From NCBI GenBank assembly GCA_914767715.1, contig OU612072.1, positions 22,816,001-22,880,000 of the forward strand: 64,000 bases of DNA, read 5' to 3'. Positions 1-64,000 of the stretch are shown here, one piece after another. A program made the translations under genes and the position numbers. The notes beneath the pieces are model-generated. The model ran no database searches. It saw only the letters and a list, made by a program, of their open reading frames with translations, and was not told the DNA's origin. Origin of the DNA: Membranipora membranacea (Eukaryota > Bryozoa > Gymnolaemata > Cheilostomatida > Membraniporidae). The stretch's first letter is position 1. Each line of letters begins with the position of its first letter.

Positions 1-75
1 TACACTATGCTATCTAGGCTTATTTCATCCTTGTATGGCTGACATTAATATCACTGATTATGCTTGCTGTTTCAG

Positions 76-225
76 ATTAGGTTTATTCTGATACAGAACC
101 GAGCTGGTAAGACACGTCTTGCTAAGTGGTATATGCACTTCGACGATGAGGAGAAACAAAAACTGATTGAAGAAGTTCACTCTGTTGTCACTGTGAGAGA
201 AGCCAAATACACAAACTTTGTAGAG
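76..225 (+). CDS. AP2S1: AP-2 complex sigma subunit, exon 2 (partial gene)
   Basis: The product is the small sigma subunit of the AP-2 clathrin adaptor, which acts in endocytosis at the plasma membrane. The exon encodes 50 residues beginning [20 protein letters not shown] and ending TNFVE, nearly identical to animal AP2 sigma residues 2-51. It is flanked by a TTTCAG acceptor and a GTAACT donor, in phase 0 at both ends. As I recall it, this is also the exon boundary of the vertebrate gene, whose first coding exon supplies only the initiator Met. That exon would lie left of the window. I could not find the remaining exons (the part starting FRNF..IYRRYAGLYF in relatives) anywhere downstream on the + strand. 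They may sit in short reading frames I missed, or this may be an orphan exon copy. The family identification is secure; the completeness of the gene is not. Confidence 0.9.
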
Positions 226-664
226 GTAACTAACTCAGGTTCCTATTTAAACCTTCCATATATTATCATTGGGTTTTATTCAAGAAGTTTGTACGGAACA
301 TATCCGGTTTCAGTTTCTCACTTTCCTAAGTTTGTTTGAGTTACAGGAGCTCTACGATATTTTTTTAATCTTACCTCAGTTGGCCACCAGACAAACATTT
401 CAAGATCTATATGATATATGATTTCAGCTAAATTGGAATCAATCAGTCATCACACCTGTTATAAATAAGTGCCTGCACTCCAGTCCCCAGTTGATAATTG
501 CTCACAATTAACTCTGTTCTCACTTTCTCTCAAACTCTGAAACAATCCTACCAACACAGAAAAGCATGTTCATATTAAAGTAAGAATCAGGTTTGAATCA
601 TTCTAGAGTTCTCACTCCTTCTAGACTCCTTACTCCATGATTAAAATGTAAGGCAGAGTAGCAG

Positions 665-804
665 CCTTGACACCTTGGCTACAACTCAAGAACCCTGGCT
701 ACAGCCAGGAAACCCTGGTGATAGCCTTTGAACCAAGGCTTCAGCCAGGAAAGCCTGGCTAGAGCCTCGGAACTCAGGTTACAACCTGGTGATTCTGGCT
801 ACAG
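665..804. repeat. 20-bp degenerate tandem repeat, 7 copies
   Basis: Seven consecutive units of exactly 20 bp follow the pattern CC..G(A)A..C..GGCTACAG. Each keeps a central GGCT/GGTT and a purine-rich tail. Unit length is constant across all copies although the bases have diverged, so the array looks old. No reading frame is kept through it. Confidence 0.75.
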
Positions 805-2460
805 CCTCATCAGATATGACGTTAAGAAGCTTCTCACAAATAGTCTGTCATTTGAAAGCCAGCAAAAGTCTATTAGACTATAACATGTACTCGGTACTGG
901 TATGTGGTGTTAGGAGCGAGATCTCAAAGAGAGTTCCGGTGTCCATTTGATGCTCTTATTTGGGACATCTGACTGTTGTGGTGGTTTTGGCTAATTGGCT
1001 TTGTTGTAGATCCCTTCTAAGCCTGTTAAGTGGAGAGGGGTGAAAATGCATAGGATTTCCCTGTAACAAAAGGATTCCGAAAACAAAGTACAGATTCGAA
1101 GATTTATTTATATTCCACTGTTGAAATACCGTGGGGTATTACATAAAACAGTTGGCGAACACGGGTAAAATTGGAATTGGATTTCATAAAAATCTCTTGA
1201 CGCCATCAAAGAAAAATAATTTTCTGTGTTATAGTGTTTCCCTCAAAAAACAAATTGTCCATCATTTGACTAGAGCGTCTATATGATGATGACTGTCCTC
1301 AGGGACTAGCGTGTGGTACTGATGCCTACAGTGACTGGCTATCTTGATTAAGTGATTTCGATTTCATAGAACATATGAGGTGATCAGCACATCTTGGACC
1401 ATATGTCTTACTGCTAAAACTTACTCCTCCACAAAAGATAGAATTAAATGTTTGGATATTCTCGTCATATTTACACCATTGAAAGTTAGCCCCTGCCCCC
1501 TCCCTCCTCCCTCCACCCATTCCAGCTACAGCCCGCCAATGCTCAAATAACATGTTTTCACTTGATTGAGCGCAGTCTGATTCTTGAATTATCATTTTTA
1601 TCTTCTAGATGAAAATCCTTAGTGACAATGGACAGATCAATTTCATCTGCAAATGGACTCAGCTCTTTCTTTCATAGAGTCAACTCTAACACATTGCAGG
1701 TGTGTAATATATTACACAGGCTACCATATGAAAGCGAAACTGCTACATGCAATGAGCATGTGAAAGGTTTGGCGCCTTATGACATCATATTTACCATATG
1801 ACCAAATTCAACCAATTAGATAATTGTAAAATTTGTCAAGGTTGACATTTGCAGCACTATTCAGACTGCATTATGGCAAGGATGAGAGATTGAAAAATAT
1901 TTCCAAGGGTGGGTACTACTTACTACTTGCTACTTGCTCAATTTGTTTGACTTCACAACAAAGACTGGATTAAGTAGAAGACTTAGGTAACAACTGAGGT
2001 GAGTTAGAGTCTTAGAACATTAAATCCCTCCAGTTTCCACCCTGACTGAAAACAATTTATTTATTATCTTTTCCTATTATTTTATTCTTGTAGGCCTAGG
2101 TAGTTATATGTGTTGCTCATAATAAGTAATCCAGACAACAACAAGATCATAAGATACCACACCTCTTATACATTTATCTTGTTAGGTACACAGCCATCTC
2201 ACACACCTATTTATTTGTGTACATAGCTAGAGACGATGTTATCATTGTCTTATAATGTGTTCAATAAATAATACAGACATTGATTGTAACTTCATTAGTT
2301 TGCGTACACACTCCTATGACTCTGTATGACTTAGAGGAAAGTTTGAGCATGGAGGTCTAGGGCCCATTAATCCCAATAAAATTATATCATATATGTAGTA
2401 GTGGCTGCAGTAGGTAGGCCTTACACCTGGACAGTGCTTGCTTTCTTGCTCCAGTACATG
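805..2460. other. Non-coding stretch, no supported gene
   Basis: Short reading frames occur on both strands, but none has splice sites, a recognisable domain or a protein-like composition. The stretch is AT-rich and probably lies in the AP2S1 intron or between genes. Confidence 0.5.
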
Positions 2461-2469
2461 AGGACTTCA

Positions 2470-2555
2470 CCTGCAAGTTCACAACCAAAACTGGCAGAAT
2501 TGGCATTAGCATTTATGCCCTGGGTTCGAATTCCAGCTTGGACATTTTTTTTCAA
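2470..2555 (+). repeat. tRNA-derived SINE fragment (B box)
   Basis: A near-perfect RNA polymerase III B box (GGGTTCGAATTCC) begins near 2522. The flanking bases can form a T-arm stem (CTGGG with TCCAG). A poly-T run, a possible pol III terminator, follows. The D-arm and anticodon regions do not fold as a functional tRNA, so this is best read as a SINE head or a tRNA relic. Confidence 0.35.
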
Positions 2556-2927
2556 TTTTCACTAGTAAGCCTACTAGCGAAATTAAACTCTAGCTAAATT
2601 AAACTCCTATAGGGTAGCTAGTTATGACTTTTTATAACATTGTAACATAGTAACATTGTAGCATTGTCACACTCATACAGTTAGATGATATCACCCAGCA
2701 CATTCTGCAGTGTCAGTACAGACATCTGTAGGTATGATCAGTGATTATAGGGTATGAATATCTCATACACTCTTACAGTCAGCGGGTGAATAAAAACCCA
2801 AATATAGTACTGGGAGTTGTCTCCTTTGTTCTTATTGACTTGTTGTTAGGAATTAAGGAATGCCACTTGACCTTCCTAGATAGATAAGAGAGAATTGGCA
2901 AACAAGTTTGTAATGTTAAACATCATA

Positions 2928-3891
2928 GGGGAAGGCGGGGCACGTTGAGCCATGGGGCACGTTGATCCACCCCACTTTTTTCAAACACCATTTTATGTTT
3001 TGAGTTTTCTCCTCCATCAGAGGTCATGTGACCAAGGGCACCCTTTTTGAGCAGACAAAAATAAAGATAGCTACTAAGGGAAGATAATTATTTAGTGTTT
3101 CATCGTTTTTATCGTAAAAAGTAAATAATGCGCTAATCGACGGAAATTTCATCTATTCTCAACAGGGCGTCACTGAGAATTTGCAACTTTTATTATTTGA
3201 TAACATCATATTTAGTCTCAATTTCACATAATCTAAAATTATCTCTGATGGAGAGATTTTGTTAAACTTGAGTTGAAAGTGAAAAACAGGCTGTTGGGGC
3301 ACGTTGAGCCATGCCCTGCAGTATATGAATGTTATATGATGAAAGTGTATATGAAGTATATGTACACGAAAACAGAAACATTGTAATTGATGTTTCTTTA
3401 ATGAAGTTAGCAATTACTCTGAGTTCATTTTTCCCTTCACTTATCATCAAGTTTGCCGTGTGCAAGTTTTCCTCTACCGCAAATGCTTCGGAGATTTATT
3501 TTGTGTTGCGAATTATATTTTATAGTTCAATTGAGTGAAAAACTGCGCTGTTGCAATGAATTAGGTTGCTTTTCTTTATTTCTTATGCTTGCAATGAATT
3601 AAAAAGGTGTGACCAGCAAAGAGATGACCATAACAGAGTGGCTCAACGTACCCCATACAAAATGCGGACCCGGCTCAACGTGCCCCGTGCTTGGGGCACG
3701 TTGAGTCGCTTTCCAATTTCTTTTGAAACAGCAATATTTCCTTTTCTTGCTGCAGTAGGTTTCTGACCTCACTCATGTTGATGGAAGACATGAAGACCTA
3801 TTTCAGTGCCAATTTTGGTTAATCTGGCGCCATTCAACTGCATGTTACAATCAAATATGTAAAAACTGGCTCAACGTACCCCGCCTTCCCC
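2928..3891. mobile_element. MITE with TA target duplication and repeated GGGGCACGTTGAGCC motif
   Basis: The element is 964 bp. Its terminal inverted repeats of about 25 bp begin GGGGAAGGCGGGGCACGTTG at the left. The right end reads as the inverse with one change (GTACG). Both ends abut TA, as in a Tc1/mariner-type target duplication. The terminal motif recurs inside in both orientations, near 2950, 3297, 3640, 3672 and 3693; the copies at 3672 and 3693 form a hairpin. No transposase can be read, so it is non-autonomous. The superfamily is inferred only from the TA duplication. Confidence 0.75.
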
Positions 3892-4618
3892 TAGTAGTAT
3901 TAGTGATGAAGATAATATTTCTGCTTGTTTCGGGGAAGTTTATCTCCATGTAATACAAAAACTGAAATAAGAGAGCAAAGTGAAGAGGAAATAAATAACT
4001 GTTAGGAGTAAAACTTTCTATCCACAACAATCTACCTTTGCACTTTGAGAAACACTGAAGTTATCATAAAATCCTAATATGACCTACCTATTTGAGTAGG
4101 CTTACAATTAGATAACTTCCTCCTTGTATTCCATTGGAATGTATATTACAGGCAGTACTGTGCTGGCTTTATTTATAGAGTTTGGGTAGTGAGTTAAAAT
4201 TTAGTGGCTCATAGTAGGTAGTATATAACCTATAAATTAGAGGAATTAGGGACCACATCCCATCTTCCTGTTTAGATATAACCTGCCTGAATCTAGTTTA
4301 AGAGTTTCATATTTTTGTTAACATGGGCGCTACTCTGAGCTAGTTTGAGCACAGTCTAACTACATTTATGCTGTGCGTATCATTACTCGGAAATTCAGAT
4401 CTTAAAATGCTCTGCTGGACTATTTGTCATGTGTCACAGCCTCTATGTCTTTGGTGTCAGGAAAGGACAGCTAGAATAGGCTAGAAATATTATCCCATAA
4501 TCTCGCCGTCCAAAAGATATCAGCTGGTACAAATGTTGGTACCTAGTTATGATTATATTTAAAAATAACTTGCTGCATCGCGGGAGGTAGTTTTCATACA
4601 CTGATTGTGTTCTTGTAG

Positions 4619-4788
4619 AATGTCAGGAAGGTACAGAATGTAAAGCGGAAGGTAACTCTCAAGTATATAAAATTTGCTATAGATAAGAGTAACATGATAT
4701 TATCACCGGGCTCTGCTACTGTAGCTCTGGAGGAGATATTCGGACTTATCACTCTTATCACCGGTCTTATGTCTAATGAGGATCCCAG
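4619..4788 (+). CDS. Internal exon of an unidentified + strand gene
   Basis: The exon is 170 bp, preceded by a pyrimidine-containing acceptor (GTTCTTGTAG) and followed by a consensus donor (GTAAGT). It encodes 56 residues starting NVRKVQNVKRKV, with a hydrophobic stretch EIFGLITLITGL near its end, and finishes SNEDP. It starts in phase 0 and ends in phase 2. The exon at 6,715 accepts phase 2, so the two join in frame. I do not recognise the family. The phase-0 start would also accept the AP2S1 exon at 76-225, but AP2 sigma proteins do not continue with this sequence, so a separate gene is more likely. Confidence 0.5.
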
Positions 4789-5173
4789 GTAAGTGAGGAA
4801 CGGAGGCCCTAGGGGGCTTCAACACGGAATGGCAACCCTAGGGTGCCTCAACATGATAGAGTATCAACCGTAGTTTGGTTCCGTGCAGCTAAAGCTTCGA
4901 CAGTGAATTCAATGAAAAGTCAGATCATCTAGATGTGCAGCGCAAATAATGGAGCTGGAGCATAATTTATCAAGCTCTGATCTCAATTTAAAAAAACCCG
5001 GTCCGGGAGGATTGCAGGCGTCTCTATCATTCACTGGTTAATGATGTCACTTCGCACCCTGAAACTCTGTCAAACCCTCTACCTCGCCACTCCCCCACAA
5101 GCAGCCTCCTAGCAGTCAACTTTGTTTAGGTCACAATTAGAGCTGTTGTTGGTGGTTGGTAGTTGCCATAACT

Positions 5174-5287
5174 AAACCAGCAACCAGGAATAGACTAGAC
5201 ATGATAACTTTGTTACAGGAGGAGTTGTACGATTACCTCCTCCTGTAACAAAGTTATCATGTCTAGTCTATTCCTGGTTGCTGGTTT
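5174..5287. repeat. Perfect 51-bp inverted repeat with 12-nt loop
   Basis: The left arm (5174-5224) and right arm (5237-5287) are exact reverse complements over 51 bp, with no mismatch. The loop is 12 nt (5225-5236). The arms begin AAACCAGCAACCAGG. A foldback element, a very recent inversion-duplication or a long-hairpin RNA precursor could all give this. Confidence 0.9.
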
Positions 5288-5983
5288 GCTGGTTTGTGTG
5301 GTATATTTAGTTTGTTTATGCCTCATTCGCACTTGCTCTAGCTAAGTTAATTTCATCATTATTTGCATAACTATATGTATACATTCAACTTATTGACTTG
5401 CTACACCAAACAACCAAAAGTTGTGCCCTCTTTGATATTAAGAGGGCAACTCCAACATAAAGCTACAATGCATGCGTTTTTATCCTTCGGTTCATAGGGG
5501 AGCACCTGTCGATTTGAATGATTTCACAAGCGGAATAGACCAGTTAACGATGGGCTACATAGCTAACTCTGCTACAGGACAGAAGGGGAGAGCCCCCAAT
5601 TTATCTCATCCACCCTCAACCTCTGAGAGAAAATACAGATCAAGAATAGGCTCTGATTATGATAACGTCAGCAATAATTGTAAGGATAATCGATAACTTT
5701 GCACCAGGACAAGGCTAACTTGAGGAGCCTAGTCACTTAATTTTCTCTAATAAAATTGTCCATTTACTCTGTTAAACTTTGCCAGAGCTGCTTGTAGTAA
5801 TATTCCATAATTGACTGGTGATGAATGATGATGGAATGCCCCTACCAGCCATCTAGGATAAACCTCATCACTCAGGAACTATCTATTGTCAGTACTGTGA
5901 GCTAAGAAACCTCATTGCAGGTCAAACTGTCCCTGAGCAAATCACTAGAAAAAAGCACATCGCTTTCTGTAATAAAAGATTAT

Positions 5984-6370
5984 TCATTTCGTTTTCTTTT
6001 TATGAGCAGCCTCGTATGACAGTACCACCAAGTCACCTGCTGTTACACCGATGATGACTGCCTCTGATTCATGTATCCCCGTGGGGACAGAAATCTGATG
6101 AACAGAAGCTTTGCTGGCCTGCCGCCTGTCAACCAGTGGCACCAACAACATGTGAGAGAAAAGAACGGGGTATGTCTGGCCTTTCAATAAGATTTTTTTT
6201 ACCTCCAGGATTTTTTCAGAAGGGTCATATTTAGAGGCCAGTACTAAACATATAGAGGAAATCCGAAGTCCAAAGTTGATACTTTCAGTCAGTTTACATC
6301 TTTCAGTGTGATGGGAAAGTTCAAAATACCCTCCCAGTATTAATTTATAGTGATTCGAAAAAGTTACCAA
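5984..6370 (-). CDS. Hypothetical minus-strand reading frame (possible exon)
   Basis: An open stretch of about 128 codons has a varied, protein-like composition. It includes SKYDPSEKILEVKKILLKG in the middle and ends in a lysine-rich tail (AHKKKTK) before the stop. There is no ATG at its 5' end (it opens with TTG), so it would be an internal-to-terminal exon rather than a complete gene. I recognise no family. It lies on the strand opposite the exons at 4.6 and 6.7 kb, inside their intron. It could be chance. Confidence 0.25.
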   Translation of the reverse strand: MVTFSNHYKLILGGYFELSHHTERCKLTESINFGLRISSICLVLASKYDPSEKILEVKKILLKGQTYPVLFSHMLLVPLVDRRQASKASVHQISVPTGIHESEAVIIGVTAGDLVVLSYEAAHKKKTK

Positions 6371-6508
6371 ATCTAGGGTTTGCTAATTGGTTAAACAGTC
6401 CACTCCCGAGACTCAGATCGAGTTATACCCAGAGTGTATCATAGCATTAGTGGAGAAATCATTCACTTCTCAGTATACCTTGTTTAAGTAATATCACATA
6501 GCCCTCTG

Positions 6509-6510
<2 letters not shown>

Positions 6511-6548
<38 letters not shown>
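6511..6548. repeat. (TA)n microsatellite
   Basis: An almost uninterrupted run of alternating T and A, with a single CA interruption. Confidence 0.9.
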
Positions 6549-6714
6549 GCCTGCTGGTACGTGGCCCTATATCATTAGGGCGTACCAGTCTAAGGCATTG
6601 AGCTGACGGTAGCACTACTCATATCGTATGAATTGAGCGTTTCTGGTGGTGACTTTATGATCCATATACCAAGGCTTCATTGTTATCAACCAGCTAAATC
6701 TTTATTCCCTACAG

Positions 6715-6781
6715 CCGAGCAGGAAAATCAAATGCCTATCATGTTATGAGGTATGAGAGTCGCAAGCCTTTCCTATTATAA
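6715..6781 (+). CDS. Terminal exon of the unidentified + strand gene
   Basis: An acceptor (TTCCCTACAG) is followed by 67 bp that accept phase 2 from the exon ending at 4788. The exon encodes SRAGKSNAYHVMRYESRKPF, then two leucines and a TAA stop. The joined 3' part is about 78 residues and has no domain I know. The matching phase and good splice signals support pairing the two exons, but the short length leaves room for coincidence. Confidence 0.4.
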
Positions 6782-8125
6782 CACAATGTCTGCTGCCTAT
6801 GTGTTAGCTAGTGGTGGATCTAAAGGGCACAGGCTCCCCCCTCCCCCATATCTTAACGATAAATTTTCAAGAACAGAAGAAAATCATCTCAACCTGCTGT
6901 TGTCCTAGTTGATAAATGTGAAATCACCACCAACTGATACTTGTATAGTGGCGATAGCTGAACAACGTCACACATTACAATCGTTTGGCCCTACAGACCC
7001 CCTCCAGCCAAAACTCTAGATCCGCCACTTAATATGTTGATAAATGATTGATGATGATGATGATAAATTCATAAATTCAAGTTACAGTTCTTTGATCTTG
7101 TATTCTGTTGGGCCTTGCTCTAATCATGTTCTATGATTGGTTGGAGCCTTTCAATGATTATAAGTTTATTATATTATTTCCCCACCACCGCCAATGTTAC
7201 ATATTCTCGTCTGGAAGTGGATCTTGTTGAATCGAGCCGCCTAAATGCTGGCAACATTTGGTAATCAGGTTCCTTTGTTTTGTATCAATGTGAGTCTGGA
7301 TCAGGGGTTCATCTCCTTGCATATTACTCGGTGTAACCATAATGGTTTTATTGGTTTGATTGGTTTGGGATACTCTGTGGAGCAATTTGAATACTACCTC
7401 AGGGCGATCATTACGCAGTGGCCTCCATATCTTTGCGAACCATTGATAGCAGGATTGTACCTTTGATGACGTACCACTGTTCACCTTGACCTTGATAGTC
7501 TTTTAGTCTTTGTTGTTATTTACACCCAGCATGATATGCCATGTATGGTCACCGGTATGGTTGTAATATTTATCTGACCATTCCGGTGAACATCTGCGGC
7601 AAACTGGTTCAGCAGCCCAGCAAAGCTCATAGGCTGTGATATTGGTCTAATTTTGACGCTGGCCTTTGTCCAGTTTCAATAAATCACCAGTAATGCTCAT
7701 AGTTTGTTTAGTACACTTGGTGACAACTATACAGCTTATTTTATTGAATGAGGTTGAGAGCAGAACCGAACCGAACAAAGCTTGTCATGACAGGCTAGTG
7801 TTAGCCCAACCTCATGTACCCTGCCTGACATGATATATCTTCATGTGATATACTATCAGGTGATATACCACATATGGTCACTGATCTGATTGTTATAAAT
7901 ATATGAATATTTGAGTGCGGATAAATTACCCAGAACAGTCAAGCAACACTGCTAACCAGAATTCTGCTTCTCATCTTCGTTCTTAGTAACAGGAGTTGCC
8001 CTCTTTTGGAAATTTTTTTTTTTTACCAGTGAAGCCAACACAGCACTGCATACTCATAGGCGCATTATATGACTGTGCAGCCTTGACGGAAGGCATTTTA
8101 TCCAAATGATTCAATTCAGATTATG
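6782..8125. other. Intergenic stretch
   Basis: Two overlapping open frames on opposite strands lie at about 7,200-7,480. Neither has splice context or a recognisable domain. The rest is AT-rich with no supported feature. Confidence 0.45.
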
Positions 8126-8923
8126 TGAAGATAATTTGTTTGTTTTTTCAGTATTTTGTCAAGATCCAGTTAAGCTTGGAATTATTTATGATACTGTATT
8201 ACCAATCTCACCTCACCAGTTTATGTGATGAACTAGACAAGTTCAGATCGAAGATAAATTATCATAGGCAAGCCTGCTATATCAAGCTTCATGTAGGGTA
8301 ATTTGATGAAAACCAGCTCTGAGGTCTACAACCCAAAGCGAAATGTATTCATAAATATGGTCAGATGGTTTTTAGTATCTTTGTTGAAACATGCATGTGC
8401 CTAGATCAACAACAGAAAACTCTCTGCCTCAAGCTTGTTAGTTATCGGAGGTGGTCAGGGAGGAATTCTGGAGAGTTCCTATAATAATGAGTTTAGATAC
8501 TTTGGCAGAGCTCCAACAAATCCAACATTTTGAAAAAATTATTTGCGGATAAGTGAGAATTTAGGAAATCAATTTATTGGTTTCTATTGCTGACTGCGTC
8601 AAGTCCTGCAAGACTGGTGATTTTAGTTGAGGATTTTGAAAGTTAAAGTGAGTTTTAAAAATTTCTTCAAGGTTCGAGAGGACAAAGTCATCTACAGTTT
8701 ATTTATAAACGCTAATATTTGTTATAATAAGTAGTAATCTATGACAATTAAACACATTTCTAAAAAGTTATGCAGTACAAGCACAAGTCCAGTTGAAGGA
8801 TTGTCAAATGATGCATTTGGATACAAGGACTATCATGAAACAACATGGGTAATGCCTTGGTCTTATACAGAATAACAGGATACCCATTAGGTATTTTCCC
8901 TGTTACTATAAAAATGCTAAGAG

Positions 8924-8935
<12 letters not shown>

Positions 8936-8995
<60 letters not shown>
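8936..8995. repeat. (CA)n microsatellite
   Basis: About 30 uninterrupted CA units, present only in copy A. The same place in copy B (near 11,880) has only a short CACACGCATACAC remnant, so the tract expanded after the duplication or collapsed in copy B. Confidence 0.95.
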
Positions 8996-9000
<5 letters not shown>

Positions 9001-9396
9001 ATATGAAGTCTCAATTATGAACTACAGGTAAGCAGTAGAAATATTGGTAAATCAGTCAATCAAAATGCAGGATAATTAATAATGATGATAATAAAAATAA
9101 TAATAAAAATGATAAAGTTGAGAAATTCACTCAATCGGTGTGCTTGCTTGTACCTAGTATTTGCATCGCAGAGCCAAAGAGTGATTTGAAGATAGTTCCA
9201 CTGGAACTGGAAATCTTAGCCGTACGATATCATCATAAAGCTGATATTCATTTCATCTATTGGTTCGTTCATCTTCTCTGAGACGTGCAAGAAAAGCTGA
9301 GGTTAATCATCCTGATAATAGCCTCAGTGTGCTTATAGTTAGCAGGTAGCAGTTAGCAGGTAATCATCCAGTGTATTATTTAGTGGGGATCTGAAA

Positions 9397-9479
9397 TCAT
9401 CGTTGGTTGGCAGTCGGCAGCTTCTTCACATAAAATGTCAGCAGGCTGACCCGTTCATTGTTGATCAGTTCAACTCCCT
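9397..9479 (-). CDS. Caspase terminal exon, copy A
   Basis: This 83-bp exon follows a CTTTCACAG acceptor and accepts phase 1. It encodes the tail beginning EGVELINNERVSLLTFYVKK and a TGA stop, and its protein is the same as that of copy B (12,232-12,150). A possible polyadenylation signal (AATAAA on the minus strand) lies near 8,700. The exon completes the alternative C-terminus. Confidence 0.65.
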
Positions 9480-12400
9480 CTGTGAAAGAAAAGCACAACA
9501 TACTGATAATGTAAGATAAGATAATTCTCTTCTAAAGAATAACTTCCATTGACATTTCATTAAACTTGATATTCTGACCCCCCTGTGTATCGAGAGTTGC
9601 AGAAAAATGTAAAGATGGTTCAGTAAGCAAAGCATGTTTACCCATATTCCAGAGTCCTGGCTTTGGGTTCCATGATAGCTGCAATCAAGTATGTATGGAA
9701 AATTATAGTTCTCTCACATATATTTTGCATATCTATGGAAAAATAGAGCTCATAGCTATTGCAAGAGTCGAATAAAAAGTTGTATTCATACCGCTATAAA
9801 CTAGTTCAGTCACAGCAGGATTTGGAGATACGGGATGAGTGAGTTCATGAGGATGTTCTGTTCTCATATTAACTCCTGGTGACAGATAGAGCCTCCTCTC
9901 ATTAGTGAATGTACTGATTGTAACAGGAAGCTGTCCTACGCCTTCCTTAGGAGCCTCCTCTCTCACTAGGGTTTGAATCTACAACCAAACAGGATGTTTT
10001 ACTAGGTCAGGTAATACTTTGAGGCGGTGGACAATACCCTGAACCTAGTAGCAGTCTCTGATGTATTGAAAGCTGGTGGTATCTTAAACACTTGATTGGA
10101 GGTAATCTTATCTGATGAAAGAAGATTTTAACCAAGACAAAAATATCACAATATCACAAACTATTCCCCAAAAAACAAATTTGTATTGACAGTGCACAAA
10201 TGTAAAAATAAATTTGGATTTTTTCACATAATTATCTCTCGAACTGGTATATACTGTGCCTGAGCTTAATCAGACAGCAAGTGTAAAACCAGTATCAGGT
10301 ATGTGCAATAAGGAAAACAGTCTTACCCTTTGTGGAAAAGAAACATTAAAAACCAACAAACATACCATTTTACTGAGTTCTTCAGCGTGTTTTGATCCTG
10401 CTTGCTTGTAGAAGGTTGCGACCAAAGCACGAATGAACAAAGATCCTTTGTTCCTGAATCTCCATGCAACATAATCTATCAACATTTATCATGGGATTTA
10501 CAATTGAACATAGTATATGGGTTCACTGTGGAAAACGTTGGTTGTGTTGTGCAACTTTGACATTTCATATGTTTGCCTCTAGCCTTTGAAATATGGTGAA
10601 GTTGATAGGTTTTCCCTAAGTGCTGGTCCATTTGCTATGATATGAGGGTCTGTATATCGATATTCGTTAAACTTGGAAATCTCATACCGTGTGGGATAGA
10701 AACTATGGAAGAGTAACAAGGAATCAAATCAAGGGATTGCATTGAGTTGCGGGAGAATCAATTCTTATCGGGTAATTTTCTATGGTTAATCCATTGCTAA
10801 CAACTTTTTAATTGGCTTAAAAATGAAGCAGTCACATTTATAGTTACCTGGAAAGCTTGGGTGGAATACGATAAGATCATCCATACACTGATGGCTATCA
10901 TCTGAAGGTCTTTCTGTGTCTTGTTGTTGCTGCTGTGGTTGTTGTTGTTGTGACGGTTGTTGTTGCTGTTGATGTTGTGGTAGCTGTTGATACTGTCGTT
11001 GCCGTGGCTCTTGTGGTCGTTGTGGGGAGGGTACTGGTGGCACTCTTTTGACTGAACTTGGTACTTGTACATCATGATTGAAGATGATTTGTTTGTTTTT
11101 TCAGTATTTTGTCAAGATCCAGTAAAACATGGAATTATTTATGATACTGGATTACCAATATCACCTCACCAGTTTATGTGATGAACTAGACAAGTTCAGA
11201 TCAAAGATAAATTATCATAGTCAAGCCTGCTATATCAAGCTTCATGTGGGGGAATGACAACCAGCTCTGAGGGCTACAACCCAAAGCAAAATATATTCAT
11301 AAATATGGTCGGATGGTTTTTAGTATCTTGGTTGAAACATGCATGTGCCTAGATCAACAACAGAAAACTCTCTGCCTCAAGGTTGTTAGTTATCGGCGGT
11401 GATCAGGGAGAAATTTTAGAGAATTCCCATAATAATGAGTTTAGATACTTTGGCAGAGCTCCAACAAATCGAACAAATTGAAAAAATTATTTGTGGATAA
11501 GTGAGAATTTAGGAGATCAATTTATTGGTTTCTATTGCTGACTGCGTCAAGTCCTGCAATTAGACTGGTGATTTTAATTGAGGATTTTGAAAGTTAAAGT
11601 GAGTTTTAAAAAATTACTTCAAAGTTCGAGAGGACAAAGTCATCTACAGTTTATTTATAAACGCTAATATTTGTTATAATAAGTAATAATCTATGACAAT
11701 CAAACACATTTCTAAAGAGTTATGCAGTACAAGCACAAGTCCAGTTGAAGGATTGTCAAATGATGCATTTGGATAAAAGGACTATCATAAAACAACAGGG
11801 GTAATGCCTTGGTCTTATACAGAATAACAGGATACCCATTAGGTGTTTTTCCTGTTACCATAGAAATGCTAAGAGTTCACACACGCATACACATATGAAG
11901 TCTCAATTATGAACTACAGGTGAGCAGTAGAAATATTGGTAAATCAGTCAATCAAATTACAGCATAATTAATAATGATGATAATAAAAATAATAATAAAA
12001 ATGATAAAGTTAAGTCATTTCATCTATTGGTTCGTTCATCTTCTCTGAGACGTGCAAGAAAAGCTGAGGTTAGTCATCCTGATAATAGCCTCAGTGTGCT
12101 TATAGTTAGCAGGTAATCATCCAGTGTATCATTTAGTGGGGATCTGAAATCATCGTTGGTTGGCAGTCGGCAGCTTTTTCACATAAAATGTCAGCAGGCT
12201 GACCCGTTCATTGTTGATCAGTTCAACTCCCTCTGTGAAAGAAAAGCACAACATACTGATAATGTAAGATAAGATAATTCTCTTCTACAGAATAACTTCC
12301 ATTGACATTTCATTAAACTTGATATTCTGACCCCCCCCCCCTGTGTACCGAGAGTTGCAGAAAAATGTAAAGATAGTTCAATGAGCAAAACATGTTTACC

Positions 12401-15400
12401 CATATTCCAGGGTCCTGGCTTTGGGTTCCATGATAGCTGCAATCAAGTATATATGGAAAATTATAGTTCTCTCACATATATTTTGCATATCTATGTAAAA
12501 ATAGAGCTCATAGCTATTGCAAGAGTCAAATAAAAAGTTGTATTCATACCGCTATAAACTAGTTCAGTCACAGCAGGATTTGGAGATACGGGATGAGTGA
12601 GTTCATGAGGATGTTCTGTTCTCATATTAACTCCTGGTGACAGATAGAGCCTCCTCTCATTAGTGAATGTACTGATTGTAACAGGAAGCTGTCCTACGCC
12701 TTCCTTAGGAGCCTCCTCTCTCACTATGGTTTGAATCTACAACCAAACAGGATGTTTTATTATGTCAGGTAATAATTTGAGGCGGTGGATAAATAATTTT
12801 CATCAAGAGGACAATACCCTGAACCTAGTAGCAGTCTCCAATGTATTGAAAGCTGGTGGTATCTTAAACACTTGATTGGAGGTAATCTTATCTGATGAAA
12901 GGAGATTTTAAACAAGACAAAAATATCACAATATCACAAACTATTCCCCAAAAAACAAATTTATATTGACAGTGCACAAATATAAAAATAAATTTGGATT
13001 TTTTCAAATAATTATTTCTCGGACTGGTATAATATACTGTGCCCGAGTTTAATCAGACAGCAAGTGTAAAACCAGTATCAGGTATGTGCAATAAGGAAAA
13101 CAGTCTTACCCTTTGTGGAAAAGAAACATTAAAAACCAATAGACATACCATTTTACTGAGTTCTTCAGCGTGTTTTGATCCTGCTTGCTTGTAGAAGGTT
13201 GCGACTAAAGCACGAATGAACAAAGATCCTTTGGTCCTGAATCTCCATGAAACATAATCTATCAAAATTTATCATGGGATGTACAATTGAACATAGTATA
13301 TGGGTTCACTGTGGAAAACGTTGGTTGTGTTGTGCAACTTTGACATTTCATATGTTTGCCTCTAGCCTTTGAAATATGGTGAAGTTGATAGGTTTTCCCT
13401 AAGTGCTGGTCCATTTGCTATGATATGAGGGTCTTGCTGTATATCGATATTCGTGAAACTTTGAAATCTCATACCATGTGGGATAGAAACTATGGAAGAG
13501 TAACAAGGAATCAAATCAAGGGATTGCATGGAGTTGCGGGAGAATCAATTCTTATCGGGTAATTTTCTATGGTTAATCCATTTTATTTGGCTTAAAGATG
13601 AAGCAGTTACATTTATAGTTACCTGGAAAGCTTGGGTGGAATACGATAAGATCATCCATACACTGATGGCTATCATCTGGAGGTCTTTCTGTTTCTTGTT
13701 GTTGCTGCTGTGGTTGTTGTTGTTGTTCTTGTGACGGTTCTTGTTGTTGTGACGGTTGTTGTTGCTGTTGATACTGTCGTTGCCGTGGCTCTTGCGGTCG
13801 TTGTGGGGAGGGTATTGGTGGCACTCTTTTGACTGAACTTGGTACTTGTACATCTTCTTCTGGACCGGAAGCTGTTTTGAGAAAACAAAGGTAATCAAAT
13901 CCAGCCCCAAATTCTGATTTGTCTTTGTTAGCTCTGTAATATTGTCATTGAAAAATAATCAGCCTAAGACTGGTCCATGTCAAAACTGCACAAATAATGT
14001 TTTTAGGGAACAGAATGAACATGAAATAATATTTACCAGCTGTCTTTGTTTCCACTTCATCTAGTACACATCTCTGCTGTGATTCAGGAGATGCAGTGGA
14101 TCCTTCATCAGTTCCTGTCTGGATTGTCGACGAATCGTCATTCTTCATTTTTCTCACTTAAAAACAAATTTTTTTTTTACTTTCTGGCTTGTGAAATTAG
14201 GATTATGCTTCCATAAAGTGATTAATAATTAATGCACTGCGAGATTTCAGATATTCAACATTGCAATTACAGAAATCATGGCATACTTTCATTGCAAATC
14301 TCAATAATCTATTATGGATATCAATCAACAGATCTTCACACAAAATAGATGCCAGTGTTAAAAGTGCCACACCAAAGCTTACACACCTCCTGAGCAGGCC
14401 TGAAGGATCACCATCTTAGGTTTTCCCCTCATTGCAGGAAAGTTTTGTGATGAGAGCAGTCTGTATATGTCCACTAGTTTGAGGGTTCCATCTTTGGTTG
14501 AGATTGTACCATAACCACCATGACTCATCAACACCAGTGCAAACATTCCCAGGTTAGCATGTACAGATGTATCAGTGTCTCTATCCACATACTGTGTCTC
14601 TTTGTGTATCGCCTCAACCACCTCCTATATCAAGAACAAATGGAGAAGAAATATTGCATTACCATCAGTAGATGTCCCGTTTTGGTTGATTCGGTTGATT
14701 TGGTTGACTTTTTGCATAGTCTAGATTCAAATACTTTATTATGATAATTCATGAAATAGTCAGTTGATATTTTTAAAGTAATTTTTTTCTTTTACTGTAT
14801 GCAAAAAAGTTTATCGTCAAGCATTGAAGGGAGTAACCTTCAAAGGGAGGGGTCCAGTTTGGGGCTGAGATGTAGTCACGTTTTAATTTTGATTAAGTTG
14901 TGAGGTCATATATTTTGATATCGCTCTTTCAAAGAAAGATTGCCGGCTGCAATGTTTTAAGACACCAAAATTTGGAGATAAGCCCTTGCTACAGGGTACA
15001 TAAATTTACATCTCATTAGTTGTTGGATGATATGATTACCTTGGCACTCCATACTCTATTACCGCTCAGCTCGCTTACAATGAATCCAAACTGTCTGAAC
15101 ATTTCACCCATGTTTTCGTAGTCATACTGAGATCCTTCTCTGTCCTGTTCATTTATGGGGAATCTTATATTGATTATGAGAGCTCTTCCTCGAGAAGCAG
15201 TCATAGTATAAACCTTAAAACGGACAAAAAATTTCAATTTTTTTTAAATTCAATGTCCACTGATATGGAACCGTTCGCCTCAGACCGACTTGATCAAGGT
15301 GCTAATCGCTTAAGAATGCCAGTCAGCATTTTCAATCCTTACACAGACAAAAGCTTATGTCTCTGAACTCATTATGGTAGGTTATAGCATCAATCTTCAG

Positions 15401-18400
15401 TAGATAAGAAGACATATTACTAGGACTAATTAGTTTGTCTTAACATCACAATTACCTTATCTTTGTGAGGTGTAGAATACAAGGTGGTCTGGAAGTTTGG
15501 CAGCATGCTGATGCGTGCTTGAGTTTCATCATTCATGATTCTTCTGATTTCATCAGTTGATGGGTCCAACTTCTTCACATATTGAACTAGTGCTTCATGA
15601 GCAGAGTCAGAGAGTTTGAGGCCTTTTATGGAGTGAGAAAAAATATTCGTATTAATGACGATCAAGTTATGGACTTCATACTGAATATGAGCAGTGAGAA
15701 TTTCATCAAACTCTATGAGTGAAATATATTCACCACTTGTTGGATAGTAGCACAAGGGGATAATCAAAGTCATAAAGAAGATCAACCAGAAACATCATTT
15801 CACACAATTCCACCAATCTGTGATATTTCAATCAAAAACTATTGGACTCGCAAACTATAATGTGACTCAGCTAGCAGTAAATATAATGAACACCGTGGAG
15901 AAAATAATTCAACAATTTAATCTTACATGGTGTCTTGAGTACAGCTGGAACATCATGTTCTGATCCACATGATACAGTGTCTGCTGTCGGCTGTTGATTG
16001 CTTGATGGAGCGCATATCGCCTGGAAGTCTAACAATGCAGGGTTAGGCTTTTCACGAATGAGGCAATGGGGACAAGGAATGTCATAACCTATCTTTGTAG
16101 CTGGCCAGGCAAGTCGCGCTTCTGCTGAAAGCTTTTCAAGTAGGTTGGAGAAAGTCTTCCAACATTTCAAAATCGTTGAGATAGACCCTTCAACTCTGAT
16201 GGTGACTTTTTGTGCCTCTTTCTCGTTGATAAGGTGAGTATCGAACTCAGCTGCGTCAGACCGCTTACTACTTTTCGTTTTAGCTGAGGCACCGTTTCCA
16301 TAGGGGAAGACTTGATAGCTACTAGCCATGACTTGAAGAAATTTCACAGTTAGCTGATGGAAAGCGTAGTTAGGTACTTTCAACCCAACAAAGTTCAAAC
16401 AGGCACCGAGCTGAATCTGAGCTGTGTGAAGAGAAAATGTATGTTCGGGCATGAAATATGGCATCAAGTAGCAACCATCCTGATTGTTGACAACAGTCGG
16501 GCCATGCAGGAGCTTGAATTTCTTCATAAGTGCAACTGCGATTTCAAAGGGTATCTTCACAGAGTTGGACAGGCACATTTCCAGATCTCTCTTGCTAATC
16601 ATACCATTTCTCAGATAGCTGCTTCCTGTAGACACATTGACAGCAGAGGGCTGTACGACTAAATCACTGATCATGGTATGATCATAGAGTGATCCTATGA
16701 GCTCTGACACAGCTTCTATATTGTGAAATATTATATCAGCTAACTCACAGTCATTTGGTGACTCCTCACCAACATCATCTTCATCTGAATCAGACTCATC
16801 TTCAGCATCTGAATCAGACTCAGGCGCTGGATACCACAATATTTGACCTGATCGCTTCATGAAGTCGAGAACAGTCCCAGGGTGCGTCAGAGAAGAATAA
16901 ATCTGGTCATATGTGAGAAAGCTGTCAGTATCTCCAGTAAAAGGCTCTAGCCACACAGACGGGATGAAGCACATAGAGTTCTTCACTCGCCTGATAAGAC
17001 ACTCTTCTAAACGCTTGAGGTCTTCTGAATAGTCTCCTGCATCAACAGAAAATCCTAGTGAGAATACGTTATTCGCACTGAACATAGACAGAGTTTTGCT
17101 GCCATCAGAGGATACAGCCAGGTCGCAGAATTCATTTCCATCATCAAGAAGTTCACTTGTTAACTGTTTAACAGTATTTCTAAAATCCCTGCACAGTTCC
17201 TCATAAAGCTCTTTTTTGTCCACATATTTGTCAAGGTGAGTGAATATGAGGATAGGCTCTTGTATTCTATCAGTTATCTTGATCAGGTGCGAAAGCCAAT
17301 CAAAGGCCACCCTTCTGGTGGCCTCCCGCAGTCCCCTTTCTTCTCTTAGGGTCTGGAACTCCGGCATATTCACAACAATCACTGGTACGCAATCCTTTCG
17401 CACTGTCAGGTGATACCCGTAATGGTAGACTTCGTCGCCACCAAAGTCGATCACCTTGACGCTTATTGCTTCTGATTCAGGACCTTTCAGCTGGACTTCC
17501 TGAAAACCGAAAACTTTGGTTTTTTGAACTTTAGGATCATCTGAAGTTAGAGGCTTGAAGTTCTGCTGCATGGCACAGAGAAGAGACGACTTTCCTGCCT
17601 CCTTTCTACCAACGAGGGCGATTGACGAAAGTGTTATTTGGACTTTACCTCTTTCCAAGTCATTGTAGTAGGCTTTAATGGCACCCAAACCTCCTTCACA
17701 CACAACATAGGGAGGCTCGATAAGGCTGTAGCATTCATCACATTCGAGCTGTGTTACGTTCAGCACAGATGGATGAAGACGGCAGAGAGAAGAGTTATCA
17801 CTGAGGTACAGGTCCCTCATGGAGACTAGTTCACCGATCCATTCAGGTAGTTGTTTGATGCTGTTTCTCTGCAAGCCAAGCCATGTTAGCTTTCTCATGT
17901 TTCTCATACTGAAAAAAAGGTAAAGAGGATGCTACAATTGACCTGCTTCAGATCTAATATCTTGCTATTAATATATTCACGACACACTTTCTTTCAGCTT
18001 GCCAACAGCTGTTTTGAGAGTGGTAGACATCATGACATGTTCAAACTAGTAATGCGGCTTAGACAATGTATGAAGTTCACTTTCTATCCTGGCATCACAG
18101 TGCTGACAAAAAAACATAGGATAATACAACAAAGTGCCAATCAAACCTTCACCTGCTTTATGTGTTGCAATAGATAGAATATCGATAGGATAATATAAAC
18201 TTGATGTGGCCCACTGACACAAAGCTATTCTATCTTTGCATAAGGATATGCCCACAAAAAAGGATGAATGATAATTGAATAACATATCCTGTTTATCTAA
18301 TTTGACTGATTGGCTTCTAAATCTTGTGACCTGGTCTTCATAACCAGTTTAATAACTGCTATTCATTCAATGGTTCTGACTATACAATGCATAAGCCAAA

Positions 18401-21400
18401 CTTCCTTTGTTTAAAATGGTTGTATAAAGCAGTTTTTTATATTTTGGGAGCTTATCCACAGCTCAATTTTTTCATCAGTCAACCCCTCCCTCATTTCACT
18501 CTCCTGTATGTAACTCTTACTATTCTAACTAGTGCTTTGCAGAGGATGTGTACCCATTAATGCAAAATTTTGCATTCTGTTAGTCATATGAGTTCATTTT
18601 TACTCTCTGATTGAATCAACGGCACCACTTTAAATAACTTGCTGCCTTTTTAAGAGCAAGCCTTACTACTCAATGAACAAGATATCCCTCATTTATTTAA
18701 ATATGAAACTTAATGTCAACTTTTAGTTGTTCTCTTTATAGCTTCCAATCTTACGCTTCGGGCTAATTGAAATTTTGAGAGATCAACAATCAAGTTTGTA
18801 CCCGAGTCGAAAGTTTTGTTTACTTAGGTTGTTTTTTAGAGGTTTCAGGACGTGGAGAACTCAAATATGATTGCCGCCATTTTATTGAGAAATTTCATAA
18901 CCAAGCTCGTACCCGAGTACTTCAAGTTTTGTTGACTTAAGTTGTATTTAGAGGTTTTTTGAGCGTGGAGAACTCAAAAATCATATTCGGCGGTTATATG
19001 CCTTGGGTTGTTTTCTCAAGAGGGCCCTTTTGGGTGTTTTCCTTAGTAAAGCATCGCTCTTTCTTATTGAAAGACCCCCAGTATAGATAACCGGAGGGAT
19101 TATATACCTGATTGTATTGATGACACACAAAGGGGTGAGAAGATCTGGTATCGGAAACAGAATAATCTGCTGCTTTTCAAGATTCATTTCGTATCATATT
19201 GAGACTTCTAACCGTAATAGCTTCAGCTTATGCTCCTTAAAGGTTTCCTAGCAGTGTTCCATACAAGACAAACCAGTAACACCATGTCGTGTGCCAGAGG
19301 CTTTTACATACCTGGTCAAATTTTCATTGCATGATTATAAATGTACTTTTCATACTGAGTACCTAGTGGGTAATAACTAAGCAGAAGTCATGTGACATTA
19401 TGGCTTATCAACTCACATTAAAAACTGAATTTTGCACTAAACTATGGTATTTCTAACATATCAGTTGATTCAATACTCAATAAATTATATGTCTGTATTC
19501 TCATTTCAAACTCACCAACACATTCTAGATAATGAAATAATCAAATTATGTCTGATTTTAACCAGCCATTATACCCCAAAGGTCACATGACTTATGCTTA
19601 GTTATTAGCCAATAGGAACTCAGTATGAATAGTATATGTAATCTAGGAAAGAACACACATCATCAAAAGCCTTCATCAACTGAGGCATGTTTTTGAGGTG
19701 TGGTTGAGAGACATTGGTGCATTTGAGAAGCTGATTTGTCTTGTATGGATCCCTGCTAGGAGACCTTAAAGACATGTTACTCATTTTCACTTGTATTCAT
19801 TACTACAAATTTACATCTGTGATGCAACAGACTACCTGTCCCACAGTTGCGTTGAACTTGTTAATCACCATGTTTCCATGTGAGTTTCAAGGTCGGCCTA
19901 GATTGAGCTGAGTTGTCACCACCGGGATTTGACCCTGGAATCCCGCGGACTGTGAACTGTGGAGCTCAGGGTGATCTCGGAGGCAGTTCTATAGCTCAAA
20001 GCTAAGGCTAATTAGCCTCAGTTCGAACTCAAAACTACCATGGAAATGCAGTGATTGTATTATAGACAGTCCAGTTATAGCATCTGATAATAATAACTGA
20101 GCTGAATGACATCTGTTAATTTACAGGGCAGTCACACTGTGAATCAATAAATCAAATGTCAATCATAGTGAATAGACAGACGGGTCAGAACATCTCAGTT
20201 CATTTAAAGTAGAAGACAACACTGGCACCACTAAATACGTATCAATATGCAATTAACCTTCACCATTAGGCAACATACGCAACCATAGAAATCCAAGGTA
20301 TAAGCTTTGGATCTGAACAACAGGGCAGCCTGTGGCCCCTCCACCCTATGGCTGCAATAAGCTGAACTAAGATGAGAAGCTATTATAATCTCAAAGAAAA
20401 TGTTTAATTTTTGTTATTGAAAGCAATGATATTGTTTTTGTAGATCTCTTTTAACTGAGATGACTGTTTATATATCAAGATTGACACACCAAAAGATAAC
20501 TGCTTCGATTCTAGAAAAAAATGATTTTTTACATCATTTTATTCCAATCATATATTTATTTGAAGAGTACGGGTATTTGTATTACTGAAACAAAATGGTG
20601 GAAGAGAGTTTGTAGTTGAAATAACTAAAATTTTCAAATTTAACATTTATTTATAACATCCAAATTTAAAATGAGTACATCATTATCAAATATCAAAATA
20701 TAACTTTTGTGGCCGTCTGCTACTTTAAAGTATTGGCTGAATTGAGTGTTTATCTCCTCCTGACCAAACTTTGAACTTCACTCTAGGGAATTGTATTTAT
20801 CATTGGTGAATTAAACCCACATATAATTATGTATTATACCAATTTAAACCCAATGAGCCACAATAATATTTTAAAAAGTTTCCTTTCTCAAAGAAATTTA
20901 CAAAAAACGGCCTTTACTAGCAAAGTAATGTATCGCAAACCTATTTCCAATAGTCCTATTTCTTCCTTTTTTTCTGGTTATTTAGAATAGGGCTGTCCAG
21001 ATGTGCCGATATGATTGAATCCGAGGATCAATATCACGGATTACCCTACCACCTCGACAGACTTAAAGCTATCCACAAAAAGGTCAGTAGGGCACAACAA
21101 TTAAAATCTGACATTGAAATTAAGGGCACTTCAAAAAACCCTCAAATCACTATCAACCTGGATGCGGCTAGATACGAAATCATAAAGAAAGTCCTCCCTG
21201 TTAAGATCAAAGGGCTTGGCCTCCTTGTCGAGGATAAGACAAGAGCAGTCGTAAGTTCCTCTCTAAAAGTCAGCTCCGATAACGGTTCAGCAATGTATAC
21301 TATTAATATGTACAACACAACATCGTGTCTGTTAATAAACGGTGCAACGGACATATCAGCTTTCCTCAATCACTACGAGGAGATAATCAGTAGTATCCCT

Positions 21401-24400
21401 ACTGATATCGCAATGTCGGCCAACGACCAAAGCAACCCAATATACAAATCTACAAAACCAGCTAATTCTAGTCCAAAATCTGCGAAACGCAGTAGAAGTT
21501 TTTCATGTTCTAGACTCTAGAGTAAGCACCTCGGCACTCCCAAATGATCCAACCAATACCAACAACATCGCAGGTTCACAGCCTTGTGGTAGTAAAACGG
21601 ATGCGCATGACCAGCCGAATTTGAATTGGAATTGGAAAAAATAACACAAATGAGTGAAAAGCAAGACATCATTCTAAACAGGTTAGCCAAGGCAGAAGGC
21701 GCTATCCATCAACATTTAAAAGGAGAGTTCACTGTGCTGACAGATGGCTAAGTAGTAGAAATAAAAGTAGATCGAAATTTCAAAATAATGTAAACAACAA
21801 TCAAAAATCTGATTCCGCCACAACATCACAACAACAGACCAATTTAATGGAATTGTCTCCAACAACGAATCACAATGTATGGCAAGATGTTGACAACTCC
21901 AAAGTTAAATCCACCAACACGACCAAACGAAATCGCCCAAGACAACCACCTACCCCAGCACCTCAAAGTAACACAGAGAAACGCAAGAATACTACAGAAT
22001 TCAAACCTGATAACAACATAGTTGTTTCTATCCAGAAAACATCGCAAGAATTCACAGGATTCTCTCATGACCTAGTGAGAAGGACGATAAACCAGGAGTA
22101 TGGACCCATTCTTATCGAAAAAATTAGTCCATACAAATTTAACTTCGACAATCCACGTATTATGATCCAGATGGATTCTCCTGCAGCAGCTGACGCTATG
22201 ATAAAGAAATGGAAAACAACAACTTTTGGGGATTCCCATGTTAGGAAGACCATTCACCCCAAGACATTTACTGTCAATGTGGCTGTGTTGAAAGGTGTGC
22301 CACTGGATGTCATTGACGCAGAACAGGAGGAGCAAGTACAAAGTCAGTTCCCTGGAGCAACAACTATCAGGCTCCAGAAGAATGGTAAACTTCTTCGTAC
22401 TTTTAGGGTTAAGTTCATTAATTCAACACAACTTTTAACAGCCATCAACCAGAGAGGTTTATCACTTCCCTCGGAACAAATTATATGTCATATTGAAAAA
22501 CATATCAATTTTTCAATATTGCTCATTTAAATATTAGAGGTTTAGCCGGCAAGCTTGATGAGGTAAAGAGCATTTTACAAACTGAAGATTTTCCCATTTA
22601 TTTTTTTGTTTAACTGAGACTTTCATAAATCAGAATGAAAAGAACAATTTTCACACCATTCCTGGATACGATATGATTCGGAATGACAGACCCACAGAGT
22701 TATTATATGCTCTAGAGTGGACAATGCAGTGCTAAAAACGTCCTACTTAATTATTGCGAAATCCATGACACAACGCAATCTGGTTGTGCATGGCTAGTGC
22801 CTCTATCATATAACTTATGATTGAGAATATACGTATTGGGCATGGTAATTTAGATTTTTAGAGCGCTTATAGCCATTTTTTGCGGAAAATCATTTTTGTG
22901 ACAGCAAGGTAGTTACAGCAGGTACTCTCTCTTTCTATTCCATGACGCAACAAAATCTGGTTGTGCGTGGATAGTGCATGAATCATTGACTTTCTCATTT
23001 AAAATATTAGAATTAGACATTCAAATTTAGTTTATGGAGCACCTATAGCCATTTTTTCAGATAATTTCACATGTAACACCATTTACATCACATGCAGGTA
23101 TTTCATCTTCCAGTCAGTATAAAAATTTTCTTATTCGCCCATTAAAATATATATTTATCAACCGCAAACACATGAGCTTAAATCGCAATGACAGAGCTTT
23201 GACTGTGTCCTGTCACTCTAACTAATATGTCGCACACTCAGTCGGTTCATTTTATCTGTTCAGTTCCAGCTACTGATGATGATTTGTGATAACATGGGGT
23301 ACAAGTAGCCCGTGGAAAAGCGATTGGAGGTGAAAAAGTTTGCTGCTTGCCTTTATCGTCTTTAGATTTTTTAGCAATATCTTAGTAAAACTTTTCATGT
23401 CACACTATTAGATGACTTGCAAGTGATTTCTTTAGCAGTCAGGGGACAAAAACGATTTGTGTTATCCCCTTAAAACACTAAAAATCCCAACCACCAACAC
23501 ATCATCAGGATAAAATCTGAATTACCTGGCTAACCAGTTTTTGCCCCTACCACTTACCTGCCAGTTTAACTGTGTCCTTTCTCTCTAACTAAAATGTTAC
23601 ACACTCAGTGATTTCATTTTATCTGTCTAGTATTGTAACTTCATATATACAATGCGTATAAGTAACCCGTGGTTCAAAAATTTTGAGTTTAAAGATCTCG
23701 GGTTTTGGTTTGTCTATGTCATTTATCGCTCTAAATTCCTTCTCCGGGGTGGCCACTCGTGTTTGTATTGCCGAAACTATTCAAGCCAACACAGCAGTTT
23801 AAATCAATAAATACATAAACGCTTCTGCTGAGTCACTGAATATCAAGAAAGCGTCAAATGGAAAACTCAAGATTCATACTTGTCCAGATTGACTCTAGAT
23901 TTTCTTAAATTCCCTATCTCAGTCTGGAAAATTGTGTGAAAATTGCAGTAAGTTATCAGTTGCAACACATTATGTACTTTGCAACTCCAATCTTCAGTTG
24001 AGAAGAGTACAGAGGGCGTAATGTAATTTATTTCATCTTTAGACCACATAATATAATAGTATACAATGTGAATTAAAATCTTTCAACCCAATTTATATAT
24101 ATCATTGGATCAAATCTTTCTTTTCGCACTCACCCTCTGCGTTCTACCAACTTTCAGAAAATTCCACCCACACGACTGATATTAACATGGTTATATGAGT
24201 GCTGAGAAAGCCAATATAATTTCGCATTCTTACCGATGTGACATTTTTAAGTTTGCAGATATTTCAGATTTCTCACCATACTCAAAAAAAGAGATCATAT
24301 GGCTCAGGGGGGGGGGGGGGGGGGGGTGTGTGATGCAATTTTCTCTGATGGTTGTTTATTTGTAAATGTAAACATCAACATCATATACTATACTTTTACA

Positions 24401-27400
24401 CCTTCGCATCCGATCATTCCTACACAGTCTGCTTGTACTTCATTAAATCAAAAATAAAATAAGCCCCCTGAGTGTGTTACGTGTAAGTACGAGAGACAGG
24501 AGACAGCTAATATTGCTGGCAAGTGGCAGGGAAAAAATTAAGCTAGCCCAGTAAGTTCTATTTCATCACAATGATGTGTTTGCGGTTGAGATTTTGGCTT
24601 ATTTTAATGGGAAAACATAGAAATATTTTCCAATGGCTGCGAGTGATAATACCTGCAAGTGATCCACATAGTATCACATAAAAATCTTTCCAAAAAAATG
24701 GGTATAAGCAATCTAAAAATCTAATATTTCCATACCCAATACGTATATTCTCAATGATAAGTTATATGATACAGGCACTAGCCATGCACAACCAGATTGC
24801 GATGTGTTATGGATTTCGCAATAATTAAGTAGGACAAAAACTGATGCTATATTTGTACACATCGTCCACTCTAGAGTATATAATAACTCTATGGACAGAC
24901 CTGAGAATGCTGGTGGGGGTCTTCTATGCTATATAAAAACTTACATAAAATATGAACTTTTACCATCACTTGATCAGTCCGTGCCTGAAAGCTTAAGTTT
25001 AGTTGTCAAACCAGATTATCAGAGAAAATTTGTTGTCTCTTTTGATTTACAGGCCTCCATCTAAACCAGTTTCTTGGAACAACGACTTTTTGAGACACAT
25101 TGACAATTGTTCTGATATATCAAATGATGCCATCATCATGGGTGACTTTAATGTCAACCTAAATGACGAAAAAGTAAAGAAAAACTGGTTCAGAAATATT
25201 GTTTCCCAATTCTCACTGACTCAGTTAGTGTCAAGTGACACAAGGGTCAGGGAAAGGTCAAGCACTTTGATTGATCACATCTATGTTTCAAATCCGCAAC
25301 AGTTTAATGACACTAAAGTTCTAAATTATTCCCTGAATGATCATTTCCTTATTTATACATCAAGAATTCTAGGAAAGGGTTTTAGAGGACCTAGAGAGAG
25401 GACAAAGATCACATACAATGATTATCGTCATTTCACAGATATTAACATCCGCAGAGTTTTTGGTAATATTGATTGGAACGAAACCTTGATGGAAAACGAT
25501 CCAGACATGATGTTAAACAATTTCAGTCAAAATTTCATGGAACTTGTCAACCAACTAGTTAAAGTAAAATCCAGATTTGTTAAGTCAAAAATCCTCCTAG
25601 TGTGGATGGATGATGAAGTGAGAAGGGAGATGAAGTTGCGGGATACATTCAAATCAGACAAGGATTGGGTTGACTATCGTATCAAAAGAAATCTAGTGAC
25701 AAACTTGATCCGTAAGAAAAAGAAATTGCACATGGTAGACCTTGTCAAAAATAGTGACTCACATAATACAAAACCGTTATGGAATGCTTTGAACGTCAAT
25801 CCGAAAAGATGTTCTTTTTCAGTGTCGGACCTAAATGCAGAGACTTTGAACACTCACTTCACTACTATTGCAGATGTTTTGACTCGTAAATTGCCAACTC
25901 TTCATGCCAGAATGGACCCTCTCACAAAAGCGAAAATGAACCGAATTCCGCATTTGACACCATCAGACTGTATCAAACACATGTCTAGTATCTCAAACAA
26001 TAAATCTACTGGTTCTGATAATATTTCAGTGAAAATACTGAGAAAAACATTCCCCTATATTGTTGACATCCTTACTGACATGATAAATAGATTTTTGTTT
26101 GAAGGGGTTTTCCCAAAAGAATGGAAATCAGCTAGAGTCACACCTATTTTTAAAGGTGGTGATAGAAATGTTCCATCCAACTTTCGACCAATCTCAGTTT
26201 TACCAATTTTATCCAAAATCTTTGAGAAACACATCACCTTCAGGCATATTTAGAATCAAATAAAATCCTATACAATCTACAGTCAGGTTTCAGAAAAGGT
26301 TTCTCTTGCGCAGATGCTATGCATAAGATATTTAGTGATTTTCTAGACTATAAATCTCAAGTTTAGTACATTTCTATAATATTTCTGGACTTTAAAAAAG
26401 CGTTTGATTGTGTTGATCATGCTATACTTCTTCAGAAATTGTCTAGATATGGCATAATTGGATCATCCCATAAACAGTTAGTTTCTTTTTTAAATAATAG
26501 AAAACAATATGTAACATTCAACCAGTTAAATTCCACATCACTACCTAGCTACCTACCTAGGAAAAGTGCCCCTCAAGGCTCAATCACTGCCCCAACATTA
26601 TTTTCTATTTTCATCAATGATCTTGTAAACTTACGTTTTTTCTCAACTGTCAATGCTTACACTGATGATACTATTTTTATAGCCAAAAGTCACAACATTT
26701 CTCAGTTAGAGAGATCTTGCAATATTGATCTCAGTGAGATAAATCGATGGTGTAAGTCAAACAAAATGGTGTGCAACACACAAAAAATCAGACACCTACA
26801 TGAAAATGACCCAACCAATCATGCACCTACATGAAAATGACCCAACCAATCCTTGAAGGTGTAACTGCGTCACATACACTGTATGTGACACGCCTAGGTG
26901 CATGACTCTACATGAAGTTAGGCATTGTATATTGCACTGTCATGGTTGCCATGGTCTTAATCTGATTAATTGTTATACTCTTCCGCATTTACTTCCATTT
27001 TTTGCACATTTAATTACCATCTAAATGCGGAGGTTGGCCATCAAAATATTGACGTATCATCCCACCTGTTTCTATTTTTACGACCTATTTATACAGGTCA
27101 GTATAAAGAACAGTGGTTTTTGCTCTGAAGATGCAGTTACAACTTGGCGTTGCAATTTATCAGTTGCCTGGGGCATTTGCCCCAGGGTGTAGTTCAGTAA
27201 TAAAATCATCAAAACTGCCGAAAAACTGCATTCAGTATTATAAAGTAATCTCATATGAACTCTGCCAGCAGTGAACTGTCGTGATCTTTCTCGATCCGAC
27301 AACTGCACTGTATTTAAATATTGTCATAGTTAAAGGTAAAGTGAGAAATATTTACACAGCCTTGGCAGGCTGTCTGGGATGGTGTGACACACCCCCTACA

Positions 27401-30400
27401 CAAGAGATCAAGCCTAGGCTAGTTACACACATGTATCAGTTTCACTTTGGTAACCTTGCTATTATGTTGACTCTAGTATCTCTTGATCAATGAACTTCTT
27501 TATTGATTTTATGGTGGGCATGCAGTATTGTTCGTTATGATAAAGTATCATGGTAAGGGTACACCGCACATTTTGCTGTCTATAACATAGCATCAGTGTG
27601 TACACTGATTTTGGATAGGCTCTTTTGCTCCTGCCCATTGTTAATGTTAATTAGTGGTCGGACACTAGGCGTTTTTCCAAAAAATGCCTAAGTTTACATA
27701 GCATTACTTTGTAACCAGTTGTGCTATCCACAATCTGTAAAAATATTTGAATTCTCCAGCTCTTTATCTGTTAGGATTTAAATTTTGGTATGCATTGGAC
27801 AATGCATGTATACATGCTGCCCATTGACCTAGGGGAGGAATAAAGCATTTGTGATTTCTGAAGTTTTATTTTCAAACTCACTTTATGACATTTAGTCACA
27901 GTACAGATCGCCCAATAGAGTGTCTGAGTTGGATTTATATGCACAGATGTGTCGGTTATTGATTTGCGATATATGATCTTATGATATTTATTGCTGTAAA
28001 GCTGAACTTACATAAAAAACAGCAAAAAATGATTGTTATCGATTTGAAAAAAATATTTTCTGATGATCAAAATATTATTTTAGTTTTTGATAGTAAAAAC
28101 AAAAATGACTACCATGCATCAAAAGTATGAGTCACCATCAGAGTTGTCAATCTCACCAACATGACTGACTACAACGTTCTGCCTCAACCAGCTCTCCTTT
28201 GTCGTTCCGCCCTCCCAGAAGCTCCATGTCCAGCCCCAACTATAACAACTTTTCGTGGTGGGGAGCCTGAAACAACAAAACAGGAAAGCGTGTTATGATG
28301 TTGTGTATAGCATGTGAAATACAATAATTGTTACACAAAGGTGTGTGGTTTATACTGTATACTGTATTGGGGGGGGGGGGGGAGACTCACCATCAAAATC
28401 TGAATCATCAGCATCAACGTCTGTTGCAGAGTATCGGTTATCCATCTCATCAACTTCACCAACTTGACTATCCTCTTCTGATTCACTCACTGCCACTTGA
28501 CTAGTAAAAGAAAGAGTTTCTTTATATTGTGAAACACAATGCATATCATGAACCAGAAAATTTTGTGTAGTAGAAGGCTTACTAGTTGCACAAGTATATT
28601 TTTATCTTTTGACAAATTGAATTTGATAGAAGGTCAGGTGAATGATATTTTTCTCATATATCATTTTATAATTTAGCAATTTTATTTAGATATTCAGATT
28701 CACCATAATTTGTAACCCTACTCACCTCATTTTCATCATCAAGCTCTGAGCCAACTCCTCCTGAACATTCATTAAGCGCGCCAGACTCATGAATCCTAGT
28801 CCTAGAGCTTGCCATTGAAATATTTTTGTGACTGAAATTTTCTGAAATCCTAACTTGAGTTTTGTTTTTCAAAGTGAAAGCAAAGTGAGTCCCCAAATAT
28901 CTTTTCTAAAACTCTACCCAATCACATAAGAGTATGAGGAAGATGATCCAATAAAGATTTTGAAGAAAAAACTGCACTATCATTGGACATTTGGTTGTCA
29001 TAGTGACTGAGCGTATATATCCGTCATTGGTATTAGACCACACACTGCATGAATGCGTATATATACGTCATTAGGAGGCAATGAGTCTAGATTGGGTAGA
29101 TATTTTCAGAAGTCAAAACAAAACCCTCAATACCTTTTTATGATTATTCATAATTCCCTTAACACATCAACTTCAACATTAGCATTGAGTAGCAGGTAGC
29201 ATATATATTTTTTCTAAGCGTGTTTATTGCAGGTGCAATTATTTTTATTATCTTTATTACTAACCATTGGTAGCAGACTAAAAATTAGCAGCGACCCTTT
29301 TAGGTTTTGTAGAAAAAGAGGAGGCAAGGCTACCCGATTGCCGTAATATCTTTGACAGTCATGTGGGTTGTCACATGCCCCAATTTTCTAGCGATGATGG
29401 CAACAAAAACCGATAAGTAGGTATAGGAAATTTGGATATTTACACCGACATGATCCATTTCGTATTGTCGGTTTTGCACGTTGTCACACTTTGTCCAGGG
29501 TTTGTTACGTTTTGCACATGGTGTCATGTTTTGTGCATTTTTCACCTGATGTGCCTCAACAAGCAAATGATAACTCCAACTTTAGCAAACATTGGCAACC
29601 ACAAAGTTCATTTACAGACTTTATATGATGTTATAGTTGGTATCGAGCATTGTTCTCACCTTTTTACGATCTACACTCTGATGACTAATCAACCTCAGAC
29701 CCTCTCTCTCAGATATAGGTAGTCATGATAAATGTCAGTTAACAAATGAATTTGGGATAGATTGCCAATCTGGACGCTACTGCACAACTTATGAGGACTA
29801 CAGAAGCGCATCGAACAAATATAGTATTTTGCGCTATGTAATTTATTATTAAAAAATTATTTCTTTTTCTATGCTTCTTAGTTTTTTAAATTTTGATATT
29901 TTGATAATTAATTTTAACACCGTTGAATTCAAGGAGCAAATGTGACCATGTATTTGTGAATAACATCAAAAAATAAGAAAGGTATTGATGTAGTTAGGTG
30001 AATTTTTAAGAAAAAGGCTTTTTCCGCAAAGAGCTGTGTTAAATTAAGGAAGGGCCGGGGTTTTATGATGTGACGAGGTTTGAATGTAGGTAATGGTGAA
30101 GTGGATGGCTGGTGTGCTCTGTTACATGCGGTTGAACTGCATCCTCACTCCAGGATGCAGAGTAGTTCTCCAAGTTTGGAGTCCGTCCGCGGGAACCTCC
30201 TGATTTCTGGGTCCAGCAACTTGTCAGGCATGTATGTGTGGACACAGCATATGAGTTATATGCAGGCTGATTGGTCATACCATGGATTAAAAACCTCAAT
30301 TCTATAGCATTTCATGGAAAATTTCATACTTTAAACTTAATCAATTTAATTTACTATAATAGTGAACAGTGAAATTACAGGATAAACATAATTAACAAGA

Positions 30401-33400
30401 ATCTACAAACAGGACACATTATTTTGGAGGTATCTCTTCATACAACAAGAAAAGATAACCCCCAAGCCAATTGTTTGTGATAATTCAGAGTCCTCATGTA
30501 TGTTTACCTGTAGACTGATTTAAACTCCTTGCACGGTATAACATATGTCAAGGTTAACTTAAGGTTATTTTCATGCTCAGGTCATTTTCATCAGGTCATT
30601 TTCATTCTGGGTCATTTTCAATGTTTTCCGTATTATATCTCAACAATATTTTTATTCAGGTCTAGTTTAGTTGTTATTCCCATGTATGTATTATAGGTTT
30701 TTTTGTCAAACATATGATTGTCGGGGAAGCGCATGAGTTTTATACTATTCAATTGACTTGCTCCAGGACCAATAGAGCTCCCTGAGCCAAGCTACTAGAA
30801 GTGCATATCATGCTAAGGAAACCATGACTTGAATGGTTATTATTATTATTATAATCTCATATGGCACATAGCTCCACAATATACCAACTCTATGGACTCG
30901 GAAAGATCTTCCTTGTGATTTTTTGATGGTTTATTTAGTCAACGCAAACAGGTATGCATCTTTCAATGTCAATTGTCAACCGGCAGACATGGGTTACTTT
31001 GATTACAGATTTTAGCAAGAAATTGATCTATGAATACTGAATTGCAATCCACCTATTATGATAAAGGGAAGGTAACCAAAATATGTGCAGCTCTTCATTC
31101 ATAGCTCTAGATCAATTTTGATCCAATTTGCTTGCATTTAGAGTTTGAGCCACTGGCAAAAGGGATCAGGATATTTTTCCCTAGTTTTTGGAGTTGTCCT
31201 AGGCCATGTGGATGGTAAGAGTTAATAGTTGGATTTATTGGGATTGAGAACCTAAAATCATAAACTTGATTTGAAAATTTTGCCATGATGACCTGAGAAA
31301 TGTTTTAAAATTAAATAGAAGATGCGAGTAACATGCTCTGATAGTACAGCATGTTTTGCGTGTGTTGACATCAGTCGAAGAGGATGACCTTACAGGCTTA
31401 GTCAAGTTTGTCAACCAGATTAAAACATGCTACTCCAGATTAGGTGATGTTGGACAGCTAAATTACAGCTAAATTACATCACTATGCTCCAAATTGATGA
31501 CCTAAATGACCTACTTCCTCCCATGTTCCGGTAGGAATGGATTGAGAAACACAGACTAGCCAGTACTGAGGATCAACTTTATCCTTTCCTGCCTTGATGT
31601 CCTTCCTAGAAAGGAAGCGGAAAGTGGGAATGAGGTTCGCTGCGAGAACTGGTGAGGCTATATCAGTAACAAGAACAGATACAAGGTCACAAAAGGTAAA
31701 CTCAGATGCAGGTAGTAACGCAATTACCGAGCCAGTCAATAAGTCAGTCACATGTTGCATTCATCCCGAAACAAAACATTCATTGATTGACTGCAAGCGA
31801 TTCTCTAGTCTCTCTATAGATGAGAAGTACAAAGCTTTGAAAGTGTGTCATTTCTACTTTAGGTGCTTGAGTAAACACCCCAGGAATAAATGGAAAGCTA
31901 TTTCAAAGCCTGTCTCTAAATGGCTGCTTTAGACTTGACGCCTACATCAACAATATACCTGGAGCCATACTGAGATGGCGGGAACAGCAAGTTGCTTTAG
32001 TAGGAGACATCTGCTAGATGTACAACTCCATCCATATAGAGATGCTGGTACAGCAATGCCATAGACTCTTGCGGCGTGACATAGATTCCCGCTGACCAGA
32101 TGTATACTCTATAACCAGAGTTAACACGGGAGACCGCCCAGCAGCCGTCATAAGTGCATAGGCCGTTTACATGACTGCAGAGATGAATGCATCCTACTTT
32201 CCAAAAGTAGCACTACTACTAAAGCTCTCCACCTATGTGGACGACATGGTTGACTCTGCCCCTGAGAATCTGGTAAACCCCTCTTCAGATTCAAACCCTA
32301 CATATAGGACCTAAGTGCTCTGTGTTTAATAGGAACCAGTCTCAGAAATGATAGTGACAGAGGTCAAGCTTAACTTTTCTCCAAAGAAGAGAGGAGTTGA
32401 TCCAGGACAGAACTTGACACAGGATCAACTACCATCAGCCATACCAAATGTCCTAAGTAGACGCATAGTTTTAGAGCAGACAATAAAGACTTATGATCCA
32501 TTATGAGTGTACTGTGCTTTTACACTGACAGCCAAGACTCTGCTCAGAGCAACTTGGTCACCGAAACTAGGATAAGATGAACCTTTGCCTGAGCAACTCA
32601 GGACACAGTGGATGACTGTTGCGATTTAAACAAGTATGCAATATAGGAAACAAGGTTCCTAAGCTTTCTCTAGACACTGAACAAATCATTCCACAAAACT
32701 ATATTACCAAAAGCACCAAGTGTGATAGTGTGATAGATTCTGAGGGTGTTCACATGACATTTCCCACAAATATGTTCTCAGTTGGTGCTGCTGTGGCAAC
32801 TTCATATAGGCTGGTAAGACTAGGTTCAATCTCACACATGATATGAACTTGTACTATCTCTAAACAAAAGGTAGGCCTACAACAGCATATACCACTAAGT
32901 CCCTCAAACAGTGGCACATCGATTTAGGTCACAATATGAATTATGAAGATATAGTCAAACTAGCCGACTAGCCGGCATGACTATCAGTAAGTCGTCCCAA
33001 CCAGGTTCCTGCATAGTGTTTCAAGAGAGTAAGATGACCAAACAGTCGAAAAGTCAGGCTGACAAACCAAGCCTGACTGCTGCACCTCTGCTGCGTGTCC
33101 ACAGTGACATACGAGGCCCTTTAGGTCCCCCATCCAAACAAGGCCATCGCTATTTTATCAATTTTGTTGATGAATACTCTTCTATGTTTCTTTATTTATT
33201 GTCTAATGTCCAACGATGAGTCACATGTAACTTTCAAAAAGGTCCTTGGTGATATAGCTCCTATAGGGCAGGTAAAACAGTTACACACGGACAACGGCGG
33301 TGAGTACACAAGTAAGGACTTCCTGTCAGTATTACTCGCAAGAGGTATAAAACATATTACAACAGCTCCACACTCACCATATCAAAATGGTAAGGCAGAA

Positions 33401-36400
33401 CGCTTCTAGCGCTGTCTGATGGAACTGACAAGTGCTAATACTCCAAAACAGCTTTTGCCAGTACGCAGTCTATCTCTGAAATAGAGGACTCCAGCGAAGC
33501 ACTGGTAAAACTGCATCTATGAGCTATTTTCAAAATACAAGCCTGACATGCGAAAGATCCATACATTCAATGCTAAGTGCACATACAACATCAAACCGTA
33601 TAAACAAACTAGACTAACAAGTTAAACGTGGCATCTGCATCTGCATCTCCTTGTTTAGTTTAAAGAAATCTGATGACAATGACAATCTAATGCTCTTGAC
33701 ACCTGGTTATTTTGAAAGGTGGGGGTGACCAAGTCAATTTTCATTATCAGAATTACAGTATTGTCGAAATGTTGTAATGTATAGTAATGAGTAATAGAGC
33801 AACCTAGAGTAAGACTCGTTTGACCTCTTCAAAAAGTAAGGGCATGTTGAGTACTCTGACTAACTAAATAAGGGCACTGCTAAATATTATCCGAAGCTAT
33901 ACCTGCTTCAGATTCCTCTCAGTGTGCATACAGCAGCCTCGGCTAACCCTCAGAGATTCTATAATCAGTTGCAACCTCAGAGTTCAGATGGTTTGCATGG
34001 TGTCACATTAATAACATATATGCCTGTGCTGATCCTCGGAGGATTAATGTGTATATAAACACTCTTTATACGATTCTCTGAGGTTGCAACCTCTGTCAGT
34101 TTGTTTAGACCATAGCATCATTGATAATACGCTGTCGCTTTCTGTGAAGGACAACTTTGGTTATAACCTTTATGTGTCAAGCAGCAATTATAGTTATTAC
34201 CTTGATTTTATCGAACTGATGCTGCCCAGGAAATCTTGAAAGGCTGAAATAAGTTGCTAGTGCAGTCTTGTCAACATAAATAAATCAATAATGATTGATT
34301 AGAAATAAGTATGTGATTTGTTGATGTTTTTTTAGAAACTTGCGTGATATATCAACACAAAACTCAAGGCCAAGTAGTGTTTTGCTGTTCAGGCGATGTC
34401 AGCTCACTGGTTTAACCATTTAATCAACCAGAGACAGTAAATTTTGTATAGCTTTTGTAGATTTCACCGTAGAGTAATGCAAAAACTTGTTGCATATTAG
34501 TGTGCATTGCCAAAGACTTGATGAGTAGCAACAAAAGCCCAAAATTTTCACACAAACCTAAGAATGACTTTTCAATTGTGAGGCATGAACTGTTGTCAAA
34601 ATAGTAAAACGGAATAGAATTATTTGACGCTTTCAGACAACTCCCATTCTATTCAACATTTTTACATACATTTCCTGTTGCCAAATGCGGGATTTTGCGT
34701 TTCTATAAAGAATATCTTTCATATGCCATGATCTCAATACTGACAAATATGTACTTAGATTGTTACCATGTAAGTATAGCTTCCTCAGAGATGTCATTTC
34801 AGCAATGCTACAGACACAGAAATATGATTTCCACATAATTCCTTGTTTTATACCATTTTTTTCAGATAGCCCAGAGATTTCTTTGCCTTTGACAGATCTA
34901 ACTAAGGGGCCTAGGTGAAATAAATCTTTAGAAATAAATTAAGGCTGTGATGTTTTGATCTTTTTGCAAATTTAGATGATGCATCAACACAACAAGCAAT
35001 GTTTAGTAATTTTTTGCTGAGCAGGTGCTGTCCGTACACTGGTCTCATCATCTTATCAACCAGAGACAGAATGTGTTTAGCTATTGATGATTTTTCCTCT
35101 GAGCAATGCATAAAAACTGTTGCTTAGTAGCATTCATTGCCCAACACTAAAGGAGTGACTACAAAAAAAAATCTCACGAGGTATATGATGATTTTCTTCA
35201 GCCAGGGAAAAAAAAGGATCACTTTTCAATTGTCAGGCAATTAGGCGCATGACTAATTCTCAAAATAAGAGAACTGTGTGGAATCGTTGACAGTTTCAAG
35301 TGATGAAAGAACTCCTAATCAATTCAATTCTGATACTCGTTTTTTGCTACATGAGGGTTTTAGTGCATTTAGAAAGATACCCTTCATGTGCTTTGACCTG
35401 AATGATGACAACAGTAGGATAAAGATGAATAAACTGATGCATCGGCAAATTGGTGTCATTACCTTTCACAATCTTTCACTGTTGGCAATCATCAAAATCA
35501 CATCGTCAAATTCAATTGCTATTCTACGCCATCACTATCTGCTACACACTACTATGGCTAGTAAACCTACTTCATAATCATTTGCACCTATCATAATAGT
35601 GTGTAGCAGCTAGTGATGGCGTATAATGACAATTGAATTTGACGGATATGATTTTGATGAAATTGTCTCCAACTTATCAATTGAGAAAAGATGAACAGAG
35701 GTGTACAAAGCTGTTGTGAGCCTTTCAAGTTTTTCAACTGTGTTTCCGAAAACTTATAAAATTATTATACACTTGACCACCAAGAACCCAGTTGTTTAAA
35801 AATAAATAAAACAGTTGATTGAAATCAGTTGTCATATCACACGCCACATCCCGAAGCATGGGCGGCAAAATACTATTATATTAGCTCGATAACTCACAAC
35901 ACAACTCAACCAAAAAAAAGGATTTCTCTTTACAATTAGTTGATTGGTTTTTTTGTCTTTTCTTCTTTTGTGGGGATAACTTGGGTTCACACAATTTCCT
36001 TATTGCTCTGAAAAGGTTCAAGGTTAAAACTACTTGTAATGGCAATTGTGCAATCTATTGACTCTAAGAATAGGTCAGAACACTGCGCAATGAATCACAA
36101 GATATTTGCTAAAGCTAACCGTATAGGACATTAACCATTCTATTTCCCAACCAGTAAAGGAATCAGATAGTCATAGCTAGCGGCCCCCACAGGCAACCAG
36201 CATAAAAGGTTCATTGGACACCCCCTGTTGCAATAACCGCATCAGTTACAGTTTCAACTGATAACCCAGCTATCCGGTGGCGAGAACATAGGCCATAGAT
36301 TATGACACTTCACCAAATCATCAGCATCAGCCAAATAAAGAGGACATCAATATAGACTAGCCTGAGGACCCACACCAGCCTATTACGCTTTGACCAAGCT

Positions 36401-39400
36401 TCTAAGCCCCCAGTAACGACTTGAAATCAATGCTCACTCCTTCATTGGGAACTCAACCAGAAACATAAGTGGTACAATAGTCATGGTGCTCTTATATGTC
36501 AATGGAGAACTATGGCAGTGAAGATGAATATCAAACAGCAGAGGGCAACAGATAGCAGAAATTGATGCAGAAGAAGCAGAGATAGACCGGCGGTCAGTCA
36601 AGGATTACATGTCCAAACACTGACAATTATGCTGAAATTTCAACTCACTATCACCAGTTAATCAGTAAAAGCTCCACTTCCAATTATAACACTTCTGGGT
36701 AATCAGATTTACTACTTACTATTGTCAAGCAACATAATGACTCAATTAGCTTTACATTATTCTTTTTATCGAATGCTAACATCTCAAAGGGGGCTTTGAT
36801 ATGAACAGGAGATACGTCCACCCCTTTTTACATAGCGATCACTATAGTACCTTGAAACTTTAAGCTATCGAAGATTTCCCTCTTCTTCAAACAATTAATT
36901 GATTGATGGATGGGTCAAAGCAGAAATGACAGATGTATTTATTTCGAACCATTGGAATGCTCAAAATACTGTGAGTGGCAATATAGGGACCTTATGGGCA
37001 TCATACTGGCCATAAAGGATTTCGACTCTGAGCTTAAAAATACCCGGTGCCCTGAAAAGAGCTTCCCAATTTTATCTCCTCTGCTGAAACCAGAAGCAAA
37101 AGAGTAAATGAGATGATGGCCATGACAAATGCGCAACAAAAATGAACTGACATGAATGCCTTATAATACTAGATCACTTGGGATTGGATATAACTTCCAA
37201 TCTGCCTCTACTGCCCGAGTTTAACTCCAGATCACATTTTAAAGGATAATGACTTCAATGCTTGCTGCTCAGGTGTTAATCTTACACCTGTCAAACTTTG
37301 CAAACTTTGCAAACTTTGATGATTATACTATGTGATCAAGTCAACCCAGGAATTAAATTTTGATCTCTTGGTGTGAAAGGTTTGATACTACTGTTCCATC
37401 CATTCTGTCGTCACCGAAGTCTCAATATATTTTGACAAATCCGTGATTTTGTTTGCAATGCGAAGATACCCATGTTAGTATCGCCTGAGCCTGATTTTCT
37501 GACAACATTTACAACTTTTTGATGGGGTCGTAATTTATAATTTGTAATTTTACTTTGCTGGACGATACTATAGTATGGCTTTTGAACGAAGGCAAATTTC
37601 ATTGATTTAATATCAGCAATTCTACCGCCAGCCAGTTATGATATTACAAAACTGAATGGCAGCTGCCCTACTCATTGGGGATAAATTTACCTTTATGATG
37701 GTAAACACTCTGATATCTAGTATATCGACTCCACATTATGTCGCCGTTTTCGGCATTTTCACATTCTATGAATGTTTTGAAGGTAATATAGTTTTAAAAT
37801 TTTCAACACATTCCATCGATCTCTGGAAGTGATGTAACCATTTTCTTGACAGTGGGCTAAACATTGAGTTTTCCAAATTGAGATTGATTCCTAATAAAAT
37901 GTAACAGATATTGATGTGAGATGATTCTTGAAAACAATTTCCATTGAGAACTGAAAGGCATCCAGATTGCATTACATTGTGGTAGCCAGTGTTTACCTTT
38001 CAGATTGGTTCTGACACTTCTCACTTGTCGGTGAGCACAATTCCAAAAATTTGAAAATCAAAACACATACATACATACATGCGATTTAGTTTTCGATGTG
38101 TTATTTCAATAGCATAATCCAAAAAACAAACTGAACATACCCTGAAGGTAACTCGACCAGATGACAACCTCTCATATACAGTTCCTCTAGTCTTGTAAGT
38201 CCTGATAGCGTATCACTCAACTGATCATCTGTACTCAGATTGTTTTCACTGACATTCAGCTCCTTCAGTGATACCATCTTTGAAATGCTGCAAGGTACCA
38301 ACAAAACATTGAAATTTGTTCATAACAGAGAGTGGTGATAAATCTGAATTCGACATTGATAATAAGATGTTGAAGGTTGCAGTCGATTGCATGCCTCTGG
38401 AAAGTCCAATGCGCCACTTTTACATTATGGTTGTCAAGCTCTGATGTGAAATCATCAAGCTGTTTGATCGAGGCGTCGACTGTCCCAATGTGCGTCTTGT
38501 AAGCAAACTGCGATGGCTCTATTACCTCTGTCAATTTGGATCTCATTTATTTTATTATAACCTCATCAGTAAGCTTGTCAAGGTCAAACAATATTGACAC
38601 TGACCAATGGTCTTTGTGTTTGGGAGGGCTACGTTGGAGCTGAGTGGGCGCTCGGAGTGACAGGCTGAACTCACACAGCTATCTACAATATTGTTGTCTG
38701 TTTGCCAATTTAACCATTGAGTACAGTATTAAAACCTATACTAAAATGCAGCAACCAGCTCACAGATCGCTGTCGTTTATGACTCATTGAATAATACGCT
38801 ATAGCAGAGAGGAGTTTAGAAACTCAAAATCTCAGGACGTTGCCTCTACCATCTGTTCAAATACTGGAGTCTGATATGCATTTGGAGCCTCATAATCTGG
38901 TAGAAATCCCACCTCATGTATAAGTTGGATGTTGAGAAGTCAACATCATTTGAAGACTTCCAGACATGGATCTCAGTGGAGGGTGAAGAAGATGTTTGCT
39001 TGCCTCTAAAATTCATATTGAATTTGATGCAATCTGCATCGGAAATTCAAGTTAAATGCAAGAGAGCCCAAATCCGACCAATCCATAGGGTTGCTTGCCC
39101 CTCCAAACACAAAGACTATCAGCCAGGGTCAATATTGTTTCACCTTGGATTCTCTCTACCTGGGATTCTCTCCTGGGTAGGAGATCGGGCGAGCTAGCCG
39201 GATATCCAGTGAAGGGAAAGGGGAAAACTTCTCAAGACGGGCAAACTGCATAAAACTCAATCTAGTTACAAATTTAATCATAGTTACGGACTGGGGTAAG
39301 TTTGGGAGCATCCAATGAAAAAGTCATAAAGCTTGATAAAATATCTACCAGAGGAAATCAACTTAAGTAATCAGTGACTATGCTAAATGAGTGAAACAAA

Positions 39401-42400
39401 TTAGCACCAAGTAACAACACCTGACAATAAGATGTTGGTCTTGTACCATTGCCTGAACAATTGTTCAATACCAGTGAGTGGATGGTATAATTCAGATCTA
39501 ATTTTTCAAAATTTCACACTAATGACATTTTTGGTTTCAGGAGTTCCGACCAGATTTGCAGTTAATTTTCTGATAAACTAGTTGAACACACCATAAATTG
39601 TGGAATTTGAGTGAAAAAAGGTAAACTCAAACACCACCCAAGGTAATATCACAACCCCACAAGCCTGTTGCTCATTACATAGACTCAACGATCAATGTTG
39701 CATTTCTAATTATTACACAATGTAAAGTTTTATCTCTGCAGGTGAGAACCCATGCCGAGCTGACAGTGGTCAACAACACAAATTCACTGTTTATGAATCA
39801 CACTACCGTAACGATATATGACACATATACAGAGGCGATATTGCAGCAATTTATGCTGCATTTCATATCAAATTGCGATGGCCTGAAATCCTTCTATGTA
39901 GCCAACATCAAGTCTGTAATCGCCTACGCCTGCACTGCATGTATAATCTGCTATGAGAAACCAATAAAAAAGACTAGAGAGGCCTCATTCACTTCAATTT
40001 CTATAATCATAATTAATCTGTGATTATCTCTTTTCCTAAGAGAGATACAGTTATATAGTTTTTTTCATCATAAAATTCAGCTATGTCTGCGATAGCTGAA
40101 TTTAATCTGTTTTTGCAAATTGTTCCGATCATCACTGTACAGGCAGCTGATTAGCATGCTGTTGCTGGGATTTACAATGGATTATCTCTGGTTCAGATAA
40201 TCTGATCAAAAACCCCCTTGATTGTACTATGAGATAGATCCTATCAAACAATTTCCCGAAGGTTTTTTATCCTAGCTGTTTTAAAAGTGGTCTTCATTCC
40301 TGATCCTTGCTGATTTCTTTTAAATAATCCAGTTAATCAAAGTTGTATGGGACTTCGAGCATTATTCAGGAAGTTTATGTTTTTGTGTGTATATTGAAAA
40401 AAACAGAAACGAAATCGAATAACTGGTTGCCAAGATATTCACCTGTAAAGACCATTTTTGGAAAAGTGCACAAGATCGCGAATGTGTATGTAATCGTACT
40501 CAACACAATTTATGTTTTTTTTGGACTTTATTGGCATAAATTTCATTCAATGAGAATCTTGAAGGTTTTAAATGTTTGAAGGTTTTAAAATGTAAATATC
40601 ACACAGTTTCTTCATGCATAATCCAACTTTGAAATAGGTATGATATAGATGCTTCCACTTAATTTTAATGACCAAGCTGTCAGGTTTACCATTTTCGTTG
40701 CTAATCAGGAGGTTCAATTGTGTTTTGGGTTATGGTTGTAATTTGTTGGTTTGTGGATTGATTTAGGAAAATTTTGATTAATGAATAATAATTGTTCGAT
40801 TTATTTTCAGAATAAAATAATGGTCCTGGATCCTATGGTTCTGTGGTCAGTTAATGGTACTCGCTCAACTAGACTCAGTGGCTGACAATATTAAACTTGG
40901 GATATGAGACTATAGATGATTCAAACAATTAATCAACAAGACCTCAGCGGTAAGCAGCACGACTAGTGTACAATGTGCAAAAGTAACACTGCTGAGCACT
41001 GGATTCAATTTGGTTTGGTTGTCAAGTATTTTGACTTGTTTCTACTTTGATTCATAAAATTGTACAGCATTTTGGTTTCAGAAAATTGGTGAAACAGTCC
41101 CACGCTGTGTTTCACTATAAGGTGGTATTTAAATACTAGTTTTTCTCATTTCATGTCCAATGATATGGAGACAAATACCTCAATACTAATTTAGTGTTTT
41201 GCCCTAAGCTTGGCTCAAATATTCAAATAATTGGATGTCATTAATATCCCTCAACCTAAATCTGGATATCTGTCAGAGTAGGGTTAATGTCACTGTGGTT
41301 CTGTATGTTGATGTCCTGAACTATATTTCTGTGGTAATATTGGCTATCATCTGCTCTGTGAATATCTCAATTTACTGCCGTCGCCCAGTGCAGCTTAAGG
41401 TGTATATTCTATGTTCCTATACCTGTGGCCTCTTGAGTCAAGTGATCCAAGTAGATATGCTGCCGTTAGCCAGTGCAGCTCAAAGTATGGATTCTGTATC
41501 CTTGTGTCTAGGGCCTCTATATGTCAAGCCGTCCTAATATGTGTGCTGTCGTTAGCCAGTGCAGCTTGAAGTATAGATTCTGTGTCCTTATATATCTTGG
41601 CTCTGTTAACCAAGTTGTGATCCTTTTCTGTCGACTTCACGACAGAATCTTTGTGTCTGTGGGCTATGTAAGCCAAGTGTCGAATTCCACTGCTTCCTTC
41701 ACTGCATCAATTTTGTCAGTGGGCTCTGTTAGCCAAGTGGTAAATTCCTCTGTATTGTTCACCTAGTTCACCTTGATTTACTATTCTTCTTATTGTTTGT
41801 AGGCACTGTTAGGCTATGGTGACTGATTCTTCTGTGACTCAGCCTCAATTTTTCTGTGCTGTGAGTAGCTATGAGAACCGTTCTCCCGAAGTGTAGGCCT
41901 CAGATATGAGCTCCTGTATCGTCTATGAAATAAAAGTGCACTTTAATCGTCTCTGTGTGCGCTGTCCTATTCTGCAATGTCCTCTTACTGAAGAGGGCTG
42001 TGTGTCAGGCTCCTTGTAGCCAATCAATCATAATCTTCAATGCAACTCTGGGATAAATACTGTCCTTTCTTGAAGGTGCTGTCGTATTCTGGTATCTTCA
42101 CTGTACTGTGATATACTACTATCGTCTCTATACTGTCATATTCTGTACTGTCATCATCTGGTCCTTGGGGCTGGCTCCTTGGTTTGCTGTCTGTGTGCCT
42201 CTGCCTTATAAAGGTGGTGTTCATTGTCATGTAAGCTTATGTCAGCATTGCAATATTCTATCTCCATTGTCTTATCTTCCTCCCTGAACAGATTTTTAGG
42301 CAATTTGTCATCGCCCACTTATCTTCTCTTTTTGTGTTTGAATATTTCTTCTCCTTAATTATGTAAATTTTGTCCTTTGAGTCCTGTGTCCTGTAGAGGA

Positions 42401-45400
42401 TTTTGAGGGGGTTACCCTAAGGCGGCGATACCCGCCACTGCAACCACGCACATTGCCTATTTATACTGAATACGCCGACTCTCTAAAATGAGTACGCCGA
42501 CTGTATCTGCCTGGAAATATATCAAGTACGACGACTCTATATGATGGTGAAGGTAACGAGTACAACGACTCTATCTGAGGGGGAAGGTAACGAGTACAAC
42601 GACTCTATCTGAGGGGGAAGGTAACGAGTACGACGACTCTATCTGAGGAGGGGTAACGAGTACGACGACTCTATCTGAGGGGGAAGGTAACGAGTACGAC
42701 GACTCTATCTGAGGGGGAAGGTAATGAGTACGACGACTCTATCTGAGGGGGAAGGTAACGAGTACGACGACTCTATCTGAGGGTGAAGGTAACGAGTACG
42801 ACAACTCTATCTGAGGGGAAAGGTAACGAGTACGACGACTCTATCTGGGCTGGGAACATAATTGACCTGACTTTGGGACTTGCTTTGGGGGTGGGGGGAT
42901 GGGAGATGCGGACAAAAATAGGTGGTTAACAATAGAAAATCAATTCATAAGATTTATAAATATCTTTCAGCCCATCGTATCAATCTCATTAATAATTTGA
43001 TTATGTGACACTCTAACTTTAAAACTTGATCTCAACGGCGGCTATTGTCTAGCACTGAATAATCTTAGAAGGATAATAATTACTCATTACACATTACTCA
43101 TTGGTACTGACATCTACTACTTGTTTACAAAACTCTCGTACCATTTCCATGTTATATTTTTGCACTAAAAGCCCAGTTGGTAATAAAATAAAATATATCC
43201 GCATACGATCAAATGTTGGTGTATTTTAACTTTAAATTGACAAATGCAAAACAGCCGCCCGTCAAAGCTGTCCTGTTTGTCAATTTATGATCCTTGATTA
43301 TGTGAGGAGACAACTTGTGTTACAGGGATTATCAGATAAAGCTTCCATAGTGATATTGTGTACGATAGTGTAGCATGGTTAGTGAAAAAGTTTAAAAAAA
43401 GCAAATACACAATTATTCCTTGTAGATCAGTCTAGTTGCCATAGAAAGTCATGAAAAAGTTAAAAGAGCTCTTACACTGCTTTTCGATACGATATTCTTT
43501 GGTCAATCTCAAGCTTACTAAAGAGAGGGTGAGACGATGTTGGCCGTTCGCAGTTGTGATATCCTGAAAGAAATTGCTGGGCTGGAGCCGCGTAGCCAAG
43601 TATTGACCTGATGTTAGTCAATTAAAAGGTCAATAATCCACACTTGTCTATACAATAGTCTTACATTTCCTCACTAGAGTCTAGAGCTGTACTTTGTCAT
43701 TAATAATTCTTCATGTTTGTCGCATGATAGCTTATTATCAATAACAACTCTGAGGAATCTTGTGTAGGCACTAGGGGACATTGAAAAATCATAAATCACT
43801 ACATCCTGTTAATACTTAAACCTATAGCTAAGATTGGTGTTTATGACTCAGTCTTTGCAAAAATCAGCTGCATGTTATTATCAGCAGCCCATCACTGCGT
43901 CCTTAATACTGAGGTGGCTACCGGTGATGTGTGACTGAGGTCAACCACCAGGTGTAAAACATTGTATCCTCAGCATATTTGATGTGGTTAATGCCATCCC
44001 AGCCAGGTCGTTGGAATACAAGAGCCATAAAATTGGTCCTAGTTTGGTACCTTGAGGAGCGCCAACCATAGTGCTGCTGCTCATTACAATATTTCAAACA
44101 TTGTAGTCGGTTATCCAAAGATTTAGATATAAGTGGGAGGGTATGAGGGTTAAAATTGTAGCCCTCTAATTTCTGGAGATGTACAGCAGTCAATGGAATG
44201 CCTCCAAAAGGTCCAAGGCGGCAGTTTGAATGTACTTTAAATTTGGGGTGTCAGGCTCCGATGTGAAATCATTGAGCAGTTTGATAAAGGCGTCAACTGT
44301 CCCAATGTGCGGCTTGTAAGCAAACAGGCTCTATTACGTCTGTCAATTTGGATCTCATTTTGTTTATTATTACCTCCTGAGTAAGCTTGCCAAGATGAAA
44401 CAATATTGACACTGGCTGATGGTCTTTGTGTTTGGACGGGCTACCTTAGAGATGAGTGGGCGCTTGGAGTTACAGTGAACTCACACAGCTCTCTAAAATT
44501 TTAGTCTGTTTGCCAGTTTTACCTTGGAGTACAGTATTGAAATCTATACTTAACTGTTACTACCAGCACACAGATCGCTGTCAAATATGACTTATGGACT
44601 AATAGGCTATAGCAGAGAGGTTATTCTGGATTTCAAAAATTCAAATTCTCAGTATGTTGCCTACTATAATCTGTTCAAGCCTGGAGTCAGATATGCATTT
44701 AGAGCCTCTCAGTCTGGGGGAAATCCCATCTCACGTGTAAGTTGGATGTTGGGAAGTCAACATCATCTGAAGACTTCCAGACATTGGTCTCAGTGGATCG
44801 TGACGAAAATGTTTGCTTGCTTCTCAATGACAGATTAATTTTGATGCAATCTACATCAGAAATTCCAGATAAATGCAAGATAGCCCTGATCCGACCAATC
44901 CCTATAGTTGCTTGCCCCACCAGACACAAAGACTATCCGCTAGTGTCAATATTGTTTCACCTTGGAACCTCTCTACCTTGGTTTTTTTTCCTGGGTAGGA
45001 GATCGGGCGAGCTAGCCGGCTATCAAATGAACGGAAAACGTCTCAGGACCGACAAACTGCATAAAACTCAATCTAGGTACAAAGTTAATCATAGTCACGG
45101 ACTGCGGTCAGTTTGGGAGCATTCAATGAAAACATTATAAAACATTATGAATTATCCACCAGAGGAAATCAACTATAGTGACTATGCTAAATGAGTGAAA
45201 TGAATTAATTGTAGATAGTGATTTACTGCCGACAATTGAAAACAGAACAGCAATTTTCAGGCGACCATCAGGTATTAAGAGGATGGCAGCAACCTCAATA
45301 TCATTTAGTACAATTATAATCAAGTATCAACAAGTTGATAACTCTCTTACATTGGCCTTAGTTTCTTTTTATTAGGATGACACTGAGACTCATAAAAAAA

Positions 45401-48400
45401 TCATTTCATTGCTTTCAACTTCAATCGCAACATGGAAGTTGTCAAACTACGTTTAGAGATGGGGCAACTCCCATATTATTTGACGTTTCGAAGTCATCAT
45501 GTGTAATTTAGTAAAAACTGTGAATAAATCATTCCGAGTTTAACTCCAGATCACATTTTAAAGGATAATGACTTCAATGCTTGCTGCTCAGGTGTTAATC
45601 TTACACCTGTCAAACTTTGCAAACTTTCAAACTTTGATGATTATATTATGTGATCAAGTCAACCCAGGGATTAAATGTTGATCTCTTGGTGGGAAAAGGT
45701 TTGATACTACTGTTCCATCCATTCTGTCGTCACCGAAGTCTACTTATATTTTGACAAATCCTTGATTTTGTTTGCACTGCGAAGATACTCATGTTAGTAT
45801 CTCCTGAGCCTGATTTTCTGACAACATTTACAACTTTTTGATGGGGTCGTAATTTATAATTTGTAATTTTACTTTGCTTGACGATACTATAGTATAGCTT
45901 CTGAACGGAGGCAATTTTCATTGATTAAATAATCCAACAAACAAACTGAACATACCCTGAAGGTAACTCGACCAGATCACACCCACTCATATTCAGTTTC
46001 TCTAGTCTTGTAAGTCCTGATAGCTTATCACTCAACTGATCATCTGTACTCAGATTGTTGCGACCGACATTCAGCTTCTTCAGTGAAACCATCTTTGAAA
46101 TGCTGCAAGGTACCAACAAAACATTGAAATTTGTTCATAACAGAGAGTGGTGATATCTGAATTCGACATTGATAATAGGATGTTGAAGGTTGAAAGTCCA
46201 ATGCGCCACTTTTACATTATGGTTGTCAAGCTCTGATGTGAAATCATCAAGCTGTTTGATCGAGGCGTCGACTGTCCCAATGTGCGTCTTGTAAGCAAAC
46301 TGTGATGGCTCTATTACCTCTGTCAATTTGGATCTCATTTACTTTATTATAACCTCATCAGTAAGCTTGTCAGGGTGAAACAATATTGACACTGACCAAT
46401 GGTCTTTGTGTTTGGGAGGGCTACCTTGGAGCTGAGTGGGCGCTCGGAGTGACAGGCTGAACTCACACAGCTATCTACACCTGTTGTCTGTTTGCCAATT
46501 TAACCGTTGAGCACAGTATTTCAACCTACACTAAATTGTAGCAACCAGCCCATAGATAGCTGTCGTTTATGACTCATTGAATAATACGCTATAGCAGAGA
46601 GGAGTTTAGAAACTCAAAATCTCAGGACGTTGCCTCTACCATCTGTTCAAATACTGGAGTCTGATATGCATTTGGAGCCTCATAATCTGGGGGAAATCCC
46701 ATCTCATGTATAAGTTGGATGGTGAGAAGTCAACATCATCTGAAGACTTCCAGACATGGATCTCAGTGGAGGGTGAAGAAAATGTTTGCTTGCCTCTCAA
46801 TGACATATTGAATTTGATGCAATCTACATCGGAAATTCCAGTTAAATGCAAGAGAGCCCAAATCAAACACAAAGACTATCAGCTAGTGTCAATATTATTT
46901 TACCTTGGAACCTCTCTACCTGGGATTCTCTCTTGGGTAGGAGATCGGGCGAGGTAGCCGGCTATCAAGTGAAGGGAAAAGGGCAAACTTCTCAAGACCG
47001 GCAAACTGCATAAAACTCAATCTAGGTACAAATTTAATCATAGTCAAGGACTGGGGTAAGTTGGGGAGCATCCAATGAAAAAGTTATAAAGCATGATAAA
47101 ATATCTACCAGAGGAAATCAACTTAAGTCATCAGTGGCTATGCTAAATGAGTGAAACAAATTAGCACCAAGTAACAACACCAAAACAGGAAGGCTAAGCC
47201 AACCGATTACCAAATCATTGACTTTTTTAATCATGTTCAAAATTTCAGACCAGGATCTGTGAATACCGTTATTAAAAATTTTAGCACCAGATCCTTTACA
47301 ATTTTACACATCAATATGCGTAGTCTAATCAACAAAATGCCTTTGTTTGAAGTACTGCTAGCTCAACTCAATGTTCATTTTTCATGTATTGTCATTTCAG
47401 AGACTTGGTTTTCACAAAATGAATTTTTAGAGAAGTTTTCACTATATGGCTATAAAATGTTTTGTAGATCTAGATTTCATGGTGCTGGCGGTTGAATTGC
47501 TATGTATGTATCAGAGGAGTTTGAGGCTAGTGTGACGGATGTTCGGTTGTCTGGAGCGGAGGCTATGGTGGTTCGTATGGTTTATTCTGGCCGCCCAGTC
47601 TGCTTTGTGCTGGCAGTCTATCGCACCCCTTCAGTGGGGCCGGCGATTTTCCTGGAGGACTGGGAGGCGCTGCTGCCTTCGCTCCCTATCAACTATATAG
47701 TTGTTGGTGATCTTAATTTTGACTTAAATCCCTCAAATGAAACTGATAACTTCACCCTAGACTATATGAGAAATATGAGCATGAATGGCTTCTTTAATAT
47801 TATTGAGTCGCCAACACGGTGCCGCCGCACGAAAGACAGCATTTTGGATCATATTCTGGTCAACAACACCAGTAATGAAATTTTGTCATGTACAATTAAA
47901 ACTGACATGATAGCTGACCATTTTCCAGTTATTAGCTCCATTGCTATTCCAAACACATGGAAGCAAAACCAAGCTAACCAAATTTTAATTACTAAGCTTG
48001 ATCCAAACACACTTTACAAGAAAGTTAATGACCCGAAGTATGACAGGGAGTGCTCAATAGCAGTAATCCAAATGACGCCTTTGAAATTTTTACAAATACT
48101 CTACAGAAATTAGAAGCTGAGTCATCAACAACTAAAACTAAAAAGCTTGTAAAAAGCCTTGGATGACGCTCAAAATCTTCAAATTGATTCAACAGCGAGA
48201 AAAACTTGCCCGAAAATTAAAGGATGAGCCTTTTAACAGTAAACTTCTTCAAAAATATTCTAAGATAAAAAATCTGATATGTAATATCATCAAAGATGTA
48301 AAAAATAGAATTTTACAATACTGAAATTGAAAATGTAAAATCAAATCAAATTGAGAAATGGGCTTTTGTAAATCGGCTTTTAAACAGAAAAGCAGACAAG

Positions 48401-51400
48401 TCTTCATCATTAAGCTGTATTGAAACAAATGGACAAAGTTACACATCTGCAATTGAAATTGCTGAATGTTTTAAGGAATTTTTTACGAGTGTAGGTCCTG
48501 GCATGGCAGCTAAATTACCTGTATGTGAAGCTGACCCATTATCAAACTTATCAAAATACGACAGAAGTAACAATTTTGACTTCTTAGAAATTACAAACGA
48601 CATTACAGAGAGTGTCATAAATAATTCCTCTGCAAAATTAGCAGATTGGTACGTTGGGATTTCCATGAAAATCATTCAAGAAAATAAAAATGCTATCAGC
48701 CCAATCTTGACCCACATGATCAATTTTATTGTTCGAACATCAGAATTTCCAGATAGCCAGAAAATTTGCCAGAGTACGACCACTGCATAAAAAAGGTGAT
48801 AAATTTGACTGTAACAACTATCGGCCGATATCGATATTAACTGCAATATCCAAAGTTGCAGAAAAAGTATTGGCTATCCAACTTTGATTCTATTTGGAAA
48901 ATTCTAATATTTTAATTGACAGCCAGTTTGGATTCAGTGAAAAACGGAACACAAATTCTGCTTTATCTAGACTAATGGAACACCTGTACGACAGTTTTAA
49001 TGACAGTAAAATTACACCAGGAATATTTTGAGACTTCAGCAAGGCTTTTGATACCATCAACCATGATATTTTAATCAAAAAATTGCCTTTTTATAATTTT
49101 ACAAATGATGCATGTGACTTGCTGAAATCTTATTTAGAAAACAAAAAATAATTTGTCAAAATCAACGATCATTCCAGTACAATGAAAACGGTCGATATAG
49201 GAGTTCCTCAGGGATGTGTATTAAGTCCAATTTTATTTTTAATATTTATCAATGACTTTGTAATATCTATGCCAATCTTTAAATATATTCTCTTTGCCGA
49301 CAACACAAATATATTTTCAAATGATCCTGAAATTTTAAAATCAATTGTTCATAAAATTGAACAATGATGCTCGAGTAATAAGTTGATCCCACCGAAAAAC
49401 CGATAGGTTTGGAGGTGGTATTAAGGTAATGCCCATGAAGCAACTCTCATAGGGGACTTCTGACAACTTATGTGGCAGCTGAGCCCTATTTTTGCACACA
49501 ATAAACACCTACAATTTTGCCTATCCATCATCAATTATTGTCAAGATAACTAGATTCATACCTGATCTTCTCTTTGGGACTAGTATGAAAAACAGCAGGT
49601 GATGCTATGACATAGAAAACTTGCAACAGCCAGCACAGGTTTTTTGGCTTTTTCTGGCCATTTTTATTCAATCCAATAGACATAGTTTTGTCTATGTCTA
49701 TGAGGTTGCATAAAAATGTTTTGTCTATGTGCAATCCTCAATCAATCATCAGTGCAACTTAATAAAGCCTAAGTGCCTGGGCAAAATGTGTAAAATCTGC
49801 TTCAATAGAAATGTTGATGGTTAAAATTTGCTCAAATAGAAATTTCTATGGCTCAAAGGCTAATATCTAAACAAACAGTCATACCTGAGCAAATCATTTA
49901 AGCCTTAGTGCCTGGTCAAAGCTTTTAAAATCTGCTTTAATAGTAGTATCAATGGTTCAAAGCCACCTGCTTTGATAGAAATTTCCAAGGTTCAAAGTTT
50001 AATCACTAAAGCACCAGGTCATATCAAAGCCAGGCTGAATAGCTCATTGTGTAGAGCGTCTGCCTTGTACTCACTGTTTAATAAGAATGTATGGGTTCGA
50101 GTCTCAACAAGGTCAGATTTTTTTCCAAATGGGTGCTTTATAACTGGAGCATTTTTACCGTGATCTTCTACTGCTATTGAGTTGTTTTCTGCAAGTACCC
50201 AACATCTCAGTGGGCTATCGAAATACCTCTCTGCTTGCACTATTTTGCTACCGATATGCAAAGATTTCTGTGGTGAGAGGGCGCTAAAGCGCCCCTCCCA
50301 CACCCTCCCCGCCACGCCTACGGCATGTGGATCGGGCTGCGCCCGATCATTATGCTCATCTCTAAAAAGTCAGTGAGTGAAATTTTTTAGAATATACGGC
50401 CCTGGATATACCCATTGTTAAACTCTGTGCTCCTAGGAGTTATCTTATAAAATAATTGTCATGTAATCTGCTTTACACTTCTCCCATGTGAGTTTAAATA
50501 ACAGCAGCTATTGCTATGATTGCTTAATTATTTTCATTCATTCATGCAAACTTGTCACAGATTATACTATTATTCAGTTCTCTTATAGTAGCTGCCCATG
50601 TACAGCCTGTCATAAGTTCAGATAGCGGCAATTGCAATCTCCTTATTATGTTCATTTTTTATCTAGACCAAATCGCCTGTATAATTTGTTGTGTCTTGTA
50701 TGGGCTGCAAAAATGGGCTGCAAAAAAAGCTGTGGGTTTAATTCTCAGACATAGTTGTGTTTGTGAGATATTGTCGGATTTTAGAATTTTACACCGCTAA
50801 TTCCTATTGGGTGGAAGTAAAAGTCCTACATACCTCTAGATCAGCTGTCGGAAACCTGGTCTATTTTCCAGTGCGGCCTATTAAACAATATTTTGCGTGC
50901 TGATTGTGGCCTTATGCCTGAAAAGATATATATTACACATTAATTTCGATCCCCATCTCGCATTTTGTAATCTTGATATTCAAGTATGTAGGCACAATAT
51001 ATTTCAAAATAGTGGCCATTCAGCATTAAGCATGTAGCTTCCAAAGCCGTTTCTAGACATAATCATCTTAACTGTATTGGTGTTAACTCCTTTTTCAAGT
51101 GCTTTATTTTCAAATTAACCCAGAACGGTGACCTTTGGAAATTTGAATAAAAATTTTCGTTAATATCATAGTAATTAGTTATTTTAGCAAATCTGTCACC
51201 TTGAACAAGAAATGCAGATGAGTATCAACAAGTTTACATGTTACAAATGCTCCTGCTTTATCGCTGAAATGTTCCAGATTGCATCTAATTTTACAGGCAT
51301 TCGCAAAAAACTTCCCCGTTGCGGAGGGGTGCCAGCACCCCTCCCACACCCACCCTGCCCTTTTCCATACACATGCAAAACTTCACAAGATTTTTTAAAT

Positions 51401-54400
51401 TAAATTATTATTTCTGTTGAGCTGAAGTTCCTTGCAACATACCACAGCTTTTACAAATAAATCTGTTTTAGTTTGTACATAGTTGTTACTCCGGTTCCGA
51501 TTTTTTACCTGAAAGATATGTTGCGCCTTATTGTGTTGAGCCTGTGTGAAATGTGGAATTTTTTTAGAAAAAGGTTGCCCACCCATGCTCTAGCTAGATC
51601 AATATTGATCTATTTGCTTAAATTCGGAGTTGTTTTTCCTCCAATGGACAGGGGAGCAACTCCAAATACAGACAAATGAATCGTATATATGTTCACTCTG
51701 ACCAGTGAACCATGAGTGAACTAAGCTATGATCTGTCCAACTGAGCCGAATAGTTTTGCTCCTTTTCGGTGGTCTCTGATCTTATCAGTTCTAGTTCTAA
51801 ACTATACAAAAACATTTCAGGTAATTTTTAAATCCACAAAATAAGCACAGTTTAGATCCTGAACAGTACCAAATTGAACTTGGTAATCAGGCTTTAGAGA
51901 CAAAAAATAGCACCAAATTTCTCGGCATTCACATTTGTCTTACATAGTCAAATAAGGGGCTTTGGCTGTCTCGACAACAAAAATACATAAAACAGGTGTT
52001 TACAAGAAAATTATGGCTGTAATGTTTTCTTTTTTTGCAAGATTTGATGATGTATCAACACGACAAAAAAGGTCATAATAAGTAATGTTCTTCTTTTAAG
52101 GTGCTGTCTGTACACTTGTTAAATCCATTTTATCAACCCAAGACAGAAATGTTGTATAGCTACTATAGGTTTCTCAACAGAGCAATGCAAAAAAACTGTT
52201 GCATTTTAGCAGTCACTACCCATCACTAAAACAGGGAAATAATAAACCTAAATGACTTTCAGCATATATGATGACTGTCTTTGACAAAAATTTAGAAACA
52301 CTTTTTATTTGTTGGGCAATTGAACGCATGACTAGTTCTCAAAATTAGAGGACCCTGGGAAATCATTTGATAGTTTTAAGTGATGACACGACTCCCAATC
52401 AATTTAATATTTATATTCATGTTTGTTTTGCTGCTTGTGGGTTTTAGTGATTTTTAAAGATAAACTTTCATATACCTTGACCAAAATGATGATAACAGTA
52501 GGATAAAGATGAGTATACTGAGGTATCAGCCAATGAGTGTCATTACCTTTCAGGTATCTTAGTCAGCTGACAGCCTCCCAGGTACAGTATCTCCAGATTA
52601 GTTAGTGCTGACAATGTCTGACTCAGCTTATAGTCTCTACTGAGATCGTTACCCTCTAAGTGTAGATCCTTCAGCGATGTCATCTCAGCAATGCTGGAGA
52701 AAAGAAAATATAATCTTCACATTATTCACTGTCTTATACACAATTTTTTTGCGGTCAGTTCAGAGTCACTCTGAATTCTCCCCCAGACAGAATCTTCCTA
52801 AAACGGAGTGTATTTTCAAGTTTGATCCATTATTCGCTTGTATTAAGTTTGAACTGAAAGGAGAGATACTCTGAATGCAGGAAAATGGACCAAACTTGGT
52901 TATTCGTCTTACATAGTCAAATAAGGGGCTTTGGCTGACTCGACAACAAAAATACATAAAACAGGTGTTTACAAAAAAAATAATGCTGTAATGTTTTCTT
53001 TTTTTGCAAGACTTGATGATGTATGAACACGACAAAAAAAGTCATAATAAGTAATGTTCTTCTTTTAAGGTGCTGTCTGTACACTTGTTAAATCCATTTT
53101 ATCAACCAATGACAGAAATGTTGTATAGCTACTATAGGTTTCTCAACAGAGCAATGCAAAAAAAACTGTTGCGTTTTAGCATTCACTACCCAACACTAAA
53201 ACAGGGAAATAAAAAAACCTAAATAATTTTCAGCATAATTATATGATGACTGTCTTTGACAAAAATTTAGGAACACTTTTTATTTGTCGGGCAATTTAAT
53301 GCATGACTAGTTCTCAAAATTAGAGGATCATGAGAAATCATTTGACAGTTTTAAGTGATGACACGACTCCCAATCAATTTAATATTTATATTCATGTTTG
53401 TTTTGCTGCTTGTGGGTTTTAGTGATTTTTAAAGATAAACTTTCATATACCTTGACCTAAATGATGATAACGGTAGGATAAAGATGAGGATTCAGAGGTA
53501 TCAGCCAATGAGTGTCATTACCTTTTAGGAATCTCAGTCAGCTGACAGAATCTCAGGTTCAGTATCTCCAGATTAGTTAGTGCTGACAATGTCTGACCCA
53601 GCTGATCATCTCTACTTAGATCGTTACCGTATAAGTCCAGCTCCTTCAGCGATGTCATCTTAGCAATGCTGCAGAGAAAGAAATATAATCTTCACATAAT
53701 TCCCTGTTTTATACAATTATTTTTCGGATAGCCCAGAGTTATTCTGATTTCTTCGCCTCACAGGAACTCCCTAAAATGCAGTGTCTTCTAAGATCAAGTG
53801 TGATCCATTATTCTCTTGTATTAAGTTTGAACTGAAAGGAGAGATACTCTGAATGCAGGAAAATGGACCAAACTTGGTGATTCGTCTTACAGAGTAAAAT
53901 AAGGGGCTTTGGCTGCCTCGACAACAAAAGTACATAAAACAGGTGTTTACAAAAGAATTAAGGCTGTAATGTTTTCTTTTTTTTTTGCAAGATTTGATGA
54001 TGTATCAACACGACAAAAAAGGTCATAATAAGTAATGTGCTTCTTTTAAGGTGCTGTCTGTACACTTGTTAAATCCATTTCATCAACCAAAGACAGAAAT
54101 GTTGTATAGCTACTATAGATTTCTCAACAGAGCAATGCAAAAAAGCTGTTGCATATTAGCGTTCTCTACCCAACACTAAAACAGAGACAACAAAAACCTA
54201 AATATCCGTCAGTGTTAATGATGACTGTCCTCGACGAAAATTGAAAATCACTTCTCATTTGTTGGGCAATTAAACGCATGACTAAATCTAAAAAAAGTAG
54301 AGAACCCTGAGAAATCATTGGACAGTTTTAAGTGATAAGATGACTCCCAATCAATTTAACATTCTGACATACCTTTTTTTTGCTGCATACAGAAATTTTG

Positions 54401-56428
54401 AACTATGGAACAGCACTGCATTAATACTGCTCCTAATGTACATGGTGATGTTCGTGAGCTGTAATGACATGAGTCATCACCGTTTTAAAAATCTATCTAT
54501 GATCATTTTTTAATATCTCACTATTTATTATAGATCAATTTCACATAATAATCAGCTTGAATACAAATACATAATCACCCTAACATACCTCATTATATGT
54601 GATGGTACTCTGTAAATTTTGAATAATTATCAAAACACAAAACACAGGACTATCACTTACCTTACTGAGGCCTGACTGGCGTATAGTAATACAATTAAGT
54701 TGGCCAATAATCTATACCATTCAGATTATCTTAAATTGTCATAATTATTGTAGCAAGTTATGCCATTAGCTTTATAGGCTCAGTTTATAATTTTACTGAT
54801 ATTGTTATATACAACATTAAGACAACGTAAATGGCCCACACAGAATATGTACCATCGTTAGTTTAATAGGAGGTTACAGATGGTCTGTGTTATATAATAT
54901 TTATAGTAATTAGTATATAATGTGCCGACATGGTAATCTTACATCCTGCTTATATTGATGATATATTTACCTGTCAGGCATCTTAGTCAGATTACAGGCC
55001 AACAGAGTGAGAGATACCAGATCTGCAGTTAGTGTGGATAGAGTCTGTTTCAGCTCACCACCTTGATGCCCGTAAACCGCTAGATACATCAGTGATGTCA
55101 TCTCTGATAATCTAAAACACACCAATACAGATATACATACTTCAAGTATGTCAATCGCATTAGAGCCTACACTATAACCTCACATCAATTTACCTACCCT
55201 TGGAGAATGGTGACTAACATGGTTTGATCACACTCTGCATGCAAACTTGGTACTGATATTAACAGTAAAGTCAGCATTATTCTGAAGGGGGAATATGTGA
55301 GAAATTATTTTGGATCTATAAAATTAAAATCAGTTTGATAAAAATCTGAGCTCACTAACCTCAGGCTTTTGAGGCTATTTTCTTGCATATCACGCAGCAA
55401 CAGATATTTCACTGATTTAGATAGCCTCTCTGATAACTCAGGTGCGTCATATATAAAGATTAAAGCTAGCTGACCAGCTGAAGCTGTCTCTCTCTCCAGC
55501 TCTACTAGAGTCAGATATCTATGGCTTACAGATAATCGCATTGAGGTTTGTTGCCGGCCATGAGGATCATCCCAGTTACTGTCACCCTGCTCCTCCCATC
55601 CTACCAAGTATCCTGTAATAATCAGAAGCACAATAATAAAATGGTCATGAATGAACCTTTGAAATAAAGGGAATATTATTATTATGTTTTAAGTGAAGAT
55701 TCTCAACATTCATTATCTAAATGTTGTAAAAAGTTTTAAATCTGGAACAAATACTACATGCATTATACACACATGGCATCAGCTAATGATTCCATCCCAC
55801 AAAGTATAGTTATATTATTTGCTGAAGAGATTATTCTTGTGAAAATAGTTTGCAATGAGCAACGCAATTTACTACCAAAATTGATGTTCAATTTGGAGTT
55901 GTATGCTCTTGTTGTATCAACAGTCGACCGCTAACTCCCTCTTAAAAAAAGGATTTTGACTGTTAGCCTATTTTTGCAATAAGCAGGAGTGAAGGTTGAA
56001 ATTAAGACCAAGACTGTGTGCACTGTTTTTTGCCGATATCCTCCCGGTATCATCTCATATCAATAATATGATGGTTCATAGCATCACAGTGAAGCTCTTC
56101 ATAGTTGTTAGATCATAATGTTGCTGATGCAGTCACACATCCTCGAGATTCTAGTTGTTGTGGAACTGGTATACAGTAGATGAAACCTCAGTCCGTAGAC
56201 TGTCAAAAAAACTAGGTCAGTACCCTAAACTTTTTTGGACTTCGAACCAACTAATCAGCGAAAGCAATGAACATTACGGACACCTTATGAGGCCATGTAC
56301 ACAATTTGATATGCTGTATTCACCCTCAGAACTCACTTTTGTCTGTGCTAAGATTTTCCTCTTCTCTGCCTTGCTCCATGATTGAAAGCTGCATGTTGTG
56401 GGATTCACAGGACAGCTTTGGCAGCAAT
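9397..56428 (-). CDS. LRR-Roc-COR-caspase fusion gene (whole locus)
   Basis: Exons in order of transcription: 56428-56337, 55612-55360, 55111-54971, 53668-53522, 52693-52547, 46102-45956, 38287-38141, 17908-15927, 15622-15456, 15213-15040, 14624-14387, 14156-14037, 13871-13623, 13258-13149, 12736-12550, 12232-12150. All junctions are GT-AG and keep one frame; the total from the first listed exon is 1,460 codons plus stop. The first usable ATG is at 56394, giving about 1,449 residues, though an exon further upstream is possible. The inferred role is a cytosolic LRR sensor with a GTPase module and a caspase effector. A second set of terminal exons (10475-10366, 9978-9792, 9479-9397) is an alternative 3' end. 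The model is built from sequence alone, so LRR exon use and the start are the least certain parts. Confidence 0.78.
9792..9978 (-). CDS. Caspase p10 second exon, copy A
   Basis: This 187-bp exon accepts phase 0 and ends in phase 1. It encodes the second half of the small caspase subunit, including GQLPVTISTFTNERRLYLSP, which matches the family pattern of a short strand, S-T-x-x-(K/R)-L-Y-L and a PG turn. It differs from the copy B exon by one residue near its start (IQTL here, IQTI there). The splice acceptor and donor are both intact. Confidence 0.75.
10366..10475 (-). CDS. Caspase p10 first exon, copy A (AWR variant)
   Basis: This 110-bp exon accepts phase 1 and ends in phase 0 at a GTATGT donor. 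It encodes YVAWRFRNKGSLFIRALVAT and the following helix to EELSKM, the start of the small subunit. In copy B the same motif reads YVSWRFRTKG. The S-W-R triad of caspases lines the S1/S3 substrate pockets, so the S-to-A and T-to-N changes are functionally placed. Open frame and splice sites are preserved. Confidence 0.75.
10853..11070 (-). pseudogene. Glutamine-linker exon, copy A, without acceptor
   Basis: It encodes the same glutamine-rich linker and DDLIVFHPSFPG p10 start as copy B, with an intact GTAACT donor. The duplication boundary falls inside the exon, however. The first residues and the AG acceptor present in copy B (CAAAACAG before 13871) are replaced by sequence with no acceptor. 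Unless an upstream cryptic acceptor is used, this exon cannot be spliced in. The distal p10 exons could still be joined to the copy B linker exon, which ends in the same phase. Confidence 0.65.
12150..12232 (-). CDS. Caspase terminal exon, copy B
   Basis: Accepts phase 1 after CTTTCACAG and encodes 27 codons including TGA. Joining it straight to the 187-bp p10 exon gives an open frame. If a small 37-bp open segment between them (12,436-12,400) were included, the frame would hit a stop at once, so I leave that segment out. A possible AATAAA on the minus strand lies near 11,655. Confidence 0.68.
12550..12736 (-). CDS. Caspase p10 second exon, copy B
   Basis: This 187-bp exon encodes IQTIVREEAPKEGVGQLPVT and then the STFTNERRLYLSPG core of the small subunit. 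It ends ELVYS plus one base at a GTATGA donor. In animal caspases this part forms the last beta strands of the p10 and the dimer interface. The codon phases match the exons on both sides. Confidence 0.8.
13149..13258 (-). CDS. Caspase p10 first exon, copy B (SWR)
   Basis: Encodes YVSWRFRTKGSLFIRALVAT and the helix to EELSKM. The Y-x-S-W-R motif and the following KGS-x-F-I-x-A-L are hallmarks of the caspase small subunit. The exon accepts phase 1: the last G of the linker exon plus AT forms an Asp codon, giving PSFPD-YVSWR. It ends in phase 0 at a GTATGT donor. Confidence 0.85.
13623..13871 (-). CDS. Caspase interdomain linker exon, glutamine-rich
   Basis: This 249-bp exon encodes ASGPEEDVQVPSSVKRVPP, then a tract of about 35 residues dominated by Gln with Pro and Glu, then ERPPDDSHQCMDDLIVFHPS, the first strand of the p10. 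It lies where caspases carry the p20/p10 activation linker. Three acidic sites (PEED, PPDD, CMDD) could serve as Asp cleavage sites. The poly-Gln part is encoded by CAA/CAG repeats and differs in length between the two duplicate copies. Confidence 0.8.
14037..14156 (-). CDS. Caspase linker exon following the active-site Cys
   Basis: This 120-bp exon accepts phase 1, giving the junction QACSG-VRKMKND. It continues with a Ser/Thr/Glu-rich stretch (DDSSTIQTGTDEGSTASPES) and ends KTA plus one base. This is the expected end of p20, where a flexible loop follows the catalytic pentapeptide. Confidence 0.75.
14387..14624 (-). CDS. Caspase p20 exon with catalytic His and Cys
   Basis: This 238-bp exon encodes EVVEAIHKETQYVDRDTD and continues with MFALVLMSHGGYGTIS and KPKMVILQACSG. 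The SHGxxG motif holds the catalytic His and QACSG the catalytic Cys (family pattern QACxG), so both residues of the dyad are present. It joins the previous exon in phase 0 and the next in phase 1. Note that MSHGG replaces the more usual LSHGE. Confidence 0.9.
15040..15213 (-). CDS. Caspase p20 N-terminal exon
   Basis: This 174-bp exon, phase 0 at both ends, encodes SRGRALIINIRFPINEQD and then REGSQYDYENMGEMFRQFGF. These match the first beta strand and helix of caspases: RGxALIIN, with the Arg that binds the P1 Asp, then R-x-G-x-x-x-D...L/M..F...GF. The usual INN is INI here. Confidence 0.9.
15456..15622 (-). CDS. Linker exon between Roc-COR and caspase
   Basis: This 167-bp exon accepts phase 1 from the Roc-COR exon, giving TPC-LKLSDSAHEALVQYV. 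It is predicted to be helical (KKLDPSTDEIRRIMNDETQA), ends HKDK, and joins the p20 exon in phase 0. It sits where a prodomain would be, but I cannot recognise a CARD, DED or death domain in about 55 residues. Its phase match on both sides is the key evidence that the ROCO part and the caspase are one gene. Confidence 0.75.
15927..17908 (-). CDS. Large exon: last LRRs, Roc GTPase and COR domain
   Basis: This 1,982-bp exon is open throughout. Numbering from its first Met, residues 5-60 are two LRRs (LTWLGLQRNSIKQLPEWIGE). Residues about 90-310 are a Roc domain with P-loop GRKEAGKSS (100-108), G3 motif DFGG (154-157) and G4 THLDK (223-227); as I recall, LRRK2 also carries THLD at this place. Residues about 310-520 are COR, with GQILWYP near 354-360, broken by an acidic insert (DSDAEDESDSDEDD, 365-378). 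A CPHC motif lies near the C-terminal end. Roc-COR pairs act as GTP-regulated dimers. The exon accepts phase 2 after TTTTTTTCAG and donates phase 1 at GTAAGA. Confidence 0.93.
18795..18990. repeat. Two-copy tandem repeat of about 106 bp
   Basis: Units beginning near 18,795 and 18,901 share GTACCCGAGT, a GTTTTGTT(T/G)ACTTA(G/A)GTTGT block and the segment CGTGGAGAACTCAAA. The units are diverged and non-coding, and lie in the intron upstream of the Roc exon. Confidence 0.6.
19333..19655. mobile_element. Putative MITE with imperfect terminal inverted repeats
   Basis: Left segment 19,349-19,400 (CATACTGAGTACCTAGTGGG, then TAATAACTAAGC and GTCATGTGAC) is mirrored by 19,576-19,630 on the other strand. 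The arms are 50-70 bp with scattered mismatches and a spacer of about 180 bp. I did not find a clear target duplication. Confidence 0.55.
21011..22529 (+). pseudogene. LINE ORF1 remnant (frameshifted)
   Basis: Two open stretches on the same strand (21,011-21,520 and 21,847-22,530) are separated by a region of stops. The first includes INLDAARYEIIKKVLPVKIK. The second ends in a compact alpha/beta block (FRVKFINSTQLLTAINQRGL) resembling the domain that precedes zinc knuckles in retroelement gag/ORF1 proteins. Both lie directly upstream of an endonuclease start in the LINE ORF2, so they are read as ORF1 of the same element, broken by frameshifts. The assignment to ORF1 rests mainly on position. 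Confidence 0.6.
22508..22692 (+). pseudogene. LINE ORF2 endonuclease, 5' part
   Basis: The frame reads IAHLNIRGLAGKLDEV and continues to MIRNDRP. This is the N-terminus of an APE-type endonuclease of CR1/Jockey-like LINEs (family pattern NIRS/GL..K). It contains stops near 22,610-22,625 and is cut at 22,692 by a DNA transposon. The coding sense resumes at 24,894 with (DRP)ENAGGGLLCYIK. Confidence 0.8.
22693..24893. mobile_element. hAT-like non-autonomous transposon inside the LINE
   Basis: The 2,201-bp insertion is flanked by a perfect 8-bp target duplication, GACAGACC (22,685-22,692 and 24,894-24,901). Its terminal inverted repeats start CACAGAGTTATTATAT (left) and CATAGAGTTATTATAT (right). 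Similarity extends about 190 bp inward, including TTAATTATTGCGAAATCCAT and ATACGTATTGGG. A subterminal block is repeated directly near 22,760 and 22,940. No transposase frame is visible. The 8-bp duplication and the CA end suggest hAT, though the P superfamily also makes 8-bp duplications. Confidence 0.88.
24307..24326. repeat. Poly-G tract
   Basis: About 20 consecutive Gs inside the hAT-like element, followed by TGTGTG. The run could form a G-quadruplex, and its length may be unreliable in the assembly. Confidence 0.9.
24894..26780 (+). pseudogene. LINE ORF2 endonuclease (3' part) and reverse transcriptase
   Basis: After the transposon the frame continues ENAGGGLLCYIK. A frameshift near 25,045 leads into a 400-codon open stretch: LIYRPPSKP, IMGDFNVNLND (endonuclease core), LNDHFLIY, then the RT start (RVTPIFKGGD, NFRPISVLP). 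A stop at 26,251 and further frame changes are followed by FLDFKKAFDCVDHAIL, APQGSITAPTLFSIFINDL and AYTDDTIF. The catalytic box is TDD instead of ADD, so the copy is dead. The order EN then RT and the motifs fit the CR1/L2/Jockey group. Confidence 0.9.
26793..26889. repeat. 28-bp direct repeat followed by a small palindrome
   Basis: The 28-bp block CACCTACATGAAAATGACCC...AATC occurs at 26,793-26,820 and again at 26,824-26,851. A perfect hairpin, GTCACATAC-ACT-GTATGTGAC, follows at 26,869-26,889. It sits exactly where the LINE reverse transcriptase reading is lost. Confidence 0.75.
27000..28130. other. Intronic stretch, no supported gene
   Basis: AT-rich sequence with short, non-homologous frames only. 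Confidence 0.45.
28184..28815 (-). CDS. Small acidic-protein gene or transposase N-terminus (three exons)
   Basis: Proposed exons are 28815-28726 (ATG start, MASSRTRIHESGALNECSGG, ending DDENE at a perfect GTGAGT donor), 28500-28391 (VAVSESEEDSQVGEVDEMDN, ending DADDSDFD at GTGAGT) and 28266-28184 (GSPPRKVVIVGAGHGASGRA, then a stop). Exons 2 and 3 join in phase 1. Exon 1 to exon 2 has a phase conflict at the obvious sites, so one boundary is wrong. An acidic DSDFD stretch before SPPRK is seen at the N-termini of piggyBac-type transposases and some nuclear proteins. No core domain is present. It lies inside a giant intron, in the same direction as the host gene. Confidence 0.4.
28367..28382. 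repeat. Poly-G tract
   Basis: A run of about 14 Gs in the intron just downstream (minus strand) of the GTGAGT donor at 28,390. Confidence 0.9.
28930..31360. other. Intronic stretch with short repeats only
   Basis: Two similar motifs (GCGTATATATCCGTCATTGG near 29,010 and GCGTATATATACGTCATTAG near 29,057) lie 5' of the small acidic gene. GGTCATTTTCAT is repeated near 30,578-30,625. No coding region is supported. Confidence 0.5.
31370..32600 (+). mobile_element. BEL/Pao retrotransposon remnant
   Basis: Translated pieces in changing frames give a gag region (RLGDVGQLNYS, later HPETKHSLIDCKRFSSLS with a CxxC-like knuckle). Reverse transcriptase pieces follow: LVGDIC*MYNSI, RVNTGDRPAAVISA and STYVDDMVDSAPENL. 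The segment LSRRIVLEQTIKTYDPL then PLPEQLRTQWMT is typical of the region after RT in BEL/Pao. Many stops and frameshifts show it is dead. The YVDD box is intact. Confidence 0.8.
32690..33620 (+). mobile_element. Ty1/copia retrotransposon remnant (integrase)
   Basis: Pieces include a KQWHIDLGHNMNYEDIVKLA pre-integrase motif (the H..GH part of the zinc site), HSDIRGPLGPPSKQGHRYFI, VKQLHTDNGGEYTSKDF, then HSPYQNGKAERF. These supply the D, D and E positions of the integrase core. A KPDMRKIHTFNAKCTYN block typical of copia follows. Stops and a frameshift at about 33,215 show it is inactive. I could not define LTRs with confidence. Confidence 0.85.
33630..34330. other. Possible copia 3' flank
   Basis: A purine tract (GAAAGGTGGGGGTG near 33,714) could be a polypurine tract. 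GTTGCAACCTC elements in both orientations lie near 33,970 and 34,080. No repeat pair long enough to call LTRs was found. Confidence 0.3.
34330..35310. repeat. Two diverged copies of the LRR-intron repeat unit
   Basis: The segments 34,330-34,640 and 34,930-35,310 share an order of motifs with 51,990-52,400, 52,960-53,370 and 53,960-54,330: GATGATG.ATCAACAC, TATCAACCA.AGACAG, GAGCAATGCA.AAAA and CATTGCCC.ACACTAAA. They are paralogous copies of the same intron, which shows that the whole exon-plus-intron unit was duplicated. Confidence 0.75.
34746..34807 (-). pseudogene. Degenerate LRR exon
   Basis: After a CTGTAG acceptor the frame reads IAEMTSLRKLYLHGNNLSTY, the same start as the functional LRR exons. 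Alignment then fails: the second repeat and the GT donor are missing. It appears to be a decayed member of the LRR exon array. Confidence 0.7.
35489..35660. repeat. Imperfect inverted repeat, about 68-bp arms
   Basis: The left arm (35,489-35,556) and right arm (35,592-35,660) are inverse copies with few differences (for example CTACGCCATCACTA against its inverse). The loop is about 35 nt. This is a foldback element or a long hairpin. Confidence 0.8.
35661..37203. other. Intronic stretch, no supported gene
   Basis: Overlapping short frames on both strands near 36,910-37,140 have no homology I can see. Confidence 0.4.
37204..39422. repeat. Segmental duplication, copy 1 (with LRR exon)
   Basis: Direct paralogue of 45,536-47,182. 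Copy 1 contains about 500 bp (37,610-38,107) absent from copy 2. Both hold a 147-bp LRR exon. The right half is also related to 44,219-45,190. Confidence 0.88.
38141..38287 (-). CDS. LRR exon 6 of the ROCO-caspase gene
   Basis: This 147-bp exon, phase 2 at both ends, encodes ISKMVSLKELNVSENNLSTD and then two-repeat continuation LSGLTRLEELYMRGCHLVEL, ending PSG. It follows a TGCAG acceptor and ends at GTATGTT. Spliced to the Roc exon it gives PSG-MRNMRKLTWLGL, a natural LRR continuation. The LxxLxLxxN pattern places it in the canonical LRR group. Confidence 0.82.
39742..40023 (+). CDS. Hypothetical + strand reading frame
   Basis: A 93-codon open stretch follows a CTCTGCAG that could be an acceptor. 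It encodes RTHAELTVVNNTNSLFMN and later SVIAYACTACIICYEKP before a stop. No family is recognised, and its strand is opposite to the host gene. It may be chance. Confidence 0.2.
   Translation: MRTHAELTVVNNTNSLFMNHTTVTIYDTYTEAILQQFMLHFISNCDGLKSFYVANIKSVIAYACTACIICYEKPIKKTREASFTSISIIIINL
41375..41640. repeat. About 85-bp tandem repeat, three copies
   Basis: Units start near 41,375, 41,460 and 41,546 with CTGYCGT(Y)GCCCAGTGCAGC-like sequence and share ATTCTRTRTYC and GGCCTCT. A related CTGTTAGCCAAGTG motif recurs to about 41,745. No conserved frame. Confidence 0.65.
42466..42850. repeat. 34-bp minisatellite
   Basis: About nine regular copies of a 34-bp unit (GTAACGAGTACGACGACTCT, then ATCTGAGGGGGAAG) run from about 42,550 to 42,850. 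More diverged units with GAGTACGCCGACT precede them from 42,466. Unit variation is mostly A/G at one position and small length changes, as expected of slippage and unequal exchange. Every unit carries the CGACGACT core. Confidence 0.92.
43880..44230 (-). pseudogene. LINE reverse transcriptase fragment
   Basis: Minus-strand pieces in shifting frames read ALDLLEAF, then GAPQGTKLGPILWLLYSNDL and IKYAEDTMFYT. These are the LDFxKAFD, PQGTxLGPILF and YADDT blocks of a non-LTR reverse transcriptase, with YAED replacing YADD. It abuts the third copy of the segmental duplication at 44,219. Confidence 0.75.
44219..45190. repeat. Segmental duplication, copy 3 (no LRR exon)
   Basis: Matches 38,440-39,370 and 46,230-47,130 in the same orientation but is more diverged, and it stops before the LRR exon. 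It lies 350 bp from copy 2. Confidence 0.8.
45536..47182. repeat. Segmental duplication, copy 2 (with LRR exon)
   Basis: Aligns with 37,204-39,422 at high identity from GAGTTTAACTCCAGATC to AAGTAACAACACC. Similarity ends exactly where a truncated LINE begins, so the LINE insertion or a rearrangement cut this copy. Confidence 0.88.
45956..46102 (-). CDS. LRR exon 5 of the ROCO-caspase gene
   Basis: This 147-bp exon is phase 2 to phase 2. It encodes ISKMVSLKKLNVGRNNLSTD and LSGLTRLEKLNMSGCDLVEL, ending PSG. It is a paralogue of the exon at 38,141-38,287, with differences concentrated in the variable LRR positions (for example NVGRN against NVSEN, NMSGCD against YMRGCH). Intact splice sites. 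Confidence 0.82.
47230..49378 (+). pseudogene. Second LINE (endonuclease and reverse transcriptase), degenerate
   Basis: Endonuclease pieces: FTILHINMRSLINKMP, VISETWFSQNEF, VVGDLNFDLNP and ILDHILVNN. RT pieces: DCNNYRPISILTAISKV, IDSQFGFSEKRN, DFSKAFDTINHDIL, GVPQGCVLSPILFLIFINDF and LFADNTNIF (ADN instead of ADD). Several stops and frameshifts interrupt it. The 3' end is lost near 49,378. It belongs to a CR1/Jockey-like family different from the LINE at 21-26.8 kb. Confidence 0.9.
49740..50010. repeat. Two-copy repeat of about 135 bp
   Basis: AAGCCTAAGTGCCTGGGCAA near 49,766 and AAGCCTTAGTGCCTGGTCAA near 49,900 start related units. These share AAAATCTGCTT.AATAG and the RATGGYTCAAAG motif, followed by a partial third. 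Confidence 0.6.
50036..50120 (+). repeat. tRNA-derived SINE head
   Basis: An A-box-like TAGCTCATTGTGTAGAGCGT and a B box GGGTTCGAGTCT lie at tRNA-like spacing (about 50 bp). The anticodon and acceptor stems do not pair fully, so it is not a functional tRNA gene. Confidence 0.55.
50271..50352. repeat. GC-rich hairpin island 1
   Basis: Short perfect palindromes GGGCGCT-AA-AGCGCCC and ATCGGGC-TGC-GCCCGAT surround a CCTCCCACACCCTCCCCGCC tract, in otherwise AT-rich DNA about 150 bp downstream of the SINE head. Confidence 0.65.
51312..51362. repeat. GC-rich hairpin island 2
   Basis: GAGGGGTGC-CA-GCACCCCTC hairpin followed by CCACACCCACCCTGCCC. It shares the layout (hairpin, then CCCACACCC) with the island at 50,271. 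Confidence 0.6.
52547..52693 (-). CDS. LRR exon 4 of the ROCO-caspase gene
   Basis: This 147-bp exon, phase 2 to phase 2, encodes IAEMTSLKDLHLEGNDLSRD and LSALTNLEILYLGGCQLTKI, ending PER across the junction. CTCCAG acceptor and GTAATG donor. Two LRRs. Confidence 0.85.
53522..53668 (-). CDS. LRR exon 3 of the ROCO-caspase gene
   Basis: This 147-bp exon, phase 2 to phase 2, encodes IAKMTSLKELDLYGNDLSRD and LSALTNLEILNLRFCQLTEI, ending PKR across the junction. CTGCAG acceptor and GTAATG donor. Nearest relative is the exon at 52.6 kb. Confidence 0.85.
54971..55111 (-). CDS. LRR exon 2 of the ROCO-caspase gene
   Basis: This 141-bp exon, phase 2 to phase 2, encodes LSEMTSLMYLAVYGHQGGEL and LTADLVSLTLLACNLTKMPD. 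It is the most diverged of the LRR exons and lies outside the recent tandem array. GTAAAT donor. Confidence 0.8.
55360..55612 (-). CDS. N-terminal exon leading into the LRRs
   Basis: This 253-bp exon accepts phase 1 and ends in phase 2. It encodes YLVGWEEQGDSNWDDPHGRQ, then a region with SVSHRYLTLVELERETASAG, and ends with an LRR-like SLKSLR. The first 60 residues match no domain I know. It could be a capping region or a divergent LRR set. GTTAGT donor. Confidence 0.72.
56337..56428 (-). CDS. Probable first coding exon
   Basis: This 92-bp exon has a CTTCAG acceptor and a GTGAGT donor. The frame that joins the next exon (phase 1) reads LLPKLSCESHNMQLSIMEQG, then REEENLSTDK. Methionines at 56,394 and 56,379 are candidate starts. 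The presence of an acceptor implies at least one more 5' exon, possibly untranslated. A different frame of the same DNA (CCQSCPVNPTTCSF) does not keep phase and is not preferred. Confidence 0.55.
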
Positions 56429-56861
56429 CTGAAGTTAAAGAAACAATTATTATGAATGCCATCAAAAAATTATCAAAAAATGAAAAAATGTTTAGTGTCT
56501 TGGTGTGTACGTTACCAGGAAGGAATGGAGTGATGTGAGCTGATGTAGATACAATTATAATTAGTGGATAAGTGATAACAAATCTGAGAACAAAGGTATT
56601 ACTTTGTTCTTTGGTCATTATTAGCGAAAAATTTAATCTAGCAATATTCAACGGTTGAAGGATAAATGGACCCCATAGTATTGGTGTTGAAAGTTGAGGA
56701 AATGTACATGATTGTTGGCTTTCTTAGCTCTCTAATAGTCATTTCCTACACCTTTCATACAGATAATTTGATGTAAAAGAAATTTGATTTAGTCTATAAA
56801 ACCTTCAGGATAGGTATACACCCGAGGGTGCTGGGGGCTGGAACAATCAACAATGAATGCT

Positions 56862-56950
56862 CCCCCAGTGGGGCTCGAACCCACAACTCCTGCGGCACTA
56901 ATCGCCTGGCAGTGAATAGCAAGCGCGCTAACCGATTGCGCCATCTCACC
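56862..56950 (-). repeat. tRNA-derived SINE head (or diverged tRNA gene)
   Basis: On the minus strand the sequence starts GGTGAGATGGCGCAATCGGT with a good A box. It ends with a perfect T-arm (GTGGG-TTCGAGC-CCCAC) holding the B box. The bases after the T-arm (TGGGGGA) do not pair with the 5' GGTGAGA, so the acceptor stem is missing and a SINE head is more likely than a working tRNA. Confidence 0.6.
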
Positions 56951-56999
56951 ATCCCCAAAAAAGAATGGGTCGATGGCGCTAATTAGATAGCCCGCTATT

Positions 57000-59900
57000 C
57001 ACTACTCGGAGTTGTGTTCTCTGCACATTCTATTCCACCATTGCCACCCTATGAAACACAGCGTACGTGTTAGGGTTATTGGCCTTACATGGCCCATTGC
57101 TGGGACCCCTTGTAGTAGGTTTAGCTGTCTTTCCAGCTTGTCAGCATGTCTTTCCATGCTGTCACATGTCTTTCCATGAGTCAGTTGCATCAATTCAAAT
57201 AAGAGAACCATGGATATATATCTGTATTTTATTTTGCAGCCGATCTCCATGCCGTAATTATGTGTGGCCTTGAAGAAATAGCCTACTATTCATTGTTGAA
57301 CGTTTGGTGGTATCAGGTTGTCTCAGCTAAGTGATGGCACTGCTACCAACAGTGACTTATGCGGATGAATACGGCCACCGAAATGTATACCCTTGTAAGA
57401 GATACTGAAAGTTTACATTTTCTTTGCGTTTCGAAAGGTTGTAGATGCAAGTTGATTTACAGTTTCAACTAATTATTGACTAGAGTTTTTGATATGGATG
57501 GGCCCATTAGCAATGTCAATGATGAGGAAACTTTCTGGATTCAAATAAAGGGGAGTGATCAGATTTTAATTCAGATTTTAACGCAGTTCAGTTATCTGTT
57601 GTATAAATTTCTCTATATTAGTTTAGAGTCTCTTACTGAATTAGATATTTTACGGTTGACTAATTTCAGATTGTTGACCTCCAGAAATTCTGCTGTATCT
57701 GCTTAATTAGTGCTGAAAGAATAAATGAGCACTTTTTACACAGATTAAGAGTCATTCTGATCCCTACAATTATACAGAGAAAACACCATATTAAAACCTT
57801 CCTTTAGGGTGCGAGGGAACACCAATGTGTGATCTGGGGTATGACCCTGAACAATATATATATATATGAAATTCAGTCTCCAATGAATGAATTCATACAT
57901 AGAATATTCAACTGTGAAGTTTTCAGACCACTTCATTTGGAAATCTAGGGGATGCAATGCCTCCCTGCCTTCTCAGAACTATGCGCCTGTAATCGAATAC
58001 AGTTTCAGTCTGATGTTTTGGAATTTGATTCTATATTTTTGGGAAACACCAGTTATTTCTAAGATTCCAGTCTGATAGGATTGGCTCTGATAGCTTGAGC
58101 TCCAAACCACTGAAATCACTTCTCCCTACAGCATTGTAGCAGGAACATGCACTACTTTATGTGAATGAATTAGCGTAATTGGATTTCACATGGATGATTT
58201 ATCGTTCATACTGATGATTCCATAGGATCTTTATGATGTCAGCACTGAAATTATCACACTATTTATTTATATCAATGAGGAAGTAGCGTCATCTTGTGAA
58301 TGAAGGAGCACACACCCATAATGATGATGTATGTAAGCATTACCCTTTATTGATTCACCTGCTATTCTGATGATATGAAGTACACTAAATTGTACATACT
58401 TAAAGTGGAACGAGACAGAGGGAGTGCACGGGATTAATCATGATTAGTTTTTGCTATTGACAAGCAAAACCATTGGATAATGAGTGTAATGTCACGCCTA
58501 GCTACGCCTCTTTTAGCCCAGTCCACTGGCATTTGAGTTTTGCAGACATCGAGCTTGCATGTTTCAAGTGTTTTCTCAAGTGTTTTCTCAAGCCGACTGC
58601 AATGTTTATGTGATGTTGAAAGGAAGCGACACTTCATATCAGCTGATGAAAACATTTGACTTTGTGTACAAACAAGAATTATTTGTATCCTGCTATTCCA
58701 CTGTATAACAGGGCCATAGATTAGAAAAGATGGTAGGGGAGGCAAAGGTCCGAGGCGAGTCCAATGCATCACCAGTAACCTCCTCCCCGAGAAATTTAAG
58801 CTCTGTAATAAGCAACTGGAAATCCCCGAGGAGCTGATTCTGACATGGATGATTGAATTAAAGTGTTGTTAGGCCACTGTATTTAGTTTTCTAGGGGAGG
58901 CAGTACCTTTCTGCCTCACCTAGAACTACGGTCCTGTACAATAAATAGTGTAAACTAATTCCAACTATAGTAGAGGTATAATTGTAATAATCTTTGACAC
59001 AATGATAATAAAAATAATCTTGCAGAAATGAAAGTGAATTAGAGAGATGCTGCTGCATTACCTTCCTCTAGAAAAAACTTGTTGCGGAAAACTTTGCGGT
59101 ACAAATTTTTAATGGTATGTGTTACATTAGAGGCCTATGGGCAGATGAAGATGAATGCAAAAGACGGAGGATGTCCGTGGTATAGTGAACATCCGAAGGG
59201 AAATCATGTCGACTGTGGTGTGAAAGTGTGTGATAATCCGGCCAGAGCCAACCTCCGGTCGATTGTGAGTTTTGCCGAAAAGGTCACTTTGTTTGGCCAG
59301 TCGCACTCTCACCACAGAGAAAAGTTGAAACGAACTTTCTCGCATTGTTCCAAATTTTGGTGTACAACATATTCATTATGGTCGCATCTGAAATTCAAGA
59401 AATGTCTAGTTGTTGCTCTTTTGCAGCAGATGGGAATTCCCCACTACATGTAACGTTCATGGAAAAGACAGGTCAAAAAGCAGGTTGCATAAAAATTGTT
59501 GAGGCTTATTGGTGTACTCCCAAAAGAAGTAGCCGGTCTCGAGAAAAAAGTTTGGTAATGCATGCCCTAATCCTCCATATGTCCGGTATACATGGACGAC
59601 AATGTGCGACAACCAAAACGACTAGCCCTAAACCCAATGACCTTTTTCAGGACCATCAAATATAAATGAAGTGATTGTTTATTTATGTCACATCATGAAA
59701 AACATTGGTAATAATGAATTGTTGCTGAGAAAAAAAGTATATATATTGTTTTGTTCACAATATACACTAATACATGACATCTTCATACTCGTGTTTACTC
59801 GAATCCTTTTTACTTTATCATACTAATCTCTTAGATGAGATAAGTTGAGTTTTGGTGATTACAACCCTCACAAACTCCCAAAATGATCGATAAGAATAGT

Positions 59901-60358
59901 GTTTATTTGTGGCAGCTTATCTGCAACATCAATGAAAAATACTGTATTCAGCAGTGCCCTTGGATAAAGCCCCTATAGCTATTTTATCTCATCTCATGTA
60001 AACTTGATTGTAGGATTTTAATAGCATATAATTGCCAATTAATGACAGCAACCGTAACTAGGTACTTGAAAAAAATTCTAGGCACTATATAAATCTGTCA
60101 ATCGTATTTAAAAATCGACCAATAAGAACCAGTAAAATGTGGGGCGGGTAATTTGAAATCTCTGCGGCTGTGCAATTTTGAGTCAGAGCTGATGCATTTT
60201 CACCACTTTCTAAGGAGATTTTTGGAATAAGATTTATATAGGGATGTGTGTATGAAAAATCTGCATCAGCCCATGCAATATTCATCTCAAAAAAGTCAAG
60301 ACCGCTCATCATATAGAATTTGAATGCTGCTAACCCCATTTGAGTTTGATATGGATGG
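57000..60358. other. Upstream flank, no supported gene
   Basis: A cysteine- and lysine-containing open frame at 59,079-59,453 (+) and an overlapping one to 59,665 have no recognised motif or clear splice signals. The rest is AT-rich. Confidence 0.4.
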
Positions 60359-60414
60359 GTGATCGCCATACTTGCCAAATAATCTAAATAAAAAATAGAG
60401 AGATTCCATTTTAC

Positions 60415-60535
60415 GGCGATACTGCACCACAACGTGGTGCTTCGATGGTGCGAAGCACCCGAGTCACCCACCTGGGGGTTTGGGGGGCGGTGTGAGCCCC
60501 CCCAACGGGGTACGGGGCGGAACCCCATCTGCAGA
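60415..60535. repeat. GC-rich hairpin island 3
   Basis: Within the hAT-like element: GGTGCTTCG-ATGGTG-CGAAGCACC hairpin, then a tract of G and C runs with two GGGGCGG-type blocks and CCAACGGGGTACGGGG. Strikingly GC-rich against the AT-rich background. Confidence 0.65.
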
Positions 60536-60666
60536 AGCTCTGTGAGCGTTTCCAGCCACTAGGAAGGGCTAAAAAGGTATATTTAACCCCAAATAAATTC
60601 ATATTTGTACTAGTACTAAAATATCAAACTGAGGTGAAATACACTTTAAACAATTACAATCAATCC

Positions 60667-60772
60667 ATGGGCCCCTGGGACTCTTACATAGATGCCTCTA
60701 GATTGTCAATGTCCAGTATCAAACACCCCATTGGCAAAGTAGAGGTATGTAAGTCCCAGGGGCCTTTGCCTG
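60667..60772. repeat. Imperfect inverted repeat
   Basis: CCCCTGGGACTCTTACATAG and the later GTATGTAAGTCCCAGGGG are near-inverse, separated by about 55 bp, inside the hAT-like element. Confidence 0.6.
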
Positions 60773-61759
60773 TCAAGACAGGCTACAAGTGCCCATGCAT
60801 CATCAAGATCTGAATATGTGCTCAGTCACAGACAGTGAGAATCCAGATAAGGTACTATATTTTTGTTTGACTAACATTAAATATGTTTCAAAGTCTTTGG
60901 TCCGAGGTTTGTTAAATTGTAGTGGACCTACCTTTGGAATTGTTAGGTTTCTATTTTCCTTCACTTAAATTTAACTAGTAGACAGTACAAAATTAGTACT
61001 AAAAAATGTGTGATCTGAAAGGAAATGAAAACTAAAGGTATGCACTTGACTAGCTACTTTATATTGTGACCAATGACAGTCAGTGTTGTGAGTTATGAGA
61101 GGATGCTATTGGTCATTTACAATAATAGGCTGAATCTTAACAGAACAGGTAAATTTGTTAGGATTGTTTAACATACTGACTCTCGTGATCTGACTGGGCA
61201 TGTAGATCACTGATAAACTAGGCTATAGTTACCACAAAGTAGATGTCGTAAGGCTAAGTATAAATCATGCGTGACTTTAAATTGCGCATGTGCAAGAACA
61301 ATGAGTTTAGTCTAGGTCCTGAGAGAAAATTTGGTCAGGGAGAATGGGATAGCCCCTGCATGAACTGCCAATCAAAATCAACTAATAGTGACAAGAGAGA
61401 ATAACTATCAATATCAATTCCGCACGCATTGAAGAGCATACCACCAGAGCAGGTAGCCAATCAGATGGCTTCGGAATTCCGAGGCTCAATTTTGCAGAGA
61501 TCAGCTCATGCCCAGAGCTGAGCATGCGCAGAATGATTGTTTAATTTGATAATTCCTTTCAATTTTGTGTGCAAAGACCTTAACAGTAACTAGTCAACAA
61601 CAACATGTGCTTGGATTACTATCAAAAAATTGCTATTGGACTGTTTTCTCTAAAATCTGGAGGAAATAGTGAGATTTACAAAAAGTGGGAGGTGGGTGTC
61701 AAAATCTGGAGGGTCACGCCTAAATCGGGAGACTTGGCAAGTATGGTGATCGCTTTACA

Positions 61760-64000
61760 TTGACTGGCCCTTATATACCGGTCGAGCCACTTTAAATCTG
61801 CTATCTGCTACCTGCTTTGCTATGAATTTGTTTCCTTGAAGTTAGTCTTATATTGTTTGATATTAGTTCATAATTAATATACCCCTCACCCAACACCCCA
61901 CACCACACCCAACACTGTCTCGCCTACAAAAACTATGTCATACGATTTCTGATTCAATAAGCTTTGCTGTAGAGTGTTTTACTAAACTATGGTATCCATG
62001 TTTGCAGCTAAGTTTCACTTCACTTACCTATATAAACAGATAATTGATGGGTTGAATCATTCAGAGTGTTGAGCTGGTCGCCTGTGATCCTTCAGAGTAT
62101 CGAGCTGGTCCCCTGTGATCCCTCAGGTAAACCTTTTGAGATTCTGCTTGATCAGTCCTTCTGAGACAGTAATATTCTGTGTAATATTTACAAATTAATA
62201 TTCATAGTTACATTGTTTTCTCTTTTCCGTAGGCTGTGTACTGTTAGATATCCTTATTCCTAATGTCAGAATATTTTTGAAGAATGACCTAGTGTGCTTT
62301 CTCTACCAATGAATTAATATCTGTCTGTAAGTATCTAACTGAACTTCCTCTAACCTCCCTGCTATCCATTGAATATAATGACTCAATATTTGTCTGATAT
62401 TGTTGGACGTAAGCAGATACCAACCGCTTGGCTGCACACTTTTGTTGCAAAACCCTTTTATCTGGCCGCTTGCCAGTCTAAAAAATGATTCAGGTTAAAA
62501 TCTGTCACAACAACATTTAATAAAACTAGCAAACAATCTCGAATCTACGCTCCAGAGGGGTAGGGATTTCTCACCTATGAATATGGATCATATTTTGAGA
62601 AATTATTTATTGAAAGAAACTAAGCAAGTAATAAAAAATATGCATAAGAATTCTCTTTTCCAGTATTAAAAGTGAAGATTGAGATCAGTAACAAAACCAT
62701 CTACATTAGATCATAAGGGCTGTAACCACCACAGACATGCGAGTCTGATCGGTGGAGATAAACCCTAACTCTGCTACTGTCTCCTGGTCATGTGATCCTC
62801 AACACATTATATACCAGTAATAATGGGTGGTATATTCAGGTAATGCACAAAGCTGAAAGTAGTCAGAGTTTTACGAATACCGATCCCTATACCTCAGACT
62901 CCTTCCCCATTGAATCAGAGTCATCTACAAGTGGGCGGTGCTTGTAATGATTCTATTGTATTATTGTCATTGCCGAATGTTTGCATATATAGCTGCTGTA
63001 TTTACCAGTTGGCTATGAATAACATTTTGCTATAGGTTGTTTTCATTTGATAGACTGTGAGTTAGTCCAAAAATGAAAATAAATTTAGACACTGAGCATT
63101 AATCCCCATAGACCATACAATGGTCTTTTTCTAAAACCATCTTTTGCTTTGTCGAATAGCTTCGTAAAAGTGTGCAGTGCGTTTCTAATGCTAGCCTCTA
63201 TCAATCATTTTGTGTAGCTTAGTTCGGAAATTGTTCATCTTTGAATTTGCGGAATGCGCAGGAGTGATCTTATCTTCTGGAAAATAAAACGAGTGAAATT
63301 GCATCATCTTCCCCTTTTGTTATAAGCAAATGGAATGCATCTCACAGTATAGAGTTACCAGTGATTGTCATTTCAAACATCAGCTCAATTGTATTTACTC
63401 TTCAGAAGAATTAGGGATTCAAATATCTTTTATTCAAAGTAGGATAGGATAGGTATAAAAAATACATCAAATTTCAAACGAGAAAGTGCAGTGACCCTAA
63501 TTCCCCTACTGTAGCAATCATACTCCAATAAGAGACAACTTTTGAGCGTTTAAGAGACCTTGTTGGGCCTCGATTGTAAGTCCCTGCTCTATTTCCTCTT
63601 TGCAAGAAAAACTTTCACCTGCATGCTACTAGCAAAACAAACTGGCATATTACTTGTTCCTGGCACCTCTCAGCCATATCACTCGATAGAACCTTTCTAT
63701 CTTGCTTATCTGTGTCCAGAATCCAACTCATCACTCTTACTACACATGGGAGACAGAAGTGTGCTCAGAACCTGCTCTTGTCTCCAGGTGGTATGACCTA
63801 TACACTAATCTATATATATATATATATATATTGATATAAACGCAGAATATAGTCAAGGGGTTTTGTATATGATTCCCATATCTGCCCAATTGAGTCAGTA
63901 AATGGGGGCCTCAAATTTGTGCGAAACAATCTGAGAATTCTTCTCGCACTATCTTAACAACTAACTTTTTTAAAAAAACTTCCGGGTACAAACTCAAGCT
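61760..64000. other. Right flank, no supported gene
   Basis: A 36-bp motif with GAGCTGGTCSCCTGTGATCC occurs twice at 62,058-62,128, and a short (TA)n tract lies near 63,813. No coding sequence is supported. Confidence 0.45.

Follow-up and report, generated by a model that had tools for sequence, protein, structure and literature searches.

Does the genome of the bryozoan Membranipora membranacea encode a protein in which a leucine-rich repeat (LRR) sensor, a GTPase switch and a caspase belong to one chain, or do a Roco gene and a caspase gene lie side by side on the same strand? Animal caspases are known to be recruited to sensors through adaptor domains, and the question is raised by a stretch of 64,000 nucleotides, here called the window, in whose coordinates all positions are given. 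A first-pass annotation had described a Roc domain (GRKEAGKSS, DFGG, THLD), a COR domain and a caspase (SHG, QACSG, SWR) in this order on one strand, and motifs, Pfam matches and profile alignment confirm that description. Nine minus-strand exons join in phase from position 17907 to a stop at 12152-12150 and yield 1,102 residues with a single terminal stop; the phases originally assigned to the junctions from COR through the linker to p20 (1, then 0) are correct, and no internal stop interrupts the nine-exon frame. The window holds one copy of Roc-COR and one copy of p20. The sequence itself gives the succession of domains, exon phases that fit one another, a frame free of interruption, and catalytic and Asp-binding residues that are all preserved. 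We consider it probable (about 0.72) that the locus is one animal gene encoding a single-chain death or immune receptor, in which an LRR sensor and a Roc-COR GTPase switch are followed by a short linker and a complete p20/p10 caspase.

The last LRRs, the Roc GTPase, the COR domain and a CPHC...CGSEHDVP element are carried by a single exon (15927-17908, minus strand) with a phase-1 donor, gtaaga, at its end. In the predicted protein the Pfam matches are weak, with Roc (PF08477, residues 96-190, 17338-17622, minus strand) at E = 7.6e-5, LRR_8 at the start of the exon at E = 2.2e-4 and COR-B at E = 0.022, all below the gathering scores. Of the ten sequences formed by the window protein and nine relatives, 9 match Roc, 3 match COR-A and 1 matches COR-B (E ≤ 0.01), and the motif DFGGD is invariant. 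When a profile of the same ten sequences was compared by hhalign with one built from four bacterial Roco proteins, 569 columns from the LRRs through COR could be aligned (E = 2.5e-27, probability 99.8%), and the solved chains of LRRK1 and LRRK2 match the family profile over LRR-Roc. The Roc-COR assignment is therefore firm, because the nine close relatives add family-level Pfam and profile support to the weak Pfam matches of the window protein. A Roc GTPase with a P-loop, followed directly by COR according to motifs, Pfam and hhalign, places the protein among the ROCO proteins, and the LRRs that precede Roc (LRR_8 at the exon start and five upstream LRR exons in phase) place it in the LRR-ROC-COR group.

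The Roc-COR exon ends just past the CPHC...CGSEHDVP element, which we took to be where the Roco core stops. By eye, similar Cys/His elements are found at the C-terminus of P0016 (Streptomyces) and of P0019, two proteins from our searches; hhalign pairs the window exon end with another Cys element of P0016 than the one matched by eye. In many relatives, too, the core closes with an element of the form CPHC ... C..E.DIP.AL..PC (15927-16074 in the window), which resembles a metal-binding unit.

The caspase is spread over several minus-strand exons. The p20 subunit is encoded by a first exon at 15040-15213 (VYTMTASRGRALIIN..., PF00656 E = 8.9e-7 alone) and a second at 14387-14624 that contains SHGGYG and QACSG (PF00656 E = 3.3e-10 alone) and ends in a weak donor, gtgtgt; by eye, a better-looking gtaagc lies four bases further after QACSG and would break the frame with the exons of the present model. 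Two exons placed by in-frame joins follow, one at 14037-14156 within the p20-p10 linker, which can be skipped without loss of frame, and a glutamine-rich one at 13623-13871 that ends with the start of p10 (MDDLIVFHPSFP), so that the linker between the subunits is long, rich in glutamine and furnished with several Asp residues. Pfam and PDB matches identify the p10 exons at 13149-13258 (YVSWRFRTKGS) and at 12550-12736 (the end of the caspase fold, RRLYLSPGV), and the joined frame identifies the last coding exon at 12150-12232, with the stop at 12152-12150. A small candidate exon at about 12436-12400 (AIMEPKARTLEY) was dropped from the gene model since it cannot be joined in phase to the exon that follows. 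The joined caspase exons match Peptidase_C14 at E = 1.2e-32 over profile positions 1-229 of 233, and among solved animal caspases of the PDB the matches reach E = 1.3e-13. Membership in the C14A caspases is indicated by p20 and p10 subunits with SHGGYG and QACSG, by a p20 Arg that aligns with that of 3sir, and by an intact VSWRF in p10. We take the His of SHG and the Cys of QACSG to be catalytic, and the p20 Arg and the Arg of SWR in p10 to bind the substrate Asp.

Whether these two well-defined halves belong to one gene is a matter of the junction between them. The COR donor is in phase 1 and the p20 acceptor in phase 0, a mismatch that requires an intervening exon. An exon at 15456-15622 (minus strand), separated from the Roc-COR exon by 304 bp and placed by in-frame join and coding score, enters in phase 1, leaves in phase 0 and ends in HKDK. 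It ranks first by coding score among 14 candidate in-frame joining exons (at least 30 bp long and at least 60 bp from both ends of the gap). Its score of 3.49 is not exceptional, as 12% of 99 open 165-bp windows reach this value, and agreement of phase at two junctions is, taken alone, weak evidence.

The same arrangement could come from two same-strand neighbours, an LRR-Roc-COR gene and a separate caspase gene about 0.3 kb downstream, whose first exon would begin with an ATG of the open frame 15429-15794. The frame of the linker exon is indeed open upstream to 15794 and includes an in-frame ATG, but the open frame immediately upstream of the linker acceptor scores as intron (-2.64, against 3.49 in the linker exon), and this drop argues against a separate caspase start at that point. 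A polyadenylation-like ATTAAA at 15921, about 6 bases beyond the COR exon, would suit an upstream gene that terminates there; against two genes, it is the sole AATAAA or ATTAAA listed from 15927 to 15213. The COR exon itself ends in a donor and not in a stop, and most of the relatives compared resemble it in this respect at the protein level. We compared 12 Roc-COR relatives (P0001-P0009 and P0012-P0014), leaving out P0013, a fragment without a C-terminus. In 8 of the remaining 11 the last residues of the COR exon would suit a phase-1 donor, that is, a codon xGT followed by A, as judged from the protein and not from DNA. The residues are PCK in P0001, P0002, P0005 and P0014, KCR in P0008, PGM in P0007 and P0012, and TSM, two codons earlier, in P0004; P0014 is only 26% identical, and P0003, P0006 and P0009 lack the pattern. 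This frequency suggests that the COR exon is probably not the last exon and that more coding sequence probably follows it in most relatives. Two neighbouring genes are also what one might suppose from the absence of the fusion in all relatives matched; with both sides considered, we regard this explanation as rather unlikely.

The searches for relatives bear on how far the proposed single gene can be followed outside this species. With the predicted protein, 11 matches were obtained from a protein database that included UniRef, NCBI and EukProt entries and in which matches need shared 5-residue words; nine of these are close (37-44% identity, E = 2e-125 to 3e-170). The first-pass annotation had proposed a search for proteins with both Roc/COR and Peptidase_C14. 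PF00656 is listed in none of the 11 matches and in none of the 17 matches of another search, in which scoring was limited to the 7,999 candidates with the most words in common, and no match has both Roc and PF00656; the close matches look like single exons called as open reading frames on short contigs, which could not show a fusion. Both sets of queries included the exon at about 12436-12400 that was later dropped. The caspase part alone found no relative among 167 candidates at E ≤ 1e-3, and relatives were confirmed neither among 72 pattern matches in GTDB contigs nor among 23 in IMG/VR. The earlier proposal of one LRR-Roc-COR-caspase gene stands as the best reading of the sequence, by its frame, its phases and the rank of its linker exon, but no second species with the fusion occurs among the search matches. 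A EukProt protein, P0019, combines Roc-COR with PF13365 in its precomputed Pfam list. PF13365 is a trypsin-like protease family, and P0019 may represent the same C-terminal slot filled with another protease, and perhaps a second Roco-protease fusion.

The far end of the gene was set too wide in the initial description, which extended it to 9397. The first stop is at 12152-12150, and 9397 is where a duplicated set of the last exons (Q, p10 and tail) stops. The duplicate, which lies in tandem and includes the 3' flank, covers 8126-11073 (minus strand, found by self-comparison), and its p10 reads YVAWRF. This segment repeats 11079-13854 over about 2.9 kb in three blocks that are 93.5-95.6% identical, and the second p10 exon is identical at 186 of 187 positions. 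The second p10 copy is open, with SWR changed to AWR, and could be an alternative p10 or a fragment. One transcript region might thus give alternative products: the fusion, a Roco protein that stops behind COR and a caspase on its own, the p10 copies at 13258-12150 and about 10476-9397 being used as alternative ends. The second copy is open and nearly identical, and exon 14156-14037 can be skipped in frame, both in keeping with alternative products; yet the second copy begins inside the Q exon and therefore has no Q-exon acceptor, and we judge this possibility to be improbable.

The upstream part of the gene consists of LRR exons on the minus strand, recognized by tblastn, self-comparison and in-frame joins. 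They comprise a degenerate exon of 141 bp at 54971-55111 (tblastn E = 1e-6 to other LRR exons) and four of 147 bp: 53522-53668 with two repeats (tblastn and in-frame join), its tandem copy 52547-52693, 45956-46102, and 38141-38287, which is a copy of the preceding one (the last three by tblastn and self-comparison). All five are of phase 2/2, which fits the phase-2 start of the Roc-COR exon, and the joined frame is free of stops. Self-comparison indicates that the exons multiplied through local duplication, two repeats per exon. The cassette exons lie at least 20 kb upstream of the Roc-COR exon, with a LINE in between, which counts against the single gene. For the outer limit of 56428 given previously we found nothing in support; the first supportable LRR exon starts at 55111. 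The architecture of this region bears on a further explanation, that the locus is decayed or misassembled and that its parts, while adjacent, no longer make or never made one protein. One LRR exon (34750-34808, minus strand, tblastn) is truncated to its first half and probably unused, and tandem duplications and LINE-type elements surround the exons. Against this stand 1,102 codons free of stops and frameshifts with intact motifs, a Roc-COR exon that is 40-46% identical to nine relatives over its whole length, and a window that does not include any N. We consider this explanation very improbable.

If the locus is one gene, a mechanism can be proposed. The LRRs would read a ligand or a cell-state signal, the nucleotide state of Roc would alter the pairing of COR domains, and paired chains would bring two caspase zymogens together, so that these become activated by proximity, in the manner of initiator caspases. 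The next step would be a cut in the long Q-rich linker between p20 and p10, with its several Asp residues, and the activated caspase would cleave substrates after Asp. That Roc-COR dimerisation would fire the caspase is plausible. The caspase occupies the position of the kinase in LRRK and of the effector in bacterial Roco proteins, and control by Roc-COR is therefore the natural reading. The bacterial Roco protein of Deyaert et al. 2017 (PMC5714945) is mainly a dimer without nucleotide or with GDP and a monomer with GTP, and the direction of the nucleotide switch therefore cannot be assumed. By analogy, the active state could be the GDP-bound or the empty state, or could depend on pairing of another kind.

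Activation by proximity on a nucleotide-switched sensor that bears LRR or WD repeats is known from CARD/DED initiator caspases, NLR inflammasomes and the Apaf-1 apoptosome. In these systems the sensor and the protease reside on different chains, which death-fold domains bring together, with a STAND ATPase as the switch. The six sequences scanned gave no Pfam match to NACHT or NB-ARC; the predicted switch of the window protein is Roc, and the protein may act in the manner of an NLR or apoptosome sensor but does not belong to them. With human LRRK1/LRRK2, DAPK1 and MFHAS1 it has the Roc-COR core in common, and LRRs with most of them; their known output is a kinase or no enzyme, and not a caspase.

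The closest precedent is bacterial. Kaur et al. 2021 (PMC8195603) describe AP-GTPase-COR proteins that begin with LRRs and end in one of at least 24 domains, among them TIR, caspase and trypsin. The order LRR-Roc-COR-caspase is thus not new to biology, and the first-pass annotation, which knew of no described animal protein with this order, appears to be right for animals: a survey at the level of titles and the openings of abstracts, with subscription literature outside its coverage, returned no animal Roco-caspase, which does not prove absence in print. The window gene has the same order of LRRs, GTPase, COR and effector as these bacterial counter-invader proteins. It differs from them in that it belongs to an animal, is spliced and encodes a p20/p10 caspase whose matches in the PDB are animal caspases. 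Our own scan found a caspase motif in none of 80 bacterial Roco loci; it used a regular expression and not a profile, and covered the best 80 of 541 loci close to four Roco proteins, and therefore does not contradict the caspase-bearing bacterial members of Kaur et al.

Among animals, the placozoan Trichoplax possesses 17 or more ROCO genes, in which Roc-COR is accompanied by CARD, death, TIR, TPR and LRR domains (PMC4104024, accessible portion). Like the window gene, these tie Roco receptors to the death machinery, but through adaptor domains; the domains are of the recruiting kind, and the accessible portion names no caspase domain. Aplysia and sea anemones have TIR-ROCO proteins (PMC9334734, PMC5094078). 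A coral and an amphioxus caspase paper name no Roco-caspase in the passages covered, and the main text of the coral paper does not use "LRR" or any word beginning with "Roc". Brown-algal ROCO genes, proposed as immune receptors, carry their LRRs on shuffled phase-2 cassette exons (PMC11378527, available sections), as does the window gene; the algal exons are of 72 bp with one LRR each in a simple LRR-ROC-COR protein, whereas those of the window are of 147 bp with two LRRs each, and the predicted protein includes a caspase.

A broader interpretation, to which we would give even odds, is that the gene represents an unreported family of animal receptors that act as a one-protein inflammasome. The LRR exons would multiply and diverge at exposed positions and so change what is sensed, the switch would be the Roc GTPase instead of an ATPase, and a true caspase would occupy the C-terminal effector slot, which in bacteria is taken by caspase, TIR or trypsin; with the caspase in that slot of a Roco protein, no CARD or death-domain adaptor would be needed. 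If true, one chain of sensor, Roc-COR switch and caspase would do the work usually shared by sensor, adaptor and caspase. It would also offer a minimal system for how nucleotide-driven pairing of Roco proteins becomes enzyme output, a long-standing question for LRRK2, and it would connect animal cell death with the Roco-effector proteins that serve bacteria as counter-invader systems, through a shared slot or through convergence.

The divergence of the LRR exons was assessed in their duplicated pairs. Between the copies ending at 46102 and 38287, 8 residues differ, 7 of which lie by eye at x positions of LxxLxLxxN-type strands. A test for strong positive selection gave no support: the two recent pairs have a dN/dS of about 1.2, which is not significant (Fisher, P = 0.52 and 0.43), and the four older pairs one of 0.39-0.47. 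For the 46102/38287 pair, more differences fall in the exon than in the 5' flank (12/144 against 6/378, P = 0.0005); the 3' flank is unusable because one copy has extra sequence and the forced alignment reaches only 67%. For the 53668/52693 pair, a comparison of the exon with both flanks yields P = 0.07. Such a contrast between exon and flank could also arise through gene conversion of introns. Two LINE-type elements lie on the plus strand, one at 25003-26831 with endonuclease and reverse transcriptase matches, inside the 20-kb intron before the Roc-COR exon, and one at 47496-48110 with an endonuclease match. Self-comparison also reveals short tandem copies, 88-90% alike, at 42487-42862.
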